Assembly (NCBI GenBank): GCA_023667365.1
Contig: JAMPAG010000010.1
Span: forward strand, 1 to 55,316
Direction of reading: 5' to 3'
DNA from: a bacterium
GTDB lineage: Bacteria > Bacillota > Clostridia > Lachnospirales > Lachnospiraceae
Length of the DNA: 55,316 nucleotides
Part shown: positions 1-55,316 of the stretch, one piece after another
Numbering within the stretch: position 1 is the stretch's first letter
How the letters are laid out: each line of letters starts with the position of its first letter
The notes under the pieces: generated by a model
The model's database searches: none
What the model was told of the DNA's origin: nothing
What the model saw: the letters and a program-made list of their open reading frames with translations, nothing else
Program-made: the position numbers and the translations under genes

Positions 1-2
1 CG

Positions 3-239
3 ATCAAGATGACGGTTATGAATCTTTTGATTACGCTGGCGGTATTTGCCTTTGCCGCCGTAACGTCGTTTTTTTGGCTGATACCGATGGTTGAACTCGT
101 TTTAATGGGAATTGCCGCATTCGCGGCCGCGGTATGCAAAGCGATCATTTTCGTGATAAGAATCATTGCCTTTTTTCAGATTGCAGCAGGAAAGGCCAAG
201 GAACCGGCGATTATCAGAAGTTTGAAATTCTTAAAGTAG
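3..239 (+). CDS. Small membrane protein, 5' end outside window (partial)
   Basis: The reading frame is open to the left edge, so the true start may lie upstream; the first ATG seen is at 9 and only eight bases precede it. The visible 76 residues are very hydrophobic, with about two membrane segments (roughly residues 3-25 and 28-56) followed by a short basic tail. It ends 12 bases before the FHA gene at 252, and the ribosome binding site of that gene (AGGAGG, 237-242) overlaps its stop codon, so it belongs to the same transcript. I do not recognise the family. Its place at the head of an FHA/phosphatase/kinase operon suggests a membrane part of that system, which is inference only. Confidence 0.5.
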   Translation: MKMTVMNLLITLAVFAFAAVTSFFWLIPMVELVLMGIAAFAAAVCKAIIFVIRIIAFFQIAAGKAKEPAIIRSLKFLK

Positions 240-251
240 GAGGAATGAGGC

Positions 252-572
252 GTGCAGATCAATCTTTATGGTGTTGGAGGAACGATGTCCGGTAAGATAT
301 TTCCCTTGAAAGACGACGGTGTGTCTGTGATCGGGCGAAGTGCAAAGAATTGTATGATTGTATATCCGCAGACGGAGGAAGGCGTCAGCAATGTCCATTG
401 TCAGATCCGCATGGTATATCCCTGCGTCGAACTGATCGATTTGGGTTCGAGCTATGGGACTTATATGCAAAACGGGCTCAGACTGAATCCACACCAGCCC
501 TATCTCTTAAAAAACGGGGATGAGTTTTGTGTCGGAGGAAAGCAAAACAAATTTATTGTGAAAGTGATCTGA
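252..572 (+). CDS. FHA domain protein
   Basis: This 106-residue protein is almost entirely one forkhead-associated domain, a module that binds phosphothreonine peptides. Visible core elements are the VIGRS strand/loop near residue 27, a VSNVHCQI segment near 45 (the SxxH-type binding loop) and LGSSYGTYMQNG near 65 (the SxGT/N motif). It starts at GTG 252, set by AGGAGG at 237-242; an ATG at 245 is in a different frame. No membrane segment is present, so it is probably cytosolic. The operon also encodes a Ser/Thr kinase and two PP2C phosphatases, so it probably reads phosphothreonines made by that kinase. The binding partner cannot be told from sequence. Confidence 0.85.
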   Translation: MQINLYGVGGTMSGKIFPLKDDGVSVIGRSAKNCMIVYPQTEEGVSNVHCQIRMVYPCVELIDLGSSYGTYMQNGLRLNPHQPYLLKNGDEFCVGGKQNKFIVKVI

Positions 573-610
573 AAGATATTACATAAAACCTAGGGAGGGA
601 TGATGAAATT

Positions 611-1267
611 ATGGAAATGAGAAAATGTATGAGAGGACATTATTATGATGCGTCAGTTCATTCTGCATGTCCTTACTGTAATGGCAGCGGCGAGAGTGAA
701 ATGACGATGCCGCTTGGAATGAGAGGCGGCGCTGCGGGCGGGATGGCGGATGATGATGAGAAAACCTTGCCGTTAGGATATGGAAAGCCGCAGCAACAGG
801 CGCCTGCGCCACAGCCGATGTCGGCGTCACAGCCGGTATCTGCGGGGAGAAAGGCGGCAGTGGTTGAGGATGACGATGATGACGGCAAGACGGTAGCAAT
901 CATCCGTCACGACACAGGGATCGATCCGGTCGTGGGCTGGCTTGTGTGCGTGGAAGGAAAGGACAGAGGACGGGATTACCGGATCCATTCTGACAATAAT
1001 TTTGTCGGGCGCAGTGATAAGATGGACATCTGCGTTCACGGTGATGAAACGGTTTCCAGGGAAAATCATGCGGTTATCAGTTATGACAGTATGGATAAGA
1101 CCTATTATTTTTCACCCGGAGACGGAAGAAGTATCGTCAGACTCAATGATAAGGCGCTGTTTCAAACTGCGACATTAAAGCCGTATGACAAGGTGACGAT
1201 CGGGAAAACACGATTTTTATTCATACCTTTGTGCGGGGAAGACTTTGACTGGAGCGTCGAGGAGTGA
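611..1267 (+). CDS. N-terminal Cys/His motif protein with C-terminal FHA domain
   Basis: The 218-residue protein has three parts. An N-terminal CMRGHYYD...CPYCNG segment (about residues 6-24) looks like a small metal-binding finger. A low-complexity acidic and Gln/Pro/Ala-rich linker follows (about 25-100). The C-terminal FHA domain (about 115-210) has VGRSDKMDICV, the VSRENHAVI binding loop and GRSIVRLN. The linker contains MTMPLG and KTLPLG stretches, which might be phosphorylation targets for kinases of FHA systems, though this is unproven. ATG 611 has a GGGAGGG upstream. The gene runs into the next phosphatase gene: its TGA at 1265-1267 lies just before the likely ATG at 1270. Confidence 0.8.
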   Translation: MEMRKCMRGHYYDASVHSACPYCNGSGESEMTMPLGMRGGAAGGMADDDEKTLPLGYGKPQQQAPAPQPMSASQPVSAGRKAAVVEDDDDDGKTVAIIRHDTGIDPVVGWLVCVEGKDRGRDYRIHSDNNFVGRSDKMDICVHGDETVSRENHAVISYDSMDKTYYFSPGDGRSIVRLNDKALFQTATLKPYDKVTIGKTRFLFIPLCGEDFDWSVEE

Positions 1268-1269
1268 TC

Positions 1270-2253
1270 ATGCAGAGAGAAGTGCTGATAATACTTTGCG
1301 TTGTAAATATGATTGCGATTTTGGTTTTGGTTTTCTTCTGGAATGTGCTGCGAAAACGGGATGAAGATACAAAACCAAAAGAAGAGGGCGGGCAAGAGGA
1401 GACAGAACCGTATGATGCCGACGGGATAACGAGAGCGCCGCACTACCATGACGATATTGAGCATTATATGGTTAAGACCGCACCGGAATTGACGGTGCGG
1501 ATCGGAAAGATTCATTCGGTCGGGCGGCGCGCGAATCAGCAGGATACGTTCGCTTATTCGGATGTGGAAGATCAGCGGACTGTTTCCGAAAAAGGGATTT
1601 TACTGATCGTAGCAGACGGAATGGGCGGACTGGCGCAGGGCGCGGAGGTCAGTTCCATCGTGGCGGTTGAAATGCTCCGCTATTTTGATGAAAGCGGGGG
1701 GTCAGAGAACCCGGCGGAACTGCTGCGAGAGGCATTGCTTCATGCCAATCAGAAAGTAAACGAATTTCTTGGAGAGGAAATGCTGGGTAAGAGCGGCTCG
1801 ACAGTTGTTGCGGCACTGCTGAAGGAGCATGGCGTATATTGGATTTCAGTGGGAGACAGCAGTATTTTTTATTATCACGACAACAGGCTGACGAGACTGA
1901 ATGTATTACATAATTATGCGCTTGAGCTGCAGGAAATGGTAGAACGCGGCGAGATTACCCGGGAGGAAGCCGACGCCAGCCGGGATAGAAATGCGCTGAT
2001 CAGTTATATCGGCGCCGGGGAGATCGCGCGTATCGACCAAAACGAGGAACCGGTTGTTTTATCTGCGGGCGACCGGTTGATGCTTGCGACGGATGGAATT
2101 TACGGAACAGCTTCCATGGCGGAACTGGAAGCGGTCATGCATTATGACGTGGAAGAGGCGGCGCTAAAATTACGATATTTAATCGATGTAAAAGGGAAAA
2201 AGAATCAGGATAACTTTACGGCAATCATTGCAGAAGATCATTCGTGTGCATAA
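1270..2253 (+). CDS. Membrane-anchored PP2C-type Ser/Thr phosphatase
   Basis: A PP2C/PPM metal-dependent phosphatase that would remove phosphate from Ser/Thr of proteins phosphorylated by the operon's kinase. One membrane helix lies near residues 5-25 and a charged linker follows. The catalytic domain shows the family motifs in order: GRRANQQDTF, VADGMGGLAQG (metal-binding Asp), VGDSSIFYY, ATDGIYGTA and KNQDNFTAI (final Asp). I chose ATG 1270 because GAGGAG at 1259-1264 is correctly spaced for it; a GTG at 1264 would overlap that site. It is one of two PP2C genes here. This one is tethered to the membrane and the other is soluble, so they may serve different cell locations. Confidence 0.88.
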   Translation: MQREVLIILCVVNMIAILVLVFFWNVLRKRDEDTKPKEEGGQEETEPYDADGITRAPHYHDDIEHYMVKTAPELTVRIGKIHSVGRRANQQDTFAYSDVEDQRTVSEKGILLIVADGMGGLAQGAEVSSIVAVEMLRYFDESGGSENPAELLREALLHANQKVNEFLGEEMLGKSGSTVVAALLKEHGVYWISVGDSSIFYYHDNRLTRLNVLHNYALELQEMVERGEITREEADASRDRNALISYIGAGEIARIDQNEEPVVLSAGDRLMLATDGIYGTASMAELEAVMHYDVEEAALKLRYLIDVKGKKNQDNFTAIIAEDHSCA

Positions 2254-2269
2254 GGGAGGAAATGACGAA

Positions 2270-3352
2270 ATGTTGGAAGATCTCATGATGGAATATTATA
2301 TGGAGATGGTATTGGAGGAAATACGACCGGTTATCGGAATCTGTATTGGGGTTATGATCCCGTTTCTGCTGCTTGGCGTAGCGCAATGCTTTTTTGGATA
2401 TTGGATATACCGGATCTTATTGGTCTGCAGCGGTGTGCTGACAGGCGGCGCGATCGGAGCGGTCATACTGGGGATGAGAACGCAGGATATGAGCGGAGTG
2501 GTCGGAGGATTTCTGCTGATGGGGATCATCTGCGGCGTATTGGCGTGGTTTGCCTATAAAGTCTTTTTGTTCCTACAGGCATTCGGAACGGGGCTTATGG
2601 CAGGGTTTGCGGTTTACATTTTTTCGGGAAACTGGGTGTTAGGATTAGTTTTGGGGATCATTTTAGGCGTTGTGCTTGGCGTTCTGATATGTATTTACGC
2701 AAAAGTCATGATCCAGATCGTAATGGCGCTGTCGGGCGCTTACAATATCGCCATATTTTTTGCACTCGTATCGTTACTAAAGACGCTCACCGCAGTTCCG
2801 GCTATATTCTGGAGCTGCTGGATCCTTTTTGCGGTGGGAGGATTTCTGGTTCAGTATTTTACATGCAAAAAGCGCGGGGAAAATCCAAACATGCGGATGC
2901 GTGCGCCTGCAGGGAACATGATGCAGAATGCGGCGCCTGCAGGAAATATGATGCAGAATGCGGTACCGGCCGGAAACATGATGCAGAGCGCGCCGGTAAA
3001 CATGCAACAGCAGCAGTATCCTTCGTACAGCGGCTGTAAACTGGTGGGGATTGAGGGACAATATAAAGATTTTGAATTTGACATCATCGACACACTGACA
3101 ATTGGGCGCGATGTGGACAGATGTAATGTGATATTCCCGAAAGAGGCGAACGGTATCAGCAGGGTTCAGTGTGAATTGAAAAGAAATGAAAGAACCGGAG
3201 CCGTGTCGATCGTGGATAACTATTCAAGTTATGGTACGAGATTCAACGGCGTGGAGCTGAAAAAGGGCGAAGTGATATATGTAAATCAGGGAGATATTAT
3301 CATGTTCGGGGAAGACAATGTATTTCGGATTCAATATCAGATAACAGGGTGA
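2270..3352 (+). CDS. Multi-pass membrane protein with C-terminal FHA domain
   Basis: About 360 residues. The N-terminal half holds roughly six or seven hydrophobic glycine-rich helices (residues 15-190) similar in feel to DUF4203/TMEM198-type membrane domains, a resemblance I cannot confirm. A cytosolic linker carries three copies of PAGNMMQNA (27-base repeats, about 2905-2995). The C-terminal FHA domain (about 260-355) has TIGRDVDRCNVIF, ISRVQCEL and NYSSYGTRFNG. The usual His of the SxxH loop is replaced by Gln (SRVQ). ATG 2270 is preceded by GGGAGG (2254-2259). It probably brings a phosphorylated partner to the membrane. Confidence 0.78.
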   Translation: MLEDLMMEYYMEMVLEEIRPVIGICIGVMIPFLLLGVAQCFFGYWIYRILLVCSGVLTGGAIGAVILGMRTQDMSGVVGGFLLMGIICGVLAWFAYKVFLFLQAFGTGLMAGFAVYIFSGNWVLGLVLGIILGVVLGVLICIYAKVMIQIVMALSGAYNIAIFFALVSLLKTLTAVPAIFWSCWILFAVGGFLVQYFTCKKRGENPNMRMRAPAGNMMQNAAPAGNMMQNAVPAGNMMQSAPVNMQQQQYPSYSGCKLVGIEGQYKDFEFDIIDTLTIGRDVDRCNVIFPKEANGISRVQCELKRNERTGAVSIVDNYSSYGTRFNGVELKKGEVIYVNQGDIIMFGEDNVFRIQYQITG

Positions 3353-3357
3353 GAAGA

Positions 3358-4101
3358 ATGATACAGACGGCAAAGTATTCGGATATTGGCGGAAGAGAAA
3401 AAAATGAGGACTGCTGCGGTATTTTTTGCGAGGGAAATGCGGTTTGCGCAGTCGTGGCGGACGGACTCGGCGGGCATGGGGGCGGCGAACTGGCATCCGC
3501 CAGAGCGGTCAGCGTGATAGAGAGCCGGTTTCACGAAAATCCGGCGGAAATGCCAGAATTTGCGGAATGGTTTCAGAAGGCAAATGAAGGCGTCCGCGAG
3601 ATTCAGACAGACGTTTGCGAAATGAAAACAACTCTGACAGTCGTGTGGAGTAACGGGGCGCAGAGCCGCTTTGCGCATGTTGGCGATACAAGAATTTATC
3701 ATTTTGAGAATGGACGGATCGTGTCTATTACATTTGATCATAGTGTGTCGCAGATCGCTGTTGTGCGGGGCGAGATCACGCAGGACGAAATACGGCATCA
3801 TGTGGACAGAAGCAGACTGCTTCGGGCGGTCGGAAGTCTGGATGAGGTAAATACAGAGGTGTCTGAGATTCTTGACACTTCTGCGGGGGAACATGCGTTT
3901 TTATTGTGTACGGACGGATTCTGGGAATATGTTCTGGAAGCGGATATGGAGGAGACTTTAAGCGTATCGGACTCTCCCGCGGACTGGCTTCGGCGGATGC
4001 GGGAACGGCTTTTGACGCGCGTTCCGGGGAATCATGACAACAATACTGCCGCTGCAATCTGGATAAAGGAAAAGAGAAGGAAGAGTGAGGAAGAATCGTG
4101 A
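3358..4101 (+). CDS. Soluble PP2C-type Ser/Thr phosphatase
   Basis: A compact 247-residue PP2C phosphatase without membrane segments, close to the size of bacterial PrpC/Stp enzymes that oppose PknB-type kinases. Motifs in order: GGREKNEDCCG, VADGLGGHGGG, VGDTRIYHF, SFDHS-like TFDHSVSQ, CTDGFWEYV and HDNNTAAAI. The first TG after the upstream FHA gene's stop gives two choices, GTG 3349 and ATG 3358; I prefer ATG 3358 because GGGTGAGAAG lies just upstream. The 3' end overlaps the next gene by four bases, GTGA type, showing translational coupling. It is probably the cytosolic off-switch for the kinase at 5780. Confidence 0.87.
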   Translation: MIQTAKYSDIGGREKNEDCCGIFCEGNAVCAVVADGLGGHGGGELASARAVSVIESRFHENPAEMPEFAEWFQKANEGVREIQTDVCEMKTTLTVVWSNGAQSRFAHVGDTRIYHFENGRIVSITFDHSVSQIAVVRGEITQDEIRHHVDRSRLLRAVGSLDEVNTEVSEILDTSAGEHAFLLCTDGFWEYVLEADMEETLSVSDSPADWLRRMRERLLTRVPGNHDNNTAAAIWIKEKRRKSEEES

Positions 4102-5756
4102 CTGCGGGAATGAAGAGAGTAAGAAAAAATGGGATAGAAATATGGCTGGTCATCGTGCTTTTCTTCGCTCAGGTTATCGGTGCAAAAGCGCAGGGCGACA
4201 ATAAACTGCGCATAGAAAATTATCAGGCGGAGGAAGGGATTCTTTCTGTCTATGTGCAAAAAAGCGGAGAGGAAACGCCGGATGCCGGGAATGTTGCCGT
4301 GGAAATCGGAAATATACAGCTTCCCGTGTTGGATGTGGAGCAGGTGCGCATAGCGGAAGAACCGGTCACTTATTATTGTCTGGTGGATGTTTCCGGCTCT
4401 ATGGGGCAGGCGCGGATTGACAGCGTAAAGGAAATGTTACAGCAGCTGATCGGGCGGATGAAAGACGGAGATAATATGGTCATTGCCACCATAGCGGACA
4501 ATCTGGATGTATCGGATTATCTGTCTGGTAAAGAGCAATTGTCGGCGCTTGTGGAACAGATTGAAGGGACAATGCAGGATACCAATTTGTACTATGCGAT
4601 CCAAAATGCGGTGCAGTCTCTGACAAGCAGACAGGAAGTAAACAGGAAGCGCTGTATGATCATTTTTTCCGACGGGGCGGATGAGCAGGCAAACGGAATT
4701 ACGAAGGATGAGGCGTTAAAAACGGTTGAGGAGGCGGATATTCCGATTTATACGGTCGCCATGCTGAAACAAAACGCGAGTGACGCACAATTAGAAGCCG
4801 CCAAGATTTTGGGAAACTTTGCGCGTATCTCGGCGGGGGGACTGCATCTGGTTCCGGCGCTTGAAGGATATGGATATGACGAGATCATGGAGCGGATCCA
4901 TTCCGCTATGGACAGCACGTCTTATCGGATCGTTTGCGAATTAAAAGATGTTCCGTTGACGGGCAGTACGGTAGAGATAAGGACGATATGGCGGCTGGAA
5001 GATGGCAGCGAAGGGATTGACAGAGAGGAAGTCTTTGCAAATACTTTGGCGGATTTCATCGTGTATACGCCGCAGGAAATAGAAATACCGGAACAGGAAG
5101 AAACAGAGCCGGAGAGTGCGGATGAGGAGTATGCGGAAGACGTAAGCGGTGGTGAAACGGAAGGCGCGGAAGAATCAGAGGAAAATGGCGGGAATGCTGA
5201 GGAAGGGAACAGCATGGTCCTGATCGTGAGCCTTTTGATCGCCGCGGTAGTGGTTTTTGCGGTCGTCATCGTTTTACTGATCGTAAATAAAAAGAAAAAA
5301 CGCAGGGCGCAGGAAGCGGAAATGCACAAAAGACAGGAAAGCGCGGAATCTGTTCAGAGAGAAGCGGCGCCTGAAAGGGTTCAAAACATACAGCCATCTG
5401 CGCCAATGCCGGCCGCACCGCCGCCTGTTATACCAGAACCGGAGAAAATGCCGGAGAAGTATGTCCGTTTGATCCGCCTTGGGGTAAAGACGAACGTTGT
5501 GATCGATATGAATGTCGCGGGACCGTGTATGATCGGCCATAGTTCGGCGAAGAGCAATTATGTGATAACGGATGATAAGTCGGTATCTTCGAGACACTGT
5601 AGTCTGATCTACAAAAACAAACATATTTACATTAAGGACGAGGGATCTTCGAATGGGACATACGTCAACGGCGTGGCTATTTGCGGGGAATATATGTTGA
5701 ACGAGGATGATGTCGTGTCGATTGGAAATTATAAATACAGGCTTGTGTGGAAATAG
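4098..5756 (+). CDS. VWA domain - TM - FHA domain membrane protein
   Basis: This 552-residue protein has an N-terminal signal/anchor helix (about 14-30) and an extracellular von Willebrand A domain (about 90-280) with an intact MIDAS start, DVSGS at 97-101. A Glu-rich stalk precedes a second membrane helix (about 371-397) and a basic stop-transfer KKKKRR. A Pro-rich linker leads to a cytosolic FHA domain (about 455-550) with MIGHSSAKSNYVI, VSSRHCSLI and GSSNGTYVNG. It therefore links an outside ligand- or metal-dependent adhesion module to an inside phosphothreonine reader. GTG 4098 is supported by GAGG at 4087-4090. It overlaps the phosphatase gene, so it is made from the same message. Confidence 0.85.
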   Translation: MTAGMKRVRKNGIEIWLVIVLFFAQVIGAKAQGDNKLRIENYQAEEGILSVYVQKSGEETPDAGNVAVEIGNIQLPVLDVEQVRIAEEPVTYYCLVDVSGSMGQARIDSVKEMLQQLIGRMKDGDNMVIATIADNLDVSDYLSGKEQLSALVEQIEGTMQDTNLYYAIQNAVQSLTSRQEVNRKRCMIIFSDGADEQANGITKDEALKTVEEADIPIYTVAMLKQNASDAQLEAAKILGNFARISAGGLHLVPALEGYGYDEIMERIHSAMDSTSYRIVCELKDVPLTGSTVEIRTIWRLEDGSEGIDREEVFANTLADFIVYTPQEIEIPEQEETEPESADEEYAEDVSGGETEGAEESEENGGNAEEGNSMVLIVSLLIAAVVVFAVVIVLLIVNKKKKRRAQEAEMHKRQESAESVQREAAPERVQNIQPSAPMPAAPPPVIPEPEKMPEKYVRLIRLGVKTNVVIDMNVAGPCMIGHSSAKSNYVITDDKSVSSRHCSLIYKNKHIYIKDEGSSNGTYVNGVAICGEYMLNEDDVVSIGNYKYRLVWK

Positions 5757-5779
5757 AATGGGAGAGGTGCCGGACCGTT

Positions 5780-8230
5780 ATGGAACTGAATGTGAATAAA
5801 ATTTGTCCAGGATGTATGCATGAAATCGAGGGGTTGGAAGGCGCGGATGTATGTCCGCGCTGCGGTTATGATCTGAAAAACAGTAAGACGGCGCCTCACC
5901 AATTACAGCCGTTCAGTATCTTAAATGGAAAGTATCTGATAGGAAAAGTGATCGGCGAGGGCGGTTTTGGAATCACTTATCTGGGAAAAGATCTGACGCT
6001 CGATATAATTGTGGCGATCAAGGAATTTTATCCGAATGGTTTTGTAACAAGAGAAGCTGCGGTAAGCGCGGCAATGACGATCTTTGCCGGAAGCGGAGAG
6101 AAGGACATTGAGAAGTGGCGGGATAATTTTATCAAAGAAGCCAGAAGTCTGGCAAAGTTTAATTCTTTAGAGGGAATCGTAAAAGTACGGGAATTCTTCT
6201 ATGAGAATAATACGGCGTACATTGTTATGGAATATATAGATGGCATCACATTGAAAAGCTATCTGAAACAAAACGGCGGGAGGCTTCCGGTCGAACTTGT
6301 ATTGCAGATGATGCAGCCGGTTATTTATTCTTTACAAAAAGTACATGAGCAGGGAATCATTCACAGAGACATCAGTCCGGATAACATTATGATCAACAAT
6401 CAGGGGAGAATGAAAGTCCTGGATTTCGGCGCCGCGAGAGAAGTGTCGGGAGCGGCGGAGAAAAGCTTGTCTGTTATGTTGAAGCCGGGCTATGCGCCGG
6501 AAGAACAATACCGTACAAGAGGCAGACAGGGACCGTGGTCGGATGTATATGCTCTTTGTGCGACGATTTATAAGTGCATTACCGGCACCACTCCGGTAGA
6601 GTCCATGGAGCGGTTGAGATCGGATAGCTTAAAGATGCCGGGCGAAATGGGAATATCCGTTCCGGAAACTGTAGAAGCTGTTCTGCGAAAAGGAATGGCG
6701 GTGTATGCAGAAGAACGGATTCAGACGATGGGGGAATTGTATGCGGCGCTGTACCAGTCAGGAGCAGTATCCTCAGGCGCACCGCAGACGCCTTCACAGC
6801 AGATGACCGGGCAGCAGGCTGTGCCGCGCCAGACGATGACACAGCAAGGGCCAGGTCAGCCGTCGCCGCAGCAGATGATGACGCCGCAAAGGACAGGTCA
6901 GCCGTCGCCGCAGCAGATGATGACACAGCAAAGGGCGGGTCAGCCGTCACCGCAGCAGATGATGACGCCGCAAGGGGCAGGTCAGACAGTCCCGCAGCAG
7001 ATGATGACGCCGCAAGGGGCGGGTCAGGCAGCGCCGCAGCAGATGATGACGCCGCAAGGGGCGGGTCAGACGGTCCCGCAGCCGTTAGGCGGACAGCCCG
7101 CCGCAAAACAAGCGTCGGGGTCGAAGAATAAATACATCATTGCCGCAGCGTGCGGGGGAGCCGTACTTGCATTGATCATGATTATCCTGGTGCTGGTTCT
7201 GCCGTCCGATACAGATTCGAAGCGCGGCGCAGATTCCGCCGCTTCCGCTGATCATACGCCTTTAGACGAGACGCCGGAGGAGACGGATATAGCGGAGGTA
7301 TCTCCGACGCCGGAAGCTGATGTGCAGGATGAAACAGCAGAGGAGGATACGGCTCAGGACGCGGCGGCCATCGAACTGGAAGCGGAAATAAGAGTAAAAT
7401 TGGATATTCTGAATGAAAATGCGGAGACATCCAAGGGAAATTATCTTGAGATGGTTGACCGGCTTGATGAGTATTATGATTTTGCCGTGGAATATAATGT
7501 GCCGGACCGGATCGAATCTCAAGTACAGTCTTATTATAAAGACTATCAGGATCTGCTGTTTGCCCAGCATGAATCCTATATCAATTCACAGGTAGAACTG
7601 GGAGTTTACGTTTCGCTGTATAACCAGATGAGCAGTGATTATGACAGCGCGCGCGGTTTAGTCGAGCGGTTTGGCGGGATTGGGATTGTCATTGACGATA
7701 CGGATATTGAAAACGGATACAGCCAATTGCGCCCAACCTACAAGAACAGGGTTGCCGCTATCTATGATGCGCAGGCGGAGAGCGACATGAATAATAACGG
7801 AGTAATCTCGCGCAGCACATTATGGAGTCTCATGGAACATGTACCGGAGACGGATCTGTATGGAGAAGAACTGCAGGATCCGATCCGACGCAGATATGCA
7901 TACGCACTGGCATTACATATCGACAGTGAATTGAGCGGGCTTGACAATGCGCAGGCGATCACAAAGATTTATAACGCATTGGAAGAGACCGATTTTTGCC
8001 CGTTACTATTATACTATCTGGCATATGCCTATGGAGATATTCGGGCGGCGGAATGGCTTGATTATTTTATTAACAGTGAGGATTTTTATGAGCCGCATTG
8101 GGAATGGTCCAATGATGTGAACGTGTTAAAAAACCAACTAATACAATTCTATTGTATGGAAGATGAAGGATATTCGCGGGACCGGGAAACGTGGGTAAAC
8201 TATATGACGGCGCAATTTTACGGTCAATAA
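5780..8230 (+). CDS. Zinc-ribbon Ser/Thr protein kinase with extracellular C-terminal domain
   Basis: An 816-residue Hanks-type kinase. The N-terminus has a zinc ribbon (C9, C12, C25, C28). The kinase domain follows, with glycine loop GEGGFG (59-64), catalytic Lys in VAIKEF (K81), HRDISPDN (195-202, Ser in place of the usual Lys/Arg-type residue), DFGAA (215-219) and APEEQY (239-244). A Gln/Met/Pro linker contains a 14-residue tandem repeat (6845-7090). One membrane helix (about 450-475) leads to a roughly 340-residue extracellular acidic and helical domain without PASTA repeats. ATG 5780 follows GGAGAGG at 5761-5767. It is the only kinase in the operon and presumably the source of the phosphothreonines read by the four FHA proteins. 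Confidence 0.88.
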   Translation: MELNVNKICPGCMHEIEGLEGADVCPRCGYDLKNSKTAPHQLQPFSILNGKYLIGKVIGEGGFGITYLGKDLTLDIIVAIKEFYPNGFVTREAAVSAAMTIFAGSGEKDIEKWRDNFIKEARSLAKFNSLEGIVKVREFFYENNTAYIVMEYIDGITLKSYLKQNGGRLPVELVLQMMQPVIYSLQKVHEQGIIHRDISPDNIMINNQGRMKVLDFGAAREVSGAAEKSLSVMLKPGYAPEEQYRTRGRQGPWSDVYALCATIYKCITGTTPVESMERLRSDSLKMPGEMGISVPETVEAVLRKGMAVYAEERIQTMGELYAALYQSGAVSSGAPQTPSQQMTGQQAVPRQTMTQQGPGQPSPQQMMTPQRTGQPSPQQMMTQQRAGQPSPQQMMTPQGAGQTVPQQMMTPQGAGQAAPQQMMTPQGAGQTVPQPLGGQPAAKQASGSKNKYIIAAACGGAVLALIMIILVLVLPSDTDSKRGADSAASADHTPLDETPEETDIAEVSPTPEADVQDETAEEDTAQDAAAIELEAEIRVKLDILNENAETSKGNYLEMVDRLDEYYDFAVEYNVPDRIESQVQSYYKDYQDLLFAQHESYINSQVELGVYVSLYNQMSSDYDSARGLVERFGGIGIVIDDTDIENGYSQLRPTYKNRVAAIYDAQAESDMNNNGVISRSTLWSLMEHVPETDLYGEELQDPIRRRYAYALALHIDSELSGLDNAQAITKIYNALEETDFCPLLLYYLAYAYGDIRAAEWLDYFINSEDFYEPHWEWSNDVNVLKNQLIQFYCMEDEGYSRDRETWVNYMTAQFYGQ
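6845..7090 (+). repeat. 42-bp tandem repeat (14-residue linker repeat of the kinase)
   Basis: Five full copies and a partial sixth of a 42-base unit encode QGxGQxxPQQMMTP. Copies start at 6845, 6887, 6929, 6971, 7013 and 7055. Small differences between copies (P/T/A, T/Q) show they are not identical, so the array is not a recent assembly artefact. It lies in the juxtamembrane linker. Confidence 0.85.
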
Positions 8231-8257
8231 ATCGGGAAACAAGTCGGGTATGGATGA

Positions 8258-9427
8258 ATGAAGAAGGATAAAAAAGTAAGAGACGACGACAGGGATAATC
8301 GTTGGGCGAAGCAAGCGGATCACCGGCGCAAACGCAGGGAAATGCAAAGAAGGATCATTCTTATTTTGCTCATATTATTAAGTATATCCCTATTAACAAT
8401 CCTGATATATCTGTTTTGGGACGTGTTCGTAAGACAGCCCGATGAGGGTGGATTTGCGGTGGAAGTGACGCCGACGCCGGAGATTACGCCGACGCCGGAA
8501 ACGCCGCCCACTCCGGAGGCGACGCCGGAAGCGACGCCGACGCCGGAGATCACGCCCACACCGGAGGTAACGTATCCTTTTACGGTAGAGGAAGTTGTGA
8601 TAGAGCTGGAGGGACTTTCCCGGGAATATGAGTTTGCCTGGGTAAGCGATCTGCATATGGTCACGGATCTGGAATCCGCATGGGATGTGCAGGAAGAATT
8701 CATGGAAACCGTGATTGGAAGATATGAGTTTTTCACTACGGCGGACGGCGTACATGCGGTGGAGTTATGGCCGCAGATCGTTACGTTTCTTAATCAGGGA
8801 CAATTTGACGGCGTTATTTTCGGCGGTGATATGGTGGATTATTGCAGTGAGTCGAATATGAATGTGTTCTTAAAAGAATATCAGAGGTTAGATGTGGAAC
8901 GTCTCTTATATATCAGGGCGGATCATGATTACGGGTACTGGTATGGCGGCGAAGCATTTAATGAACCTGCGGCGCATACGGTTCACGAAGAAATTGACGG
9001 GGATGCATTTGATGAAAAAGTAATGGAATTTGACGAGTTCATCATTGTGGGCATCAATGATTCCACGAAGAATATGTCATGGGATCAATATGGGTTCGTC
9101 GTAGAAGAATTCGGAAAAGGAAAGCCCGTGATCGTTGTGACGCATGTTCCGTATGAGTCAAGAGTGGACGAGAGTTTGGAAGCGCTTTCGATGGACTTTC
9201 GAAAAAAAATATACTATTGGGGCGGCGGGGATTATGTACCGGTCGATGCGACGGCATCTTACTTTGAATTGATTTATACGGAAAATCCGCATGTCGTCCA
9301 GGTGCTGGCGGGACATCTTCATAAACCGTGGGACGGTTATATAACGCCGCAAGTCAGACAGCATATTTTTACGCCGGCGTTTGAAGGATCAATAGGAATC
9401 ATTCATGTTGTGCCCGTAGAAGAATGA
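8258..9427 (+). CDS. Membrane-anchored calcineurin-like metallophosphoesterase
   Basis: A 389-residue protein with a strongly basic cytosolic N-terminus, one membrane helix (about 32-54), a Thr-Pro-Glu repeat stalk (about 70-104) and an extracellular phosphoesterase-like domain. Motifs in order: SDLH (D131, H133), FGGDMVDY (about 186-193), RADHDYGYW where GNHD is normal (about 221-229), VTHVP (about 294) and GHLHKPW (about 351). The change of GNH to ADH removes the Asn that normally bridges the two metals, so activity may be altered or lost. ATG 8258 follows the kinase gene by 27 bases. It may act on a surface phosphoester, but the substrate is unknown. Confidence 0.75.
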   Translation: MKKDKKVRDDDRDNRWAKQADHRRKRREMQRRIILILLILLSISLLTILIYLFWDVFVRQPDEGGFAVEVTPTPEITPTPETPPTPEATPEATPTPEITPTPEVTYPFTVEEVVIELEGLSREYEFAWVSDLHMVTDLESAWDVQEEFMETVIGRYEFFTTADGVHAVELWPQIVTFLNQGQFDGVIFGGDMVDYCSESNMNVFLKEYQRLDVERLLYIRADHDYGYWYGGEAFNEPAAHTVHEEIDGDAFDEKVMEFDEFIIVGINDSTKNMSWDQYGFVVEEFGKGKPVIVVTHVPYESRVDESLEALSMDFRKKIYYWGGGDYVPVDATASYFELIYTENPHVVQVLAGHLHKPWDGYITPQVRQHIFTPAFEGSIGIIHVVPVEE

Positions 9428-9460
9428 CGAAAACAGCGAAAGATCAAGAGGGAAAGACAG

Positions 9461-10504
9461 ATGTTTTTTAGCACAAAAAAAGGCCGGATACATTCGCTGC
9501 TTTTTTCGGCGGCTGTTTTGTTTCTGTTTACGACGCCGCTTCCGGCAAATGCGGAGATTATCGGAGAAAAAGAAAGCTTCCCTGACAGCATCATTACGGA
9601 CATGGGAATGCTGCCGGCGGCAAGGCTTTCCACGAGCGATGTTTATTATGCGAATCCAACCAATGCATATCAGGAATTAAAGGTTGCGGCGCAGTACACC
9701 CGGCAGGGAGAATACTATTTTATTGTAGATACTTACCATGACCAGATTTTATATTCGGAGACAGCGGGAGGTTCGATACAGGACTGGAAAGTTATGACGG
9801 TAGATGTGAATAAGCCGCATGCGGTCGCAAGCGATGGAGAGAAGTATTTAGTGGCTGATACGGACAATCATCGTGTTCTGGTCTTTGAATGGCTGAGCGG
9901 GCGGTTTCAAAATACGCAATGCCTTGCCGACATCGGGGTGCGTCCGCACTATATTACATATGACAGTATCACGGACAGTTTCTTTGTATGGAGCTCTATG
10001 ACAGGGGAAATGTATATTTTGAAGCAGGATCCGCAATCGGGTCTGATATGTATTCAGGAGAAGCGGACGGTGCGTGAGCTGAGTCCGTATTATGTCCGCT
10101 CATTTACCATTCTTGGAGATCAGATTTTATTTCCCTCCGGAACGAATGGACGGATTGTTGTTGTCGATAAGGATACCTTTGAGGTTCTGGAGCGGTATCC
10201 CGTGCCGGATGAGATTGCGGGTATGGCATGCGTGAAATTGATCGGGGATTCTTATTATATTTCTGTGGCATGTGATCTGTTTGGGAATCAGGAATGTGCG
10301 GCATTGCTGCGCACAACCGATCTGTCAGGACTGAGCCGGGGAGCGTATGAAAATATAAGTGAACAAAAAAACGTCAGCGGGATACCGTATTATATTGAAA
10401 TGGTCAACGGTTTTTATTATATGACGAATCACTGTGCAAAGGAGAGCGTATTACGATTTAAGATTACGGGTAACTATATTGAGGAAATGAAAATCATTTT
10501 TTAA
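9461..10504 (+). CDS. Secreted beta-propeller-like (NHL-type) protein
   Basis: A 347-residue exported protein. A signal peptide (about 1-30, ending near ANA) is followed by repeated blades with patterns such as YFIVDTYHDQILYSE, PHAVASDGEKYLVADTDNHR and GTNGRIVVVDKDTFEVLE, which match NHL/YVTN-type propeller repeats. There are no catalytic motifs I recognise. It follows the metallophosphoesterase gene by 33 bases with AGAGGGAAAG as a ribosome binding site, so it is likely co-transcribed. It could serve as an extracellular partner or ligand-binding protein for the VWA protein or the kinase's outer domain, which is inference from position. Confidence 0.65.
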   Translation: MFFSTKKGRIHSLLFSAAVLFLFTTPLPANAEIIGEKESFPDSIITDMGMLPAARLSTSDVYYANPTNAYQELKVAAQYTRQGEYYFIVDTYHDQILYSETAGGSIQDWKVMTVDVNKPHAVASDGEKYLVADTDNHRVLVFEWLSGRFQNTQCLADIGVRPHYITYDSITDSFFVWSSMTGEMYILKQDPQSGLICIQEKRTVRELSPYYVRSFTILGDQILFPSGTNGRIVVVDKDTFEVLERYPVPDEIAGMACVKLIGDSYYISVACDLFGNQECAALLRTTDLSGLSRGAYENISEQKNVSGIPYYIEMVNGFYYMTNHCAKESVLRFKITGNYIEEMKIIF

Positions 10505-10574
10505 TAATTTGTGATCGGGTTACTGTAAATTTGCGCTCGCGTCCGGGCAGGCACGCGAAGAAAGGAGTCTCGTT

Positions 10575-11834
10575 ATGAATCGGAAGAAAAAGTTTTTTGT
10601 TTCAGTCGTCGCAGTGGTTCTGCTGTTGTCAAACGGTATGACGGCGTTCGCGGGAGTATCTTATAGCCAGCATTCCGACTTAGGTTCTTATGATTATCTT
10701 GAAGAAGGCTTAACCCCTGTTGTAGTCAGACCGAGTCCGTACGAGGACGTATTTCTTGAATCGTATCAATTTAATATCTATTATTCTGTGAGTCAGGAAA
10801 GACCGGAATTTTATTCACCGATAACGGCTCCGTGGAGAAGCAATCCGACACGGGCGTTGTTTCTCTATACGGATCGGAGCAGTAAGCCGGATGACCCTCC
10901 ATACGATAACGAATACAGATATGAATATGACGAGCGGGGGAATCTTACGGTTGTAACAGACTCTAATTCGAAGGGAACATTTTTTGAGATACATCAGTAT
11001 ACCTATGATGAGCAGGACAGACTTTTATCTGAAACCCGCACCCGAAATATGGGCGGTTCGGGCTGGAGCAACCCTTCAACAACGCAGTATACCTATGATG
11101 CGAACGGCAATCTTTTGTCTGAAGTCTGGGATGGGCATTCAAACAAATGGACCTATGACGCGCAGGGAAATCTTTCGTCGGGGACTTTTACTGACAGCGA
11201 TGGTTCGGTAACATATAAATATACACGCGACGCACAGGGTAATCTGTTGCAGTCCACCTGTTCCCTGTACGGAGATAAGGTTACGCACACTTTAAATTAT
11301 GACGAGTGGGGTCTGGATACAGATTATATTATCAGGAGTTATAATCCCGGCAGTTATGAAGAGCATCGGTATACCTATGACTATGACGGGACGGGCAGCA
11401 ATCTGTATCTGTGGGCGCACGATATTACCGATTATGTGGAGGAAGGCAACTTCAAAGAGATCCAATATACCTATGACGAGATGGGCAATGTGACGACGCA
11501 TTTCTTTTATAACAGTTTTTATTATGAGCTGGAAACAGATGAGCTCACCTATGACGCGGCGGGACGTCTGTTGACGCATGTCAATGAGTCAGAGCCGCTG
11601 CAGGATTCATTGATTGTTATACCTAATTATTTTGATGAGCAATATATCTATGACGAGATGGGCAATCTGGCGACGTATGCCTATCACGGCTATGTGGGAT
11701 TCGATAAAAGACCATATTGGTTCAAAACATATCAGTATACTTATGACGCGATGGGGAATCTTCTGACTTGTACCTATACTTCGGAGAGCAAATCCGGTAC
11801 CGTGACCCAAAGCTGGCAATTTTTCTACGACTAA
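10575..11834 (+). CDS. Secreted YD-repeat (RHS-like) protein
   Basis: A 419-residue protein with a clear signal peptide (basic MNRKKKFF, hydrophobic core, cut near AFAG). The rest is a run of about ten YD repeats, of the type YTYDANGNLLSE and YTYDEMGNVTTH, the module of RHS and teneurin proteins. It ends with repeats and has no polymorphic toxin domain or RHS core motif after them, so it is more likely a surface binding protein than a complete RHS toxin. The start at ATG 10575 is set by AAAGGAG just upstream. A strong terminator at 11882-11919 ends the operon after it. Confidence 0.8.
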   Translation: MNRKKKFFVSVVAVVLLLSNGMTAFAGVSYSQHSDLGSYDYLEEGLTPVVVRPSPYEDVFLESYQFNIYYSVSQERPEFYSPITAPWRSNPTRALFLYTDRSSKPDDPPYDNEYRYEYDERGNLTVVTDSNSKGTFFEIHQYTYDEQDRLLSETRTRNMGGSGWSNPSTTQYTYDANGNLLSEVWDGHSNKWTYDAQGNLSSGTFTDSDGSVTYKYTRDAQGNLLQSTCSLYGDKVTHTLNYDEWGLDTDYIIRSYNPGSYEEHRYTYDYDGTGSNLYLWAHDITDYVEEGNFKEIQYTYDEMGNVTTHFFYNSFYYELETDELTYDAAGRLLTHVNESEPLQDSLIVIPNYFDEQYIYDEMGNLATYAYHGYVGFDKRPYWFKTYQYTYDAMGNLLTCTYTSESKSGTVTQSWQFFYD

Positions 11835-11881
11835 TCTCCTTTGGTAGGGCAAAGCCAGAAACAGGAACGGACGATCAAAAG

Positions 11882-11919
11882 CCTGTCAGGGCAAAAAATG
11901 TTTGCCTTGGCAGGTTTTT
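11882..11919 (+). terminator. Rho-independent terminator after the signalling operon
   Basis: A 14-bp stem (CCTGTCAGGGCAAA with TTTGCCTTGGCAGG, two G-T pairs), a five-base loop and a run of five T. It lies 48 bases after the YD-repeat gene. Confidence 0.85.
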
Positions 11920-12036
11920 GAAAAAGTGGGATATTACGGAGAAAGCAAGCTGATTTGGCGTTACTTTTTTCGGATGATGGAAAAGGCAAAAATGCATAAA
12001 ACACAAAAATGCAAATAAAAAGAGTGAGGGTGGAAA

Positions 12037-13119
12037 ATGAAACGAAAAATTCTAATAATGATGACGATCGGAAGCGTTCTCCTTATGGCATTGGCGGGGT
12101 GCGGAGATTCATCTGAAAGCCGGTTGACATCGGACTGGGCAACAAGTTTAGACTGGGGAAGAAACGAAGAGCAAGGACGTTCTGATGATTCAGAAGCCGA
12201 AACGACTGGAGCTGAAAACGAAGCAGAGCACACTGACGGTTTGGAAGCGGAAATGGATGGAGACAAAGAAGCAGACCGCCTTGACGACTCAGAAGCTGAA
12301 ATGACGGAAGAAACCGAAAGCGAAGAAGAATCAGGAACAGAAATAGAAATTCCGGTAGGTGGAGAGCCCGGTCTTTATCAATCGGACGGAAGTTTTATCC
12401 CGTGGGACGATTTGGGGATAGATGTAGAAACTAATTATACTTATGACAATTATAATACAAAAGAAAAAAGTCCTTGCAAAGTTTTTACAGACAATAATTA
12501 TGATGGATATTTAGTTTTTCCAGATGATATAACAAAGATAGGAAATCAGGCTTTTTACCGATGTACCTCTCTTACAGGCATTGATTTAAGCAATATACAA
12601 ATAACAAAGATAGGAGATCTTGCTTTTTGTGCTTGTGAGTCTCTTACAAGTGTTGATTTAGGTAATACACAAATAACAAGCATAGGAGAGTCTGCTTTTG
12701 GTGAGTGTCATTCTCTTACAAGTATTAATTTGCCGGATACTCTAACACGTATAAAACGGGATGCTTTTGTGGATTGTGAGTCTCTTAAAAGTATAGATTT
12801 AAGTCATACACAAATAACAAGTATAGAATATCAAGCTTTTTTGGATGCCGCGCTTGAAAGTATTGATTTGCCAGATTCTTTGACAAGCATAGGATATGAT
12901 GCTTTTGCGTATACATCTCTTACAAGTATTGATTTGCCAGATTCTTTAGATAGTATAGATTATTACGCTTTTGCAGGGGCACCTCTTACAAATATCAATT
13001 ACGCTGGGACAATGAGGGAATGGGAAAATATAGATAAGGCTGAGGAATGGTATACGAGTTTGTTTACTGATCCCGTATTACAAACCATCACCTGCTCAGA
13101 CGGAGTCATTACCCTCTGA
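12037..13119 (+). CDS. BspA-like leucine-rich repeat lipoprotein
   Basis: A 360-residue lipoprotein. The signal peptide ends in the lipobox LALAGC-like MALAGCG, so Cys near residue 22 would be lipidated. An acidic Glu/Asp-rich spacer (about 25-110) precedes six or so BspA-type LRR_5 repeats (about 150-335) with the pattern SIGESAFGECHSLTSINLPD. The repeats are also visible in DNA as roughly 69-base units (12600-12990). The repeat half is much richer in A and T than the neighbouring genes. BspA proteins bind host or bacterial surface ligands; the ligand here is unknown. ATG 12037 has GAGTGAGGG upstream. Confidence 0.82.
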   Translation: MKRKILIMMTIGSVLLMALAGCGDSSESRLTSDWATSLDWGRNEEQGRSDDSEAETTGAENEAEHTDGLEAEMDGDKEADRLDDSEAEMTEETESEEESGTEIEIPVGGEPGLYQSDGSFIPWDDLGIDVETNYTYDNYNTKEKSPCKVFTDNNYDGYLVFPDDITKIGNQAFYRCTSLTGIDLSNIQITKIGDLAFCACESLTSVDLGNTQITSIGESAFGECHSLTSINLPDTLTRIKRDAFVDCESLKSIDLSHTQITSIEYQAFLDAALESIDLPDSLTSIGYDAFAYTSLTSIDLPDSLDSIDYYAFAGAPLTNINYAGTMREWENIDKAEEWYTSLFTDPVLQTITCSDGVITL

Positions 13120-13306
13120 TACAAACCCATAAACAGGCTTGCGATCCCGGCAGGAAAAACATCCGCTTTTGCAGTTGGCAGTATTTCTATCATACCATCA
13201 GCGGAGAGAAAACTTATATAGAAACAACGGGAAAGCCCGGCAGAATCAATGGGTTGCGGCATTTAACAAATGCCTAAAATACATAAAACAAAGGAGAGAA
13301 AGAAAA
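13120..13306 (+). other. Gap between the LRR gene and the next gene; possible gene remnant
   Basis: No start-bearing gene is supported here. One frame is open from 13119 to the TAA near 13274 and reads like protein (ending TTGKPGRINGLRHLTNA), but it has no start codon and I do not recognise it. It may be the tail of a lost gene. Confidence 0.2.
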
Positions 13307-13813
13307 ATGAAAAAGTTGCTTAAAAAACTATCAGACAAGTTATCAGTAGACGGTTATAATCCACTTAACGGCTTTAATATCTTTTTATCCATTTTGAGTG
13401 GTTTGGCCTTAGGACTTTTTATTGTGGGAATTTGCACGGAGTCAAGCGGCGATATTGGACATATTCCTTTAATCGTTGGTATTGTCTGCTTTTTGTTTTT
13501 GCTTTTTAGAAATAGAAAGCTTAAAAAAATACCCCAAATAATAATTATTTCTGTTGTATCCACGCTAGTAGGTGCGGTATTAGGTATATTGATCATTATT
13601 GTAGCTGCGTTCCTGCTATGGCTTGGAGGGTGGGGTAACCCCGAAAAATCATCGGACGGACAATCAAGTGATGAATCAAGTGGAAATAATTGGTCTAAAC
13701 AATACAGCCAATCGAAAGGTGAGTATTCTACAGACGGTCAAGGGAATTTTAAGGACCAATACGGAAATGATGTTTACAATCCTCAAGGCGTCAGCGATTA
13801 CGACAAATTATAA
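13307..13813 (+). CDS. Small membrane protein with Ser/Asn/Gln-rich tail
   Basis: 168 residues, family not recognised. Three hydrophobic segments (about 25-45, 52-68 and 75-107) are followed by a hydrophilic tail rich in Ser, Asn and Gln that ends DYDKL. The ATG at 13307 is set by AAAGGAGAG at about 13290; the frame is open further upstream to 13139 without a ribosome binding site. Base use is AT-rich like the preceding LRR gene. A terminator follows at 13855-13886. Function unknown. Confidence 0.65.
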   Translation: MKKLLKKLSDKLSVDGYNPLNGFNIFLSILSGLALGLFIVGICTESSGDIGHIPLIVGIVCFLFLLFRNRKLKKIPQIIIISVVSTLVGAVLGILIIIVAAFLLWLGGWGNPEKSSDGQSSDESSGNNWSKQYSQSKGEYSTDGQGNFKDQYGNDVYNPQGVSDYDKL

Positions 13814-13854
13814 AGAGGCAGTCAACAAAATAATGAAAGTTACTACTTTAAGTA

Positions 13855-13886
13855 AAAACTTCCTGTCTTAGTGGCAGGAAGTTTTT
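13855..13886 (+). terminator. Rho-independent terminator
   Basis: AAAACTTCCTGTC pairs with GGCAGGAAGTTTT around a short loop and is followed by more T. It closes the small membrane protein transcript. Confidence 0.85.
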
Positions 13887-14010
13887 ATAAGGTAAGCCCT
13901 GTTGAGCATAATCGACTAATCAGCAAAGCAATTTAATATCACAATAACAGCGTAAAGGCGCATGGAAACAGTAAAATGCAAATCATGCTTGAAAAAATTT
14001 TCATCAGGAG

Positions 14011-14040
14011 TTGCAAAAGTCAATCTGAATGGGGTATAAT
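14011..14040 (+). promoter_or_regulatory. Sigma-A promoter of the AAA ATPase gene
   Basis: TTGCAA at 14011-14016 and a perfect TATAAT at 14035-14040, 18 bases apart. Transcription would begin at about 14047, inside the palindrome at 14042-14083. Confidence 0.75.
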
Positions 14041-14041
14041 T

Positions 14042-14083
14042 CTAGTGAAAATTTTTGCGATAACTCGCAAAAATTTTCACTAG
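14042..14083. repeat. Perfect 19-bp inverted repeat at the transcription start
   Basis: The left arm CTAGTGAAAATTTTTGCGA (14042-14060) and its exact complement (14065-14083) flank a TAAC loop. The element sits between the -10 box and the ribosome binding site (AAAAAGGAG) of the ATPase gene. It has no T-run, so it is not a terminator. A weaker relative, GAAAAAATTTTC, lies at about 13991-14002, upstream of the -35 box. It could be an operator or a 5' mRNA hairpin. Confidence 0.85.
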
Positions 14084-14099
14084 AAAAAGGAGCTATGAC

Positions 14100-15353
14100 A
14101 TGGAAATTAAGAGGGACATCTATCTGAATCAACTTATCAGTAAGAAACATAATGGACTTATCAAGGTGGTGACTGGAATCCGGCGCTGTGGAAAGTCCTA
14201 CTTGTTGTTTCATCTGTTCAAGAATCATTTGTTAGCAGAAGGAACGGACGAACAACACATGATAGAAATTGCGTTTGACTCTTTTGAGAATAAGCGTTTT
14301 CGTGATCCGAATGTTCTGTATCCTTATCTCAAGGAGCAGATCAAAGATGATGGAATGTACTATGTGCTGCTGGACGAAGTGCAGCTTTTGGGAGAATTTG
14401 AATCTGTACTAAACAGTTTGATTTATATGAGAAATGTGGACGTATATGTGACAGGGAGCAATGCCCGTTTTTTGTCCAAGGATGTGATTACCGAATTTCG
14501 AGGGCGGGGAGATGAAGTTCATATGCAGCCGCTCAGCTTTGCTGAATTTATGTCCGTTTATCAGGGGACAAAACAGGACGGTTGGAATGAATATATGCTT
14601 TACGGTGGGCTTCCTCCCATCACGAAGATTTCAAGTCCGGAGGAAAAAATTCATTTCTTGAAGATGTTGTTTGAGGAGACCTATATTTCGGATATTGTTG
14701 GCAGACATAATGTGCGCAATCGGGCAGAATTGGAAGAAATTCTGAATATTCTTTCATCTGCGATCGGTTCGCTTACAAACCCGGCAAAGTTGTCGGCAGT
14801 ATTCAAAACTGTCAAGCAGAAAACCATCAGCAACACGACGATCAAAAGGTATATTGATTATTTTTGTGATTCTTTTCTGATTGACAGTGCTGTTCGTTAT
14901 GATATTAAAGGGAAAAAGTATATTGACACACCGGTCAAATATTACTTTACCGATTTGGGATTGCGCAATGCCCGTCTCAATTTTCGCCAATTGGAAGAAA
15001 CTCATGCAATGGAGAATATCATTTTTAATGAGCTGAAAATACGTGGCTTTAATGTGGATGTGGGCATTATTACTCTGAATAAAACCAATGAGAAGGGCCA
15101 CGGAACCCGCAAGCAGTTGGAAATTGATTTTGTCTGTAACAAAGGCTCTAAGCGTTATTATATCCAGTCAGCCTATGCGATTCCGGATCAGGCAAAGATG
15201 GAACAGGAGCAGCGCTCTCTGATGCTGACGGGCGATTTCTTCAAGAAGATTATCATCACGAAAAATGCGCCTGCACCGTATTACAATGACGATGGGGTGC
15301 TGATTATGAGTATTTATGATTTTCTGTTGAATGAGAGTAGTTTGAATCATTGA
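14100..15353 (+). CDS. AAA ATPase with DUF4143 domain
   Basis: A 417-residue member of the AAA_14/DUF4143 family. Walker A is GIRRCGKS (26-33), Walker B is VLLDEVQLL (about 92-100), a sensor-type TGSNARFL follows (about 118-125), and the C-terminal DUF4143 region is nuclease-like (LEIDFVCNKGSKRYYIQSAY, about 340-360). The DFxxxxxxxxYxxQ pattern resembles a PD-(D/E)XK core. The family is common in accessory DNA of gut anaerobes and its function is unknown; defence and toxin roles have been suspected. ATG 14100 follows AAAAAGGAG. It has its own promoter and palindrome and its own terminator (15364-15396). Confidence 0.85.
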   Translation: MEIKRDIYLNQLISKKHNGLIKVVTGIRRCGKSYLLFHLFKNHLLAEGTDEQHMIEIAFDSFENKRFRDPNVLYPYLKEQIKDDGMYYVLLDEVQLLGEFESVLNSLIYMRNVDVYVTGSNARFLSKDVITEFRGRGDEVHMQPLSFAEFMSVYQGTKQDGWNEYMLYGGLPPITKISSPEEKIHFLKMLFEETYISDIVGRHNVRNRAELEEILNILSSAIGSLTNPAKLSAVFKTVKQKTISNTTIKRYIDYFCDSFLIDSAVRYDIKGKKYIDTPVKYYFTDLGLRNARLNFRQLEETHAMENIIFNELKIRGFNVDVGIITLNKTNEKGHGTRKQLEIDFVCNKGSKRYYIQSAYAIPDQAKMEQEQRSLMLTGDFFKKIIITKNAPAPYYNDDGVLIMSIYDFLLNESSLNH

Positions 15354-15363
15354 TTCAGATTCC

Positions 15364-15396
15364 GGCTGTCAAGAAAAAATACTTGACAGCCTTTTT
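15364..15396 (+). terminator. Terminator of the ATPase gene, overlapping the next promoter
   Basis: GGCTGTCAAG (15364-15373) pairs exactly with CTTGACAGCC (15382-15391), followed by five T. The right arm contains the TTGACA that serves as the -35 box of the ylxM promoter. Confidence 0.85.
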
Positions 15397-15411
15397 GTTA
15401 TCCTGTATGAT
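15383..15411 (+). promoter_or_regulatory. Sigma-A promoter of ylxM-ffh
   Basis: Consensus TTGACA at 15383-15388 and TATGAT at 15406-15411, 17 bases apart. It lies 35 bases before the ylxM start and drives the conserved translation/secretion block. Confidence 0.85.
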
Positions 15412-15445
15412 AGCAAAGTGTGATGATGGGAGAGGGGCTGACCGT

Positions 15446-15889
15446 ATGGAAAAAATCGTGGAACAGGGATTGTTGTATGATTTTTACGGAGAACTTCTGA
15501 CTGCACACCAGAGGCAGATTTATGAGGATGCGGTCTATCATGACATGTCTCTTACGGAGATCGCGGATATTCAGGGAATCAGCAGGCAGGGCGTACATGA
15601 TCTGCTCCGCCGCTGTGACAGAATTTTGGAACAGTATGAGGCGCAGCTCGGACTTGTAAAGAAGTTTACGTTGATTAAAGAGAAAGCGCAGCGCATCGAC
15701 GCACTGGTGCAGGAATTGCAGGAGCAGACAGAACCCGGAGCGCCGCAGGAAGAATTGTCAGGGCGCAAAAAGCAGGATGCCGGGACGGCGCAGCGGGAAT
15801 GGCGGGAGACGCTGGTTATGGAGCCGGGAAAGCAGGGGAATCTGGCAGCGATCCGGGCGCTTTCCCGTGAGATCATGGAAGAGCTGTAG
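15446..15889 (+). CDS. ylxM: YlxM/p13-like helix-turn-helix protein
   Basis: A UPF0122 family protein, the partner gene of ffh in Firmicutes. The N-terminal part carries a sigma-70 region 4-like helix-turn-helix (LTEIADIQGISRQGVHDLLRR, about residues 35-55). Family members are usually about 110 residues; this one is 147 with an extra charged Gln/Glu-rich C-terminus. ATG 15446 is the first with a ribosome binding site (GGGAGAGGGG). The frame runs further upstream through the promoter, which rules out the longer start. It lies 15 bases before ffh. The usual upstream neighbour ftsY is missing and an accessory ATPase sits there instead. Confidence 0.87.
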   Translation: MEKIVEQGLLYDFYGELLTAHQRQIYEDAVYHDMSLTEIADIQGISRQGVHDLLRRCDRILEQYEAQLGLVKKFTLIKEKAQRIDALVQELQEQTEPGAPQEELSGRKKQDAGTAQREWRETLVMEPGKQGNLAAIRALSREIMEEL

Positions 15890-15904
15890 CAGGGGAGACG
15901 GTAA

Positions 15905-17266
15905 ATGGCATTTGAGAGTTTAACCGATAAGCTGAGTAATATATTCAAGAGTCTGCGGGGAAAAGGGCGCCTGACCGAGGAGGACGTCAGGACGGCGCTC
16001 AAAGAAGTGAAGATGGCGTTGCTGGAGGCGGACGTCAATTTCAAGGTTGTCAAGCAGTTTGTTTCCACCGTGCAGGAGCGTGCGGTCGGCAGCGACGTTC
16101 TAAACGGCTTGAATCCCGGTCAGACAGTTATTAAGATCGTAAATGAAGAAATGATTGCGCTCATGGGATCCGAGACGACGGAGATCGCCTATCAGCCCGG
16201 AAAAGCGATCACGGTCATCATGATGAGCGGCTTACAGGGCGCCGGAAAAACAACGGCGACGGCAAAGCTGGCGGGCAAGATGAAACTGAAAGGCAAAAAG
16301 CCGCTGCTTGTCGCCTGTGACATCTATCGTCCGGCGGCGATCAAGCAGTTGCAGGTAAACGGGGAAAAGGTTCAGGTGGATGTATTTTCCATGGGAGAAA
16401 ATCATTCCCCGGTCAATATTGCCAAAGCGGCGATTGAACATGCGCAGAAAAACGGGCATGACGTGGTGATCTTAGATACCGCAGGACGGCTGCATATCGA
16501 CGAAGATATGATGAAAGAGCTTCAGGAGATCAAGTCGCATGTGACCGTGCATCAGACCCTGCTTGTTGTGGATGCGATGACAGGACAGGATGCGGTCAAC
16601 GTCGCGAAGGAGTTTGATGACAAAGTCGGCGTGGACGGTATTATTTTAAGCAAGCTTGACGGCGATACGAGAGGCGGTGCGGCGTTGTCCGTCAAGGCGG
16701 TGACGGGCAGACCGATCCTGTATGTCGGCATGGGAGAGAAACTGACCGATTTAGAGCAGTTTTATCCGGACCGCATGGCGAGCCGAATCCTCGGCATGGG
16801 CGACGTGCTTTCACTCATTGAGAAAGCACAGAACGAGATTGAAATCGACGAAGATAAATCAAAGAAAATGGCTTCCAATATGAAAAAAGGGAAGTTTGAC
16901 TTTGAGGATTATCTGGAAAGTATGAAGCAGATGAAGAATATGGGCGGATTGTCCAGCATTCTTTCCATGTTACCGGGAATGGGATCGAAAATGGGCGATA
17001 TTAGTTCCATGATTGACGACAAACAGCTTGGGCAGTTTGAGGCGATCGTTCTTTCCATGACGCCGGAGGAGCGGCGCAGTCCGAAGCTGCTCAATCCGAG
17101 CAGAAAGCACAGGATCGCGCGGGGCGCAGGCGTGGACATTGCCATTGTCAACCGTTTTATCAAACAGTTTGAGCAGGGGCAGAAAATGATGAAGCAGATG
17201 GGCGGTTTTTCCAAAAAGCGCCACGGAGGCTTCGGCGGGTTAGGCGGTATGAGATTCCCGTTCTAA
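15905..17266 (+). CDS. ffh: Signal recognition particle protein Ffh
   Basis: A 453-residue SRP54 GTPase that binds signal sequences of nascent membrane and secreted proteins and docks with FtsY. It has an N domain (1-85), a G domain with [14 protein letters not shown] (about 106-119), DTAGRLHID (about 190) and [11 protein letters not shown] (about 245), and a Met-rich M domain (about 325-445, for instance [15 protein letters not shown]). The M domain contains the RNA-binding helix region [11 protein letters not shown]. Full length, with normal order of parts. It follows ylxM by 15 bases. A short stem (CCCGTTC/GAACGGG, 17257-17277) has the stop codon in its loop. Confidence 0.97.
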
Positions 17267-17277
17267 AAAAGAACGGG
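17257..17277 (+). other. Stem-loop enclosing the ffh stop codon
   Basis: CCCGTTC and GAACGGG pair perfectly around a TAAAAAA loop that contains the stop codon. No T-run follows, so it is not a normal terminator. It may be a weak pause or an RNA processing site between ffh and rpsP. Confidence 0.5.
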
Positions 17278-17358
17278 GTCCATCCTATAAATTGCGGCCG
17301 GCATGAGAGGTGCAGCCGCGGGAACAAAAAACAAACAGATACTTTGGAGGAAAAAGAA

Positions 17359-17604
17359 ATGGCAGTAAAGATCAGATTAAGAAGAATCGGACAGAAGAAG
17401 AGACCGCTTTACAGAATCGTGGTGGCTGATTCGAGAGTATCCAGAAACGGCAAGTGCATCGAGGAGATCGGTACCTATGATCCGAATACGGAGAAGGCAA
17501 CCGTAAAAGTGAACGAGGAGCTTGCGAAGAAGTGGCTTGCAAACGGCGCGCAGCCGACGGAGACCGTTGCCAGACTGTTAAAGAATGCCGGCATCGAGAA
17601 GTAA
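17359..17604 (+). CDS. rpsP: 30S ribosomal protein S16
   Basis: An 81-residue S16, a small-subunit protein needed for 30S assembly. It starts [20 protein letters not shown] and contains [18 protein letters not shown] and YDPNTEK, all family hallmarks. ATG 17359 is preceded by TTTGGAGG (17343-17350). It sits between ffh and khpA in the usual Firmicute order. Confidence 0.98.
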
Positions 17605-17659
17605 GACTGCTTCAAGAGAACCCATTGTTTAACGGCATGTGTCGTTTCGGAGGTGGATG

Positions 17660-17887
17660 ATGAAAGAATTGGTAGAAGTCATTGCAAAGGCACTTGTGGA
17701 TTATCCCGATGAAGTGGTAGTCACGGAGAAAGAAAACGGCAGAAATGTGACCGTTGAGCTTCATGTTGCGCCTGCCGATATGGGGAAAGTCATCGGCAAA
17801 CAGGGTCGCATTGCAAAAGCGATCCGGTCAGTGGTAAAGGCGGCGTCTTCAAAGGATAATAAGCGCGTGGATGTAGAAATTGTATAA
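17660..17887 (+). CDS. khpA: KH-domain RNA-binding protein KhpA (YlqC)
   Basis: A 75-residue single KH domain with the GxxG loop VIGKQGRIAKAIRSVV. In Firmicutes this small protein pairs with KhpB to bind RNA and affects cell division and envelope growth. ATG 17660 is 6 bases after GGAGG (17649-17653); an ATG at 17657 is too close. The stop codon is followed directly by the first intergenic hairpin repeat. Confidence 0.95.
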   Translation: MKELVEVIAKALVDYPDEVVVTEKENGRNVTVELHVAPADMGKVIGKQGRIAKAIRSVVKAASSKDNKRVDVEIV

Positions 17888-17987
17888 AAAAGAGTTTCGC
17901 TTGCGCGAAACTCTTTCGAAGAAATGCCGCAGGCATTTCTTTTGGAATCGCAAGCGATTCTTCTGGGGTTGCAAAATTTCCTATAGC
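17885..17987 (+). repeat. Paired-hairpin intergenic repeat, copy 1
   Basis: Starts at the khpA stop codon. Hairpin 1 is AAAGAGTTTCGC/GCGAAACTCTTT (17889-17916, 12 bp, TTGC loop). Hairpin 2 is AAGAAATGCC/GGCATTTCTT (17919-17941). An extra third hairpin is GAATCG/CGATTC (17945-17960). The tail is TTCTGGGG...AAATTTCCTATAG. The unit belongs to a family with copies at 17990, 18688, 27070, 38001, 39590, 42505 and 55247. Hairpin 1 is followed by CTTTCG rather than a long T-run, so it is at best a weak terminator. Confidence 0.85.
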
Positions 17988-17989
17988 TT

Positions 17990-18052
17990 AAAAAAGAGTT
18001 TCACTTGCGCGAAACTCTTTCAAAGAAATGCCGCAGGCATTTCTTTCGGGTT
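17990..18052 (+). repeat. Paired-hairpin intergenic repeat, copy 2 (tandem with copy 1)
   Basis: A second unit directly after the first. Hairpin 1 is AAAGAGTTTCAC/GCGAAACTCTTT (17993-18020, one mismatch) and hairpin 2 is AAAGAAATGCC/GGCATTTCTTT (18022-18046). Its tail is TTCGGG, close to the CCGGG that follows hairpin 2 elsewhere. Confidence 0.85.
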
Positions 18053-18060
18053 ATGAAATG

Positions 18061-18102
18061 AAACAGCGGTCTTTCTTTTTTGAAGATAAGACCGCTGTTT
18101 TT
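18061..18102 (+). terminator. Rho-independent terminator before rimM
   Basis: AAACAGCGGTCTT (18061-18073) pairs exactly with AAGACCGCTGTTT (18088-18100), followed by more T. It separates khpA from rimM, so rimM probably has its own promoter; TATAGT at 18116-18121 is a possible -10 box without a clear -35. Confidence 0.8.
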
Positions 18103-18160
18103 CAAAAATCCCCTGTATAGTAAAAGAGTGCAAAGGGGAAAAGCAATAAGGAGCGGCAAA

Positions 18161-18688
18161 ATGACGGACAGGGAAGAAGAGTTATTCAGAGTGGGATGCG
18201 TGGCGACGACGCACGGCGTACGCGGGGAAGTGAAGGTGTATCCGACAACGGAGGAGCCGCAGCGCTTTAAGAAATATAAGGAAGTCCTGGTGAAAGATCC
18301 GCAGGGGCGGCGGCAGGAACGCAGTATGCAGATTGAAAGCGTCAAGTTTTTTAAGCAGATGGTCATCCTGAAACTCAGGGAATGCGATACCATGGAAGAC
18401 GCGGAACTGCTGCGCGGCGCGGAACTGTATGTACCCAGAGAAAAGGCGGTCCCGCTGAAAGAAAACGAATATTACATTTCTGATCTGATCGGGATGCAGG
18501 TGGAGAGCGACGAGGGCGCATTGCTCGGCGTGCTGGATGATGTGATACAGACCGGCGCGAACGACGTATATGTCGTGAAGCAGGCGGACGGCAGGGAAAT
18601 CCTTCTTCCGGCGATCAAAGAATGCATCAGGCAGGTGGACGTGGAAGCGCGGCATATGGTAATCCATCTGATGCCGGGACTGGTGTGA
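18161..18688 (+). CDS. rimM: Ribosome maturation factor RimM
   Basis: A 175-residue RimM, which binds S19 and helps mature the 3' domain of 16S rRNA in the 30S head. The N-terminal barrel has FRVGCVATTHGVRGEVKVYP, a family hallmark. The C-terminal PRC-barrel has YYISDLIGMQVESDEGALLG and IKECIRQVDVEARHMVIHLMPGL. ATG 18161 is set by AAGGAG (18148-18153). It is next to trmD as usual, separated by a hairpin repeat. Confidence 0.96.
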   Translation: MTDREEELFRVGCVATTHGVRGEVKVYPTTEEPQRFKKYKEVLVKDPQGRRQERSMQIESVKFFKQMVILKLRECDTMEDAELLRGAELYVPREKAVPLKENEYYISDLIGMQVESDEGALLGVLDDVIQTGANDVYVVKQADGREILLPAIKECIRQVDVEARHMVIHLMPGLV

Positions 18689-18748
18689 TAAAAAAAGAGT
18701 TTGCGTTCCGCAAACTCTTTCGAAGAATCCGCTTTGCGGATTCTTCCA
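18688..18748 (+). repeat. Paired-hairpin intergenic repeat, copy 3
   Basis: Follows the rimM stop codon. Hairpin 1 is AAAGAGTTTGCG/CGCAAACTCTTT (18694-18720). Hairpin 2 is GAAGAATCCGC/GCGGATTCTTC (18722-18746). The stem tips differ from other copies, yet both strands change together, while the junction TTTCGAAGAA stays the same. Confidence 0.85.
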
Positions 18749-18787
18749 GACATTGGAAACTTTTTTGACGTGAAAAAGGATAAACAA

Positions 18788-19501
18788 ATGGACTTTCATA
18801 TCATGACATTATTTCCCGACATGGTGCGTGACGGCTTAAATACCAGCATTCTGGCGCGCGCCGTGCAGCGGGAGCTGATTTCGGTCAATACCTACAATAT
18901 CCGGGACTATACGACGGACAAACATAAAAAAGTGGACGATTACCCCTATGGCGGCGGCGCAGGTATGCTCATGCAGGCGCAGCCGGTTTATGACTGTTAT
19001 GCGGCGATCGTGGCGGCGCAGAGAACGAGACAGCGTATCCGCACGATCTATGTGACGCCGCAGGGGAAACGCTTTCATCAGGAGATGGCAAGGGAGCTTG
19101 CCGGCGAGGAACAGCTTATTTTTTTATGCGGGCATTATGAGGGTGTGGATGAGCGTGTGCTTACGGAGATCGTCACTGACTATATTTCCATCGGCGATTA
19201 TGTCTTAACGGGCGGCGAGCTTGCGGCAATGGTGATGGTGGACGCGATCGCGCGTCTGGTGCCGGGCGTGTTAAATAATCATGATTCGGCGGAGACGGAA
19301 TCGTTCACCGGTCATCTTTTGGAATATCCGCAGTACTCCCGGCCGGAAGTATGGCACGACAAGCGCGTGCCGGAAATCCTGTTAAGCGGCAATCACGCTA
19401 AGGTGGACGCATGGCGCTTCGAGCAGTCCATCGCGCGGACAAAGGAGCGCAGACCGGATCTGTACGAACGCTATCTGGCGGAGCATCCGGATCAGAAGTA
19501 A
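18788..19501 (+). CDS. trmD: tRNA (guanine-N1-)-methyltransferase TrmD
   Basis: A 237-residue SPOUT knot methyltransferase that makes m1G37 in tRNAs and so prevents +1 frameshifts. Visible motifs are MDFHIMTLFPDMV at the start, YGGGAGMLM (about 57-65), LCGHYEGVDERV (about 111-122) and SIGDYVLTGGELAAM (about 130-145, the cofactor knot). ATG 18788 has AAAAAGGA upstream; the frame opens earlier through the hairpin repeat and those starts have no support. Normally followed by rplS, here by a 2-kb insert. Confidence 0.96.
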   Translation: MDFHIMTLFPDMVRDGLNTSILARAVQRELISVNTYNIRDYTTDKHKKVDDYPYGGGAGMLMQAQPVYDCYAAIVAAQRTRQRIRTIYVTPQGKRFHQEMARELAGEEQLIFLCGHYEGVDERVLTEIVTDYISIGDYVLTGGELAAMVMVDAIARLVPGVLNNHDSAETESFTGHLLEYPQYSRPEVWHDKRVPEILLSGNHAKVDAWRFEQSIARTKERRPDLYERYLAEHPDQK

Positions 19502-19569
19502 GGGAAGGCGCAGGAAGCAGTGGGATAGAGCAGTACGACTGAAGACAGCGGGGGGATCATGATGTTGTC

Positions 19570-19956
19570 ATGTCTAGAACGATGAGTGTTATTTCTTTGG
19601 AAAGAACCCTGTATTTCCAAACAGATAAAACGTTTCGCAAGTACGAGCAGCTTATCAATAATCCCAATGCCGCGCTTTGTATCGACAATATGCAGATTGA
19701 AGGGAAGTGCACAGAGATCGGAAAGCCGGTAGAACATGAGGATTTCTGCGCCGCATATCAGGCGGCGTTCGCGGATTCTTTTCAGCGATATACCCTGTTA
19801 AAAAATGAACGGTTATTTGCATTGGAACCGACTTTTATTGAACGTTGGATTTATTTGAATGGCGTCCCCCACATACAGATATTTGATGTAAAAAATAGAA
19901 AATACCTATTGAAGCAATATTTGGAATCTTGTCGGATGATGCAAAAAGGGAGATGA
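19570..19956 (+). CDS. Pyridoxamine-phosphate-oxidase-like flavoprotein, N-terminally damaged
   Basis: The 128 residues RTMSVISLERTLYFQTDKTF...NPNAALCIDNMQIEG match the middle and end of small PNPOx-like split-barrel flavoproteins. The first barrel strands (about 20-30 residues before RTMS) are missing. The ribosome-binding-like GGGGG (19551-19555) is spaced for ATG 19559, which is in another frame. That frame reads DSGGIMMLSC, resembling the missing strand, and stops after 9 codons. This pattern fits a frameshift and deletion. The ORF could still be translated from ATG 19570 but probably gives a non-functional fragment. Confidence 0.5.
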   Translation: MSRTMSVISLERTLYFQTDKTFRKYEQLINNPNAALCIDNMQIEGKCTEIGKPVEHEDFCAAYQAAFADSFQRYTLLKNERLFALEPTFIERWIYLNGVPHIQIFDVKNRKYLLKQYLESCRMMQKGR

Positions 19957-19977
19957 GGTAATTCAAATTTTTATTCC

Positions 19978-20024
19978 AACTTTATTCCCAACATGTTATA
20001 ATCAAAAAAGTTGGGAATAAAGTT
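19978..20024. promoter_or_regulatory. 15-bp inverted repeat operator around the -10 box of the AlbA_2 gene
   Basis: AACTTTATTCCCAAC (19978-19992) and its exact complement GTTGGGAATAAAGTT (20010-20024) flank a TATAAT box at 19997-20002. A partial extra copy (TTATTCCAAC, 19971-19980) precedes it. A protein bound here would block RNA polymerase. The gene downstream encodes a winged-helix domain, so autoregulation is likely. The -35 box is poor. Confidence 0.75.
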
Positions 20025-20042
20025 ATAACAAGGAGCATGTCG

Positions 20043-21425
20043 ATGGATATAAAACAGATTGTGCTGGATTTATGCGCTATGAGCGATGAACAGGAATGGT
20101 TCGAATTTAAAGAAAATTGGTTTCAACCAGAAGCATTAGGAGAGTATGTTTCTGCATTATCGAATGCCGCAGCATTTCATTATAAAAAATATGCTTATTT
20201 TATATGGGGAGTAGAAAATGAGAATCATAAAATAGTTGGAACGACATTCAATCAATATTGCGATTACAATAAAGAACCTTATCAGAATTATCTGGCACGA
20301 AATCTTTCTCCAAGCCTGAACTTCTCTTTTGAGGAAATCCAGATTCGGCGGAAAAGAGTGATTGTGTTGGTAATACCTGCGGCTTTTGAGATACCTACTG
20401 CATTTAAGGAAAGGCGGTATATAAGGATTGGTTCATCTAAATGTAATATCAGAGATTATCCTAAGCGGGAAATAGAACTTTTCAAAATACTTGACGGGAG
20501 AACAGAAACCATAGAAACGATTCCGGCAAAATATCAGGAGCTTACTTTTCATAAATTGTTTGGATATTATGGATCAAAAGGAATTGTTCTCAATGACAAG
20601 ACGTTTGTAAAAAATTTAGGTCTGCGGAATGAGGAAGGACAATTTAATTTATTGGCGCAGCTACTTTCGGATGACTCTCATTTTCCGCTTCGGGTATCTA
20701 TATTTGAGGGGAAAACGAAAGGAACCAATCTGTTTTCAGTCAGAGAGTTTGGAAATAATTGCCTTTTGTATAGCTTGGACGAGTTATTACGATACGGAGA
20801 TGTGCTGAACATCATACAGACAGATGAAACAGACCGCGTTGTGGAAAGGAAAGAGGTGCCATTATTTGACAATAAGGCATTTCGGGAAGCAATCATCAAT
20901 GCCGTTTTGCATAACAAATGGGCAGAGGGAAATGAACCCATGATTTCTGTTTTTTCGGACAGGATAGAAATTTTGTCAAGAGGCGCTTTGCCGCCGGCGC
21001 AGACAATTGAAGGCTTCTATTCAGGGGAATCCGTACCTGTAAATGAAAAACTGTCGGAGATATTTTTACAATTGCATATAAGCGAAAAATCAGGACGAGG
21101 AGTTCCTAAAATAACGGAAATATATGGTAAAAAGGCATTCGTATTTAGAGAAAATTCAATTGTTGTAACGATACCGTTGAAAAAAATCAGAACGGTTGGA
21201 AATAAAGTTGGGGATAAAATGGGGAATAAAAAACCGTTAAATGCAAGGAGAAGGAAAATTTTGGCGGAAATGAGGGATAACCCCAATATAACGGCAGAGG
21301 AACTTCGTAAGACTTTGGAAATTAGTAAAACGGCAGTAGATAACAATATTTCATTTTTGCGTGAAAATGGTTATATTGAGAGGATTGGCTCAAAGAAGGC
21401 AGGATATTGGAATGTGTTGTTATAG
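20043..21425 (+). CDS. AlbA_2/ATP-binding transcriptional regulator-like protein
   Basis: A 460-residue protein of the Schlafen-AlbA_2 type. The N-terminal AlbA_2 domain (about 15-130) has EWFEFKENWF and YFIWGVENENHKIVG. The middle has a HATPase_c_4-like region (about 270-370) with FREAIINAVLHNKW, ILSRGALPP and EKSGRGVPKI. A linker VGNKVGDKMGNK leads to a C-terminal winged helix (about 400-455). I chose ATG 20043 because AGGAG at 20031-20035 is well spaced for it; ATG 20037 is only one base away. It is AT-richer than its neighbours, has its own promoter and operator, and splits trmD from rplS, so it was probably acquired. Confidence 0.82.
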   Translation: MDIKQIVLDLCAMSDEQEWFEFKENWFQPEALGEYVSALSNAAAFHYKKYAYFIWGVENENHKIVGTTFNQYCDYNKEPYQNYLARNLSPSLNFSFEEIQIRRKRVIVLVIPAAFEIPTAFKERRYIRIGSSKCNIRDYPKREIELFKILDGRTETIETIPAKYQELTFHKLFGYYGSKGIVLNDKTFVKNLGLRNEEGQFNLLAQLLSDDSHFPLRVSIFEGKTKGTNLFSVREFGNNCLLYSLDELLRYGDVLNIIQTDETDRVVERKEVPLFDNKAFREAIINAVLHNKWAEGNEPMISVFSDRIEILSRGALPPAQTIEGFYSGESVPVNEKLSEIFLQLHISEKSGRGVPKITEIYGKKAFVFRENSIVVTIPLKKIRTVGNKVGDKMGNKKPLNARRRKILAEMRDNPNITAEELRKTLEISKTAVDNNISFLRENGYIERIGSKKAGYWNVLL

Positions 21426-21459
21426 TAAACAGGACATAGCCCGCCTACACAAAAAACAC

Positions 21460-21488
21460 TTGCAATCGCCCGCATGTTATGGTAAACT
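21460..21488 (+). promoter_or_regulatory. Probable rplS promoter
   Basis: TTGCAA at 21460-21465 and TAAACT at 21483-21488, 17 bases apart. A leader of about 75 bases follows. The inserted regulator gene would otherwise cut rplS off from its usual operon, so a local promoter is expected. Confidence 0.5.
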
Positions 21489-21567
21489 ATGCACGTTGCA
21501 ATAAAAAGATGGTCCTCTGTTACACATTGTATTAAGAACATCCACGAATCGTAAGGAGAATAGAGAA

Positions 21568-21918
21568 ATGAACAACAGCATCATTAAGGAAATCGAAGAC
21601 GAGCAGTTAAAGAAAGAGGTTCCGCAGTTCAAGGTCGGCGACACCGTGCGCGTGTACGGCAAGATCAAAGAGGGAAACCGTGAGAGAATCCAGGTGTTTG
21701 AGGGAACGGTATTAAAGAAGCAGGGCGGAAGCAGCCGCGCGACTTTCACCGTGCGCAAGAATTCCAACGGAATCGGCGTAGAGAAGACCTGGCCGCTGCA
21801 TTCCCCGAACGTGGAGAAGGTAGAAGTCGTCCGCCCCGGTAAGGTCAGAAGAGCGAAACTGAATTATTTAAGAAACCGTGTCGGCAAGAAGGCAAAGGTC
21901 AAGGAGCTTGTAAAATAA
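21568..21918 (+). CDS. rplS: 50S ribosomal protein L19
   Basis: A 116-residue L19, located at the 30S-50S interface. It shows [48 protein letters not shown] and [20 protein letters not shown], all family hallmarks. ATG 21568 has GTAAGGAG upstream. The first signal peptidase gene follows closely. Confidence 0.98.
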
Positions 21919-21992
21919 AAAGCGGTGGATCAGGAGGGACAGATACAGTGGTATCCGTCCCTTTTTTCAACTGCTCAATAAAAGGAAAGAGC

Positions 21993-22574
21993 ATGTCCAG
22001 AAAAAAGGGATTACATTTTTATCAGAAAAAAAAGAAGCTGAATAAATCCGTGCTGCGGGAGTGCGCGACCGCGCTGTTCTATATGGCGGCGGCCGTTCTG
22101 CTTGCATTTGTGCTCGTTTACTGCATGGGGATCAAGACAAGCGTGATCGGGGACTCTATGAGCCCGACGCTGACGAACGGACAGGAAATTCTGATCAACC
22201 GGCTGATCTATTCGGTATCGACGCCCAAACGCGGCGATGTGATTGTTTTTTTGCCGAACGGAAACGAGAACGCGCATTACTATGTAAAGCGGGTGGTCGG
22301 GCTTCCGGGCGAGACCATCCAGATACGGAACGGACAGGTTTATATCGACGGAGAGCGCTACAGCGGCATGGCATACGATAAAATTTCCGATGCGGGAATC
22401 GCGGAGTATCCCGTCTCCATGGGAAAAAACGAATATTTTGTGCTGGGAGACAACGTGAACAGCAGCGAGGACAGCCGGTCAGCCAATATCGGCGTCGTAC
22501 ATGCGGACGACATCATCGGGAAAGCGTGGTTTCACATGAAAGGCGCGTATGAGGGCATGGGTTTTATCGAGTGA
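21993..22574 (+). CDS. lepB: Signal peptidase I (first copy)
   Basis: A 193-residue type I signal peptidase that cuts signal peptides from exported proteins. One N-terminal membrane helix (about 25-46) precedes the Ser-Lys catalytic pair: GDSMSPTL (S55) and YYVKRVVGLPGE (K99). The C-terminal box EYFVLGDNVNSSEDSR is present. ATG 21993 follows AAAGGAAAG; the open frame further upstream has no ribosome binding site. A second, divergent copy lies at 23570, with rbgA between them. Confidence 0.93.
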   Translation: MSRKKGLHFYQKKKKLNKSVLRECATALFYMAAAVLLAFVLVYCMGIKTSVIGDSMSPTLTNGQEILINRLIYSVSTPKRGDVIVFLPNGNENAHYYVKRVVGLPGETIQIRNGQVYIDGERYSGMAYDKISDAGIAEYPVSMGKNEYFVLGDNVNSSEDSRSANIGVVHADDIIGKAWFHMKGAYEGMGFIE

Positions 22575-22670
22575 CCAGCCGTCTGACATGGAATGAAATG
22601 CATAGGGTTATTGTGCCGCCTGTGATCTTTGACGCGATCGGCCGTCAGAAACAAAAATGAGGGTGAGAAA

Positions 22671-23525
22671 ATGAACGTACAGTGGTATCCCGGACATATG
22701 ACGAAGGCAAGGCGCATGATGCAGGAGGACATGAAGCTGATCGATCTTGTGATCGAGCTGGTGGACGCGCGGATTCCTTATAGCAGCCGCAATCCGGACA
22801 TTGACGCGCTTGCAGGCAATAAGATGCGCATCCTTTTGCTCAACAAGGCAGATCTTGCCGATGACAAAAAAAATAAGCTGTGGGCGCAATATTACCGTGA
22901 AAAAGGATGCTTTGTGCTGGAAATGAACAGCAAGACAAAGAGCGGTATGAAACAACTTGCCGGGCTTGTCAGAGAAGCGTGCCGGGAAAAAATAGAGCGC
23001 GACCGGTCAAGAGGGATCAAAAATCGTCCGATCCGCGCAATGGTCGTCGGCATTCCGAATGTCGGAAAGAGCACGTTCATCAACAGCTTTGTCGGTCAGA
23101 GCTGTACGAAAACGGGCAACCGCCCGGGCGTAACGAAGGGAAAGCAGTGGATCAAAGTGAATAAAGAGCTGGAGCTTTTAGATACGCCGGGCATTTTGTG
23201 GCCGAAATTCGAAGATCAGCTCGTGGGACAGCATCTTGCCTTCATCGGCTCCATCAATGACGAGATTCTGCAGACGGAGGAGCTTGCACTTTCCTTGATC
23301 GAGTTATTGCAAAAAGAATATCCGCAGGCAATGCAGGCGCGCTACCGGCTTGCAGAGGCGGCCGCGGATGCGCCTGCCGTGATGGAAGAGATCTGCAGAC
23401 GGCGGGGATGTTACAAAAAAGGAACGGAGCCGGACTACCATAAAGCGGCGGGATTACTGCTGGATGAGTTCAGAAATGGACTGATCGGCAAAATGACACT
23501 TGAAATTCCCATGAAATCATTCTAA
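22671..23525 (+). CDS. rbgA: Ribosome biogenesis GTPase RbgA (YlqF)
   Basis: A 284-residue circularly permuted GTPase needed late in 50S assembly. The motifs come in permuted order: NKADLAD (G4, about 61), then GIPNVGKSTFINSF (G1, about 127), RPGVTKGKQW (G2) and LDTPGILWPKF (G3, about 165). The N-terminus has the typical VQWYPGHMTKARR. ATG 22671 follows GAGGGTGAG. It belongs to the lepB-rbgA-rnhB run seen in many Firmicutes. Confidence 0.96.
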   Translation: MNVQWYPGHMTKARRMMQEDMKLIDLVIELVDARIPYSSRNPDIDALAGNKMRILLLNKADLADDKKNKLWAQYYREKGCFVLEMNSKTKSGMKQLAGLVREACREKIERDRSRGIKNRPIRAMVVGIPNVGKSTFINSFVGQSCTKTGNRPGVTKGKQWIKVNKELELLDTPGILWPKFEDQLVGQHLAFIGSINDEILQTEELALSLIELLQKEYPQAMQARYRLAEAAADAPAVMEEICRRRGCYKKGTEPDYHKAAGLLLDEFRNGLIGKMTLEIPMKSF

Positions 23526-23569
23526 TATAAGAGTAGATTGAATTGTCGATATGATAAATGAAATGATGG

Positions 23570-24187
23570 ATGACAGGCATGAAAGAGGAAGAAATCATAG
23601 AAAAGAAGAAAAACAGAAAAAAGCAGCGGGCGAAGGAGGAGGAAAAGCCCTTGACGCTCGGTCAGGAGATTTTGCAGATGAGCATCTATCTGCTGATCGT
23701 TTTATGCGTGACGTTTCTGTTGATTCATTATGTCGGGCAGCGAACCCGCGTGCAGGGAGACAGTATGCGCCCGACGCTGCATGACGGGGACAATCTGATG
23801 GTGGATAAGCTGTCGTACCGGTTTACGGAGCCGCAGCGCTATGACATCATTGTTTTTCCGTATGAACATAAAGCAAAAACGTATTATATCAAACGGATCA
23901 TCGGTCTGCCGGGCGAGCGCGTGCGCATCGATCAGGACGGGACGATCTATATTAACGGCGAGGTGCTGCATGAGAATTACGGCGCGGAGGTCATGCTCAA
24001 TCCGGGACGCGCGGCGTTAGAGATCACGCTGGGAGCGGATGAATATTTTGTGCTTGGCGATAACCGCAATAACAGTTCCGACAGCCGGGATCCATCCGTC
24101 GGCAATATTCACAGGGACCGCATTATCGGTAAAGCGTGGGTTCGCATTTGGCCGCTTTCGGACATTGGATTTTTGAAGCATCAGTAA
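23570..24187 (+). CDS. lepB: Signal peptidase I (second copy)
   Basis: A 205-residue signal peptidase I with a very basic cytosolic N-terminus, one membrane helix (about 36-56), GDSMRPTL (S65), YYIKRIIGLPGE (K108) and EYFVLGDNRNNSSDSRDPSVG. It differs clearly from the first copy, with a longer basic head and distinct loops. This suggests old paralogues with different substrate preference rather than a recent duplication. The start is uncertain: ATG 23570 and ATG 23579 both lack a good ribosome binding site. Confidence 0.92.
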   Translation: MTGMKEEEIIEKKKNRKKQRAKEEEKPLTLGQEILQMSIYLLIVLCVTFLLIHYVGQRTRVQGDSMRPTLHDGDNLMVDKLSYRFTEPQRYDIIVFPYEHKAKTYYIKRIIGLPGERVRIDQDGTIYINGEVLHENYGAEVMLNPGRAALEITLGADEYFVLGDNRNNSSDSRDPSVGNIHRDRIIGKAWVRIWPLSDIGFLKHQ

Positions 24188-24207
24188 AAATACCTTCAGA
24201 GGGAAAA

Positions 24208-24972
24208 ATGGATACGATCGGAGAAATAAAGGCGGGATTACAGGCAGCCACAGTTGCAGAGCTGCCTGCTTTTATCAAAGCGCACGAGGCTGATACGCGC
24301 AAGAGCGTACAAAATCTTGTCGCAAAAGCGCATAAAGAAATTGAGGCGTACGAAAAAGAGTGCGCCCGCATGAAAACGATGTTTTCTTATGAAAGGGAAT
24401 ATGCGGAATATTCGTTTATCTGCGGGATTGACGAGGTGGGACGGGGACCGCTTGCGGGACCGGTCGTGGCGGGAGCCGTGATTCTGCCGAAGGATTGCGG
24501 TCTGTTATACCTGAATGACTCAAAGCAGCTATCCGCAAAGAAGCGCGAGGAGCTGTACCCGCAGATCATGGAGCAGGCGGTTGCGGTCGGGATCGGATCC
24601 GCGTCACCGGAACGGATCGACGAGATCAATATTTTGCAGGCGACCTACGAGGCAATGAGGGAAGCGATCCGTCAGCTGAGCGTCAGTCCCGATCTGTTAT
24701 TAAACGATGCGGTGACGATCCCGCAGGTTACGATCCGTCAGGTGCCGATCATCAAAGGGGACGCCAAGAGCGCGTCCATTGCGGCGGCGAGCATTGTGGC
24801 GAAAGTGACGCGGGACCGGCTGATGGCGCAGTATGACGAAGTGTATCCCGAATACGGATTTGCGTCAAATGTGGGCTACGGCGCCGCAGCGCATATCGAA
24901 GCGTTAAAAAAATACGGACCGACGCCGATTCATCGGAGGACGTTTATTAAGAATTTTGTGGAGAATGAATAA
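24208..24972 (+). CDS. rnhB: Ribonuclease HII
   Basis: A 254-residue RNase HII, which cuts RNA in RNA-DNA hybrids and single ribonucleotides in DNA. The catalytic domain starts CGIDEVGRGPLAGPVVAGAV (D75, E76), with NDSKQLSAKKREELYP and KGDAKSASIAAASIVAKVTRD carrying further acidic and binding residues. It has an N-terminal extension of about 70 residues, as in Bacillus RnhB. ATG 24208 follows AGAGGG; the longer frame overlaps the lepB gene and has no support. A strong 15-bp hairpin lies after it (24978-25015). Confidence 0.95.
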   Translation: MDTIGEIKAGLQAATVAELPAFIKAHEADTRKSVQNLVAKAHKEIEAYEKECARMKTMFSYEREYAEYSFICGIDEVGRGPLAGPVVAGAVILPKDCGLLYLNDSKQLSAKKREELYPQIMEQAVAVGIGSASPERIDEINILQATYEAMREAIRQLSVSPDLLLNDAVTIPQVTIRQVPIIKGDAKSASIAAASIVAKVTRDRLMAQYDEVYPEYGFASNVGYGAAAHIEALKKYGPTPIHRRTFIKNFVENE

Positions 24973-24977
24973 GAAGC

Positions 24978-25015
24978 TGCACCGGTGATCGGCTATCTGT
25001 CCGGTCATCGGTGCA
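24978..25015 (+). other. Strong stem-loop between rnhB and the FliK-like gene
   Basis: TGCACCGGTGATCGG pairs with CCGGTCATCGGTGCA over 15 positions including two G-T pairs, with an 8-base loop. No T-run follows, so it may protect or process the message rather than end transcription. Confidence 0.65.
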
Positions 25016-25104
25016 AAGAAGGATGTCTGATAAACAGGACAGGGAAATCAAAGATATAAAAGAGTAGAAAGCAGGGATCGAAAAATGGGAAGGATGGTGA
25101 GGAT

Positions 25105-27072
25105 ATGAGCGTAAATCTGTCCGATTATGTGGGCGGCAGCAATACTGTCAGAGATACGTCCGGCGTGCGCGGCAGTGCGGATGTGCCGGGCGCGTCGAAC
25201 CGGGGCGCGCAGGAGCTGCCGCTGAAAGCGGGAGAGCAGCTTCGCGGTACCGTGGTGGAAGCGGACGCGGGTAAGGTCACGATCGAGACGAAGGATCACG
25301 GCGTATTTACGGCGCGTCTGGAAAACGGTATGCAGGTGAATAAGGGCGATGTCATGGATTTTGAGGTGCGCGGTATGCAGGGACGGCAGATCACGCTGAC
25401 GCCTCTTTATTCCAATATGAGCGTGGATTCCAGCGTGTTGAAAGCATTGCAGGCGGCGTCCCTGCCCGTGACGGACGCCCATGTGCGGATGGTAAACGAG
25501 ATGATGAGTCAGGGAATGGGAATTGACAGGCAGTCCCTTCACGGCATGGCGGGGCTGGTCGGGCAATATCAGACGGCATCCCCGGAGCTTCTCGTGCAGA
25601 TGAAGCAGCTCGGCATTCCCATCACGCAGGAGGGCGTGATGCAGATGGAGAGCTATCGGAATAATACAGCGCAGATCGTAAACGGTTTCGGCGAGGTCGG
25701 AGAGCAGTTTACCAGGCTGATGCGGGAAATGGCGGCAGGCGGAGAATATGAAGCGCTCGGAAAGCTCTTTACGGAGGCGGCGAAGCTGTTTGCCGAGGGG
25801 GAGCTTGCGGAAGGACTGAAGGGAATGCCGGGCGGTGCAGACGGCGCTTTGGGACAGACAGCGGGCAGTATGCAGGATGGAGTGGTGCGCCTCGTTTCAG
25901 GCGGCGTTCCGTCGGAAAACGGGGCGCAGACGGCCGCTTCGGACGGAACGGGGGCGGGCAGCGTGAACGGAGCGGGAGACGGTGCGCAAAGCCTCCCGGA
26001 CGGAGTTGTGCGTCTTGTATCGGACGGAAAGATGCCGGGAGAAGGAGAAAGCGGTGCAGACGGCATAAATGGAGCGGGGAACGGAGAAGCCGTATCCCAG
26101 ACCGCAAAGCCGCAGGAGGGTATGGCGCGCCTGATGGCGGACGGCAGCATGGTCGGTGAAAAAGGGACGCAGGCGGACGGTGTGAGCGGGATGCAGGCAG
26201 ACGGCGCGCAGAAGACCGCGATACAGAAAAACGCCGCGGACGGCGTAAGCGACGGGATACTGCGCGCCGAAGAAGGAGACGGCCGCACCGCCGCCGGCAG
26301 TGCGCGCGCGGATCATCAGCAGGATCTGTTTTCGGCATTTTTGAAAAGTCTTTCGGATGCATATGCAAAGCAGGGGGAAACGCCGCAGTTTTACCGCAGC
26401 GTGGGGCAGGAACTCTCTAAGCTGCTGGGCGATCCGCAGTTCGGCTCCTCGTTTCAGAATGCCATGATCCGAAAATGGCTCCTGACGCCGCAGGAAACGG
26501 CTTCAAAAGAGCAGGTTCAGGACCTGTACGAGACGGTGCTGCGTCAGACAGGGCAGTTAAAGCAGATGCTGGCGGATGCGGGCAGACAGGATTCTCCCGC
26601 CATGAAGAGCCTGCAGAATATGGAACGGGATGTGGAGTTTCTGAACGAATTAAACCAAAACTTCGCTTATGTCCAGCTTCCGCTGAAAATGAGCGGACAG
26701 CATACAAACGGCGACCTGTATGTCTATACGAACAAGAAAGGATTTGCGGGCAGGGACGGAGCGGTAACGGCATTTCTGCATCTTGGCATGGATCATCTTG
26801 GCGATATGGATATTTATGTCGCACTGCAAAACCAGAAAGTGAGTACCAAATTCTATCTGGAGGACGACTCGGTCATTGATTTTTTGGAAGCGCATATGGA
26901 CGAACTTGACAGGCGGCTTGGCGGAAAAGGGTATGTTGTAAAATCGGAGCTGCTGCGCAGGGACCATGAAGATGGCGGCAATGTCTTTGACCAGATGTTA
27001 AAAGACAGTAAAAATGCGGGTGCGGCGCCGCCGATTCTGTTGAGCAGACAGTCCTTTGACGCGCGTGCATAA
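25105..27072 (+). CDS. FliK-like (YlqG-type) protein
   Basis: 655 residues. The C-terminal domain (about 520-630) has LPLKMSGQHTNGDLYVYTNK and LHLGMDHLGDMDIYVAL, which match the Flg_hook/FliK C-terminal domain that switches type III export from hook to filament. The N-terminal part (about 35-110) is a small barrel-like region, followed by a helical part. A Gly/Asp/Ala-rich linker (about 240-400) has repeated MARLMADGSM and GVVRLVSDG-like units. The place after rnhB matches the Bacillus ylqG gene. No flagellar genes are in the window, so a flagellar role is unproven. ATG 25105 has GTGAGG upstream. Confidence 0.75.
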   Translation: MSVNLSDYVGGSNTVRDTSGVRGSADVPGASNRGAQELPLKAGEQLRGTVVEADAGKVTIETKDHGVFTARLENGMQVNKGDVMDFEVRGMQGRQITLTPLYSNMSVDSSVLKALQAASLPVTDAHVRMVNEMMSQGMGIDRQSLHGMAGLVGQYQTASPELLVQMKQLGIPITQEGVMQMESYRNNTAQIVNGFGEVGEQFTRLMREMAAGGEYEALGKLFTEAAKLFAEGELAEGLKGMPGGADGALGQTAGSMQDGVVRLVSGGVPSENGAQTAASDGTGAGSVNGAGDGAQSLPDGVVRLVSDGKMPGEGESGADGINGAGNGEAVSQTAKPQEGMARLMADGSMVGEKGTQADGVSGMQADGAQKTAIQKNAADGVSDGILRAEEGDGRTAAGSARADHQQDLFSAFLKSLSDAYAKQGETPQFYRSVGQELSKLLGDPQFGSSFQNAMIRKWLLTPQETASKEQVQDLYETVLRQTGQLKQMLADAGRQDSPAMKSLQNMERDVEFLNELNQNFAYVQLPLKMSGQHTNGDLYVYTNKKGFAGRDGAVTAFLHLGMDHLGDMDIYVALQNQKVSTKFYLEDDSVIDFLEAHMDELDRRLGGKGYVVKSELLRRDHEDGGNVFDQMLKDSKNAGAAPPILLSRQSFDARA

Positions 27073-27149
27073 AAAAAGAGTTTTGCTTGCGCAAAACTCT
27101 TTCGAAGAATCGTTGCACGATTCTTCCGGGGGCGGGAAATTCCTATAAG
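27070..27149 (+). repeat. Paired-hairpin intergenic repeat, copy 4
   Basis: Starts at the FliK-like stop codon. Hairpin 1 is AAAGAGTTTTGC/GCAAAACTCTTT (27075-27102). Hairpin 2 is GAAGAATCGT/ACGATTCTTC (27104-27126). The tail is CCGGGGGCGGGAAATTCCTATAAG. It is the most complete single copy. Confidence 0.87.
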
Positions 27150-27210
27150 TAAAAAAGGGTTTCCTGCGGAGCGCGTTTTTTCAGACTATGGTATGCGGGA
27201 GAAGAAAGGC

Positions 27211-28581
27211 ATGAACCAGATCAGCGATGAACAGCTTGGAAAAGAACCGATCGGGAAATTGATGTTACAGATGGCGATTCCGTCCATCGTTGCACAGACC
27301 GTCAATATTTTATACAGCATCATCGACCGGATTTATATCGGACATATCAGGGGGATCGGCACGAACGCGCTCACAGGCGTCGGACTGACCCTGCCGATTA
27401 TCACGCTGGTATCGGCGTTTTCCGCATTTGTCGGGGCGGGCGGTGCGCCGCTTGCGGCGATCTTCATGGGGAAGGGAGATAAAAAGCGGGCGGAGCAGAT
27501 CCTGGGCTGCGGGATTTTTATGCTGGGCGCGTTCAGCGCCGTGCTTATGGTGTTTTTTTACCTGTTTAAGGTTCCGCTGCTTTACCTGTTCGGCGCGTCC
27601 GATCAGACGATCGGCTATGCGGACCGCTATTTGTCCTTTTATCTGATCGGTACGCTGATGGTGCAGCTTTCCCTTGGCTTAAATCCGTTCATTATCAGTC
27701 AGGGGCAGGCGCGCGTCGGGATGCTGACAATCCTGATCGGCGCGGCGGTGAATATCGTATTGGATCCGATTTTCATTTTTGTACTCCACATGGATGTGCA
27801 GGGCGCGGCCGTCGCAACGGTGATCTCACAGACCGTCAGCGCCGTATGGATATGCTGGTTTCTGGCGGGAAAGCGTTCCGCGATCCGGATCAGGAGAGAA
27901 TTGATCAGACCGGACTGGAAAAACGGGCGTATCATTTTTTCGCTTGGGATCTCGCCGTTTATCATGCGTTCGACGGAAAGCCTGATCAGCGTCGTCATGA
28001 ACCGCGGGCTGAGGGATTACGGCGGCGACCTTTATGTCGGTTCGCTGACGATCATGCAAAGCCTGATGCAGTTTATCAGCGCGCCGATCGCGGGCTTTAC
28101 ACAGGGCGTACAACCGATCATCAGCTATAACTTCGGAGCGGGCAGTTTTGAGCGGGTGAAAAAAACATATCGCGCCATGATCAGCATCGTTGTCGCGTAC
28201 GGTTTCGTCAGCACGGCGGTTGTCATGCTGTTCCCGCGGGTGTTTGCAGGATTTTTTGCGGAGGACGCGGAACTGATCGCTTTAACGGGCCGGGTAATTC
28301 CGGTATTTATGTGCGGCATGCTTATTTTTGGTTTACAGCAGGGGATTCAGCCGACGTTTCTGGCGACGGGGCAGGCAAAGATCTCATTGTTTCTTGCCAT
28401 GTTGAGAAAGGTGATCCTGCTTGTGCCGCTTGCGGTCATCCTGCCGCATTGGTTCGGCGTGTGGGGCGTCTATATTGCGGAACCGGTATCCGACATCTTA
28501 TCGGCGGTGACGGCGGGGATTCTTTTTTTCATCAATATCAAGAAAATTCTCTCCAAAGAGAGTGTGGATAGAATTCAATAG
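27211..28581 (+). CDS. MATE family multidrug/cation efflux protein
   Basis: A 456-residue membrane protein with about twelve helices in two similar halves, as in MATE exporters that expel drugs or metabolites using Na+ or H+ gradients. Typical pieces are KLMLQMAIPSIVAQTVNILY at the start, GVGLTLPIITLVSAFSAFVG and, in the second half, PIAGFTQGVQPIISYNFGAG. ATG 27211 is better supported (GGGAG and AAAGG upstream) than ATG 27193. The substrate cannot be inferred. It lies alone between a hairpin repeat and the esterase gene. Confidence 0.9.
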   Translation: MNQISDEQLGKEPIGKLMLQMAIPSIVAQTVNILYSIIDRIYIGHIRGIGTNALTGVGLTLPIITLVSAFSAFVGAGGAPLAAIFMGKGDKKRAEQILGCGIFMLGAFSAVLMVFFYLFKVPLLYLFGASDQTIGYADRYLSFYLIGTLMVQLSLGLNPFIISQGQARVGMLTILIGAAVNIVLDPIFIFVLHMDVQGAAVATVISQTVSAVWICWFLAGKRSAIRIRRELIRPDWKNGRIIFSLGISPFIMRSTESLISVVMNRGLRDYGGDLYVGSLTIMQSLMQFISAPIAGFTQGVQPIISYNFGAGSFERVKKTYRAMISIVVAYGFVSTAVVMLFPRVFAGFFAEDAELIALTGRVIPVFMCGMLIFGLQQGIQPTFLATGQAKISLFLAMLRKVILLVPLAVILPHWFGVWGVYIAEPVSDILSAVTAGILFFINIKKILSKESVDRIQ

Positions 28582-28639
28582 AAGTGACAAGGCAAAAGCA
28601 GAAAAGAGAAAATAGGGAAAGGAGCAGAACAGGAGGATT

Positions 28640-30406
28640 ATGGCAGATTTCAAAGTAGCGGCAGTATTCAGCGATCACATGGTATTACAGCGTGACAAAG
28701 GGATCGCAGTGTTTGGAGAAGGCGTGGACGGCGAGAGGGTGACGGTCACGCTTCAGCACGGGGAAGAGGAGGCAGCGGTAAGCGGACCGGTGTCAGGCGG
28801 ACGCTGGAATGTATTGCTTCCGAAGCAAAAGGCGGGAGAAGGCGCAGTGATGACCGTACAGTGCGGGGCGGATGTCCGGGAGTTTTCGGATATTGCGATC
28901 GGCGAGGTGTGGCTGGCCGGCGGACAGTCCAATATGGAACTGGAACTGCAAAACGCCTATGAGGGCGCGCAGGCGCTTGCGGAGGATGGCGCGCTGAACG
29001 ACGGCAAGGGACCGAATGTGCGGTATTATTACACGCAGAAGCGCAGCTATATGGACGATGCGTTTTTTGAGGAGGAGGAGAAGACCTGCTGGACCTGTTT
29101 CGGGGACGGCAGTGAAAAATGCTGGTCCGCCGTTGCGTACTTTTTTGCACGAAAACTTGCAAAGAAACTGAGAGTGACGGTCGGCGTGATTGGATGCAAC
29201 TGGGGAGGCACGAGCGCGAGCGCATGGATGGATTGGGAGAGTCTGGCGGGGGACAGCGAGCTGCGCTCCTATATCGATGAGTATGAGGCTGCGGTCGCGG
29301 GTAAGAGCGTGGAGGAGCAGATCAGGGAATACGATGAATATGAAGCGTATCATGCGGAGTGGAGCAAACGGGCGGAGGAGCTTGCCAAGACCGATCCGCT
29401 GCTGCCCTGGGATGAGGTGGTCGCGCGCTGCGGGGAATGCAAGTGGCCGGGACCGATGAACTGTAAGAATCCGTATCGTCCGGCAGGCTTATATGAGTGC
29501 ATGGTAAAGCGCATTGCGCCCTATACGATGCGCGGCGTGATCTGGTATCAGGGAGAAAGCGACGACCACAAGCCGCGCCTGTACGAAAAACTTTTTACGA
29601 AGCTGATCGAGGTATGGCGCAGGGAATGGGATAATATTTTGATGTCCTTTCTGTTTGTGCAGCTTCCGATGCACCGGTATGAGCAGGATAAGGATTTCAA
29701 AAACTGGCCGCTGATCAGGGAGGCGCAGTGGCGGGTATTCCGCACGATCAGGCACACGGGGATCGTAGTCGGAACGGAGTTTTCCGAGTGGGGAGAGATT
29801 CATCCGCGCAGAAAGCGTGAGATCGGAGAGCGCCTGACAGATGTGGCGATGTGCGATACCTACAATATGATGATCACGCGGGATGCGTATGGACCGCTTT
29901 TCCGTGAGCTTATTATCCATGACGCACAGGGACGGGAAAAATGTGGGAAGATCGAATTGGTGTTTTTCTGTGCGTACGGTGGTTTTACGGTCGTGGATCG
30001 TCCCTATGTGGAGAAATTGTGGCTGGAGGAAGAGCGTATCGTCGTGATGCCAAGGAGGCGCGGAAAGCAGACTGAGCCGGCACCGGGATCGACGGAAGCG
30101 CGTGAGCGGATAGACGCGCCGGACTTAACACCGGAAGAGAAGCGTTCGGACGGCTTTGAGATCGCGGGCGAGGATAAACGCTTTTTCCCGGCAAGGTACC
30201 GGATTGTGGAAGAACGGATCCTTGTGTGGTCGGAGCAGGTTGCTAAGCCGAAATATGTGCGCTATTTGTGGACAAACTATCGGATTCCGCATATTTTCGG
30301 CACGCATACCGGAATCCCGTTGATGCCGTTCCGGTCGGATTTTCACGACGAGGCGGACGTATCGGATACAGGAAACGCAAAAATACAGCAAATGATGGAG
30401 GTATAA
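28640..30406 (+). CDS. Sialate O-acetylesterase-like SGNH hydrolase
   Basis: A 588-residue protein of the sialate O-acetylesterase family. An N-terminal beta domain (1-85, FSDHMVLQRDKGIAVFGEG) is followed by the SGNH-type hydrolase with GEVWLAGGQSNMELEL (S97), GVIGCNWGGTSASAWM, RGVIWYQGESD and GEIHPRRKREIGERL (probable catalytic His). There is no signal peptide, so it appears cytosolic and would deacetylate imported sugars. It follows the MATE gene and precedes a glycosyltransferase by 10 bases. ATG 28640 has AGGAGG upstream. The true substrate, sialate or xylan acetyl groups, is uncertain. Confidence 0.85.
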   Translation: MADFKVAAVFSDHMVLQRDKGIAVFGEGVDGERVTVTLQHGEEEAAVSGPVSGGRWNVLLPKQKAGEGAVMTVQCGADVREFSDIAIGEVWLAGGQSNMELELQNAYEGAQALAEDGALNDGKGPNVRYYYTQKRSYMDDAFFEEEEKTCWTCFGDGSEKCWSAVAYFFARKLAKKLRVTVGVIGCNWGGTSASAWMDWESLAGDSELRSYIDEYEAAVAGKSVEEQIREYDEYEAYHAEWSKRAEELAKTDPLLPWDEVVARCGECKWPGPMNCKNPYRPAGLYECMVKRIAPYTMRGVIWYQGESDDHKPRLYEKLFTKLIEVWRREWDNILMSFLFVQLPMHRYEQDKDFKNWPLIREAQWRVFRTIRHTGIVVGTEFSEWGEIHPRRKREIGERLTDVAMCDTYNMMITRDAYGPLFRELIIHDAQGREKCGKIELVFFCAYGGFTVVDRPYVEKLWLEEERIVVMPRRRGKQTEPAPGSTEARERIDAPDLTPEEKRSDGFEIAGEDKRFFPARYRIVEERILVWSEQVAKPKYVRYLWTNYRIPHIFGTHTGIPLMPFRSDFHDEADVSDTGNAKIQQMMEV

Positions 30407-30416
30407 GAGAGCAGCT

Positions 30417-31748
30417 ATGGAAAGAGTAGGTATTGTGATCTGTAACTATAATAAGGCGGATATGGTCTGCGAATGTATCCAGACCGTACTGGAATCAAAC
30501 TATACGGATTATCGGATCTATGTGGTGGATAACGCATCACAGGATGATTCCGTGGAGCGGATACGCGCCCGCTTCGGGGAGAAAGTGACTCTTTTGGTCA
30601 ATGAGAGAAACCTCGGCGGGTCGGGCGGCTTTAACACGGGTATCCGCAAGGCGCTCGCGGCGGGACACGAGTATGTCTGGTGTCTGGATAATGACGTGCA
30701 GGCGGACGAAGACGCGCTTGGCGTACTGGTAGAATTTTTGGATACGCATCCGGACTGCGGTATGGCAGGTTCGCGTGTCGATCATATGGAAGCGCCGGAA
30801 TATGTACAGCAGTACGGTATCACCGTGGATTTTGAGGAGTTCTGCGTGGAGGCCAAATATCTGAATCATTTAGAGGACGGCACGCTGCCGGACGTGGTCT
30901 ATTCGGATGCGGTAGCGGCATGTTCCGTTTTAGTGCGGAGCAGTCTGATCCGGGAGATCGGGATGCTTCCGGAGGACAATTTTCTTTATTGGGACGATAC
31001 GGAATGGGGATGGCGCTGCAATCTGGCAGGACACCGTGTCGCTTCGTGCGGAAAGAGCCTTGTCCTTCATGCCATGGGAGCCAAAAAAGAATCGGTCAGC
31101 ACGGTTCCGACGTATTATGCATGGAGAAACTGGATTGATTTTTTTGCACGGTACACGCCCGAAGAAAAACTGGAGAATATGTATGTAGCGCTGTTGAACG
31201 CGCTGTTTGACGTGCAGTATGAGGGGATTTACAACGGAACGGAGAATCGTGCGAATACGGCGATGGCGGCGTTTGACGACGCGATGCACGGCGTCCGCGG
31301 AGAAGCGAAAGAAGGCTGTATTTATGACGGGGAGGAGCCAAAGAGGGACCGCCTGACGGAAACTGTTGACGCCGAGAAAAAGAAACGCGGTGAGATCAAA
31401 CGGATCGTGATCGAGGAAAACGGGTTTGCGGCGCAGGCGGAACGCTTAAAAGAGCAGCTCCGCGAGCTGTGCCCGCAGGCGGAGTTTGTCGCACAACCGG
31501 ATGGAGAGTCGCCTTGTTTTTCCATGTGCCAGTTCATTTTTACGCAGGAAGATTTAAGCTTGCAAAAATATTATGTGGATTGTAACGGAAATGTCCTTGC
31601 GGCTGAGGAAGACGCGATGATGGCGGTCAATTACTGGATGAGCAGGCGCGCATTCCGATACAGCATGCTGCCCTTGTTCCGGCGCGGCACGGAGCAGCTT
31701 AGAAAGACGGCGGCTGAGCGATGGCCTGAATCAAAATCTCAGCAGTAA
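30417..31748 (+). CDS. Family 2 glycosyltransferase
   Basis: 443 residues. A GT-A fold domain (1-260) has GIVICNYNKADMV, YVVDNASQDDSV, NLGGSGGFNTGIRKAL and the metal-binding WCLDNDVQ (D91/D93), then DTEWGWRCNLAGHRV. This resembles rhamnosyl or galactofuranosyl transferases. The C-terminal part (about 260-440) is not recognised. No membrane helix is seen. It is 10 bases after the esterase gene and likely co-transcribed, suggesting a surface polysaccharide role for the pair. Confidence 0.85.
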   Translation: MERVGIVICNYNKADMVCECIQTVLESNYTDYRIYVVDNASQDDSVERIRARFGEKVTLLVNERNLGGSGGFNTGIRKALAAGHEYVWCLDNDVQADEDALGVLVEFLDTHPDCGMAGSRVDHMEAPEYVQQYGITVDFEEFCVEAKYLNHLEDGTLPDVVYSDAVAACSVLVRSSLIREIGMLPEDNFLYWDDTEWGWRCNLAGHRVASCGKSLVLHAMGAKKESVSTVPTYYAWRNWIDFFARYTPEEKLENMYVALLNALFDVQYEGIYNGTENRANTAMAAFDDAMHGVRGEAKEGCIYDGEEPKRDRLTETVDAEKKKRGEIKRIVIEENGFAAQAERLKEQLRELCPQAEFVAQPDGESPCFSMCQFIFTQEDLSLQKYYVDCNGNVLAAEEDAMMAVNYWMSRRAFRYSMLPLFRRGTEQLRKTAAERWPESKSQQ

Positions 31749-31829
31749 GCTGCGCATTCACCAAGGGAGTGCGGATAGTTACCCGGCACATTGCTGCCTG
31801 TGGAATAAACGGAAAGGAAACAATCGGAT

Positions 31830-31994
31830 ATGAGCAGAAAGCATAAAGAGGGAGAAACGGTCTGCCCGATATACGGAAAAGCAATAGAGGAGAAGTATTG
31901 TCTCAATGAATGTCTGCTAAACGACTGCGGTATGCTGATGAGAAACCATACCGCAGAGGAGGGCGGGGAACATGCGCCGGATAAGAGAGGGTAA
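31830..31994 (+). CDS. Small cysteine-containing protein (54 residues)
   Basis: A short frame, MSRKHKEGETVCPIYGKAIE and onward, with Cys at 12, 23, 27 and 32 in a CPIYGK...CLNECLLNDC pattern. It could bind a metal or be a zinc-ribbon remnant. AAAGGAAA lies about 13 bases upstream. It lies between two glycosyltransferase genes that face each other. No family recognised; it could be chance, but the Cys spacing and ribosome binding site favour a real gene. Confidence 0.45.
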   Translation: MSRKHKEGETVCPIYGKAIEEKYCLNECLLNDCGMLMRNHTAEEGGEHAPDKRG

Positions 31995-32019
31995 GTGCTC
32001 TGTTCTGCAATGATCAGGA

Positions 32020-32050
32020 GCCGCCGCAGTCAGACGTGCCATTCGGCGGC
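32020..32050. other. Hairpin at the 3' end of the minus-strand glycosyltransferase
   Basis: GCCGCCG (32020-32026) and CGGCGGC (32044-32050) pair around the stop codon of the minus-strand gene. There is no T-run on either strand, so the role as a terminator is doubtful. Confidence 0.35.
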
Positions 32051-33049
32051 TTGTCTGCGGTGGCTTTCTGCAAGTTCGGAAAGTCCGACCGCTTCAAATA
32101 CGCGTGCGAGCGCTAAGAGCGCTTCGTCGCCGCCTGAGTGGATATTGCAGATCGGCGATGTCTCAAAAGCGGCGTTATAGTACCAGATATGCGCCTCATT
32201 GAAATCCCCGGCGGCTTCATAATACGCGCCGAGCTCCATACAGATCTCGCTGCAGCTTCCGGAGACGACGGCTTTCATCGCGTACTTAAAAAAGGACAGG
32301 GCGTCCTCTTTGACACGGTAAGCATGTGCGAGCACGCAGCTTATCTGCAGCATTTCCTCGGCGGAACGGCTATCTTCTAAGAGCAGACGCGTCATGATGG
32401 GAACCGCGTCTATAAAATGCGCGTCCGTTCCGGAAATGAACAGCTCTTTTGCATACATGGAGAGCAGACGTGCCGGCATATGAGGCGCGTCCGGCTTACC
32501 ATAAATTTCCCGGAAGATCATCAGGTCGCGGTCGGTATGGCTGTCGTGCGGCTTGTGCAGGATGCGGATGTCGCTGTCAAATACGACGGGTTCGGTCGCG
32601 ACCGTCTCGTGCACGGGACATTCGAAGCGGAAGCTGCGCAGGCGCTTGTAAAGCTTGGGGCGGTATTCCTCATCATAGTTGTATGCGGTATTATAGGTGA
32701 GCTGTCCCGCATATTTCATCTGCACAATATCAATCTCAGGAAGCATCGCCCGTTTCAGGTCGCGGAAGCGGGCGCGGTTTTCTTCGTCTAACACTTCGTC
32801 GGCATCGGCGCAGTAGATGTAATCCATCGCTGCCTTGGAAAAAGAAAAATTGCGCGCCGCCGCAAAATCATTTTTCCACACGTAATCATAGAGTTTGTCC
32901 GTGTATGCCGCGGCGATCTCTTTCGTTCTGTCGGTGGAACCGGTATCTACAATGATGATCTCGTCCATTAGATCTTTCAGACTGTCCAGACAGCGCGCAA
33001 GCAGCGCTTCTTCATTTTTGACTATCATACATAAGCTGATCGTGATCAT
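32030..33049 (-). CDS. Family 2 glycosyltransferase with C-terminal TPR-like region
   Basis: 339 residues on the minus strand. The GT-A domain (1-220) starts ISLCMIVKNEEALLARCLDS, with IIIVDTGSTDRTKEIA, ARNFSFSKA and the CADADEVLD acidic motif (82-85). The C-terminal third holds helical repeats (for instance CMELGAYYEAAGDFNEAHIWYYNA) of TPR type. This arrangement is typical of SunS-like or TPR glycosyltransferases that act on proteins or peptides. The start at 33049 has GGGGGTT upstream on its strand. It converges with the gene at 30417 and is transcribed away from the glucokinase gene. Confidence 0.87.
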   Translation of the reverse strand: MITISLCMIVKNEEALLARCLDSLKDLMDEIIIVDTGSTDRTKEIAAAYTDKLYDYVWKNDFAAARNFSFSKAAMDYIYCADADEVLDEENRARFRDLKRAMLPEIDIVQMKYAGQLTYNTAYNYDEEYRPKLYKRLRSFRFECPVHETVATEPVVFDSDIRILHKPHDSHTDRDLMIFREIYGKPDAPHMPARLLSMYAKELFISGTDAHFIDAVPIMTRLLLEDSRSAEEMLQISCVLAHAYRVKEDALSFFKYAMKAVVSGSCSEICMELGAYYEAAGDFNEAHIWYYNAAFETSPICNIHSGGDEALLALARVFEAVGLSELAESHRRQAAEWHV

Positions 33050-33285
33050 ATCAGAACCCCCGTTTACTTTGTCTATGGGTTCAGTTTACACCCATACGGG
33101 CGGAATAGCTACATTTTTTTACATCCGGAAAAAAGAAGGAAAGAGACGGCGACATGTTTTGGGACAAATGAGGGAAGAAATTTGCGGGAATTTTTTGTCT
33201 GGGATGGAAAAGTAGAAAGACGGGTGGTAAAATGGTCACAGAGGGACAGACGAAGGGATAGAGGCAGACGCAGGGGGGGACGGAT

Positions 33286-34242
33286 ATGTATTATCGGATA
33301 GGCATTGATCTGGGCGGAACAAATATCAAGGCGGGGATTGTCAATGAGAACAATGAGATTTTATTAGAAAAACAGATTCCGACGCAGGCGGACCGTCCGG
33401 CGGAGGAGGTCATGCAGGATATGGCAAAACTTGTCCTTTCGCTGCTTGAAGACGGAGGAATGCGTATCGACAGGAAGCAGGTTTTGGGCGTCGGAATCGG
33501 CTCGCCGGGAACCGTTGACGCACGTACGGGTGTTGTCGTTTACTCCAACAATTTCGGCTGGGAGCATGTCCCGCTCGGCGAAAGTCTGTCAAAAGCGCTT
33601 GATCTGCCGGTGCGCATATCCAATGACGCGAATTGTGCGGCGCTCGGCGAGGTGAAGGCGGGGGCGGCGCGCAGCTGTGCAAACTGTGTGCTGATCACGC
33701 TCGGAACGGGCGTGGGAAGCGGGATCGTCATTGACGGGCGTATTTTTGAAGGCGCTCATGCAGGCGGCGCAGAGCTGGGACACACCCTGCTTGTGGCGGA
33801 CGGAGAACGATGCACCTGCGGAAGGCGGGGGTGTCTGGAAGCGTACGCCTCGGCAACTGCGCTCATACGCGATACCCGCCGTGCAGCGCGGAAAAATCCG
33901 GCGTCCCTGATCATGGATCAGTGCGGCGGCAATCTTAAAAATGTCAACGGTCAAACGGCGTTTGACGCGGCAAAAGCGGGGGACGCCTGCGCGCAGACGG
34001 TTGTGGACCGCTATATCCGCTATCTCGGCGAGGGGATCGTGAATGCGGTCAATCTGTTCCGTCCGGACATCGTGCTGCTCGGCGGCGGAATCTGTAAACA
34101 GGGAGACGTTCTGACGAAGCCGCTTAACGCTTTTGTCAGACAATACTGCTTTGCGGGGGAGAAAGGTTTTATCCCTCAGATCGGGATTGCCCGGCTCGGA
34201 AATTCCGCGGGGATTCTCGGTGCGGCTGCATTGATCGATTAG
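33286..34242 (+). CDS. ROK family glucokinase
   Basis: A 318-residue ROK protein without a DNA-binding domain, so an enzyme rather than a repressor. It would phosphorylate glucose with ATP. Motifs: IGIDLGGTNIKAGIV (phosphate loop), GIGSPGTVD, SNDANCAALGEVKAGAA (catalytic Asp), TLGTGVGSGIV, GAELGHTLL and the zinc-binding CTCGRRGCLEAYAS. ATG 33286 has GGGGGGA upstream. It is divergent from the minus-strand glycosyltransferase, with 236 bases between them. I see no clear promoter there apart from a weak TAAAAT at 33228. Confidence 0.92.
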   Translation: MYYRIGIDLGGTNIKAGIVNENNEILLEKQIPTQADRPAEEVMQDMAKLVLSLLEDGGMRIDRKQVLGVGIGSPGTVDARTGVVVYSNNFGWEHVPLGESLSKALDLPVRISNDANCAALGEVKAGAARSCANCVLITLGTGVGSGIVIDGRIFEGAHAGGAELGHTLLVADGERCTCGRRGCLEAYASATALIRDTRRAARKNPASLIMDQCGGNLKNVNGQTAFDAAKAGDACAQTVVDRYIRYLGEGIVNAVNLFRPDIVLLGGGICKQGDVLTKPLNAFVRQYCFAGEKGFIPQIGIARLGNSAGILGAAALID

Positions 34243-34304
34243 CCGGTTTACATGGCGCCGCGCGTCTCGCCGCGCGGCTGGCTGTACTTTCCAATAATAG
34301 TGAC

Positions 34305-34333
34305 TGGACAAATGTTCGGATTTGTGATATTAT
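34305..34333 (+). promoter_or_regulatory. Promoter upstream of tRNA-Arg
   Basis: TGGACA at 34305-34310 and TATTAT at 34328-34333, 17 bases apart. It lies about 50 bases before the tRNA and would also read into the SH3b gene. Confidence 0.65.
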
Positions 34334-34352
34334 GTTTCCGTTGTAATAATAT

Positions 34353-34368
34353 TGTAACAATTGTTACA
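34353..34368. promoter_or_regulatory. 16-bp palindrome between promoter and tRNA
   Basis: TGTAACAATTGTTACA is a perfect palindrome at about +14 from the expected start, preceded by two TTGTAA half-site-like pieces (34341-34358). It looks like a repressor operator, although tRNA genes rarely have one. Confidence 0.5.
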
Positions 34369-34383
34369 GAAAATTACACACAC

Positions 34384-34455
34384 GCACCCGTAGTCTAATG
34401 GATAGAACGAAGGCCTCCGACGCCTTTAATGCAGGTTCGATTCCTGTCGGGTGCA
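34384..34455 (+). tRNA. tRNA-Arg (anticodon CCG)
   Basis: Acceptor GCACCCG pairs exactly with CGGGTGC; the anticodon stem AAGGC/GCCTT holds the loop CTCCGAC, giving anticodon CCG (reads CGG). The T arm is GCAGG-TTCGATT-CCTGT with one G-T pair. The D stem GTCT/GAAC has a C-A mismatch. The discriminator base is A and CCA is not encoded. The 72-base gene is on the + strand. Confidence 0.93.
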
Positions 34456-34529
34456 TTTTCTTTATATTCCCGCAGGCAATAAGCCGGGCGGGTGTGATGG
34501 AAAAGGCGTCACGGTAAGGAGTAAGGTGA

Positions 34530-36356
34530 ATGGAAGAAAATACCATGAGTAAAAACGACGCGGAAGAAAGCCGTTCCGTGTCGGAGGAGGTGGAGCGTTC
34601 GGCGGAAAGCGCGCAGGAGCGGGCGGAGTCGGAAAACGATTCTCATAGCGCTGTGCAGAGGACGGGAAACCGCCGCAGCGAACAGACCGCGGGCAGGGAA
34701 CGTACGGGAAGCCGCCGCACAGCCGGAGACGGACAGACGGGGAGCCGCCGCACAGACCGCACAGCCGGAGGCGGGCAGACGGAAAGCCGCCGCGCGAGAC
34801 GTACCGGCGAAGGCGGGCAGACGGAAAGCCGCCGCGCGAGACGTGCCGACGAGGACAGACAGACGGAAAGCCGCCGCGCGAGACGTACCGGCGAAGGCGG
34901 GCAGACGGAAAGCCGCCGTGCGAGACGTGCCGACGAAGGCGGGCAGACGGTGAGCAGACGCGCAAGCGGAGAATCCGCCGAAAAAAGGGAGACGGATCGG
35001 TCTGCCTTACGTGCGGAGCAGGGCAGCGGGGCGGAGAGACCGGTTCGTATCGATTCTTCACAAAAAGAGGAGAACAGGGCAAGACAGCGCGAAGCGCAGT
35101 CGGCGAAGTTCGGTCTGGGGCATCAGAAGACAAGACGTTCTGCCATTGCTTATTTTTTTGAAGATATTGCGGAAGCATTTGTGCGTGCAAAGGACTGGTG
35201 CGTTAAGAATTACAGAACCTCCATTCCTGCAGCGATCTGCCTGGTTTTAGTCATTGTGGTGGCGTGTATTCTTGTGCGCAATTTCCGTATGCAGCCCGAA
35301 CCTGTTTCCGAGAACCAGATTGACCAGATTCAGGAGTATCCGTTAGAGAAGGATGCGTATGAGCATGTGAACACCTTTTTCCAGAGGTATTATGAGGCAA
35401 GTACGTACGGCGATGTGGAAACCTACGCTTCCATGCGGAGTTACACGGATGCGACGGAACGCGTCAGAATGCAGAAAAAGGCGAATTATATTGATTATTA
35501 CCAAAACCTGAGCTGTTATACCAAGCCGGGGCCGATAGAGAATTCCTACCTTGTTTATGTATATTATGAGGTGAAGTTCAGAGGGATCAGCACGCCGGCT
35601 CCGGGGCTGAAAACGTTCTATCTCTGTACGAATGACGCGGGAGAATTGTATGTTTTTTCAGGCGAAGTAGATCAGAATGTGGATGATTACATGCGCACGG
35701 TCTCGCTGCAGGAGGACGTAAAAGATTTATTTAACCGTGTCAAGGTGACGTATAATAATGCGGTGGCTTCCGACAAGGATCTTGAGACGTTTCTTGAAAC
35801 GCTCGCGGAGCATCTGACAGAAGAAGTGAAGCTGGCGCTGGCGGAAGAGGCGGAGCAGAATCCGGACGAACAAACAGAGAACGGGGGCGAGGAGAGCGCA
35901 GAGCCGACTTTAGCGCCCGAAGAACCGGAACCGACGCCGGAGCCGGAACCGGAACCCCAGACGGACAGAGTCATGACAACGGACAGAGTCAATGTGCGGA
36001 CGTCTGCAAGCCCGGAGGCAACGAAGCTTGGAACGGTTGCGGCGGGAACGCAGTTTACCAGATATGAAAGCTTGGAAAACGGCTGGAGCAAGATTGATTA
36101 TGAGGGCAGTGAGGCGTATATCAAGACAGAATATCTGCAGGTGATCGAGACGACGATCGGAAAAGTGAAGGCGCTGGAAAGCGTGAATGTCCGTGCGTCT
36201 GCAAGCGAAGATGCGACAAAGCTTGGGACTGTCAGCAGGGGGACGACACTGGAATTGATCGAGAACCAGGAAAACGGCTGGAGCCGGATCCTGTTTAACG
36301 GTTCGACCGCATATGTGAAGACAGAATATCTGGATATAGAGAACATGACGCAGTAG
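34530..36356 (+). CDS. Membrane protein with Arg-rich repeats and two SH3b domains
   Basis: 608 residues. The N-terminal cytosolic part (1-220) is highly charged and contains four copies of a 14-residue QTESRRARRTGEGG repeat. One membrane helix (about 234-254) leads to an extracellular region with a Glu/Pro stalk (EPEPTPEPEPEP). Two C-terminal SH3b domains (about 475-540 and 545-605) have VNVRTSASPEATKLGTV and VNVRASASEDATKLGTV, modules that bind cell wall. ATG 34530 has AAGGAG and AAGGTGA upstream. It is probably an envelope protein; the Arg-rich tail may touch nucleic acid or lipid head groups. Confidence 0.8.
   Translation: MEENTMSKNDAEESRSVSEEVERSAESAQERAESENDSHSAVQRTGNRRSEQTAGRERTGSRRTAGDGQTGSRRTDRTAGGGQTESRRARRTGEGGQTESRRARRADEDRQTESRRARRTGEGGQTESRRARRADEGGQTVSRRASGESAEKRETDRSALRAEQGSGAERPVRIDSSQKEENRARQREAQSAKFGLGHQKTRRSAIAYFFEDIAEAFVRAKDWCVKNYRTSIPAAICLVLVIVVACILVRNFRMQPEPVSENQIDQIQEYPLEKDAYEHVNTFFQRYYEASTYGDVETYASMRSYTDATERVRMQKKANYIDYYQNLSCYTKPGPIENSYLVYVYYEVKFRGISTPAPGLKTFYLCTNDAGELYVFSGEVDQNVDDYMRTVSLQEDVKDLFNRVKVTYNNAVASDKDLETFLETLAEHLTEEVKLALAEEAEQNPDEQTENGGEESAEPTLAPEEPEPTPEPEPEPQTDRVMTTDRVNVRTSASPEATKLGTVAAGTQFTRYESLENGWSKIDYEGSEAYIKTEYLQVIETTIGKVKALESVNVRASASEDATKLGTVSRGTTLELIENQENGWSRILFNGSTAYVKTEYLDIENMTQ
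34776..34961 (+). repeat. 42-bp tandem repeat in the SH3b protein gene
   Basis: Four copies of a 42-base unit (14 residues, QTESRRARR[T/A][G/D]E[G/D][G/R]) starting at 34776, 34818, 34860 and 34902, plus a partial fifth. Alternate copies are most alike (first with third, second with fourth), which suggests an 84-base double unit was duplicated. Confidence 0.85.
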
Positions 36357-36368
36357 GGACACGGCGAG

Positions 36369-37361
36369 GTGCAGAGGGTGAGAAGTTGGAAAATGGCGGT
36401 CATGGGCGCTGGAAATATTGCGCGGACCATGGCGCGTACGATGGCGGCAATGCCGAATGTGGCATGCTATGCGGTCGCGTCACGCGATCTTAACAGAGCA
36501 AAGGCATTTGCGGAACAGTTTGGGTTTGAAAAAGCGTACGGCTCCTATGAGGAGCTTGTCTGCGACGCGGAGGTCGAACTTATCTATATTGCAACGCCGC
36601 ATTCCCACCATTATGCATGTGCGAAGCTGTGCCTGCTGCATGATAAGCCGATTCTGTGTGAAAAAGCATTTATGGTCAACGCTGCGCAGGCGAGGGAGAT
36701 TCTACGGATTTCCGGAGAGCGGAACGTGTTGGCGGCGGAGGCGATCTGGACGCGGTATATGCCGATGGCGGAGACGATCCGCGGGATTCTTGCGGACGGT
36801 AGGATCGGGGAGCCCTCGGTCTTAACCTGTAACCTCGGTTATCAGATCGCGGACAAGGAACGTTTGGTAAATCCCGCGCTGGCGGGAGGCGCTCTTTTGG
36901 ACGTCGGCGTATATACACTGAATTTTGCGTCCATGCTGTTTGGGGATGAGATCGAAAAGATTACATCTTCCTGCATCAAGACCGATACCGGCGTGGATGC
37001 CTCCAATGAGGTCACGCTTCATTACAGGGACGGACGCATGGCAGTGCTAAACAGCACGATGCGCGGGATCAGCGACAGAAAAGGGATCGTATACGGGTCT
37101 AAGGGATTCCTGATTGTGGAGAATTGCAATAATTTTGAATCTGTTTCCGTTTATGACGCGGATCGGAACAGAATCTTATACAGAGAGCGTCCGGAGCAGA
37201 TCACCGGTTTTGAATATGAGGTGCAGGCATGTATCTCCGCATTGGAGCGGGGGATGCATCAGGTTGACGATATGCGCCATGACGAGATTGTGCGGATGAT
37301 GGAATGGATGGATGAGTGCCGCAGACAGTGGGAGATCAGTTATCCGTGCGAAGACGTATAG
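36369..37361 (+). CDS. Gfo/Idh/MocA family oxidoreductase
   Basis: A 330-residue NAD(P)-dependent dehydrogenase. The N-terminal Rossmann fold has AVMGAGNIARTMA, YIATPHSHHYAC and the lysine motif ILCEKAFMVN (EKP variant). The C-terminal sheet domain starts after AIWTRYMPM and has GGALLDVGVYTLNF. It is closest to the dihydrodiol/glucose-fructose type of enzyme acting on sugars or cyclitols; the substrate is unknown. The start is uncertain: GTG 36369, GTG 36378 and ATG 36393 are in frame. It follows the SH3b gene by 12 bases and ends at a good terminator (37385-37415). Confidence 0.87.
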   Translation: MQRVRSWKMAVMGAGNIARTMARTMAAMPNVACYAVASRDLNRAKAFAEQFGFEKAYGSYEELVCDAEVELIYIATPHSHHYACAKLCLLHDKPILCEKAFMVNAAQAREILRISGERNVLAAEAIWTRYMPMAETIRGILADGRIGEPSVLTCNLGYQIADKERLVNPALAGGALLDVGVYTLNFASMLFGDEIEKITSSCIKTDTGVDASNEVTLHYRDGRMAVLNSTMRGISDRKGIVYGSKGFLIVENCNNFESVSVYDADRNRILYRERPEQITGFEYEVQACISALERGMHQVDDMRHDEIVRMMEWMDECRRQWEISYPCEDV

Positions 37362-37384
37362 TTTTTTAGAAATGGGAAACGATA

Positions 37385-37415
37385 AGAGCAGGGCCGGAAA
37401 GGCTCTGCTCTTTTT
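37385..37415 (+). terminator. Rho-independent terminator after the oxidoreductase gene
   Basis: AGAGCAGGGCC and GGCTCTGCTCT pair around GGAAA, followed by five T. Confidence 0.87.
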
Positions 37416-37419
37416 GCGC

Positions 37420-37517
37420 GATAAGCAGAGCATTCACGTCTGCTTATCATAGAGAAGCGAAGTGATTCCGGAGAAGCTGTCGTACTTGCATGGATAGAAG
37501 CGCCAGAATCACTTCGC
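37420..37517 (+). other. Structured leader: perfect hairpin plus 12-bp inverted repeat
   Basis: GATAAGCAGA/TCTGCTTATC (37420-37448, 9-base loop) is followed by GCGAAGTGATTC (37457-37468), complementary to GAATCACTTCGC (37506-37517) across a 37-base loop. Both lie upstream of the helical protein gene at 37570, so they may be a folded leader or a diverged relative of the paired-hairpin repeat. Confidence 0.55.
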
Positions 37518-37569
37518 GGCGGTGGACGCGAAAGAGACCCGCGATAGAATGAGAAAGGAATCGGCACCT

Positions 37570-38001
37570 ATGAAAAGTGATGATGCGGCAATGCTGCGCG
37601 AAGTCCAGAAGAACAGCAGCACAGCTTTGAAAGCGATTCAGGCGATTACGGAATATGTGGATAACGCAGAAATGTCAAGAATGCTGTTCGGGCAGAGCAA
37701 GATCATAGAAAATATCAGGAACCGGGCAGTGGAAAGCCTAATGGAAGGCGGCGAACAGGTGCGGCAGGAATCCATTGTCAGCCAGACGCTGGTATCGAGT
37801 TCTATTCACATGAATACGATGCTCAACACGAGCACAAGCCATATCGCAGAGCTGATGATCAAAAATCACCAAAAAGGCGTGACGGGGATGTGGCGCGCCA
37901 TGAACCGCTATGATACGGCAACGGACGCAAGTGTTGAGCTCGCGCAGGAACTGGCAGATTTTGAGGCGAGCTGCATCGAGCGGATGAGGCCTTATTTGTA
38001 A
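37570..38001 (+). CDS. Conserved-looking helical protein of unknown function
   Basis: 143 residues, apparently all helical, with no membrane segment. It has a run of helices such as LREVQKNSSTALKAIQAITE, HMNTMLNTSTSHIAELMIKN and SVELAQELADFEASCIERMR, reminiscent of a four-helix-bundle (ferritin-like) fold. His and Glu residues in helix positions (HMNTML, HIAEL) could bind metal, but the full ferritin ligand set is not evident. ATG 37570 has AAAGGA upstream and is preferred to GTG 37522, which would run through the structured leader. A hairpin repeat follows it. Confidence 0.6.
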   Translation: MKSDDAAMLREVQKNSSTALKAIQAITEYVDNAEMSRMLFGQSKIIENIRNRAVESLMEGGEQVRQESIVSQTLVSSSIHMNTMLNTSTSHIAELMIKNHQKGVTGMWRAMNRYDTATDASVELAQELADFEASCIERMRPYL

Positions 38002-38051
38002 AATCGTGCTTCGCACGCTTTCGAAGAATCTGCGAATCAGATTCTTCCGGG
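38001..38051 (+). repeat. Paired-hairpin intergenic repeat, copy 5 (diverged hairpin 1)
   Basis: Hairpin 1 is shortened to CGTGC/GCACG (38005-38017). Hairpin 2 is intact: GAAGAATCTG/CAGATTCTTC (38023-38047), with the same TTTCGAAGAA junction and CCGGG tail. It begins at the stop codon of the upstream gene. Confidence 0.8.
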
Positions 38052-38077
38052 ATGGGACGGAGAAGAAAAAAATGTTG

Positions 38078-38125
38078 TATACATGTATAAAGTTCTTGCG
38101 CTAGCGCGTTGAAGTGTTATATAAT
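38078..38125 (+). promoter_or_regulatory. gdhA promoter with two palindromes
   Basis: A -10 box TATAAT at 38120-38125 with TTGCGC at 38096-38101 (18 bases). TATACATGTATA (38078-38089) is a perfect palindrome just upstream of the -35, and GCGCTAGCGC (38098-38107) is one overlapping it. These are likely operator sites for nitrogen or growth control, which is inference. Confidence 0.55.
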
Positions 38126-38127
38126 AG

Positions 38128-39588
<1,461 letters not shown>

Positions 39589-39591
<3 letters not shown>

Positions 39592-39630
39592 AAAAGAGTT
39601 CCGCTTTCGTGAAACTCTTCCGGAAACTTG
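39589..39630 (+). repeat. Paired-hairpin intergenic repeat, copy 6 (hairpin 2 lost)
   Basis: Starts at the gdhA stop codon. Hairpin 1 is AAGAGTTCCGC with GTGAAACTCTT (39594-39619, two mismatches or wobbles). It joins directly to CCGGAAAC, the usual sequence after hairpin 2, as if the second hairpin had been deleted. Confidence 0.65.
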
Positions 39631-39647
39631 ATAAAAAAAGAAATCAG

Positions 39648-39674
39648 AGAGCTCCGTTTGGCGGGGCTCTTGTT
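39648..39674 (+). terminator. Terminator after gdhA
   Basis: AGAGCTCCG and CGGGGCTCT pair with one G-T and are followed by TGTTT. It is the likely end of the gdhA message. Confidence 0.6.
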
Positions 39675-39752
39675 TCATCTATCGGAAAGTTCCACAGTTC
39701 GGAAGGAGACGAGCATCCTTTTTTATGGATAAGATGGATAGGAAGCGGTTGA

Positions 39753-39781
39753 TTGACACCCATTGTAACGATTGATATAAT
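39753..39781 (+). promoter_or_regulatory. Consensus sigma-A promoter of the lipoprotein/ABC operon
   Basis: Exact TTGACA (39753-39758) and exact TATAAT (39776-39781), 17 bases apart. It lies 52 bases before the first gene. Confidence 0.9.
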
Positions 39782-39833
39782 GGATTAAAATCATGGCTGT
39801 ATAATCGGCGTGGAGAGTGCGGAGGGCAGGAGG

Positions 39834-40955
39834 ATGAAGCAATCATTTTTACGGGGTGGATGCATATTACTGCTGTTATCGTTTTTGCTGACCGGCTGTG
39901 GAAAAACCACAGCCGGTTCTGGCGAGGAGAGCGAGCGGTTTACCGTCAGGTCGATCGTATTTGACTGCTGTTCGGAAAGCGGGATCCTGTATGAAAAAGA
40001 CGGGATTCTCTGCTTTGTTGATTACGCAACAGGGCAAGATGTCGTCCTGTGTACGAAGCCGAACTGTGTGCACGCACCCTATTCCGCCGTCAACAATCCT
40101 GATCCCTACTGCGATGCGGCGCTGCCCTGGGATGATGTCGTGGAAACCATGATTTACGGAGATAAGTTGTATGCCTTTGTGACAAATTATGATTCCACGA
40201 CTGTCTATGAGAAATATGCATCCGAGAGTGAGTGGAGGGAACTTGCGGAAATTCCCTATAGCTATTATCGGGCAGTCAATTGGATTGCTTACAACGATCG
40301 GATCTACTATGTGGCGGATCAGTTTATGCGCCCGGAGGGAACGCTGACATTGGAAGATGCGATTTTCCTTGCCTATGTGGATCTGGCGGACGGCACGTAT
40401 GGCAGTCTCTCGGAACTTGATGAGGAGATCGGGATTATCACGATTTTGTTTGCGGATGAGAAAAACCTGTATTATGAGACGGACTATCGTTTGGATGCCG
40501 CTATGCCGGAAAACATGGGACAGGTTTACCGGATGGATCTGGAGACGCTGAAAAGCGAGCCTGTTTTTCAGGTTGAAGAAAACAGACGTTTTGTGGGAAT
40601 GCATGGGGAAGAACTTTATTATCTGGAAGACGGCAATCTGTATCGGACAGCCGCAGAAGAAGAACGTGTGTGTCTCCATGAGGGCGCGGTATCCACATCC
40701 GGGTACGATGTGAGGGCGGCGTCTTCGGGATTCCTTCTTCAATACGGTCTCAGGGCTGAGGAAAAATTCATGATCGTATACTTCGATTATGAGAGCGGAG
40801 CCTGTCAGGAGATAGAAAGATCGTATGCAGAGGGCTCCGTTGTGAATATTGTGGGGAAAAACGTGTTGGTGTTCGGAGATACGGTACAGGTGATCCCGCT
40901 TACTGATTTTTTGGCGGGCAAAAAAAATGTGCTGGCGCAGCATGAGATTTCCTAA
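39834..40955 (+). CDS. Propeller-like lipoprotein with CxxxxCxH motif
   Basis: A 373-residue lipoprotein: signal peptide with lipobox LLTGC (C22). A motif LCTKPNCVH...YCDA (C73, C78, H80, C93) is followed by several blade-like repeats (VDLADGTYGSLSELDEE, MDLETLKSEPVFQVEE), which suggests a beta propeller. I recall similar CxKPxCxH lipoproteins in Lachnospiraceae genomes, with no known function. The Cys/His set could bind a metal. ATG 39834 has GGCAGGAGG upstream. It is the first gene after the consensus promoter and is followed by a solute-binding lipoprotein and an ABC transporter. Confidence 0.7.
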   Translation: MKQSFLRGGCILLLLSFLLTGCGKTTAGSGEESERFTVRSIVFDCCSESGILYEKDGILCFVDYATGQDVVLCTKPNCVHAPYSAVNNPDPYCDAALPWDDVVETMIYGDKLYAFVTNYDSTTVYEKYASESEWRELAEIPYSYYRAVNWIAYNDRIYYVADQFMRPEGTLTLEDAIFLAYVDLADGTYGSLSELDEEIGIITILFADEKNLYYETDYRLDAAMPENMGQVYRMDLETLKSEPVFQVEENRRFVGMHGEELYYLEDGNLYRTAAEEERVCLHEGAVSTSGYDVRAASSGFLLQYGLRAEEKFMIVYFDYESGACQEIERSYAEGSVVNIVGKNVLVFGDTVQVIPLTDFLAGKKNVLAQHEIS

Positions 40956-41010
40956 AAGGAAACCGGATTTGGACAGAGCGGAACATGCATTAAGCGGAGG
41001 TGTAAGAAGA

Positions 41011-42507
41011 ATGAAACGAAATCCATTCAAAAGAGGGCTGTGTGTGTTCCTGGCGTTTTTGTGCCTAAGTAACGGATGCGGGAGGGATTCGAGCGGAACA
41101 GATGGTGACAGCGTTGAAAATACAGAGAGGGAAGTGACACTGACCTGGGTGTATTTTTCAGCCTATGGGGAAATCGCAGAGGAAACGCTTGCGGAACTGA
41201 ACAGGCTGTTACAGGAAAACTATCACTGCAATTTTACAGTGGCGCTTGAACCGATCGGAGTGGAAGAGGTACGGGATGTTACGGACTATAAGCGGCTCCT
41301 GCGGGAAAGATATGAGTCGAAAGAAGCAACGGACATTCTTTATACGGGTACATCCTATATGGGTGAGGTTCCTGCATACGATCAGGCGGTGCAGGACGGG
41401 ATGCTGCTTCCGCTGACTTCCATGCTTATGGAAACGGAAAGCGGGCAGCGGCTCTATCATGCTTTCAGTGAGGCGTATTGGACTACCATGCAGTATGAAG
41501 GGGACATTTACGGGTTCCGGACGGTGGACGAGCAGTTGGTTTATGACAGTGTATGGATGGCGAATCAGCGCTATGCGCCGGGATTTTCAGAAGGGAAGAC
41601 GTTTTCTTTATCGGATGTCAAGCCGGCGCTGGAGGAACTGGCGGCTGGGAATGCAGTGACTGCCGGAATTTGCGGTCTGTATGCAGATCCAACAGCGTTG
41701 TGCAGCATAGAGGGGTATTTTCCGGTATGTTATGGGTTTCCGGGTCTTTATTTTGTGCAGGAAAACGGACAGTTTCATGCGGTCAGCGCAGCGGAGGAGG
41801 AGCGGCTGACAGAGGATTGGAGGATTATCCGGGAGTGCAGGGAATTATGCGGTGATCTTTCTGCAGATCCCTTTCAGCAGTTTGTGAATGGGGAGTTTAT
41901 ATTTGCGATACAGTCCTGTAACTTAAAGAACTTATATGACGGAAGATTTTTATATAACACTGTTTTAACGGATGTCGGGGTGCTTTGTTCCAGACCGCAG
42001 GCAGCAATTTATGCGCTGAATGCCGTGACAGGGATCGCGTCGTGGTCGGAACATCCTGAGGAAGCGCTGGAATTTTTAGGCCTGGTTGCCACGGAGCCCG
42101 AATTGTCGAATCTGCTGACGTATGGAATCGAGGGGACGCATTATCAGGTCGATCCGGCGACCGGTCATCTTGTGATCGCACAGATCGGAGGTCTGGGTCC
42201 TTATGTACAGACAACCATAGCCAATAAGATGATCACGCTGCCGACAGAGCTGGAACCGGAAAATAAGACGGAGATCTACGCGGAGCGCAATGAGAGCGTC
42301 GCGTTCAGCCCGGAAGTATTATATGAACTCCATACCCTGTACAGCGATCCGGATATTATGGCAATTCTCGATATTTATGCGAAATATGGCGGGTTATGGG
42401 ATGGGGATTATGAGGACGTAGACCAGACGGTGGCGCAGCTTCAGCGGGAGCTTGAGGAAGCCGGGATAGAGGAAGTCTTAAATAAATTGAATCAATTGCT
42501 TCTATAA
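41011..42507 (+). CDS. Extracellular solute-binding lipoprotein
   Basis: A 498-residue lipoprotein with lipobox SNGC (about C24) and a family-1-like binding protein fold: TWVYFSAYGEIAEETLAELNRLL at the start, a middle YGFRTVDEQLVYDSVW and a late ITGIASWSEHPEEALEFLGL-type helix. It resembles sugar or oligosaccharide ABC binding proteins (DUF3502-like type), but the linked transporter is an ABC-2-like exporter without import permeases. So its role is unclear: it may have been recruited as a sensor. ATG 41011 follows CGGAGGTG; the longer frame overlaps the preceding gene and lacks support. Confidence 0.78.
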   Translation: MKRNPFKRGLCVFLAFLCLSNGCGRDSSGTDGDSVENTEREVTLTWVYFSAYGEIAEETLAELNRLLQENYHCNFTVALEPIGVEEVRDVTDYKRLLRERYESKEATDILYTGTSYMGEVPAYDQAVQDGMLLPLTSMLMETESGQRLYHAFSEAYWTTMQYEGDIYGFRTVDEQLVYDSVWMANQRYAPGFSEGKTFSLSDVKPALEELAAGNAVTAGICGLYADPTALCSIEGYFPVCYGFPGLYFVQENGQFHAVSAAEEERLTEDWRIIRECRELCGDLSADPFQQFVNGEFIFAIQSCNLKNLYDGRFLYNTVLTDVGVLCSRPQAAIYALNAVTGIASWSEHPEEALEFLGLVATEPELSNLLTYGIEGTHYQVDPATGHLVIAQIGGLGPYVQTTIANKMITLPTELEPENKTEIYAERNESVAFSPEVLYELHTLYSDPDIMAILDIYAKYGGLWDGDYEDVDQTVAQLQRELEEAGIEEVLNKLNQLLL

Positions 42508-42534
42508 AAAAGAGTTTCCGAAATTGCCTATAGA
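42505..42534 (+). repeat. Paired-hairpin repeat, copy 7 (remnant with both hairpins deleted)
   Basis: Right after the stop codon comes AAAAAAGAGTTT, the left end of the repeat. It is joined directly to CCGAAATTGCCTATAG, its right end. Only the two ends remain, showing the boundaries of the family. Confidence 0.6.
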
Positions 42535-42560
42535 TTTGGATGAAAAAGGAGCGTCCGGAT

Positions 42561-43307
42561 ATGGAATTGAGACTATCACAGGTTACCAAACGATATGGAC
42601 AATTTACCGCCCTTGACCGGTTTGATTATTGCTTCCACGAAGGAATCTACGGACTTATCGGTCCGAACGGCGCGGGTAAGACCACATTGATGAATCTGAT
42701 GACGGGAAATCTGCTTCCGGAGGAAGGCTGTATTTGTCTGGACGGAACCGATATTCAAAAGCTGGGGACACAGTATCTGAAAAAGATCGGATTTGTTCCG
42801 CAGCAGCAGAATCTGTATCCGACATTTACGGGAAAACGGTTTTTATATTACATGGCGGCGTTAAAAGGCGTAAATAAAAAGACTGCCAGAATGGAAATCC
42901 CCAGACTGTTGGAACGGCTGAACCTGACGGAGCATCAACATAAAAAAATTCGGGAATATTCCGGCGGAATGAAGCAGAGACTGTTGATGGCACAGGCATT
43001 GCTGGGCGATCCGGCAATCCTGATACTGGATGAGCCGACGGCGGGGGTAGATCCGAAGGAGCGGATCGAGATCCGCAATATCATAAAAGAACTTTCCGGG
43101 CATAAACTCATCCTGTTTGCGACGCATGTGGTATCTGACATTGAAAAGGCGGCGGATGAGGTATTGCTGTTAAAAAAAGGGAAATTGCTTGCGCTTCCCG
43201 AATACATAGACGGCTGGCATCAGGGGAAGTATTCGTTTGAGGATATTTACCTGCGTGTGTTTGAGGAGCAAGCGGACAGATCAGAGCAAGGAGACGGGTC
43301 AGAGTAA
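42561..43307 (+). CDS. ABC transporter ATP-binding protein
   Basis: A 248-residue ABC ATPase of the ABC-2/drug-export type. Walker A is GPNGAGKTT (about 39-47), the Q-loop lies in VPQQQNLYP, the signature is EYSGGMKQRL (about 134-143), Walker B is ILILDEPTAGVD (about 155-166) and the switch His is in ATHVVSD. ATG 42561 follows AAGGAG (42546-42551); an ATG at 42540 is in frame but has no site. The partner is the permease at 43353. Confidence 0.93.
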   Translation: MELRLSQVTKRYGQFTALDRFDYCFHEGIYGLIGPNGAGKTTLMNLMTGNLLPEEGCICLDGTDIQKLGTQYLKKIGFVPQQQNLYPTFTGKRFLYYMAALKGVNKKTARMEIPRLLERLNLTEHQHKKIREYSGGMKQRLLMAQALLGDPAILILDEPTAGVDPKERIEIRNIIKELSGHKLILFATHVVSDIEKAADEVLLLKKGKLLALPEYIDGWHQGKYSFEDIYLRVFEEQADRSEQGDGSE

Positions 43308-43352
43308 AACAGTGAGGAATATCTATCATAGCAGCGGAAAGAAAGGAGCCTC

Positions 43353-45587
43353 ATGTTTGGGAGTGAATTAAGAAAGATTTTTACCGGAAAATTCATATTG
43401 GTGCTGCTGTCGCTCTGTGTTCTGAACGTACTGTTGATCTATTATAACGAGGTGAAAGGGACACCCTATCACGGGGAAGGCGGCTATAAGGAAACGTGGG
43501 AGCAGATAGAAAAGGAACTGCAGACAGCGGATATTCTGGCGGTGTACGAGCGGAATAAGCAGGAAGCGCAGGAAAATCTGTTCGGCGGATATATCAAAGA
43601 GGCCGCTGTAAAAAGGCAGATAACAGGCGAATTAGAGGGGATCATCGGCTATGCGGATTATCTTCGCAATATGCGGGAGAACGCGGAGCTGACCGGAAGC
43701 ATTTCCCTGTTTCGGGATCAGGAAAGCGGTTATTCGGTCAGAAACAGGGAAAAGACGATCCGGGCGTATAAGAAAATGGAGTCCGTGGCAGTACAGCCCG
43801 CCCCTTCTCTTGGCATAGAGCTGTTTGCTTCATCGGCACTCACGGATTTTCTGGCGCTTATTCTGATTCTTTATACCGTGTTCTCCATTTGGATCAAAGA
43901 TCAGGAAGAGGGAATGCAGAATCTTCTGCGTTCGTGCTTTCGGGGAAGAAGAAGCCTTGCGGCAGTGAAAGCGGCGGCGGGTGTTTTTGTCTGTCTTTTG
44001 ATCGAGCTGCTTTTGTACGGCGGGACTTTTTTGCTTTCATGGAAATTGTATGGGCTGGGTGATCTTACGAGATTTCTGCCCTCCGTATTTTTGTTCCGGC
44101 AGACGGCGTGGCCTGTCAGGGTATGGGAGTTTCTGATTCTCTTTTTTGTCGTGAAACTGTTGGCATATAGTGTGTGTATGCTTCTTTTTGGTCTTTTTGC
44201 GGGAAAAGTACATACTTCTATCGCCACGATTCTGGTATCGGGAATGGTGATCGGCGGAAGTTTCTTTGCCTATAAACAGATTTCAGGAGATTCCTGCGCG
44301 GGTGTGTTCAAATATCTGCTGCCCTATGGTCTTTTACAGACGCAGGATGTGTTCCGGATTTATCGTAATCTGAATCTGTTCGGGTATCCGATAAATCTTG
44401 CGGCGGCGTATGGAGTCATTTTGGTTTCAGGTATCGCGGTTCTTCTTTTTTTCCAGTTAAAAGAAGCAAAACCGAAAAAAGAAAGGCTGCGGATGCGTCG
44501 GGTGTCCGTCTCGAAAGAGGAGCATCCGGCGAAGCGGCATCGCATCAGACGGGGACTTGATCGGTTGGACGAGTGCGGCGGCGTTCTGTTTAATGAAGTC
44601 AGAAAAATATGGATCGACAGAAAAGTGCTTCTGATTCTTGTGGTATTAGGGCTCTTACAGGGATATTTCTATCAGGGACAGACCGTTCGTTATTATAGTT
44701 ATACGGAATATTGCTACAAGCAGTATCTGGATGTTCTTTCGGGAGAACTGACGCCGGAAAAGGAATGGTATATCGAGCAGGAAAAGGTACGGTTTGAGGA
44801 ACTTTTTAGCGGGCAGGTTCAGAACGGGACGGCATCGGATCTGGAACGGCAGATGCAGGCATATGAGGCGTTTTGCCGTGTGTTGGATTATAAGGATTAT
44901 ATAAGGGAACATCATTTGAACGATATGGTGTATGAGCCGGCCTATGAAGAGCTGACGGCAGGAGCCGGGAACAGAACGGATGCATTTCTTGCTTTTGAAA
45001 TGATGGCGTTTATGATCCTGTGTGCGACACAGATTTACGGTCCGGACGACCAGCTTCAAATGAGCAGACTGTGCCGCATGACATGGCGGGGCAGAAAGCG
45101 GGCGGAGCTCGTGCGGGCAGGAATCAGTGCGTGCATCGGCGGAGCGATCCTGTGCCTTTCCTATCTGCCGTTTTTGGAAAATGTGGTGCAGACATATCAG
45201 ATTCCGGCGGAGGCGTTTTCCTATCCGGCCGGATGTGTAAGAGCGTTGAGTCAATATGGGAACCACATGACGATTGGCGGCTATCTGCTTCTTTTGTCAT
45301 TCCTGCGGTTTGTGTTTTTGAATTTTGGGGGACTGATTGTCTGCGTCCTCTCCGAGAAACTGCACAGCGTTATGAATACCGTGATGCTCAGTTTTGTATT
45401 GTTGGCGCTGCCGTTCGGGATTTTAATGTTATCGGAAAATGCCGCGCCGTTTCTGGTGCTCTATAGTCCCATGCTTGGAAATTATCTGATGAAGCTGCCG
45501 GTGATTGCGTCTATTGCGATCCCCATTTTTATTCTGATCGGGATCGCGGGAATCCTTTATCGAAGGATTTCTGGGCGAAGATCGTGA
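43353..45587 (+). CDS. ABC-2-like permease, two-half fusion
   Basis: 744 residues. The first half begins FGSELRKIFTGKFILVLLSL, has a large extracellular part (about 28-150) and about six membrane helices. The second half repeats the plan from about residue 408: LFNEVRKIWIDRKVLLILVV, another extracellular part (QTVRYYSYTEYCYKQY) and about six helices. So two ABC-2-type half permeases appear joined in one chain. The transported molecule is unknown. AAAGGAG precedes ATG 43353 and a strong terminator follows at 45597. Confidence 0.8.
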   Translation: MFGSELRKIFTGKFILVLLSLCVLNVLLIYYNEVKGTPYHGEGGYKETWEQIEKELQTADILAVYERNKQEAQENLFGGYIKEAAVKRQITGELEGIIGYADYLRNMRENAELTGSISLFRDQESGYSVRNREKTIRAYKKMESVAVQPAPSLGIELFASSALTDFLALILILYTVFSIWIKDQEEGMQNLLRSCFRGRRSLAAVKAAAGVFVCLLIELLLYGGTFLLSWKLYGLGDLTRFLPSVFLFRQTAWPVRVWEFLILFFVVKLLAYSVCMLLFGLFAGKVHTSIATILVSGMVIGGSFFAYKQISGDSCAGVFKYLLPYGLLQTQDVFRIYRNLNLFGYPINLAAAYGVILVSGIAVLLFFQLKEAKPKKERLRMRRVSVSKEEHPAKRHRIRRGLDRLDECGGVLFNEVRKIWIDRKVLLILVVLGLLQGYFYQGQTVRYYSYTEYCYKQYLDVLSGELTPEKEWYIEQEKVRFEELFSGQVQNGTASDLERQMQAYEAFCRVLDYKDYIREHHLNDMVYEPAYEELTAGAGNRTDAFLAFEMMAFMILCATQIYGPDDQLQMSRLCRMTWRGRKRAELVRAGISACIGGAILCLSYLPFLENVVQTYQIPAEAFSYPAGCVRALSQYGNHMTIGGYLLLLSFLRFVFLNFGGLIVCVLSEKLHSVMNTVMLSFVLLALPFGILMLSENAAPFLVLYSPMLGNYLMKLPVIASIAIPIFILIGIAGILYRRISGRRS

Positions 45588-45596
45588 ACATTCCTG

Positions 45597-45625
45597 CACC
45601 CCGCTTTTCTGCGGGGTGTTTTCTT
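45597..45625 (+). terminator. Rho-independent terminator of the ABC operon
   Basis: CACCCCGC and GCGGGGTG pair perfectly around TTTTCT, followed by TTTTCTTTT. Confidence 0.9.
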
Positions 45626-45639
45626 TTGGAAATCTATGG

Positions 45640-45645
45640 TATAAT
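45640..45645 (+). promoter_or_regulatory. -10 box before the deoC leader element
   Basis: TATAAT preceded by ATGG. No good -35 box is visible 17 bases upstream. It overlaps the region after the ABC terminator and would start RNA at about 45652, at the base of the folded element. Confidence 0.5.
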
Positions 45646-45655
45646 GTCCGCAAAG

Positions 45656-45814
45656 GGCAGAGTCAAGTGTCCGAAGAAGCAGATGCCGAGCCTGCTCGGG
45701 CAGATGTTTCTTTGGATATTTGACGAGCGAAGCGAACCCGAAAAATCAAAGATTTTTCGGGTCTCTGCCAGAGAATTGCAGCAATCATGGTATCATGTCT
45801 GACGGCATGATACC
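45656..45814 (+). ncRNA. Branched, RNA-like structured element in the deoC leader
   Basis: The 303 bases between the permease and deoC hold no gene but several nested stems. GGCAGAG (45656-45662) pairs with CTCTGCC (45763-45769) and encloses two arms. One arm is CCGAAGAA/TTCTTTGG (45671-45678 with 45708-45715) topped by CCGAGC/GCTCGG. The other is a perfect 12-bp ACCCGAAAAATC/GATTTTTCGGGT (45736-45762). A further stem GGTATCATG/CATGATACC lies at 45789-45814. No T-run follows. It may be a structured leader or a small RNA; I do not recognise a known family. Confidence 0.45.
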
Positions 45815-45889
45815 GCACCGGAGCGGCATACAGCATAGACCTGAAAATTCAATTGAATAAAAGAAAATAAATGAAGAAAGGGCATGGTT

Positions 45890-46537
45890 ATGAAAATGGA
45901 TCCCAAATTATTTGATCATACGCTGTTAAAGGCGGATGCGACAAAAGAACAGATCATTCAGGTGTGTAGGGAAGCGCGGCAGTACGGCTTTGCGTCCGTC
46001 TGCGTGAACAGTTATTATACGGCGCTCGTGGCAAAAGAATTATGCGGCACGGACGTAAAGGTCTGCACCGTGGTTGGCTTTCCGCTCGGACAGATGAGTA
46101 CGCGCGCGAAATGCGCGGAGGCGGAAATCGCCGTGGAAGACGGCGCGCAGGAAATTGATATGGTCATCAATGTCGGCGCATTAAAAGAGCATGACGACGA
46201 GACGGTATGTGCAGATATTGCATCGGTCAAAAAAGCATGCGCCAGGAAAGCGCTCTTAAAAGTCATCATTGAGACTTGTCTGTTAAGCGAGGAAGAAAAG
46301 GTGCGCGCCTGCGAGCTGGCGGTGAAAGCGGGAGCGGATTTTGTCAAGACGTCCACCGGATTTTCGACGGGCGGCGCGACGGCGCAGGATGTGGCGCTCA
46401 TGAGAAAAACGGTGGGGGCGGGAATCGGCGTGAAAGCGTCGGGCGGCATCCGCGACTCTAAGACAGCGCAGGAGATGCTTGACGCGGGAGCGGGCAGACT
46501 CGGCACGAGCGCAACGATCGCGATTGTGGAAGGATAG
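45890..46537 (+). CDS. deoC: Deoxyribose-phosphate aldolase
   Basis: A 215-residue class I aldolase that splits deoxyribose 5-phosphate to glyceraldehyde 3-phosphate and acetaldehyde in nucleoside breakdown. Key residues are D90 ([11 protein letters not shown]), the Schiff-base Lys in FVKTSTGF (K153) and the second Lys in VKASGGIRD (K182). ATG 45890 has AAAGGG upstream at 7 bases; ATG 45884 and 45896 are alternatives. The final codons IVEG-stop are part of a 67-base unit repeated twice more downstream (46523-46711). Confidence 0.95.
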
Positions 46538-46711
46538 CAACAGCGTGCGCCGGCATTGCGCTATCGGGGAGTGAATATGCGGCGATGTAATCGTGGAAGG
46601 ATAGCAACAGCGTGCGCCGGCATTGCGCTGTCAGGAATGGATGGCGCGACGGTCGCGATTGTGGAAGGATAACAGCCGCGTGTACCGGCATCCTGCTGTT
46701 AGGAAATGGAT
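46523..46711 (+). repeat. Three tandem 67-68 bp repeats starting in the deoC stop region
   Basis: Units begin at 46523, 46590 and 46658, each starting AT[T/C]GTGGAAGGATA. Units 1 and 2 share CAGCGTGCGCCGGCATTGCGCT; unit 3 is more diverged. The last copy also carries CGATTGTGGAAGG with the same stretch of deoC coding before it. So the end of deoC was copied at least twice. No gene lies in the 199 bases before 46736. Confidence 0.85.
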
Positions 46712-46735
46712 GTGCACGGAACGGAGGAAAAGAGC

Positions 46736-47059
46736 ATGGTGCCGATATTGGCGAGACAGGCGGTGGTTATTAAATGTCTGGCGGGAAACGGAATCATCAT
46801 CAGCAATTATGAATGCGCCTACGGGATCGGACTGCTCTATCGCCTGTCCGGCATTTCTGCGCCCGAGTGGGGAGAGGAAACGGTGCAAGCGTTTCTTGCG
46901 GCGGCATTGTCCGAGCATGAAAGCGTATCGTTCACGGAGGCGCCTGCGCAGCGGCTCCTTGCCATGCTGCGCGCCTATAAGCCGGACGGGACGCGGGACG
47001 GACAGATAGACGAACTTTACCGCATGGGAGTCACGGAGCAGGAGCCGTGGAAAAAATAA
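46736..47059 (+). CDS. Hypothetical protein
   Basis: 107 residues, family not recognised. It begins MVPILARQAVVIKCLAGNG and has a mixed helix/strand pattern without membrane segments. ATG 46736 is 8 bases after GGAGG (46723-46727), which fits better than ATG 46706 within the tandem repeat. Its 3' end overlaps the methyltransferase gene by 13 bases, so the two are probably translated together. Function unknown. Confidence 0.6.
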   Translation: MVPILARQAVVIKCLAGNGIIISNYECAYGIGLLYRLSGISAPEWGEETVQAFLAAALSEHESVSFTEAPAQRLLAMLRAYKPDGTRDGQIDELYRMGVTEQEPWKK

Positions 47060-48618
47060 GTATGATGAGAAAAACAAAGAAAACGAGTCAGGTGGACATA
47101 TCCCCAATTCCGCTCCCGCCTGCGTTCCTAAAACGGATGCAGGACATGCTTGGCGGGGAATTTCCGGCGTTTCTGGAAAGCTATGAAAAGGAAAGCGCCT
47201 ACGGTCTGCGTTATAATCCGCTGAAAGCGGAGCGCGCGGCGTTTATGCAGGCGGCGGGGGCGTTTCTGCTGGAAGCGGTTCCGTGGGCAAAGGAAGGGTA
47301 TACCTGTGAAAAGGAGCTCCGTCCGGGCAAACATGCGCTCCACGAGGCGGGGGCATACTATATTCAGGAGCCGAGCGCGATGTCGGCGGCGGAGGCGCTT
47401 GACGCACAGCCGGGAGAACGTATTTTGGATCTGTGCGCGGCGCCGGGCGGAAAAACGACGCAGATCGCAGGAAAAATGAACGGGAAGGGGCTTCTTGTCT
47501 CGAATGAGATCGTTCCTTCACGCGCCAGGATTTTGTCGCAGAATGTGGAGCGTTTCGGCATCCGCAACTGTGTGGTGCTTCAGGAAGAACCGGCGCGGCT
47601 CGCGGAATCCTTTCCGCACTTTTTTCATCGAATCTTAGTGGACGCACCCTGCTCCGGAGAGGGAATGTTCCGAAAGGATGAGAACGCCCGCGCGGAATGG
47701 AGTGAGGAGCGTGTCAGACAGTGTGCCGAACGTCAGCTTGCGATTTTGGAAAGCGCCGACCGGATGTTACTGCCGGGCGGTCTGCTGTTGTACTCGACCT
47801 GCACATTTGCGCCGATGGAAAATGAAGGCGTGATCGTGCGTTTCCTGCGGGCGCATCCGGATTATGAACTGGCGCAGATTCCTTTTTATGAGGGAATGGA
47901 ACGCGGGCGTCCCGAATGGGCGGCTTTGTATGGCGGCGTGCCGGATTTTTCCGCGCAGGAAAATAAAAGGATGCAGGTCGAACGGTGCCTGCGCTTGTTT
48001 CCTCACCGGCTGACGGGGGAAGGTCATTTTGTGGCGGGACTCATAAAACGGCGGTGGGAAGCGCAGGAGCCTGTGCGGACGGGCGCGGCGGAAGTCGTTT
48101 CTATAGGGTATGCGGGCGCGGCTTTCGCGAGAACTGCGGATGCAGCGCGCGATAACCGAATGCCATCCGAAGCGGACGAGCCTTATCTGCATGTGCAGCA
48201 GACGAAAAGGAAAGACATTCTCGCATTGTGGGAGCAGTTTGCGCAGGAGACGCTTACACGCGTGCCGGATGGCATTTTTGTTACATTTGGAGAACAGCTG
48301 TACCTAGTGCCGTCCGAAATGCGGGAACTAAAAAATCTGAAAGTGGAGCGTGCGGGACTGCATCTCGGGGAATATAAAAAGAACCGCTTTGAACCGGCTC
48401 ATGCACTGGCGCGCGCGCTTAGCGCGCAGGACGCAGTGCGCACGCAGGCGCTCTCGCTTGAGGAGGCGGAGCGCTATCTGCGGGGAGAAGTCATAGCGGC
48501 GAAGGAGGAGCTGTACGGCTGGGTACCGCTGACCTATGAAGGCTATGCGCTCGGCTGGGGAAAGGCGGGCGGCGTGCAGATCAAAAATCATTATCCGAAA
48601 GGACTAAGGCAGGCGTGA
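47047..48618 (+). CDS. RsmF-like 16S rRNA m5C methyltransferase
   Basis: A 523-residue SAM-dependent RNA cytosine-5 methyltransferase of the NOL1/NOP2/Sun family, with a C-terminal RsmF-type extension. Motifs: GAYYIQEPSAMSAAEAL, LDLCAAPGGKTTQIA (SAM loop), VDAPCSGEGMFRKDE (with a Cys) and YSTCTFAPMENEGVI (catalytic Cys). The C-terminal part (about 380-523) resembles the PUA-like domain of RsmF/YebU. GTG 47047 is 8 bases after GGAG; ATG 47062 has no site. It would modify 16S rRNA. Confidence 0.9.
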   Translation: MEKISMMRKTKKTSQVDISPIPLPPAFLKRMQDMLGGEFPAFLESYEKESAYGLRYNPLKAERAAFMQAAGAFLLEAVPWAKEGYTCEKELRPGKHALHEAGAYYIQEPSAMSAAEALDAQPGERILDLCAAPGGKTTQIAGKMNGKGLLVSNEIVPSRARILSQNVERFGIRNCVVLQEEPARLAESFPHFFHRILVDAPCSGEGMFRKDENARAEWSEERVRQCAERQLAILESADRMLLPGGLLLYSTCTFAPMENEGVIVRFLRAHPDYELAQIPFYEGMERGRPEWAALYGGVPDFSAQENKRMQVERCLRLFPHRLTGEGHFVAGLIKRRWEAQEPVRTGAAEVVSIGYAGAAFARTADAARDNRMPSEADEPYLHVQQTKRKDILALWEQFAQETLTRVPDGIFVTFGEQLYLVPSEMRELKNLKVERAGLHLGEYKKNRFEPAHALARALSAQDAVRTQALSLEEAERYLRGEVIAAKEELYGWVPLTYEGYALGWGKAGGVQIKNHYPKGLRQA

Positions 48619-48657
48619 TACACGATTTTTTTGAAGTGTTGGCAGAGGAGAATTGTA

Positions 48658-51554
<2,897 letters not shown>

Positions 51555-51596
51555 TATGATAATGTTTTGAGATAAGAGGAAAGGCAGGCGGCGATC

Positions 51597-52502
51597 ATGC
51601 CGATTAAGACACAGAGTAAACTACCGGCAAAAGAAATTCTGGAAAACGAAAATATCTTTGTCATGGATGAAAACAGGGCGCTCCATCAGGACATCCGGCC
51701 GCTGCAGGTGGGCATCCTGAATCTGATGCCCTTAAAAGAGGACACGGAACTGCAGCTTCTGCGCGCGTTTTCGAATACGCCTTTACAGGTGGACGTTACG
51801 TTTGTCAATGTGCGCACGCATATTGCACAGAATACGCCGCAGAGTCATCTGAACCAGTTTTATACGACGTTTGACAAGATCGAGGAGCGGAATTTCGACG
51901 GATTCATCATTACCGGCGCGCCGGTGGAGCAGATGGAATACGAGGAAGTGGATTATTGGAAAGAACTCTGCCATATCATGGACTGGACGACGACCCATGC
52001 CACGAGTACGCTGCATATCTGCTGGGGCGCGCAGGCGGGACTCTATCATCATTACGGAATTCAAAAGCACCTGCTTGACAAGAAGCTGTTCGGCATTTAT
52101 CCGCATCGCGTGATGAATCGGAAAATTCCGCTCGTCAGAGGCTTTGACGATATTTTTATGGCGCCGCATTCCAGACATACGCAGATCCATGAGGGAGACG
52201 TCAGGAAATGCAGCGAGCTGACCATCCTTGCGGAGTCCGACGAGGCGGGTATTTATCTGTTGATGGCAAAGCAGGGGGCGCAGATCTTTGTGATGGGGCA
52301 TCCCGAATACGACCGCGTGACGCTCGATAAAGAATACCGCCGCGATTTAGAGCGGGGGCTGCCGATCTCGATGCCAAAGAATTACTATCCGCAGGATGAT
52401 CCGTCGTTAAAGCCGAATCTGCAATGGCGGGCGCACTGTAATATTCTTTACAGCAACTGGCTCAATTATTACGTCTATCAGCAGACGCCGTATGAGTGGT
52501 AG
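51597..52502 (+). CDS. metA: Homoserine O-acetyltransferase (MetA family)
   Basis: A 301-residue MetA, the first committed step of methionine synthesis from homoserine. The catalytic Cys is C142 (HICWGAQAGLYHHYG), and the His in MGHPEYDR fits the known active site. Residue 111 is Glu (TGAPVEQMEY); in studied members Glu here goes with acetyl-CoA and Gly with succinyl-CoA, so acetyl transfer is expected. ATG 51597 has AAGGCAGGCGG upstream. It stands between ligA and an EAL gene, with no visible SAM riboswitch. Confidence 0.93.
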   Translation: MPIKTQSKLPAKEILENENIFVMDENRALHQDIRPLQVGILNLMPLKEDTELQLLRAFSNTPLQVDVTFVNVRTHIAQNTPQSHLNQFYTTFDKIEERNFDGFIITGAPVEQMEYEEVDYWKELCHIMDWTTTHATSTLHICWGAQAGLYHHYGIQKHLLDKKLFGIYPHRVMNRKIPLVRGFDDIFMAPHSRHTQIHEGDVRKCSELTILAESDEAGIYLLMAKQGAQIFVMGHPEYDRVTLDKEYRRDLERGLPISMPKNYYPQDDPSLKPNLQWRAHCNILYSNWLNYYVYQQTPYEW

Positions 52503-52524
52503 TCGTGATTAAGGAGAGATACGA

Positions 52525-54810
52525 ATGATAGAAGGATTTGTGGTAGTCTGTCTTTTGCTGGCGGCGGCGCTGATGATCGGAATCGTGCTGCTCGGAAAAG
52601 TGAAAAATGTGGTCATGCCATCCATCCGCTTTCTGTTTGCGGCGGCGATTATAACGATTGTCGGTTATGTGGTAGCGGTCACATCTCCCAACCAGGGACT
52701 CGCGACGCTGGCGCACGGTCTTTATTTTGCGTTTACGGACTGGCTTGTGATCGCACTGATGTTATATGCGGAGAAATATACTGAGATCGCGCCGAAAAGC
52801 CCTGTTTTCAGAATTGTCATTTATGCGGCGGCGTCATTGGACACGGTATCCATGATCGTCAACACGTTTACTCATCATATTTTTACGGCGGAGCGCGCAG
52901 AGCTTTTCGGGGGTGAATCGTTTTATGCGGTTGCGGATAAGCACCTGATGTACCGCGTGCATCTGGCGATCGTGTATACGCTTGTCGTGATCGTCATGGC
53001 GATCCTGATCATGAAAGTAAAGCGGACATTAAAATTATATCGCAGAAAATATCGCATGATATTATATTCCTTCGTGTGCGTGCTGGCGGTCAATATCGGA
53101 TACCGCTTTACGGATTTTTCTTTGGATGTCTCTGTGATTGTGTACAGTGTTCTGGCAATTGCCATCTGTTATTTTTCCCTGTTTTATGTTCCTAAAAGTA
53201 TTGTAGTACGCCTGTTATCTTTTGTTGTGAGAGATATGGACGGCAGTATCATGTGCTTTGACCTAGAGGGAAAATGCGTTTATGCCAACCATATGGCGTA
53301 CCATCTGCTGCAGACGGAGGAAAAAGACGGGCGCGTTGAGATGGAGAAGTTTTTTGATGAGTGGCTCGCGGGAAGACAGGTCGAGGCACTTGAGGACCGG
53401 ACATGGAATGAAGAGCGTCTGATCGACGGGGAAGTCCGTTATTTTGAGTCGCAGTTTAAGCGCCTGTTGGATGAGGGGCAGAATTATATCGGTTGTTATT
53501 TTTCCATGCAGGACAGAACGGAAGAACTGCGAAAGATCGAATATGAGCGTTACCGTGCGACGCATGACGAACTGACCGGAATTTATAATAAGACCGGATT
53601 TTATGAAAAAGTCAGGGAAAAATTGAATCAGGAGCCGGATCGCAGACGTTATATGATCTGTTCCGACATTAAGGATTTCAAGCTGGTGAACAGTCTGTTC
53701 GGGCTGGAACAGGGCGACCGCATCTTAAAGCGGATCGCGGAAATTCTGCGCAAAGAAGCGCTGGAGGGAAGCGTTTACGGGCGCCTGAGCGCGGACCGCT
53801 TCGCGATCTGTGTTTACGAGGAGAATTTCAGGGAGTGGGTATTTAACGATTACATAAAGGAACTGGCAACGATGATGCCGAGCGCGGTTTACCGGATGCA
53901 CATTCATGTAGGGGTCTATCCGATCACGGATCCGGAGCTGGAAGTCAGCGTCATGTGCGACAGGGCGCATCTTGCCGTGCAGATGGTAAAAGATGATTAT
54001 CAGAAGGTCGTTGTTTATTACGATGATGCGTTGAGCGATACGATGCAGCATGAGAGAAAGCTGATCGGAGAGTTTGACGCGGCAGTCAGCGGAGGGCAGT
54101 TCACGATCTTTGTCCAGCCGCAGATCGCAAGGACGGGCGAGCTTCTCGGCGGGGAGGCGCTGGTTCGGTGGAATCATCCGCAGAGGGGGATGGTGCCGCC
54201 CGGCGAGTTTATACCGGTGTTCGAGCGGACGGGCTTTATCCATAAGCTTGACCGCTATGTGTGGGAACTTGCCTGTGCGCAGTTAAAGCGCTGGAAGGAG
54301 CAGGGCAGGGACGATCTGCATCTTTCCGTCAATATTTCCCCGAAGGATTTTTATAACGTAGACATTTATGAGACGTTTACGGGACTGGTGGAACAGTATG
54401 AGATCGATCCGAAGAATCTGAAATTAGAGATTACCGAGACGGCGATCATGGAGGGATTAAAGCAGCAGCTTTCCCTGTTGGAGCAGCTGCGGGCATACGG
54501 CTTTGCGATAGAGATCGACGACTTTGGAAGTGGGTATTCTTCTTTGAATACGCTGAAAGACATTGCGGTTGACGTGGTAAAGCTGGATATGGGCTTTTTG
54601 AGCGAGACGGAGCACAGCGACCGAAGCAGAACGATCATGAACGCCATGATCTCCATGTCCAAGCAGCTGGGGCTTTCCGTTGTCGCAGAGGGAGTTGAGA
54701 CAGAGGAGCAGGTGGCGTATCTGACAAACGCGGGATGCGATATTTTCCAGGGCTATTATTTCTCAAAACCGATCAGGATCAGTGAGTTTGAGGAAAAGTA
54801 CGGTATATAA
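52525..54810 (+). CDS. Membrane GGDEF(degenerate)-EAL cyclic-di-GMP phosphodiesterase
   Basis: 761 residues. The N-terminal half has about seven membrane helices (1-230), then a PAS-like segment (about 235-335, SIMCFDLEGKCVYANHM). The GGDEF domain (about 345-490) has DELTGIYNKTGFYEK, but its catalytic motif reads SADRF where GGDEF is needed (about 421-425), so it should not make cyclic di-GMP. The EAL domain (about 505-755) looks intact: GGEALVRW, VNISPKDF, LEITETAIME, IDDFGSGYSSL, VVAEGVETEEQ and FQGYYFSKP. So it is probably a membrane phosphodiesterase controlled by the outer helices and PAS part. AAGGAGAG precedes ATG 52525. Confidence 0.92.
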   Translation: MIEGFVVVCLLLAAALMIGIVLLGKVKNVVMPSIRFLFAAAIITIVGYVVAVTSPNQGLATLAHGLYFAFTDWLVIALMLYAEKYTEIAPKSPVFRIVIYAAASLDTVSMIVNTFTHHIFTAERAELFGGESFYAVADKHLMYRVHLAIVYTLVVIVMAILIMKVKRTLKLYRRKYRMILYSFVCVLAVNIGYRFTDFSLDVSVIVYSVLAIAICYFSLFYVPKSIVVRLLSFVVRDMDGSIMCFDLEGKCVYANHMAYHLLQTEEKDGRVEMEKFFDEWLAGRQVEALEDRTWNEERLIDGEVRYFESQFKRLLDEGQNYIGCYFSMQDRTEELRKIEYERYRATHDELTGIYNKTGFYEKVREKLNQEPDRRRYMICSDIKDFKLVNSLFGLEQGDRILKRIAEILRKEALEGSVYGRLSADRFAICVYEENFREWVFNDYIKELATMMPSAVYRMHIHVGVYPITDPELEVSVMCDRAHLAVQMVKDDYQKVVVYYDDALSDTMQHERKLIGEFDAAVSGGQFTIFVQPQIARTGELLGGEALVRWNHPQRGMVPPGEFIPVFERTGFIHKLDRYVWELACAQLKRWKEQGRDDLHLSVNISPKDFYNVDIYETFTGLVEQYEIDPKNLKLEITETAIMEGLKQQLSLLEQLRAYGFAIEIDDFGSGYSSLNTLKDIAVDVVKLDMGFLSETEHSDRSRTIMNAMISMSKQLGLSVVAEGVETEEQVAYLTNAGCDIFQGYYFSKPIRISEFEEKYGI

Positions 54811-54814
54811 AGAT

Positions 54815-54848
54815 AAAAAAGCATGTGTATCATAACACATGCTTTTTT
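54815..54848. terminator. Bidirectional terminator enclosing the repressor stop codon
   Basis: AAAAAAGCATGTGT pairs exactly with ACACATGCTTTTTT around ATCATA, giving A/T runs on both strands. The stop codon of the minus-strand repressor (54830-54832) lies in the loop, and its last codons are part of the stem. Confidence 0.9.
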
Positions 54849-55192
54849 AATGCCTCAAAGCTTTCTACACTGATGACATGTTCAATGCGGCAGGCGTCCT
54901 TAGTGGCGGTCTCCTCGGAAACACCGAGTTTACACAGCCAGGCAGAGATCATTTCATGGCGTTCATAGATCATTTCGGCAATCCTGCGTCCGGAGTCCGT
55001 CAGATAGATGAACCCGGCGTCCGTCACGGTAATATAGCGGTTGGTTCTTAGATTTTTCATCGCAATGCTGACACTGGATTTCTTAAAGCCAAGCTCGTTG
55101 GCAATGTCAACCGAACGTACAACGGGAAGCTTCTTACTTAAAATAAGAATGGTTTCCAGATAATTTTCTGCGGATTCATTTGTTACAAGCAT
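54830..55192 (-). CDS. DtxR/MntR-type metal-dependent repressor
   Basis: 120 residues on the minus strand. The N-terminal winged helix (about 1-65) has SAENYLETILILSKK, VVRSVDIANELGFKKSSVSIAMKNL (recognition helix) and a GFIYLTDSGRRIAEMI wing. The dimer domain (about 66-120) has YERHEMISAWLCKLGV and KDACRIEHVISVESFEAL, with the His and Glu residues that bind Mn or Fe in MntR/IdeR. It lacks the SH3-like third domain of DtxR, as in MntR. It probably represses metal-uptake genes outside the window. AAAGGAAG precedes the start at 55192. Confidence 0.87.
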   Translation of the reverse strand: MLVTNESAENYLETILILSKKLPVVRSVDIANELGFKKSSVSIAMKNLRTNRYITVTDAGFIYLTDSGRRIAEMIYERHEMISAWLCKLGVSEETATKDACRIEHVISVESFEALKKHVL

Positions 55193-55246
55193 ATTTCTTC
55201 CTTTCTCAGACCATTTTACAATGCGGCGGGTTTCGCGTTTTTTATT

Positions 55247-55316
55247 CTTATTAGGAAATCCCGTAAACCCGGAAGAATCGTGAAACGATTCTTCGAAAGA
55301 GTTTCGCGCAAGCGGA
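55247..55316 (-). repeat. Paired-hairpin intergenic repeat, copy 8 (minus strand, cut by window end)
   Basis: On the minus strand it reads hairpin 1 (GCGAAACTCTTT and part of the other arm), the TTTCGAAGAA junction, hairpin 2 (GAAGAATCGT/ACGATTCTTC, 55272-55294) and the tail CCGGG...GGGATTTCCTA. It lies upstream of the minus-strand repressor and would follow the stop codon of a minus-strand gene just outside the window. Confidence 0.8.

Follow-up and report, generated by a model that had tools for sequence, protein, structure and literature searches.

Repeat units at the locus

The window (the whole stretch of 55,316 nucleotides that was analyzed) makes up a single contig from a genome that its TrmD relatives place in the Lachnospiraceae, and the genus comparison comprised this genome and four congeners (G001 to G004). 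Intergenic repeat units in the window sit at the stops of gene calls ending at 17887, 27072, 38001, 39591, and 42507 (TAA) and at 18688 (TGA, then TAA). The gene upstream of the first unit is the call at 17657-17887, which carries the Pfam domain KH_KhpA-B; the third unit lies between rimM and trmD, 41 nt ahead of trmD, the start of which is at 18788. The copies are as follows.

17885..17986, plus strand: copy 1, on the TAA (17885-17887) that ends the KH-domain gene; hairpin 1 at 17889-17916, C linker at 17917, hairpin 2 at 17918-17942, extra hairpin at about 17945-17960, tail to about 17986
17987..18052, plus strand: copy 2, in tandem to copy 1; hairpin 1 at 17993-18020, hairpin 2 at 18022-18046
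18686..18770, plus strand: copy 3, where rimM ends (TGA at 18686-18688, then TAA); hairpin 1 at 18694-18720, hairpin 2 at 18722-18746
27070..27151, plus strand: copy 4, on the TAA stop of a gene encoding a FliK-type Flg_hook domain; hairpin 1 at 27075-27102, hairpin 2 at 27104-27126, tail AAATTCCTATAAG
37999..38070, plus strand: copy 5, at a TAA stop, with stems of the short kind (CGTGC/GCACG); hairpin 1 inside 38001-38021, hairpin 2 at 38023-38047
39589..39625, plus strand: copy 6, a single hairpin on the TAA that closes a Glu/Leu/Phe/Val dehydrogenase gene
42505..42534, plus strand: copy 7, a deletion remnant at a TAA stop, with the start of hairpin 1 fused to the tail
55247..55316, minus strand: copy 8; hairpin 2 at 55272-55294, hairpin 1 incomplete because the contig ends there

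An earlier note, made from the sequence of the window, had listed eight places (six two-hairpin copies, the one-hairpin copy at 39589, and the remnant at 42505), and all of them exist as claimed, hairpin 1 of the copy at 55247 being truncated. In the remnant, an A-run and GAGTTTC are joined to CGAAATTGCCTATAG. The description of copies as starting at stop codons, on the strand that codes for the gene before them, holds for six of the eight; the copy at 17990 is the second of a tandem pair, and the gene upstream of 55247, if any, lies off the contig. The linker, which had been taken as constant, really reads C(G/A)AAGAA; the variable position forms a pair with the 3' foot of hairpin 2, A-U replacing G-C in 24/82 aligned matches.

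Abundance and genus restriction

Within the window alone, the 10-base linker (at most one mismatch) gave 10 matches against 6.9 expected, a number reached in 18/100 shuffles; because this count is within chance, the evidence has to come from the complete unit and from the genome. There, the core CTTTC(G/A)AAGAA occurs at 153 places, compared with 10 for the reversed pattern, and in the four congeners at 64-88 places each, compared with 5-13. Similarly, CTCTTTCGAAGAA (at most one mismatch) was found at 100 places in the own genome versus 4 for its reversed pattern, and TCTTTCRAAGAA at 80, with a maximum of 19 in any of 298 genomes of other genera. Copy numbers are given as pattern counts, because model searches of the genomes, which scored only 68 candidates per genome in one case and 10 in another, yield lower bounds. 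A sequence-free scan for stop-anchored double hairpins recovered 28/640 gene ends in the own genome, 21/570 in congeners, and 0/1162 in other genera. The units thus form a family of dispersed repeats of about 75-105 bp that is abundant in only one genus among the genomes searched. The genome-wide pattern that the earlier note had predicted, namely a copy number in the tens to hundreds, a majority of copies at stop codons, and covariation beyond chance, is borne out.

Pairing of the stems

For the pairing test, copies were picked by linker and frame words only, and arms dealt out among the copies served as the control. Variable stem bases were paired in 57/63 cases for hairpin 2 (10.7 in the control) and in 46/61 for hairpin 1 (14.4 in the control). 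The stem tips therefore vary yet stay paired, as had been noticed in the window, and covariation exceeds chance in both stems. RNAalifold on a MAFFT alignment returned hairpin 2 only, the method being unsuited to hairpin 1. In a single copy (27068-27155, 88 nt), the predicted fold has an energy of -29.0 kcal/mol for the forward RNA and -30.2 kcal/mol for the reverse strand. At gathering score, Rfam matched a tRNA alone in the window and nothing from the unit; below threshold, four matches fell in 17850-18780, including CRISPR-DR58 (E 0.015) and TD-2 (E 0.17).

Position at stop codons and arrangement

Across the genome, 38 of the 47 non-tandem copies start no more than 5 nt from the stop of a co-directional gene, the remaining nine lying away from any such stop, and 41 of the 47 have the orientation of the upstream gene. 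Units occur at 36/285 gene ends with TAA, 2/235 with TGA, and 0/121 with TAG; this preference is not required of a functional site, and points instead to how copies arise. Convergent gaps hold 16 of the 47 non-tandem copies, although only 40 of the 404 gaps of at least 60 nt are convergent. Of the 36 copies that have a co-directional gene called downstream, 12 end no more than 100 nt ahead of it (gene starts are rough). Tandem arrays supply 18 neighboring pairs, with a spacing of 73-104 nt in 17 and of 47 nt in one.

By column make-up, the 5' end reads T-AAAAAA (67 copies) and the 3' side CCTATAA(GTT) (35 copies), and the left flank upstream of T-AA is near-random. A second A-run follows the tail in 15/16 units that have another unit behind them versus 12/22 others, with a background of 12% of intergenic 13-mers; since only those 12 of the 22 units without a follower have it, the idea of this A-run as a constant part of each unit was dropped.

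T-run asymmetry of hairpin 1

Asymmetry was scored on 57 two-hairpin copies, with T's counted from the first base past the stem core and the A/T foot treated as tail in both directions. The 8 nt after hairpin 1 contain a mean of 3.0 T in the forward direction (range 2-4) and 6.3 in reverse (range 2-8), and the reverse tail score exceeds the forward one in 56/57 copies. Relative to 38 hairpins at unit-free gene ends, the mean tail score is above the upper quartile in reverse (4.35 against 4.24) and below the median in the forward direction (2.46 against 2.87); the forward tail score of hairpin 2 is 0.60. The earlier note's statement that hairpin 1 lacks a proper T-run is thus right for the forward direction only, the reverse strand having one in 56/57 copies. 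Its view that simple termination does not explain the unit agrees with the shortened forward T-run. Judged by a GC-rich stem with an immediate T-run, hairpin 1 is a candidate intrinsic terminator on the reverse strand but not forward.

Of 21 opposing convergent genes, 9 have the reverse hairpin 1 of a unit as their only terminator-like hairpin by rule; for another 8 the same rule picked up neither the unit nor any other terminator, and 4 have another terminator. Short-stem copies (CGTGC, GGACGC) score poorly. A simple terminator scan of 15000-34000 on both strands listed no copy, possibly because the A/T foot, when counted into the stem, uses up the T-run (our guess).

Comparison between species

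Among 325 ortholog pairs, the unit is present in the own genome only at 29 and in the relative only at 11, absences being over-counted because decayed copies scored as absent (for example, the KH-gene site in G001 and G002). Occupancy varies between species at individual sites as well. The rimM-trmD gap has no unit in G001 and G004 and a one-hairpin form in G002; the unit of copy 4 is absent in G001, and at the site of copy 5 the TAA in G001 is directly followed by AAAATATTGTATACATG. A parE-like site has two units in G001 and one in G003 that matches the second of G001, a pattern that gain and loss both fit. Relative gene ends that lack the linker and are orthologous to own element ends show TAA plus at least three A in 14/29 cases versus 19/276 in the background.

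Downstream of an asnS-like gene, G002 has a unit and a terminator and G003 a terminator only; after this gene, G001 and G003 carry plain bidirectional terminators with related stems. Insertion of the unit into existing plain terminators was considered and rejected: only four own gene ends have a plain stop-anchored A-run, hairpin, and T-run by rule, and the asnS-like pattern could also come from deletion between hairpins.

At some shared genes the sister species also have the unit, mostly with quite different stems. Hairpin 1 is the same in 0/10 own-versus-relative pairs, stems being replaced wholesale, to an extent that exceeds point-by-point compensation; within the own genome, stems are common to several copies. 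This whole-stem replacement, the restriction to TAA, and the reverse-strand T-run go beyond what the earlier note had described.

Search for a mobilizing agent

In palindromic miniature elements of the IS200/IS605 type, the substrate of a Y1 transposase consists of subterminal hairpins together with a target word of fixed sequence in the left flank. Here, the left flank is near-random and Y1_Tnp is absent from 3/5 genomes: PF01797 gave partial matches in 2/5 genus genomes, the own genome included, and none in the incomplete assemblies of G001 (98% complete), G002 (93%), and G003 (90%). A link to a RAYT of the REP type was rejected, as these three congeners, with 64-88 anchor sites each, have no Y1_Tnp match. 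On another contig (C14), a Y1_Tnp fragment has two copies at a distance of about 1.3 kb, which we judged a coincidence. A DDE-type MITE would have terminal inverted repeats and a target duplication; by eye, the two ends of the unit do not mirror each other as inverted repeats, and the second A-run (15/16 versus 12/22) is compatible with a duplicated target as well as with none. One copy searched against phages and one against plasmids gave no match.

Interpretation

From sequence features, the family appears to be best read as a dispersed element of REP-like kind that would terminate transcription in one direction only. We tentatively favor such a barrier, which may well stop antisense polymerase at the gene 3' end while letting the gene's own or operon transcript pass. 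The reverse T-run of hairpin 1 would terminate antisense transcription, and the forward direction would be kept open by the terminating ribosome together with the broken U-run (UUUC). According to the available part of PMC4824070, an E. coli terminator 5 bp past a stop codon drops from about 90% to below 10% efficiency because of ribosomes. The hairpins may additionally protect mRNA 3' ends, and copies would spread or be rewritten within each genome. In favor of the barrier are the position at stops, the pairing, the T-run asymmetry, the enrichment in convergent gaps, and the 9/21 opposing genes for which the unit is the sole candidate terminator; the copy between rimM and trmD and the 12/36 copies close to a downstream gene fit forward passage. 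Against it count the 8/21 opposing genes with no terminator by rule and the 4/21 with another one, the poor scores of short-stem copies, the terminator scan that listed no copy, the TAA preference, and the nine non-tandem copies away from a co-directional stop. The barrier accounts for hairpin 1, but not for the conservation of hairpin 2 and the tail. If it is right, the repeats make it testable whether polar elements insulate bacterial gene 3' ends from antisense transcription.

The matched stem changes could possibly arise from DNA-level processes (template switching, hairpin inversion between arms, or conversion between copies) instead of selection on RNA, an account compatible with every other reading but on balance not the likelier one. 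It fits the difference of shared sites in whole stems rather than single pairs, and for one stem both loop orientations are seen (TCGC with TTC 2, GAA 2, TTT 4, AAA 1); position, orientation, and the conserved frame, however, are not explained by these processes alone.

Doubtful, though worth weighing, is a role as an mRNA 3' end stabilizer, as proposed for REP/BIME and, next to a putative protein binding site, in the earlier note, in which the stop-adjacent hairpin would block 3' exonucleases after termination further on and the reverse T-run would be a by-product of the A-run. A stable predicted forward fold (-29.0 kcal/mol for the 88 nt of one copy), the location right past the stop, and the upstream-gene orientation are consistent with this proposal, which also accounts for the retention of two hairpins; it leaves unexplained the convergent-gap enrichment and the near-constant reverse T-run.

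About equally speculative is an extension of the barrier to self-spreading terminator cassettes, whereby some agent would insert two-hairpin units into A-runs on TAA stops and keep rewriting the stems at occupied sites, giving each species its own hairpin dialect in a universal frame and making each copy a one-way valve against antisense transcription. If right, the family would count as a dispersed repeat anchored at stop codons with nearly single-base precision, with a constant frame and freely changing stems. It would offer a natural experiment on the evolution of hairpin populations in bacterial genomes without a recognized RAYT, in which the spread or conversion of repeats without a recognizable transposase could be tested.

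A purely selfish or neutral small mobile element, inserting into the A-run at TAA and tolerated without host function, seems unlikely. Variable occupancy (29 and 11 of the 325 pairs), tandem arrays, stems common to own copies, and the A-runs at empty orthologous ends (14/29) are what it would produce, and the variable occupancy supports the mobile behavior proposed in the earlier note. Yet absences are over-counted, loss between flanking A-runs would leave identical empty sites, a TAA target alone does not explain 38/47 copies on stops in gene orientation, and neither PF01797 (unmatched in 3/5 genomes) nor the phage and plasmid searches (one copy each) point to a carrier.

Ordinary forward intrinsic terminators of common ancestry are very improbable: A-run, stem, and T's look alike and the plain bidirectional terminators at the asnS-like site have related stems, but the forward U-run is truncated (a mean of 3.0 T over 8 nt), hairpin 2 scores only 0.60 forward, and copies are found within runs of genes (rimM-trmD, for example).

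Comparison with known systems

Searches of the open-licence literature gave no title or abstract opening that described this element, which leaves publication elsewhere possible. Like REP, BIME, and REPIN elements, the units are high-copy extragenic palindromes near gene 3' ends; unlike them, they comprise two distinct hairpins in fixed order and a tail. The available text of PMC3733652 describes REPs as short and high in copy, downstream of genes in convergent and unidirectional gaps, with some families species-specific, and GTAG REPs as often providing the TAG stop codon of flanking genes. The present unit has no unpaired GTAG or CGTC tag in its flank make-up, uses TAA rather than TAG, and keeps one preferred orientation to the upstream gene (41/47); the linked RAYT (Y1_Tnp) of GTAG REPs and REPINs has no match in 3/5 genus genomes.

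Also similar, in being structured repeats that lie between genes and are specific to a lineage, are bcr1 (Bacillus cereus group), Bant-1, Clop-1, and Clot-1 (PMC2267715, as far as available), and bcr1 is mobile-looking by the title of a paper cited there. However, bcr1 is 147-167 bp long in that source, and the term 'stop codon' is absent from it, so that it reports no such anchoring for these Firmicutes stem-loop families.

Bidirectional intrinsic terminators share the A-run, stem, and T-run, and plain terminators of these genomes have related stems; in the unit, by contrast, only UUUC is left of the forward T-run and a second hairpin follows, and dispersed copies have a common frame and tail. 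DNA uptake sequences occur as inverted repeats in terminators, the repeated words forming hairpins after genes. Such hairpins are also mentioned in the available part of PMC2267715; here, in contrast, the stems vary within one genome while the frame is constant.

Architecture and stem pairing of the dispersed unit

From 5' to 3' on the strand of the gene, the unit starts with a T and about six A residues; hairpin 1 (typically AAAGAG...CTCTTT) comes next, then a C linker, hairpin 2 (either GAAGAA...TTCTTC or AAAGAA...TTCTTT), and a tail resembling CGGGTTGnGAAATTTCCTATAAGTT. The bases 5' of the leading T are near random (n = 67 copies). The motif CCTATAA, with up to two mismatches, lies within 45 nt after hairpin 2 in 38 of 60 units. 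Within the following 13 nt, at least four consecutive A are present in 15 of the 16 units with another unit behind and in 12 of the 22 others, against a background of 12% of intergenic 13-mers. Tandem neighbours form 18 pairs, spaced by 73-104 nt in 17 and by 47 nt in one. The stem types found in the genome (3.29 Mb in 128 contigs, the window being contig C11) are GAGTTTGCG, GAGTTTCGC, GACTTCCGC, GAGTTTCC, GGACGC, and CGTGC for hairpin 1, and TCGC, TCCGC, CTGCC, ATGCC, and TTGC for hairpin 2. In the region of C84:43530 (L029), on another contig of this genome, a third and further hairpins (GGAGTCAGCGAAGCGATTCTTCT) follow hairpin 2 in tandem, suggesting that units may grow by hairpin addition. 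Positions 18671-18753 of the window match the Rfam family TD-2 below threshold, at 26.2 bits versus a gathering score of 48.7 (E 0.17).

To avoid circularity in the covariation test, the linker word served as the sole criterion for choosing copies, and the arms were placed with constant frame words, which were located in 63 of 66 own-genome copies for hairpin 2 and in 61 of 66 for hairpin 1. Pairing was complete for the four variable hairpin 2 bases in 57/63 copies and for five hairpin 1 bases in 46/61; redistributing arms among copies gave means of 10.7 (maximum 19) and 14.4 (maximum 23), respectively. When identical arm pairs were collapsed across five genomes, 12/21 remained paired in hairpin 2 versus 1.1 (maximum 6), and 15/26 in hairpin 1 versus 1.2 (maximum 6). 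In an alignment of 82 matches to the model, the paired fraction of 1477 cells was 94.9%, compared with 81.2% after shuffling. Two-sided changes affected 12 of 19 pairs (194 cells versus 55.5), and the covariation score of 0.330 fell to 0.111 on shuffling and to no more than 0.066 on sliding. Because this alignment was fitted to hairpin 2, not hairpin 1, and its copies are related, it counts for less than the collapsed test and the ortholog comparison.

Copy number and taxonomic range

The 11-base core word CTTTCRAAGAA has 153 sites in the genome (10 for the reversed control) and 81 (9), 64 (5), 88 (13), and 87 (6) in four relatives within the genus, G004, G003, G001, and G002, respectively; these counts are partly chance, and decayed copies escape them. 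The word TCTTTCRAAGAA has 80 sites in the genome and none for its reversed control. Among 298 Lachnospiraceae genomes, one per other genus, it reaches a maximum of 19 in G116 (control 4), and counts in many are no higher than their controls. Model R1 matched all five genomes of the genus, with at least 64-68 matches in each (68 candidates scored), and one of 56 other genomes, through a single match at E 8e-4. With model R2 (E ≤1e-4), at least one to three matches were obtained in each of seven other-genus genomes among the 397 searched (best 2.1e-7). Thus, across the genomes searched, the family is abundant in this genus only, with weak look-alikes elsewhere. The TrmD encoded in the window is 91-93% identical to that of three Lachnospiraceae metagenome-assembled genomes, SRR14411297_bin.3, UBA7050, and Mgla_MAG_36-bin_9, which on their contig coordinates are G002, G004, and G001, respectively.

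Double-hairpin repeats of their own occur in other Lachnospiraceae genera, at L211 (G314), L212-L217 (G088), and L218-L224 (G292). Their hairpin 2 is that of the unit (AAGAATYGC...GCRATTCTT), their hairpin 1 and tails differ, and the tail at L211, TTTTCCTATACACTGAAAAAGGG, is like that of the own-genome unit. This hairpin 2 pattern is present in 11 of the 298 other-genus genomes, with 17 sites in G088 and 20 in G292, and the own genome has 54; the reversed control gave no sites.

Position at stop codons

Position was surveyed over 819,553 bases of the genome holding 70 copies, in stretches partly picked for holding them. Genes were called with a home-made hexamer caller (starts rough, stops exact if the frame is right), and four copies overlapping a gene call were left out of the counts. 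A co-directional gene lies upstream of 41 of the 47 non-tandem copies that have called neighbours, and in 38 of those 41 the start of hairpin 1 is no more than 5 nt from the stop codon of that gene; usually the stop TAA is formed by the T and first two A of the unit. Among 641 gene ends, copies follow 36/285 TAA, 2/235 TGA, and 0/121 TAG stops. Of the 47 copies, 29 lie in tandem-gene, 16 in convergent, and two in divergent gaps, while 304, 40, and 60 gaps of at least 60 nt, respectively, are available. At C40:161706-161884, two convergent genes both end in units aimed at each other, so that the reverse side of each faces the opposite gene.

A sequence-free scan for two adjacent perfect hairpins (at least eight and at least seven pairs) starting within 13 nt of the stop codon's first base found them at 28/640 ends in the own genome and at 7/199, 3/76, 5/123, and 6/172 ends in G001 to G004. 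None was found at 1162 ends in 77 other-genus stretches (TrmD at most 75% identical, genus set by TrmD), gene-called with the own genome's codon model.

Turnover between species

Across 325 ortholog pairs (128 own genes), the unit was present at both ends in 11, in the own genome only in 29, in the relative only in 11, and in neither in 274, decayed copies being scored absent. At the KH-gene site, for example, the unit is degraded in G001 and G002 and partial in G004. Some vacant sites are clean. At the 38001 site, TAA is directly followed by AAAATATTGTATACATG in G001, and by the unit and then AAAAATGTTGTATACATG in the own genome; the rimM-trmD gap lacks a unit in G001 and G004 and holds a one-hairpin form in G002. 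Linker-less relative ends matching own element ends carry TAA plus at least three A in 14/29 cases versus 19/276 in the background. Some of these 14 may be unit remnants, and the A-rich TAA fits an A-run target or, equally, loss between A-runs. At nine of the 29, the relative stop is TGA or TAG, so that at these ends the TAA may have been gained or lost together with the unit.

Where a site is shared between species, the frame and stop codon persist and most stems differ. Following a pnp-like gene (pnp, parE, and asnS being labels given by eye), hairpin 1 stems are GAGTTTCGC in the own genome, GATTGGCGC in G001, GATTTGCGC in G002, GAACGC with a different second half in G003, and GACCGC in G004. 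Hairpin 1 begins with the same six bases in 0/10 own-versus-relative pairs compared with 24.0% of 1711 own paralog pairs, and hairpin 2 is alike in 1/10 compared with 16.2%. Own-genome copies thus resemble each other more often than they resemble same-gene copies in sister species, a pattern that would call for recent conversion or spread inside each genome; the sample of ten pairs is small. Vertical descent also occurs, as relative-versus-relative pairs are alike in 2/12 cases for hairpin 1 and 4/12 for hairpin 2 (for example, G001 and G003 after the gene ending at 248259 on C40).

For the G001 C12 and G003 C2 orthologs of the own-genome loci C40:276490-278412 and C40:246532-248259, orthologous second hairpins differ by a flipped loop (AAA versus TTT). 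The stem is unchanged at the former locus, and one pair is broken in G003 at the latter. Inversion between the arms would be expected to produce this outcome.

A putative one-way transcription barrier

Beyond hairpin 1 lies UUUC in gene direction and about six U in reverse. In 57 copies with both hairpins, the 8 nt beside it contain on average 3.02 T forward and 6.26 in reverse, and the tail score is higher in reverse in 56. The scores themselves are 2.46 forward and 4.35 reverse, compared with a median of 2.87 and an upper quartile of 4.24 for 38 reference hairpins at gene ends without a unit. Hairpin 2 lacks a T-run either way (0.60 and 0.05), and a general terminator scan of 15000-34000 flagged none of the unit copies there.

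Forward, hairpin 1 sits a few nucleotides after the stop codon; at such a position, Escherichia coli ribosomes lower terminator efficiency from about 90% to less than 10% (PMC4824070). Of 36 copies, tandem copies included, 12 end at most 100 nt before a co-directional gene call. Together with the rimM-trmD copy, these argue for forward passage: transcription would pass the unit, unless promoters lie between it and the next gene. On the reverse side, 21 convergent genes oppose a unit; reverse hairpin 1 is the sole terminator-like structure for nine, another exists for four, and by the rule used none was found for eight. From the T-run asymmetry, the stop-codon position, and the downstream and opposing genes, we infer that the unit would act as a one-way barrier. 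Hairpin 2 is not explained by a barrier; its candidate roles are RNA end protection, a protein site, and spread.

Relation to known elements

In its working, the unit would partly resemble REP elements. The GTAG families of REP are likewise intergenic and near 3' ends, and often supply the stop codon, in their case TAG (PMC3733652). The unit is not classed as a REP, because it lacks a GTAG/CGTC tag and no Y1 transposase was found in three of the five genomes of the genus.
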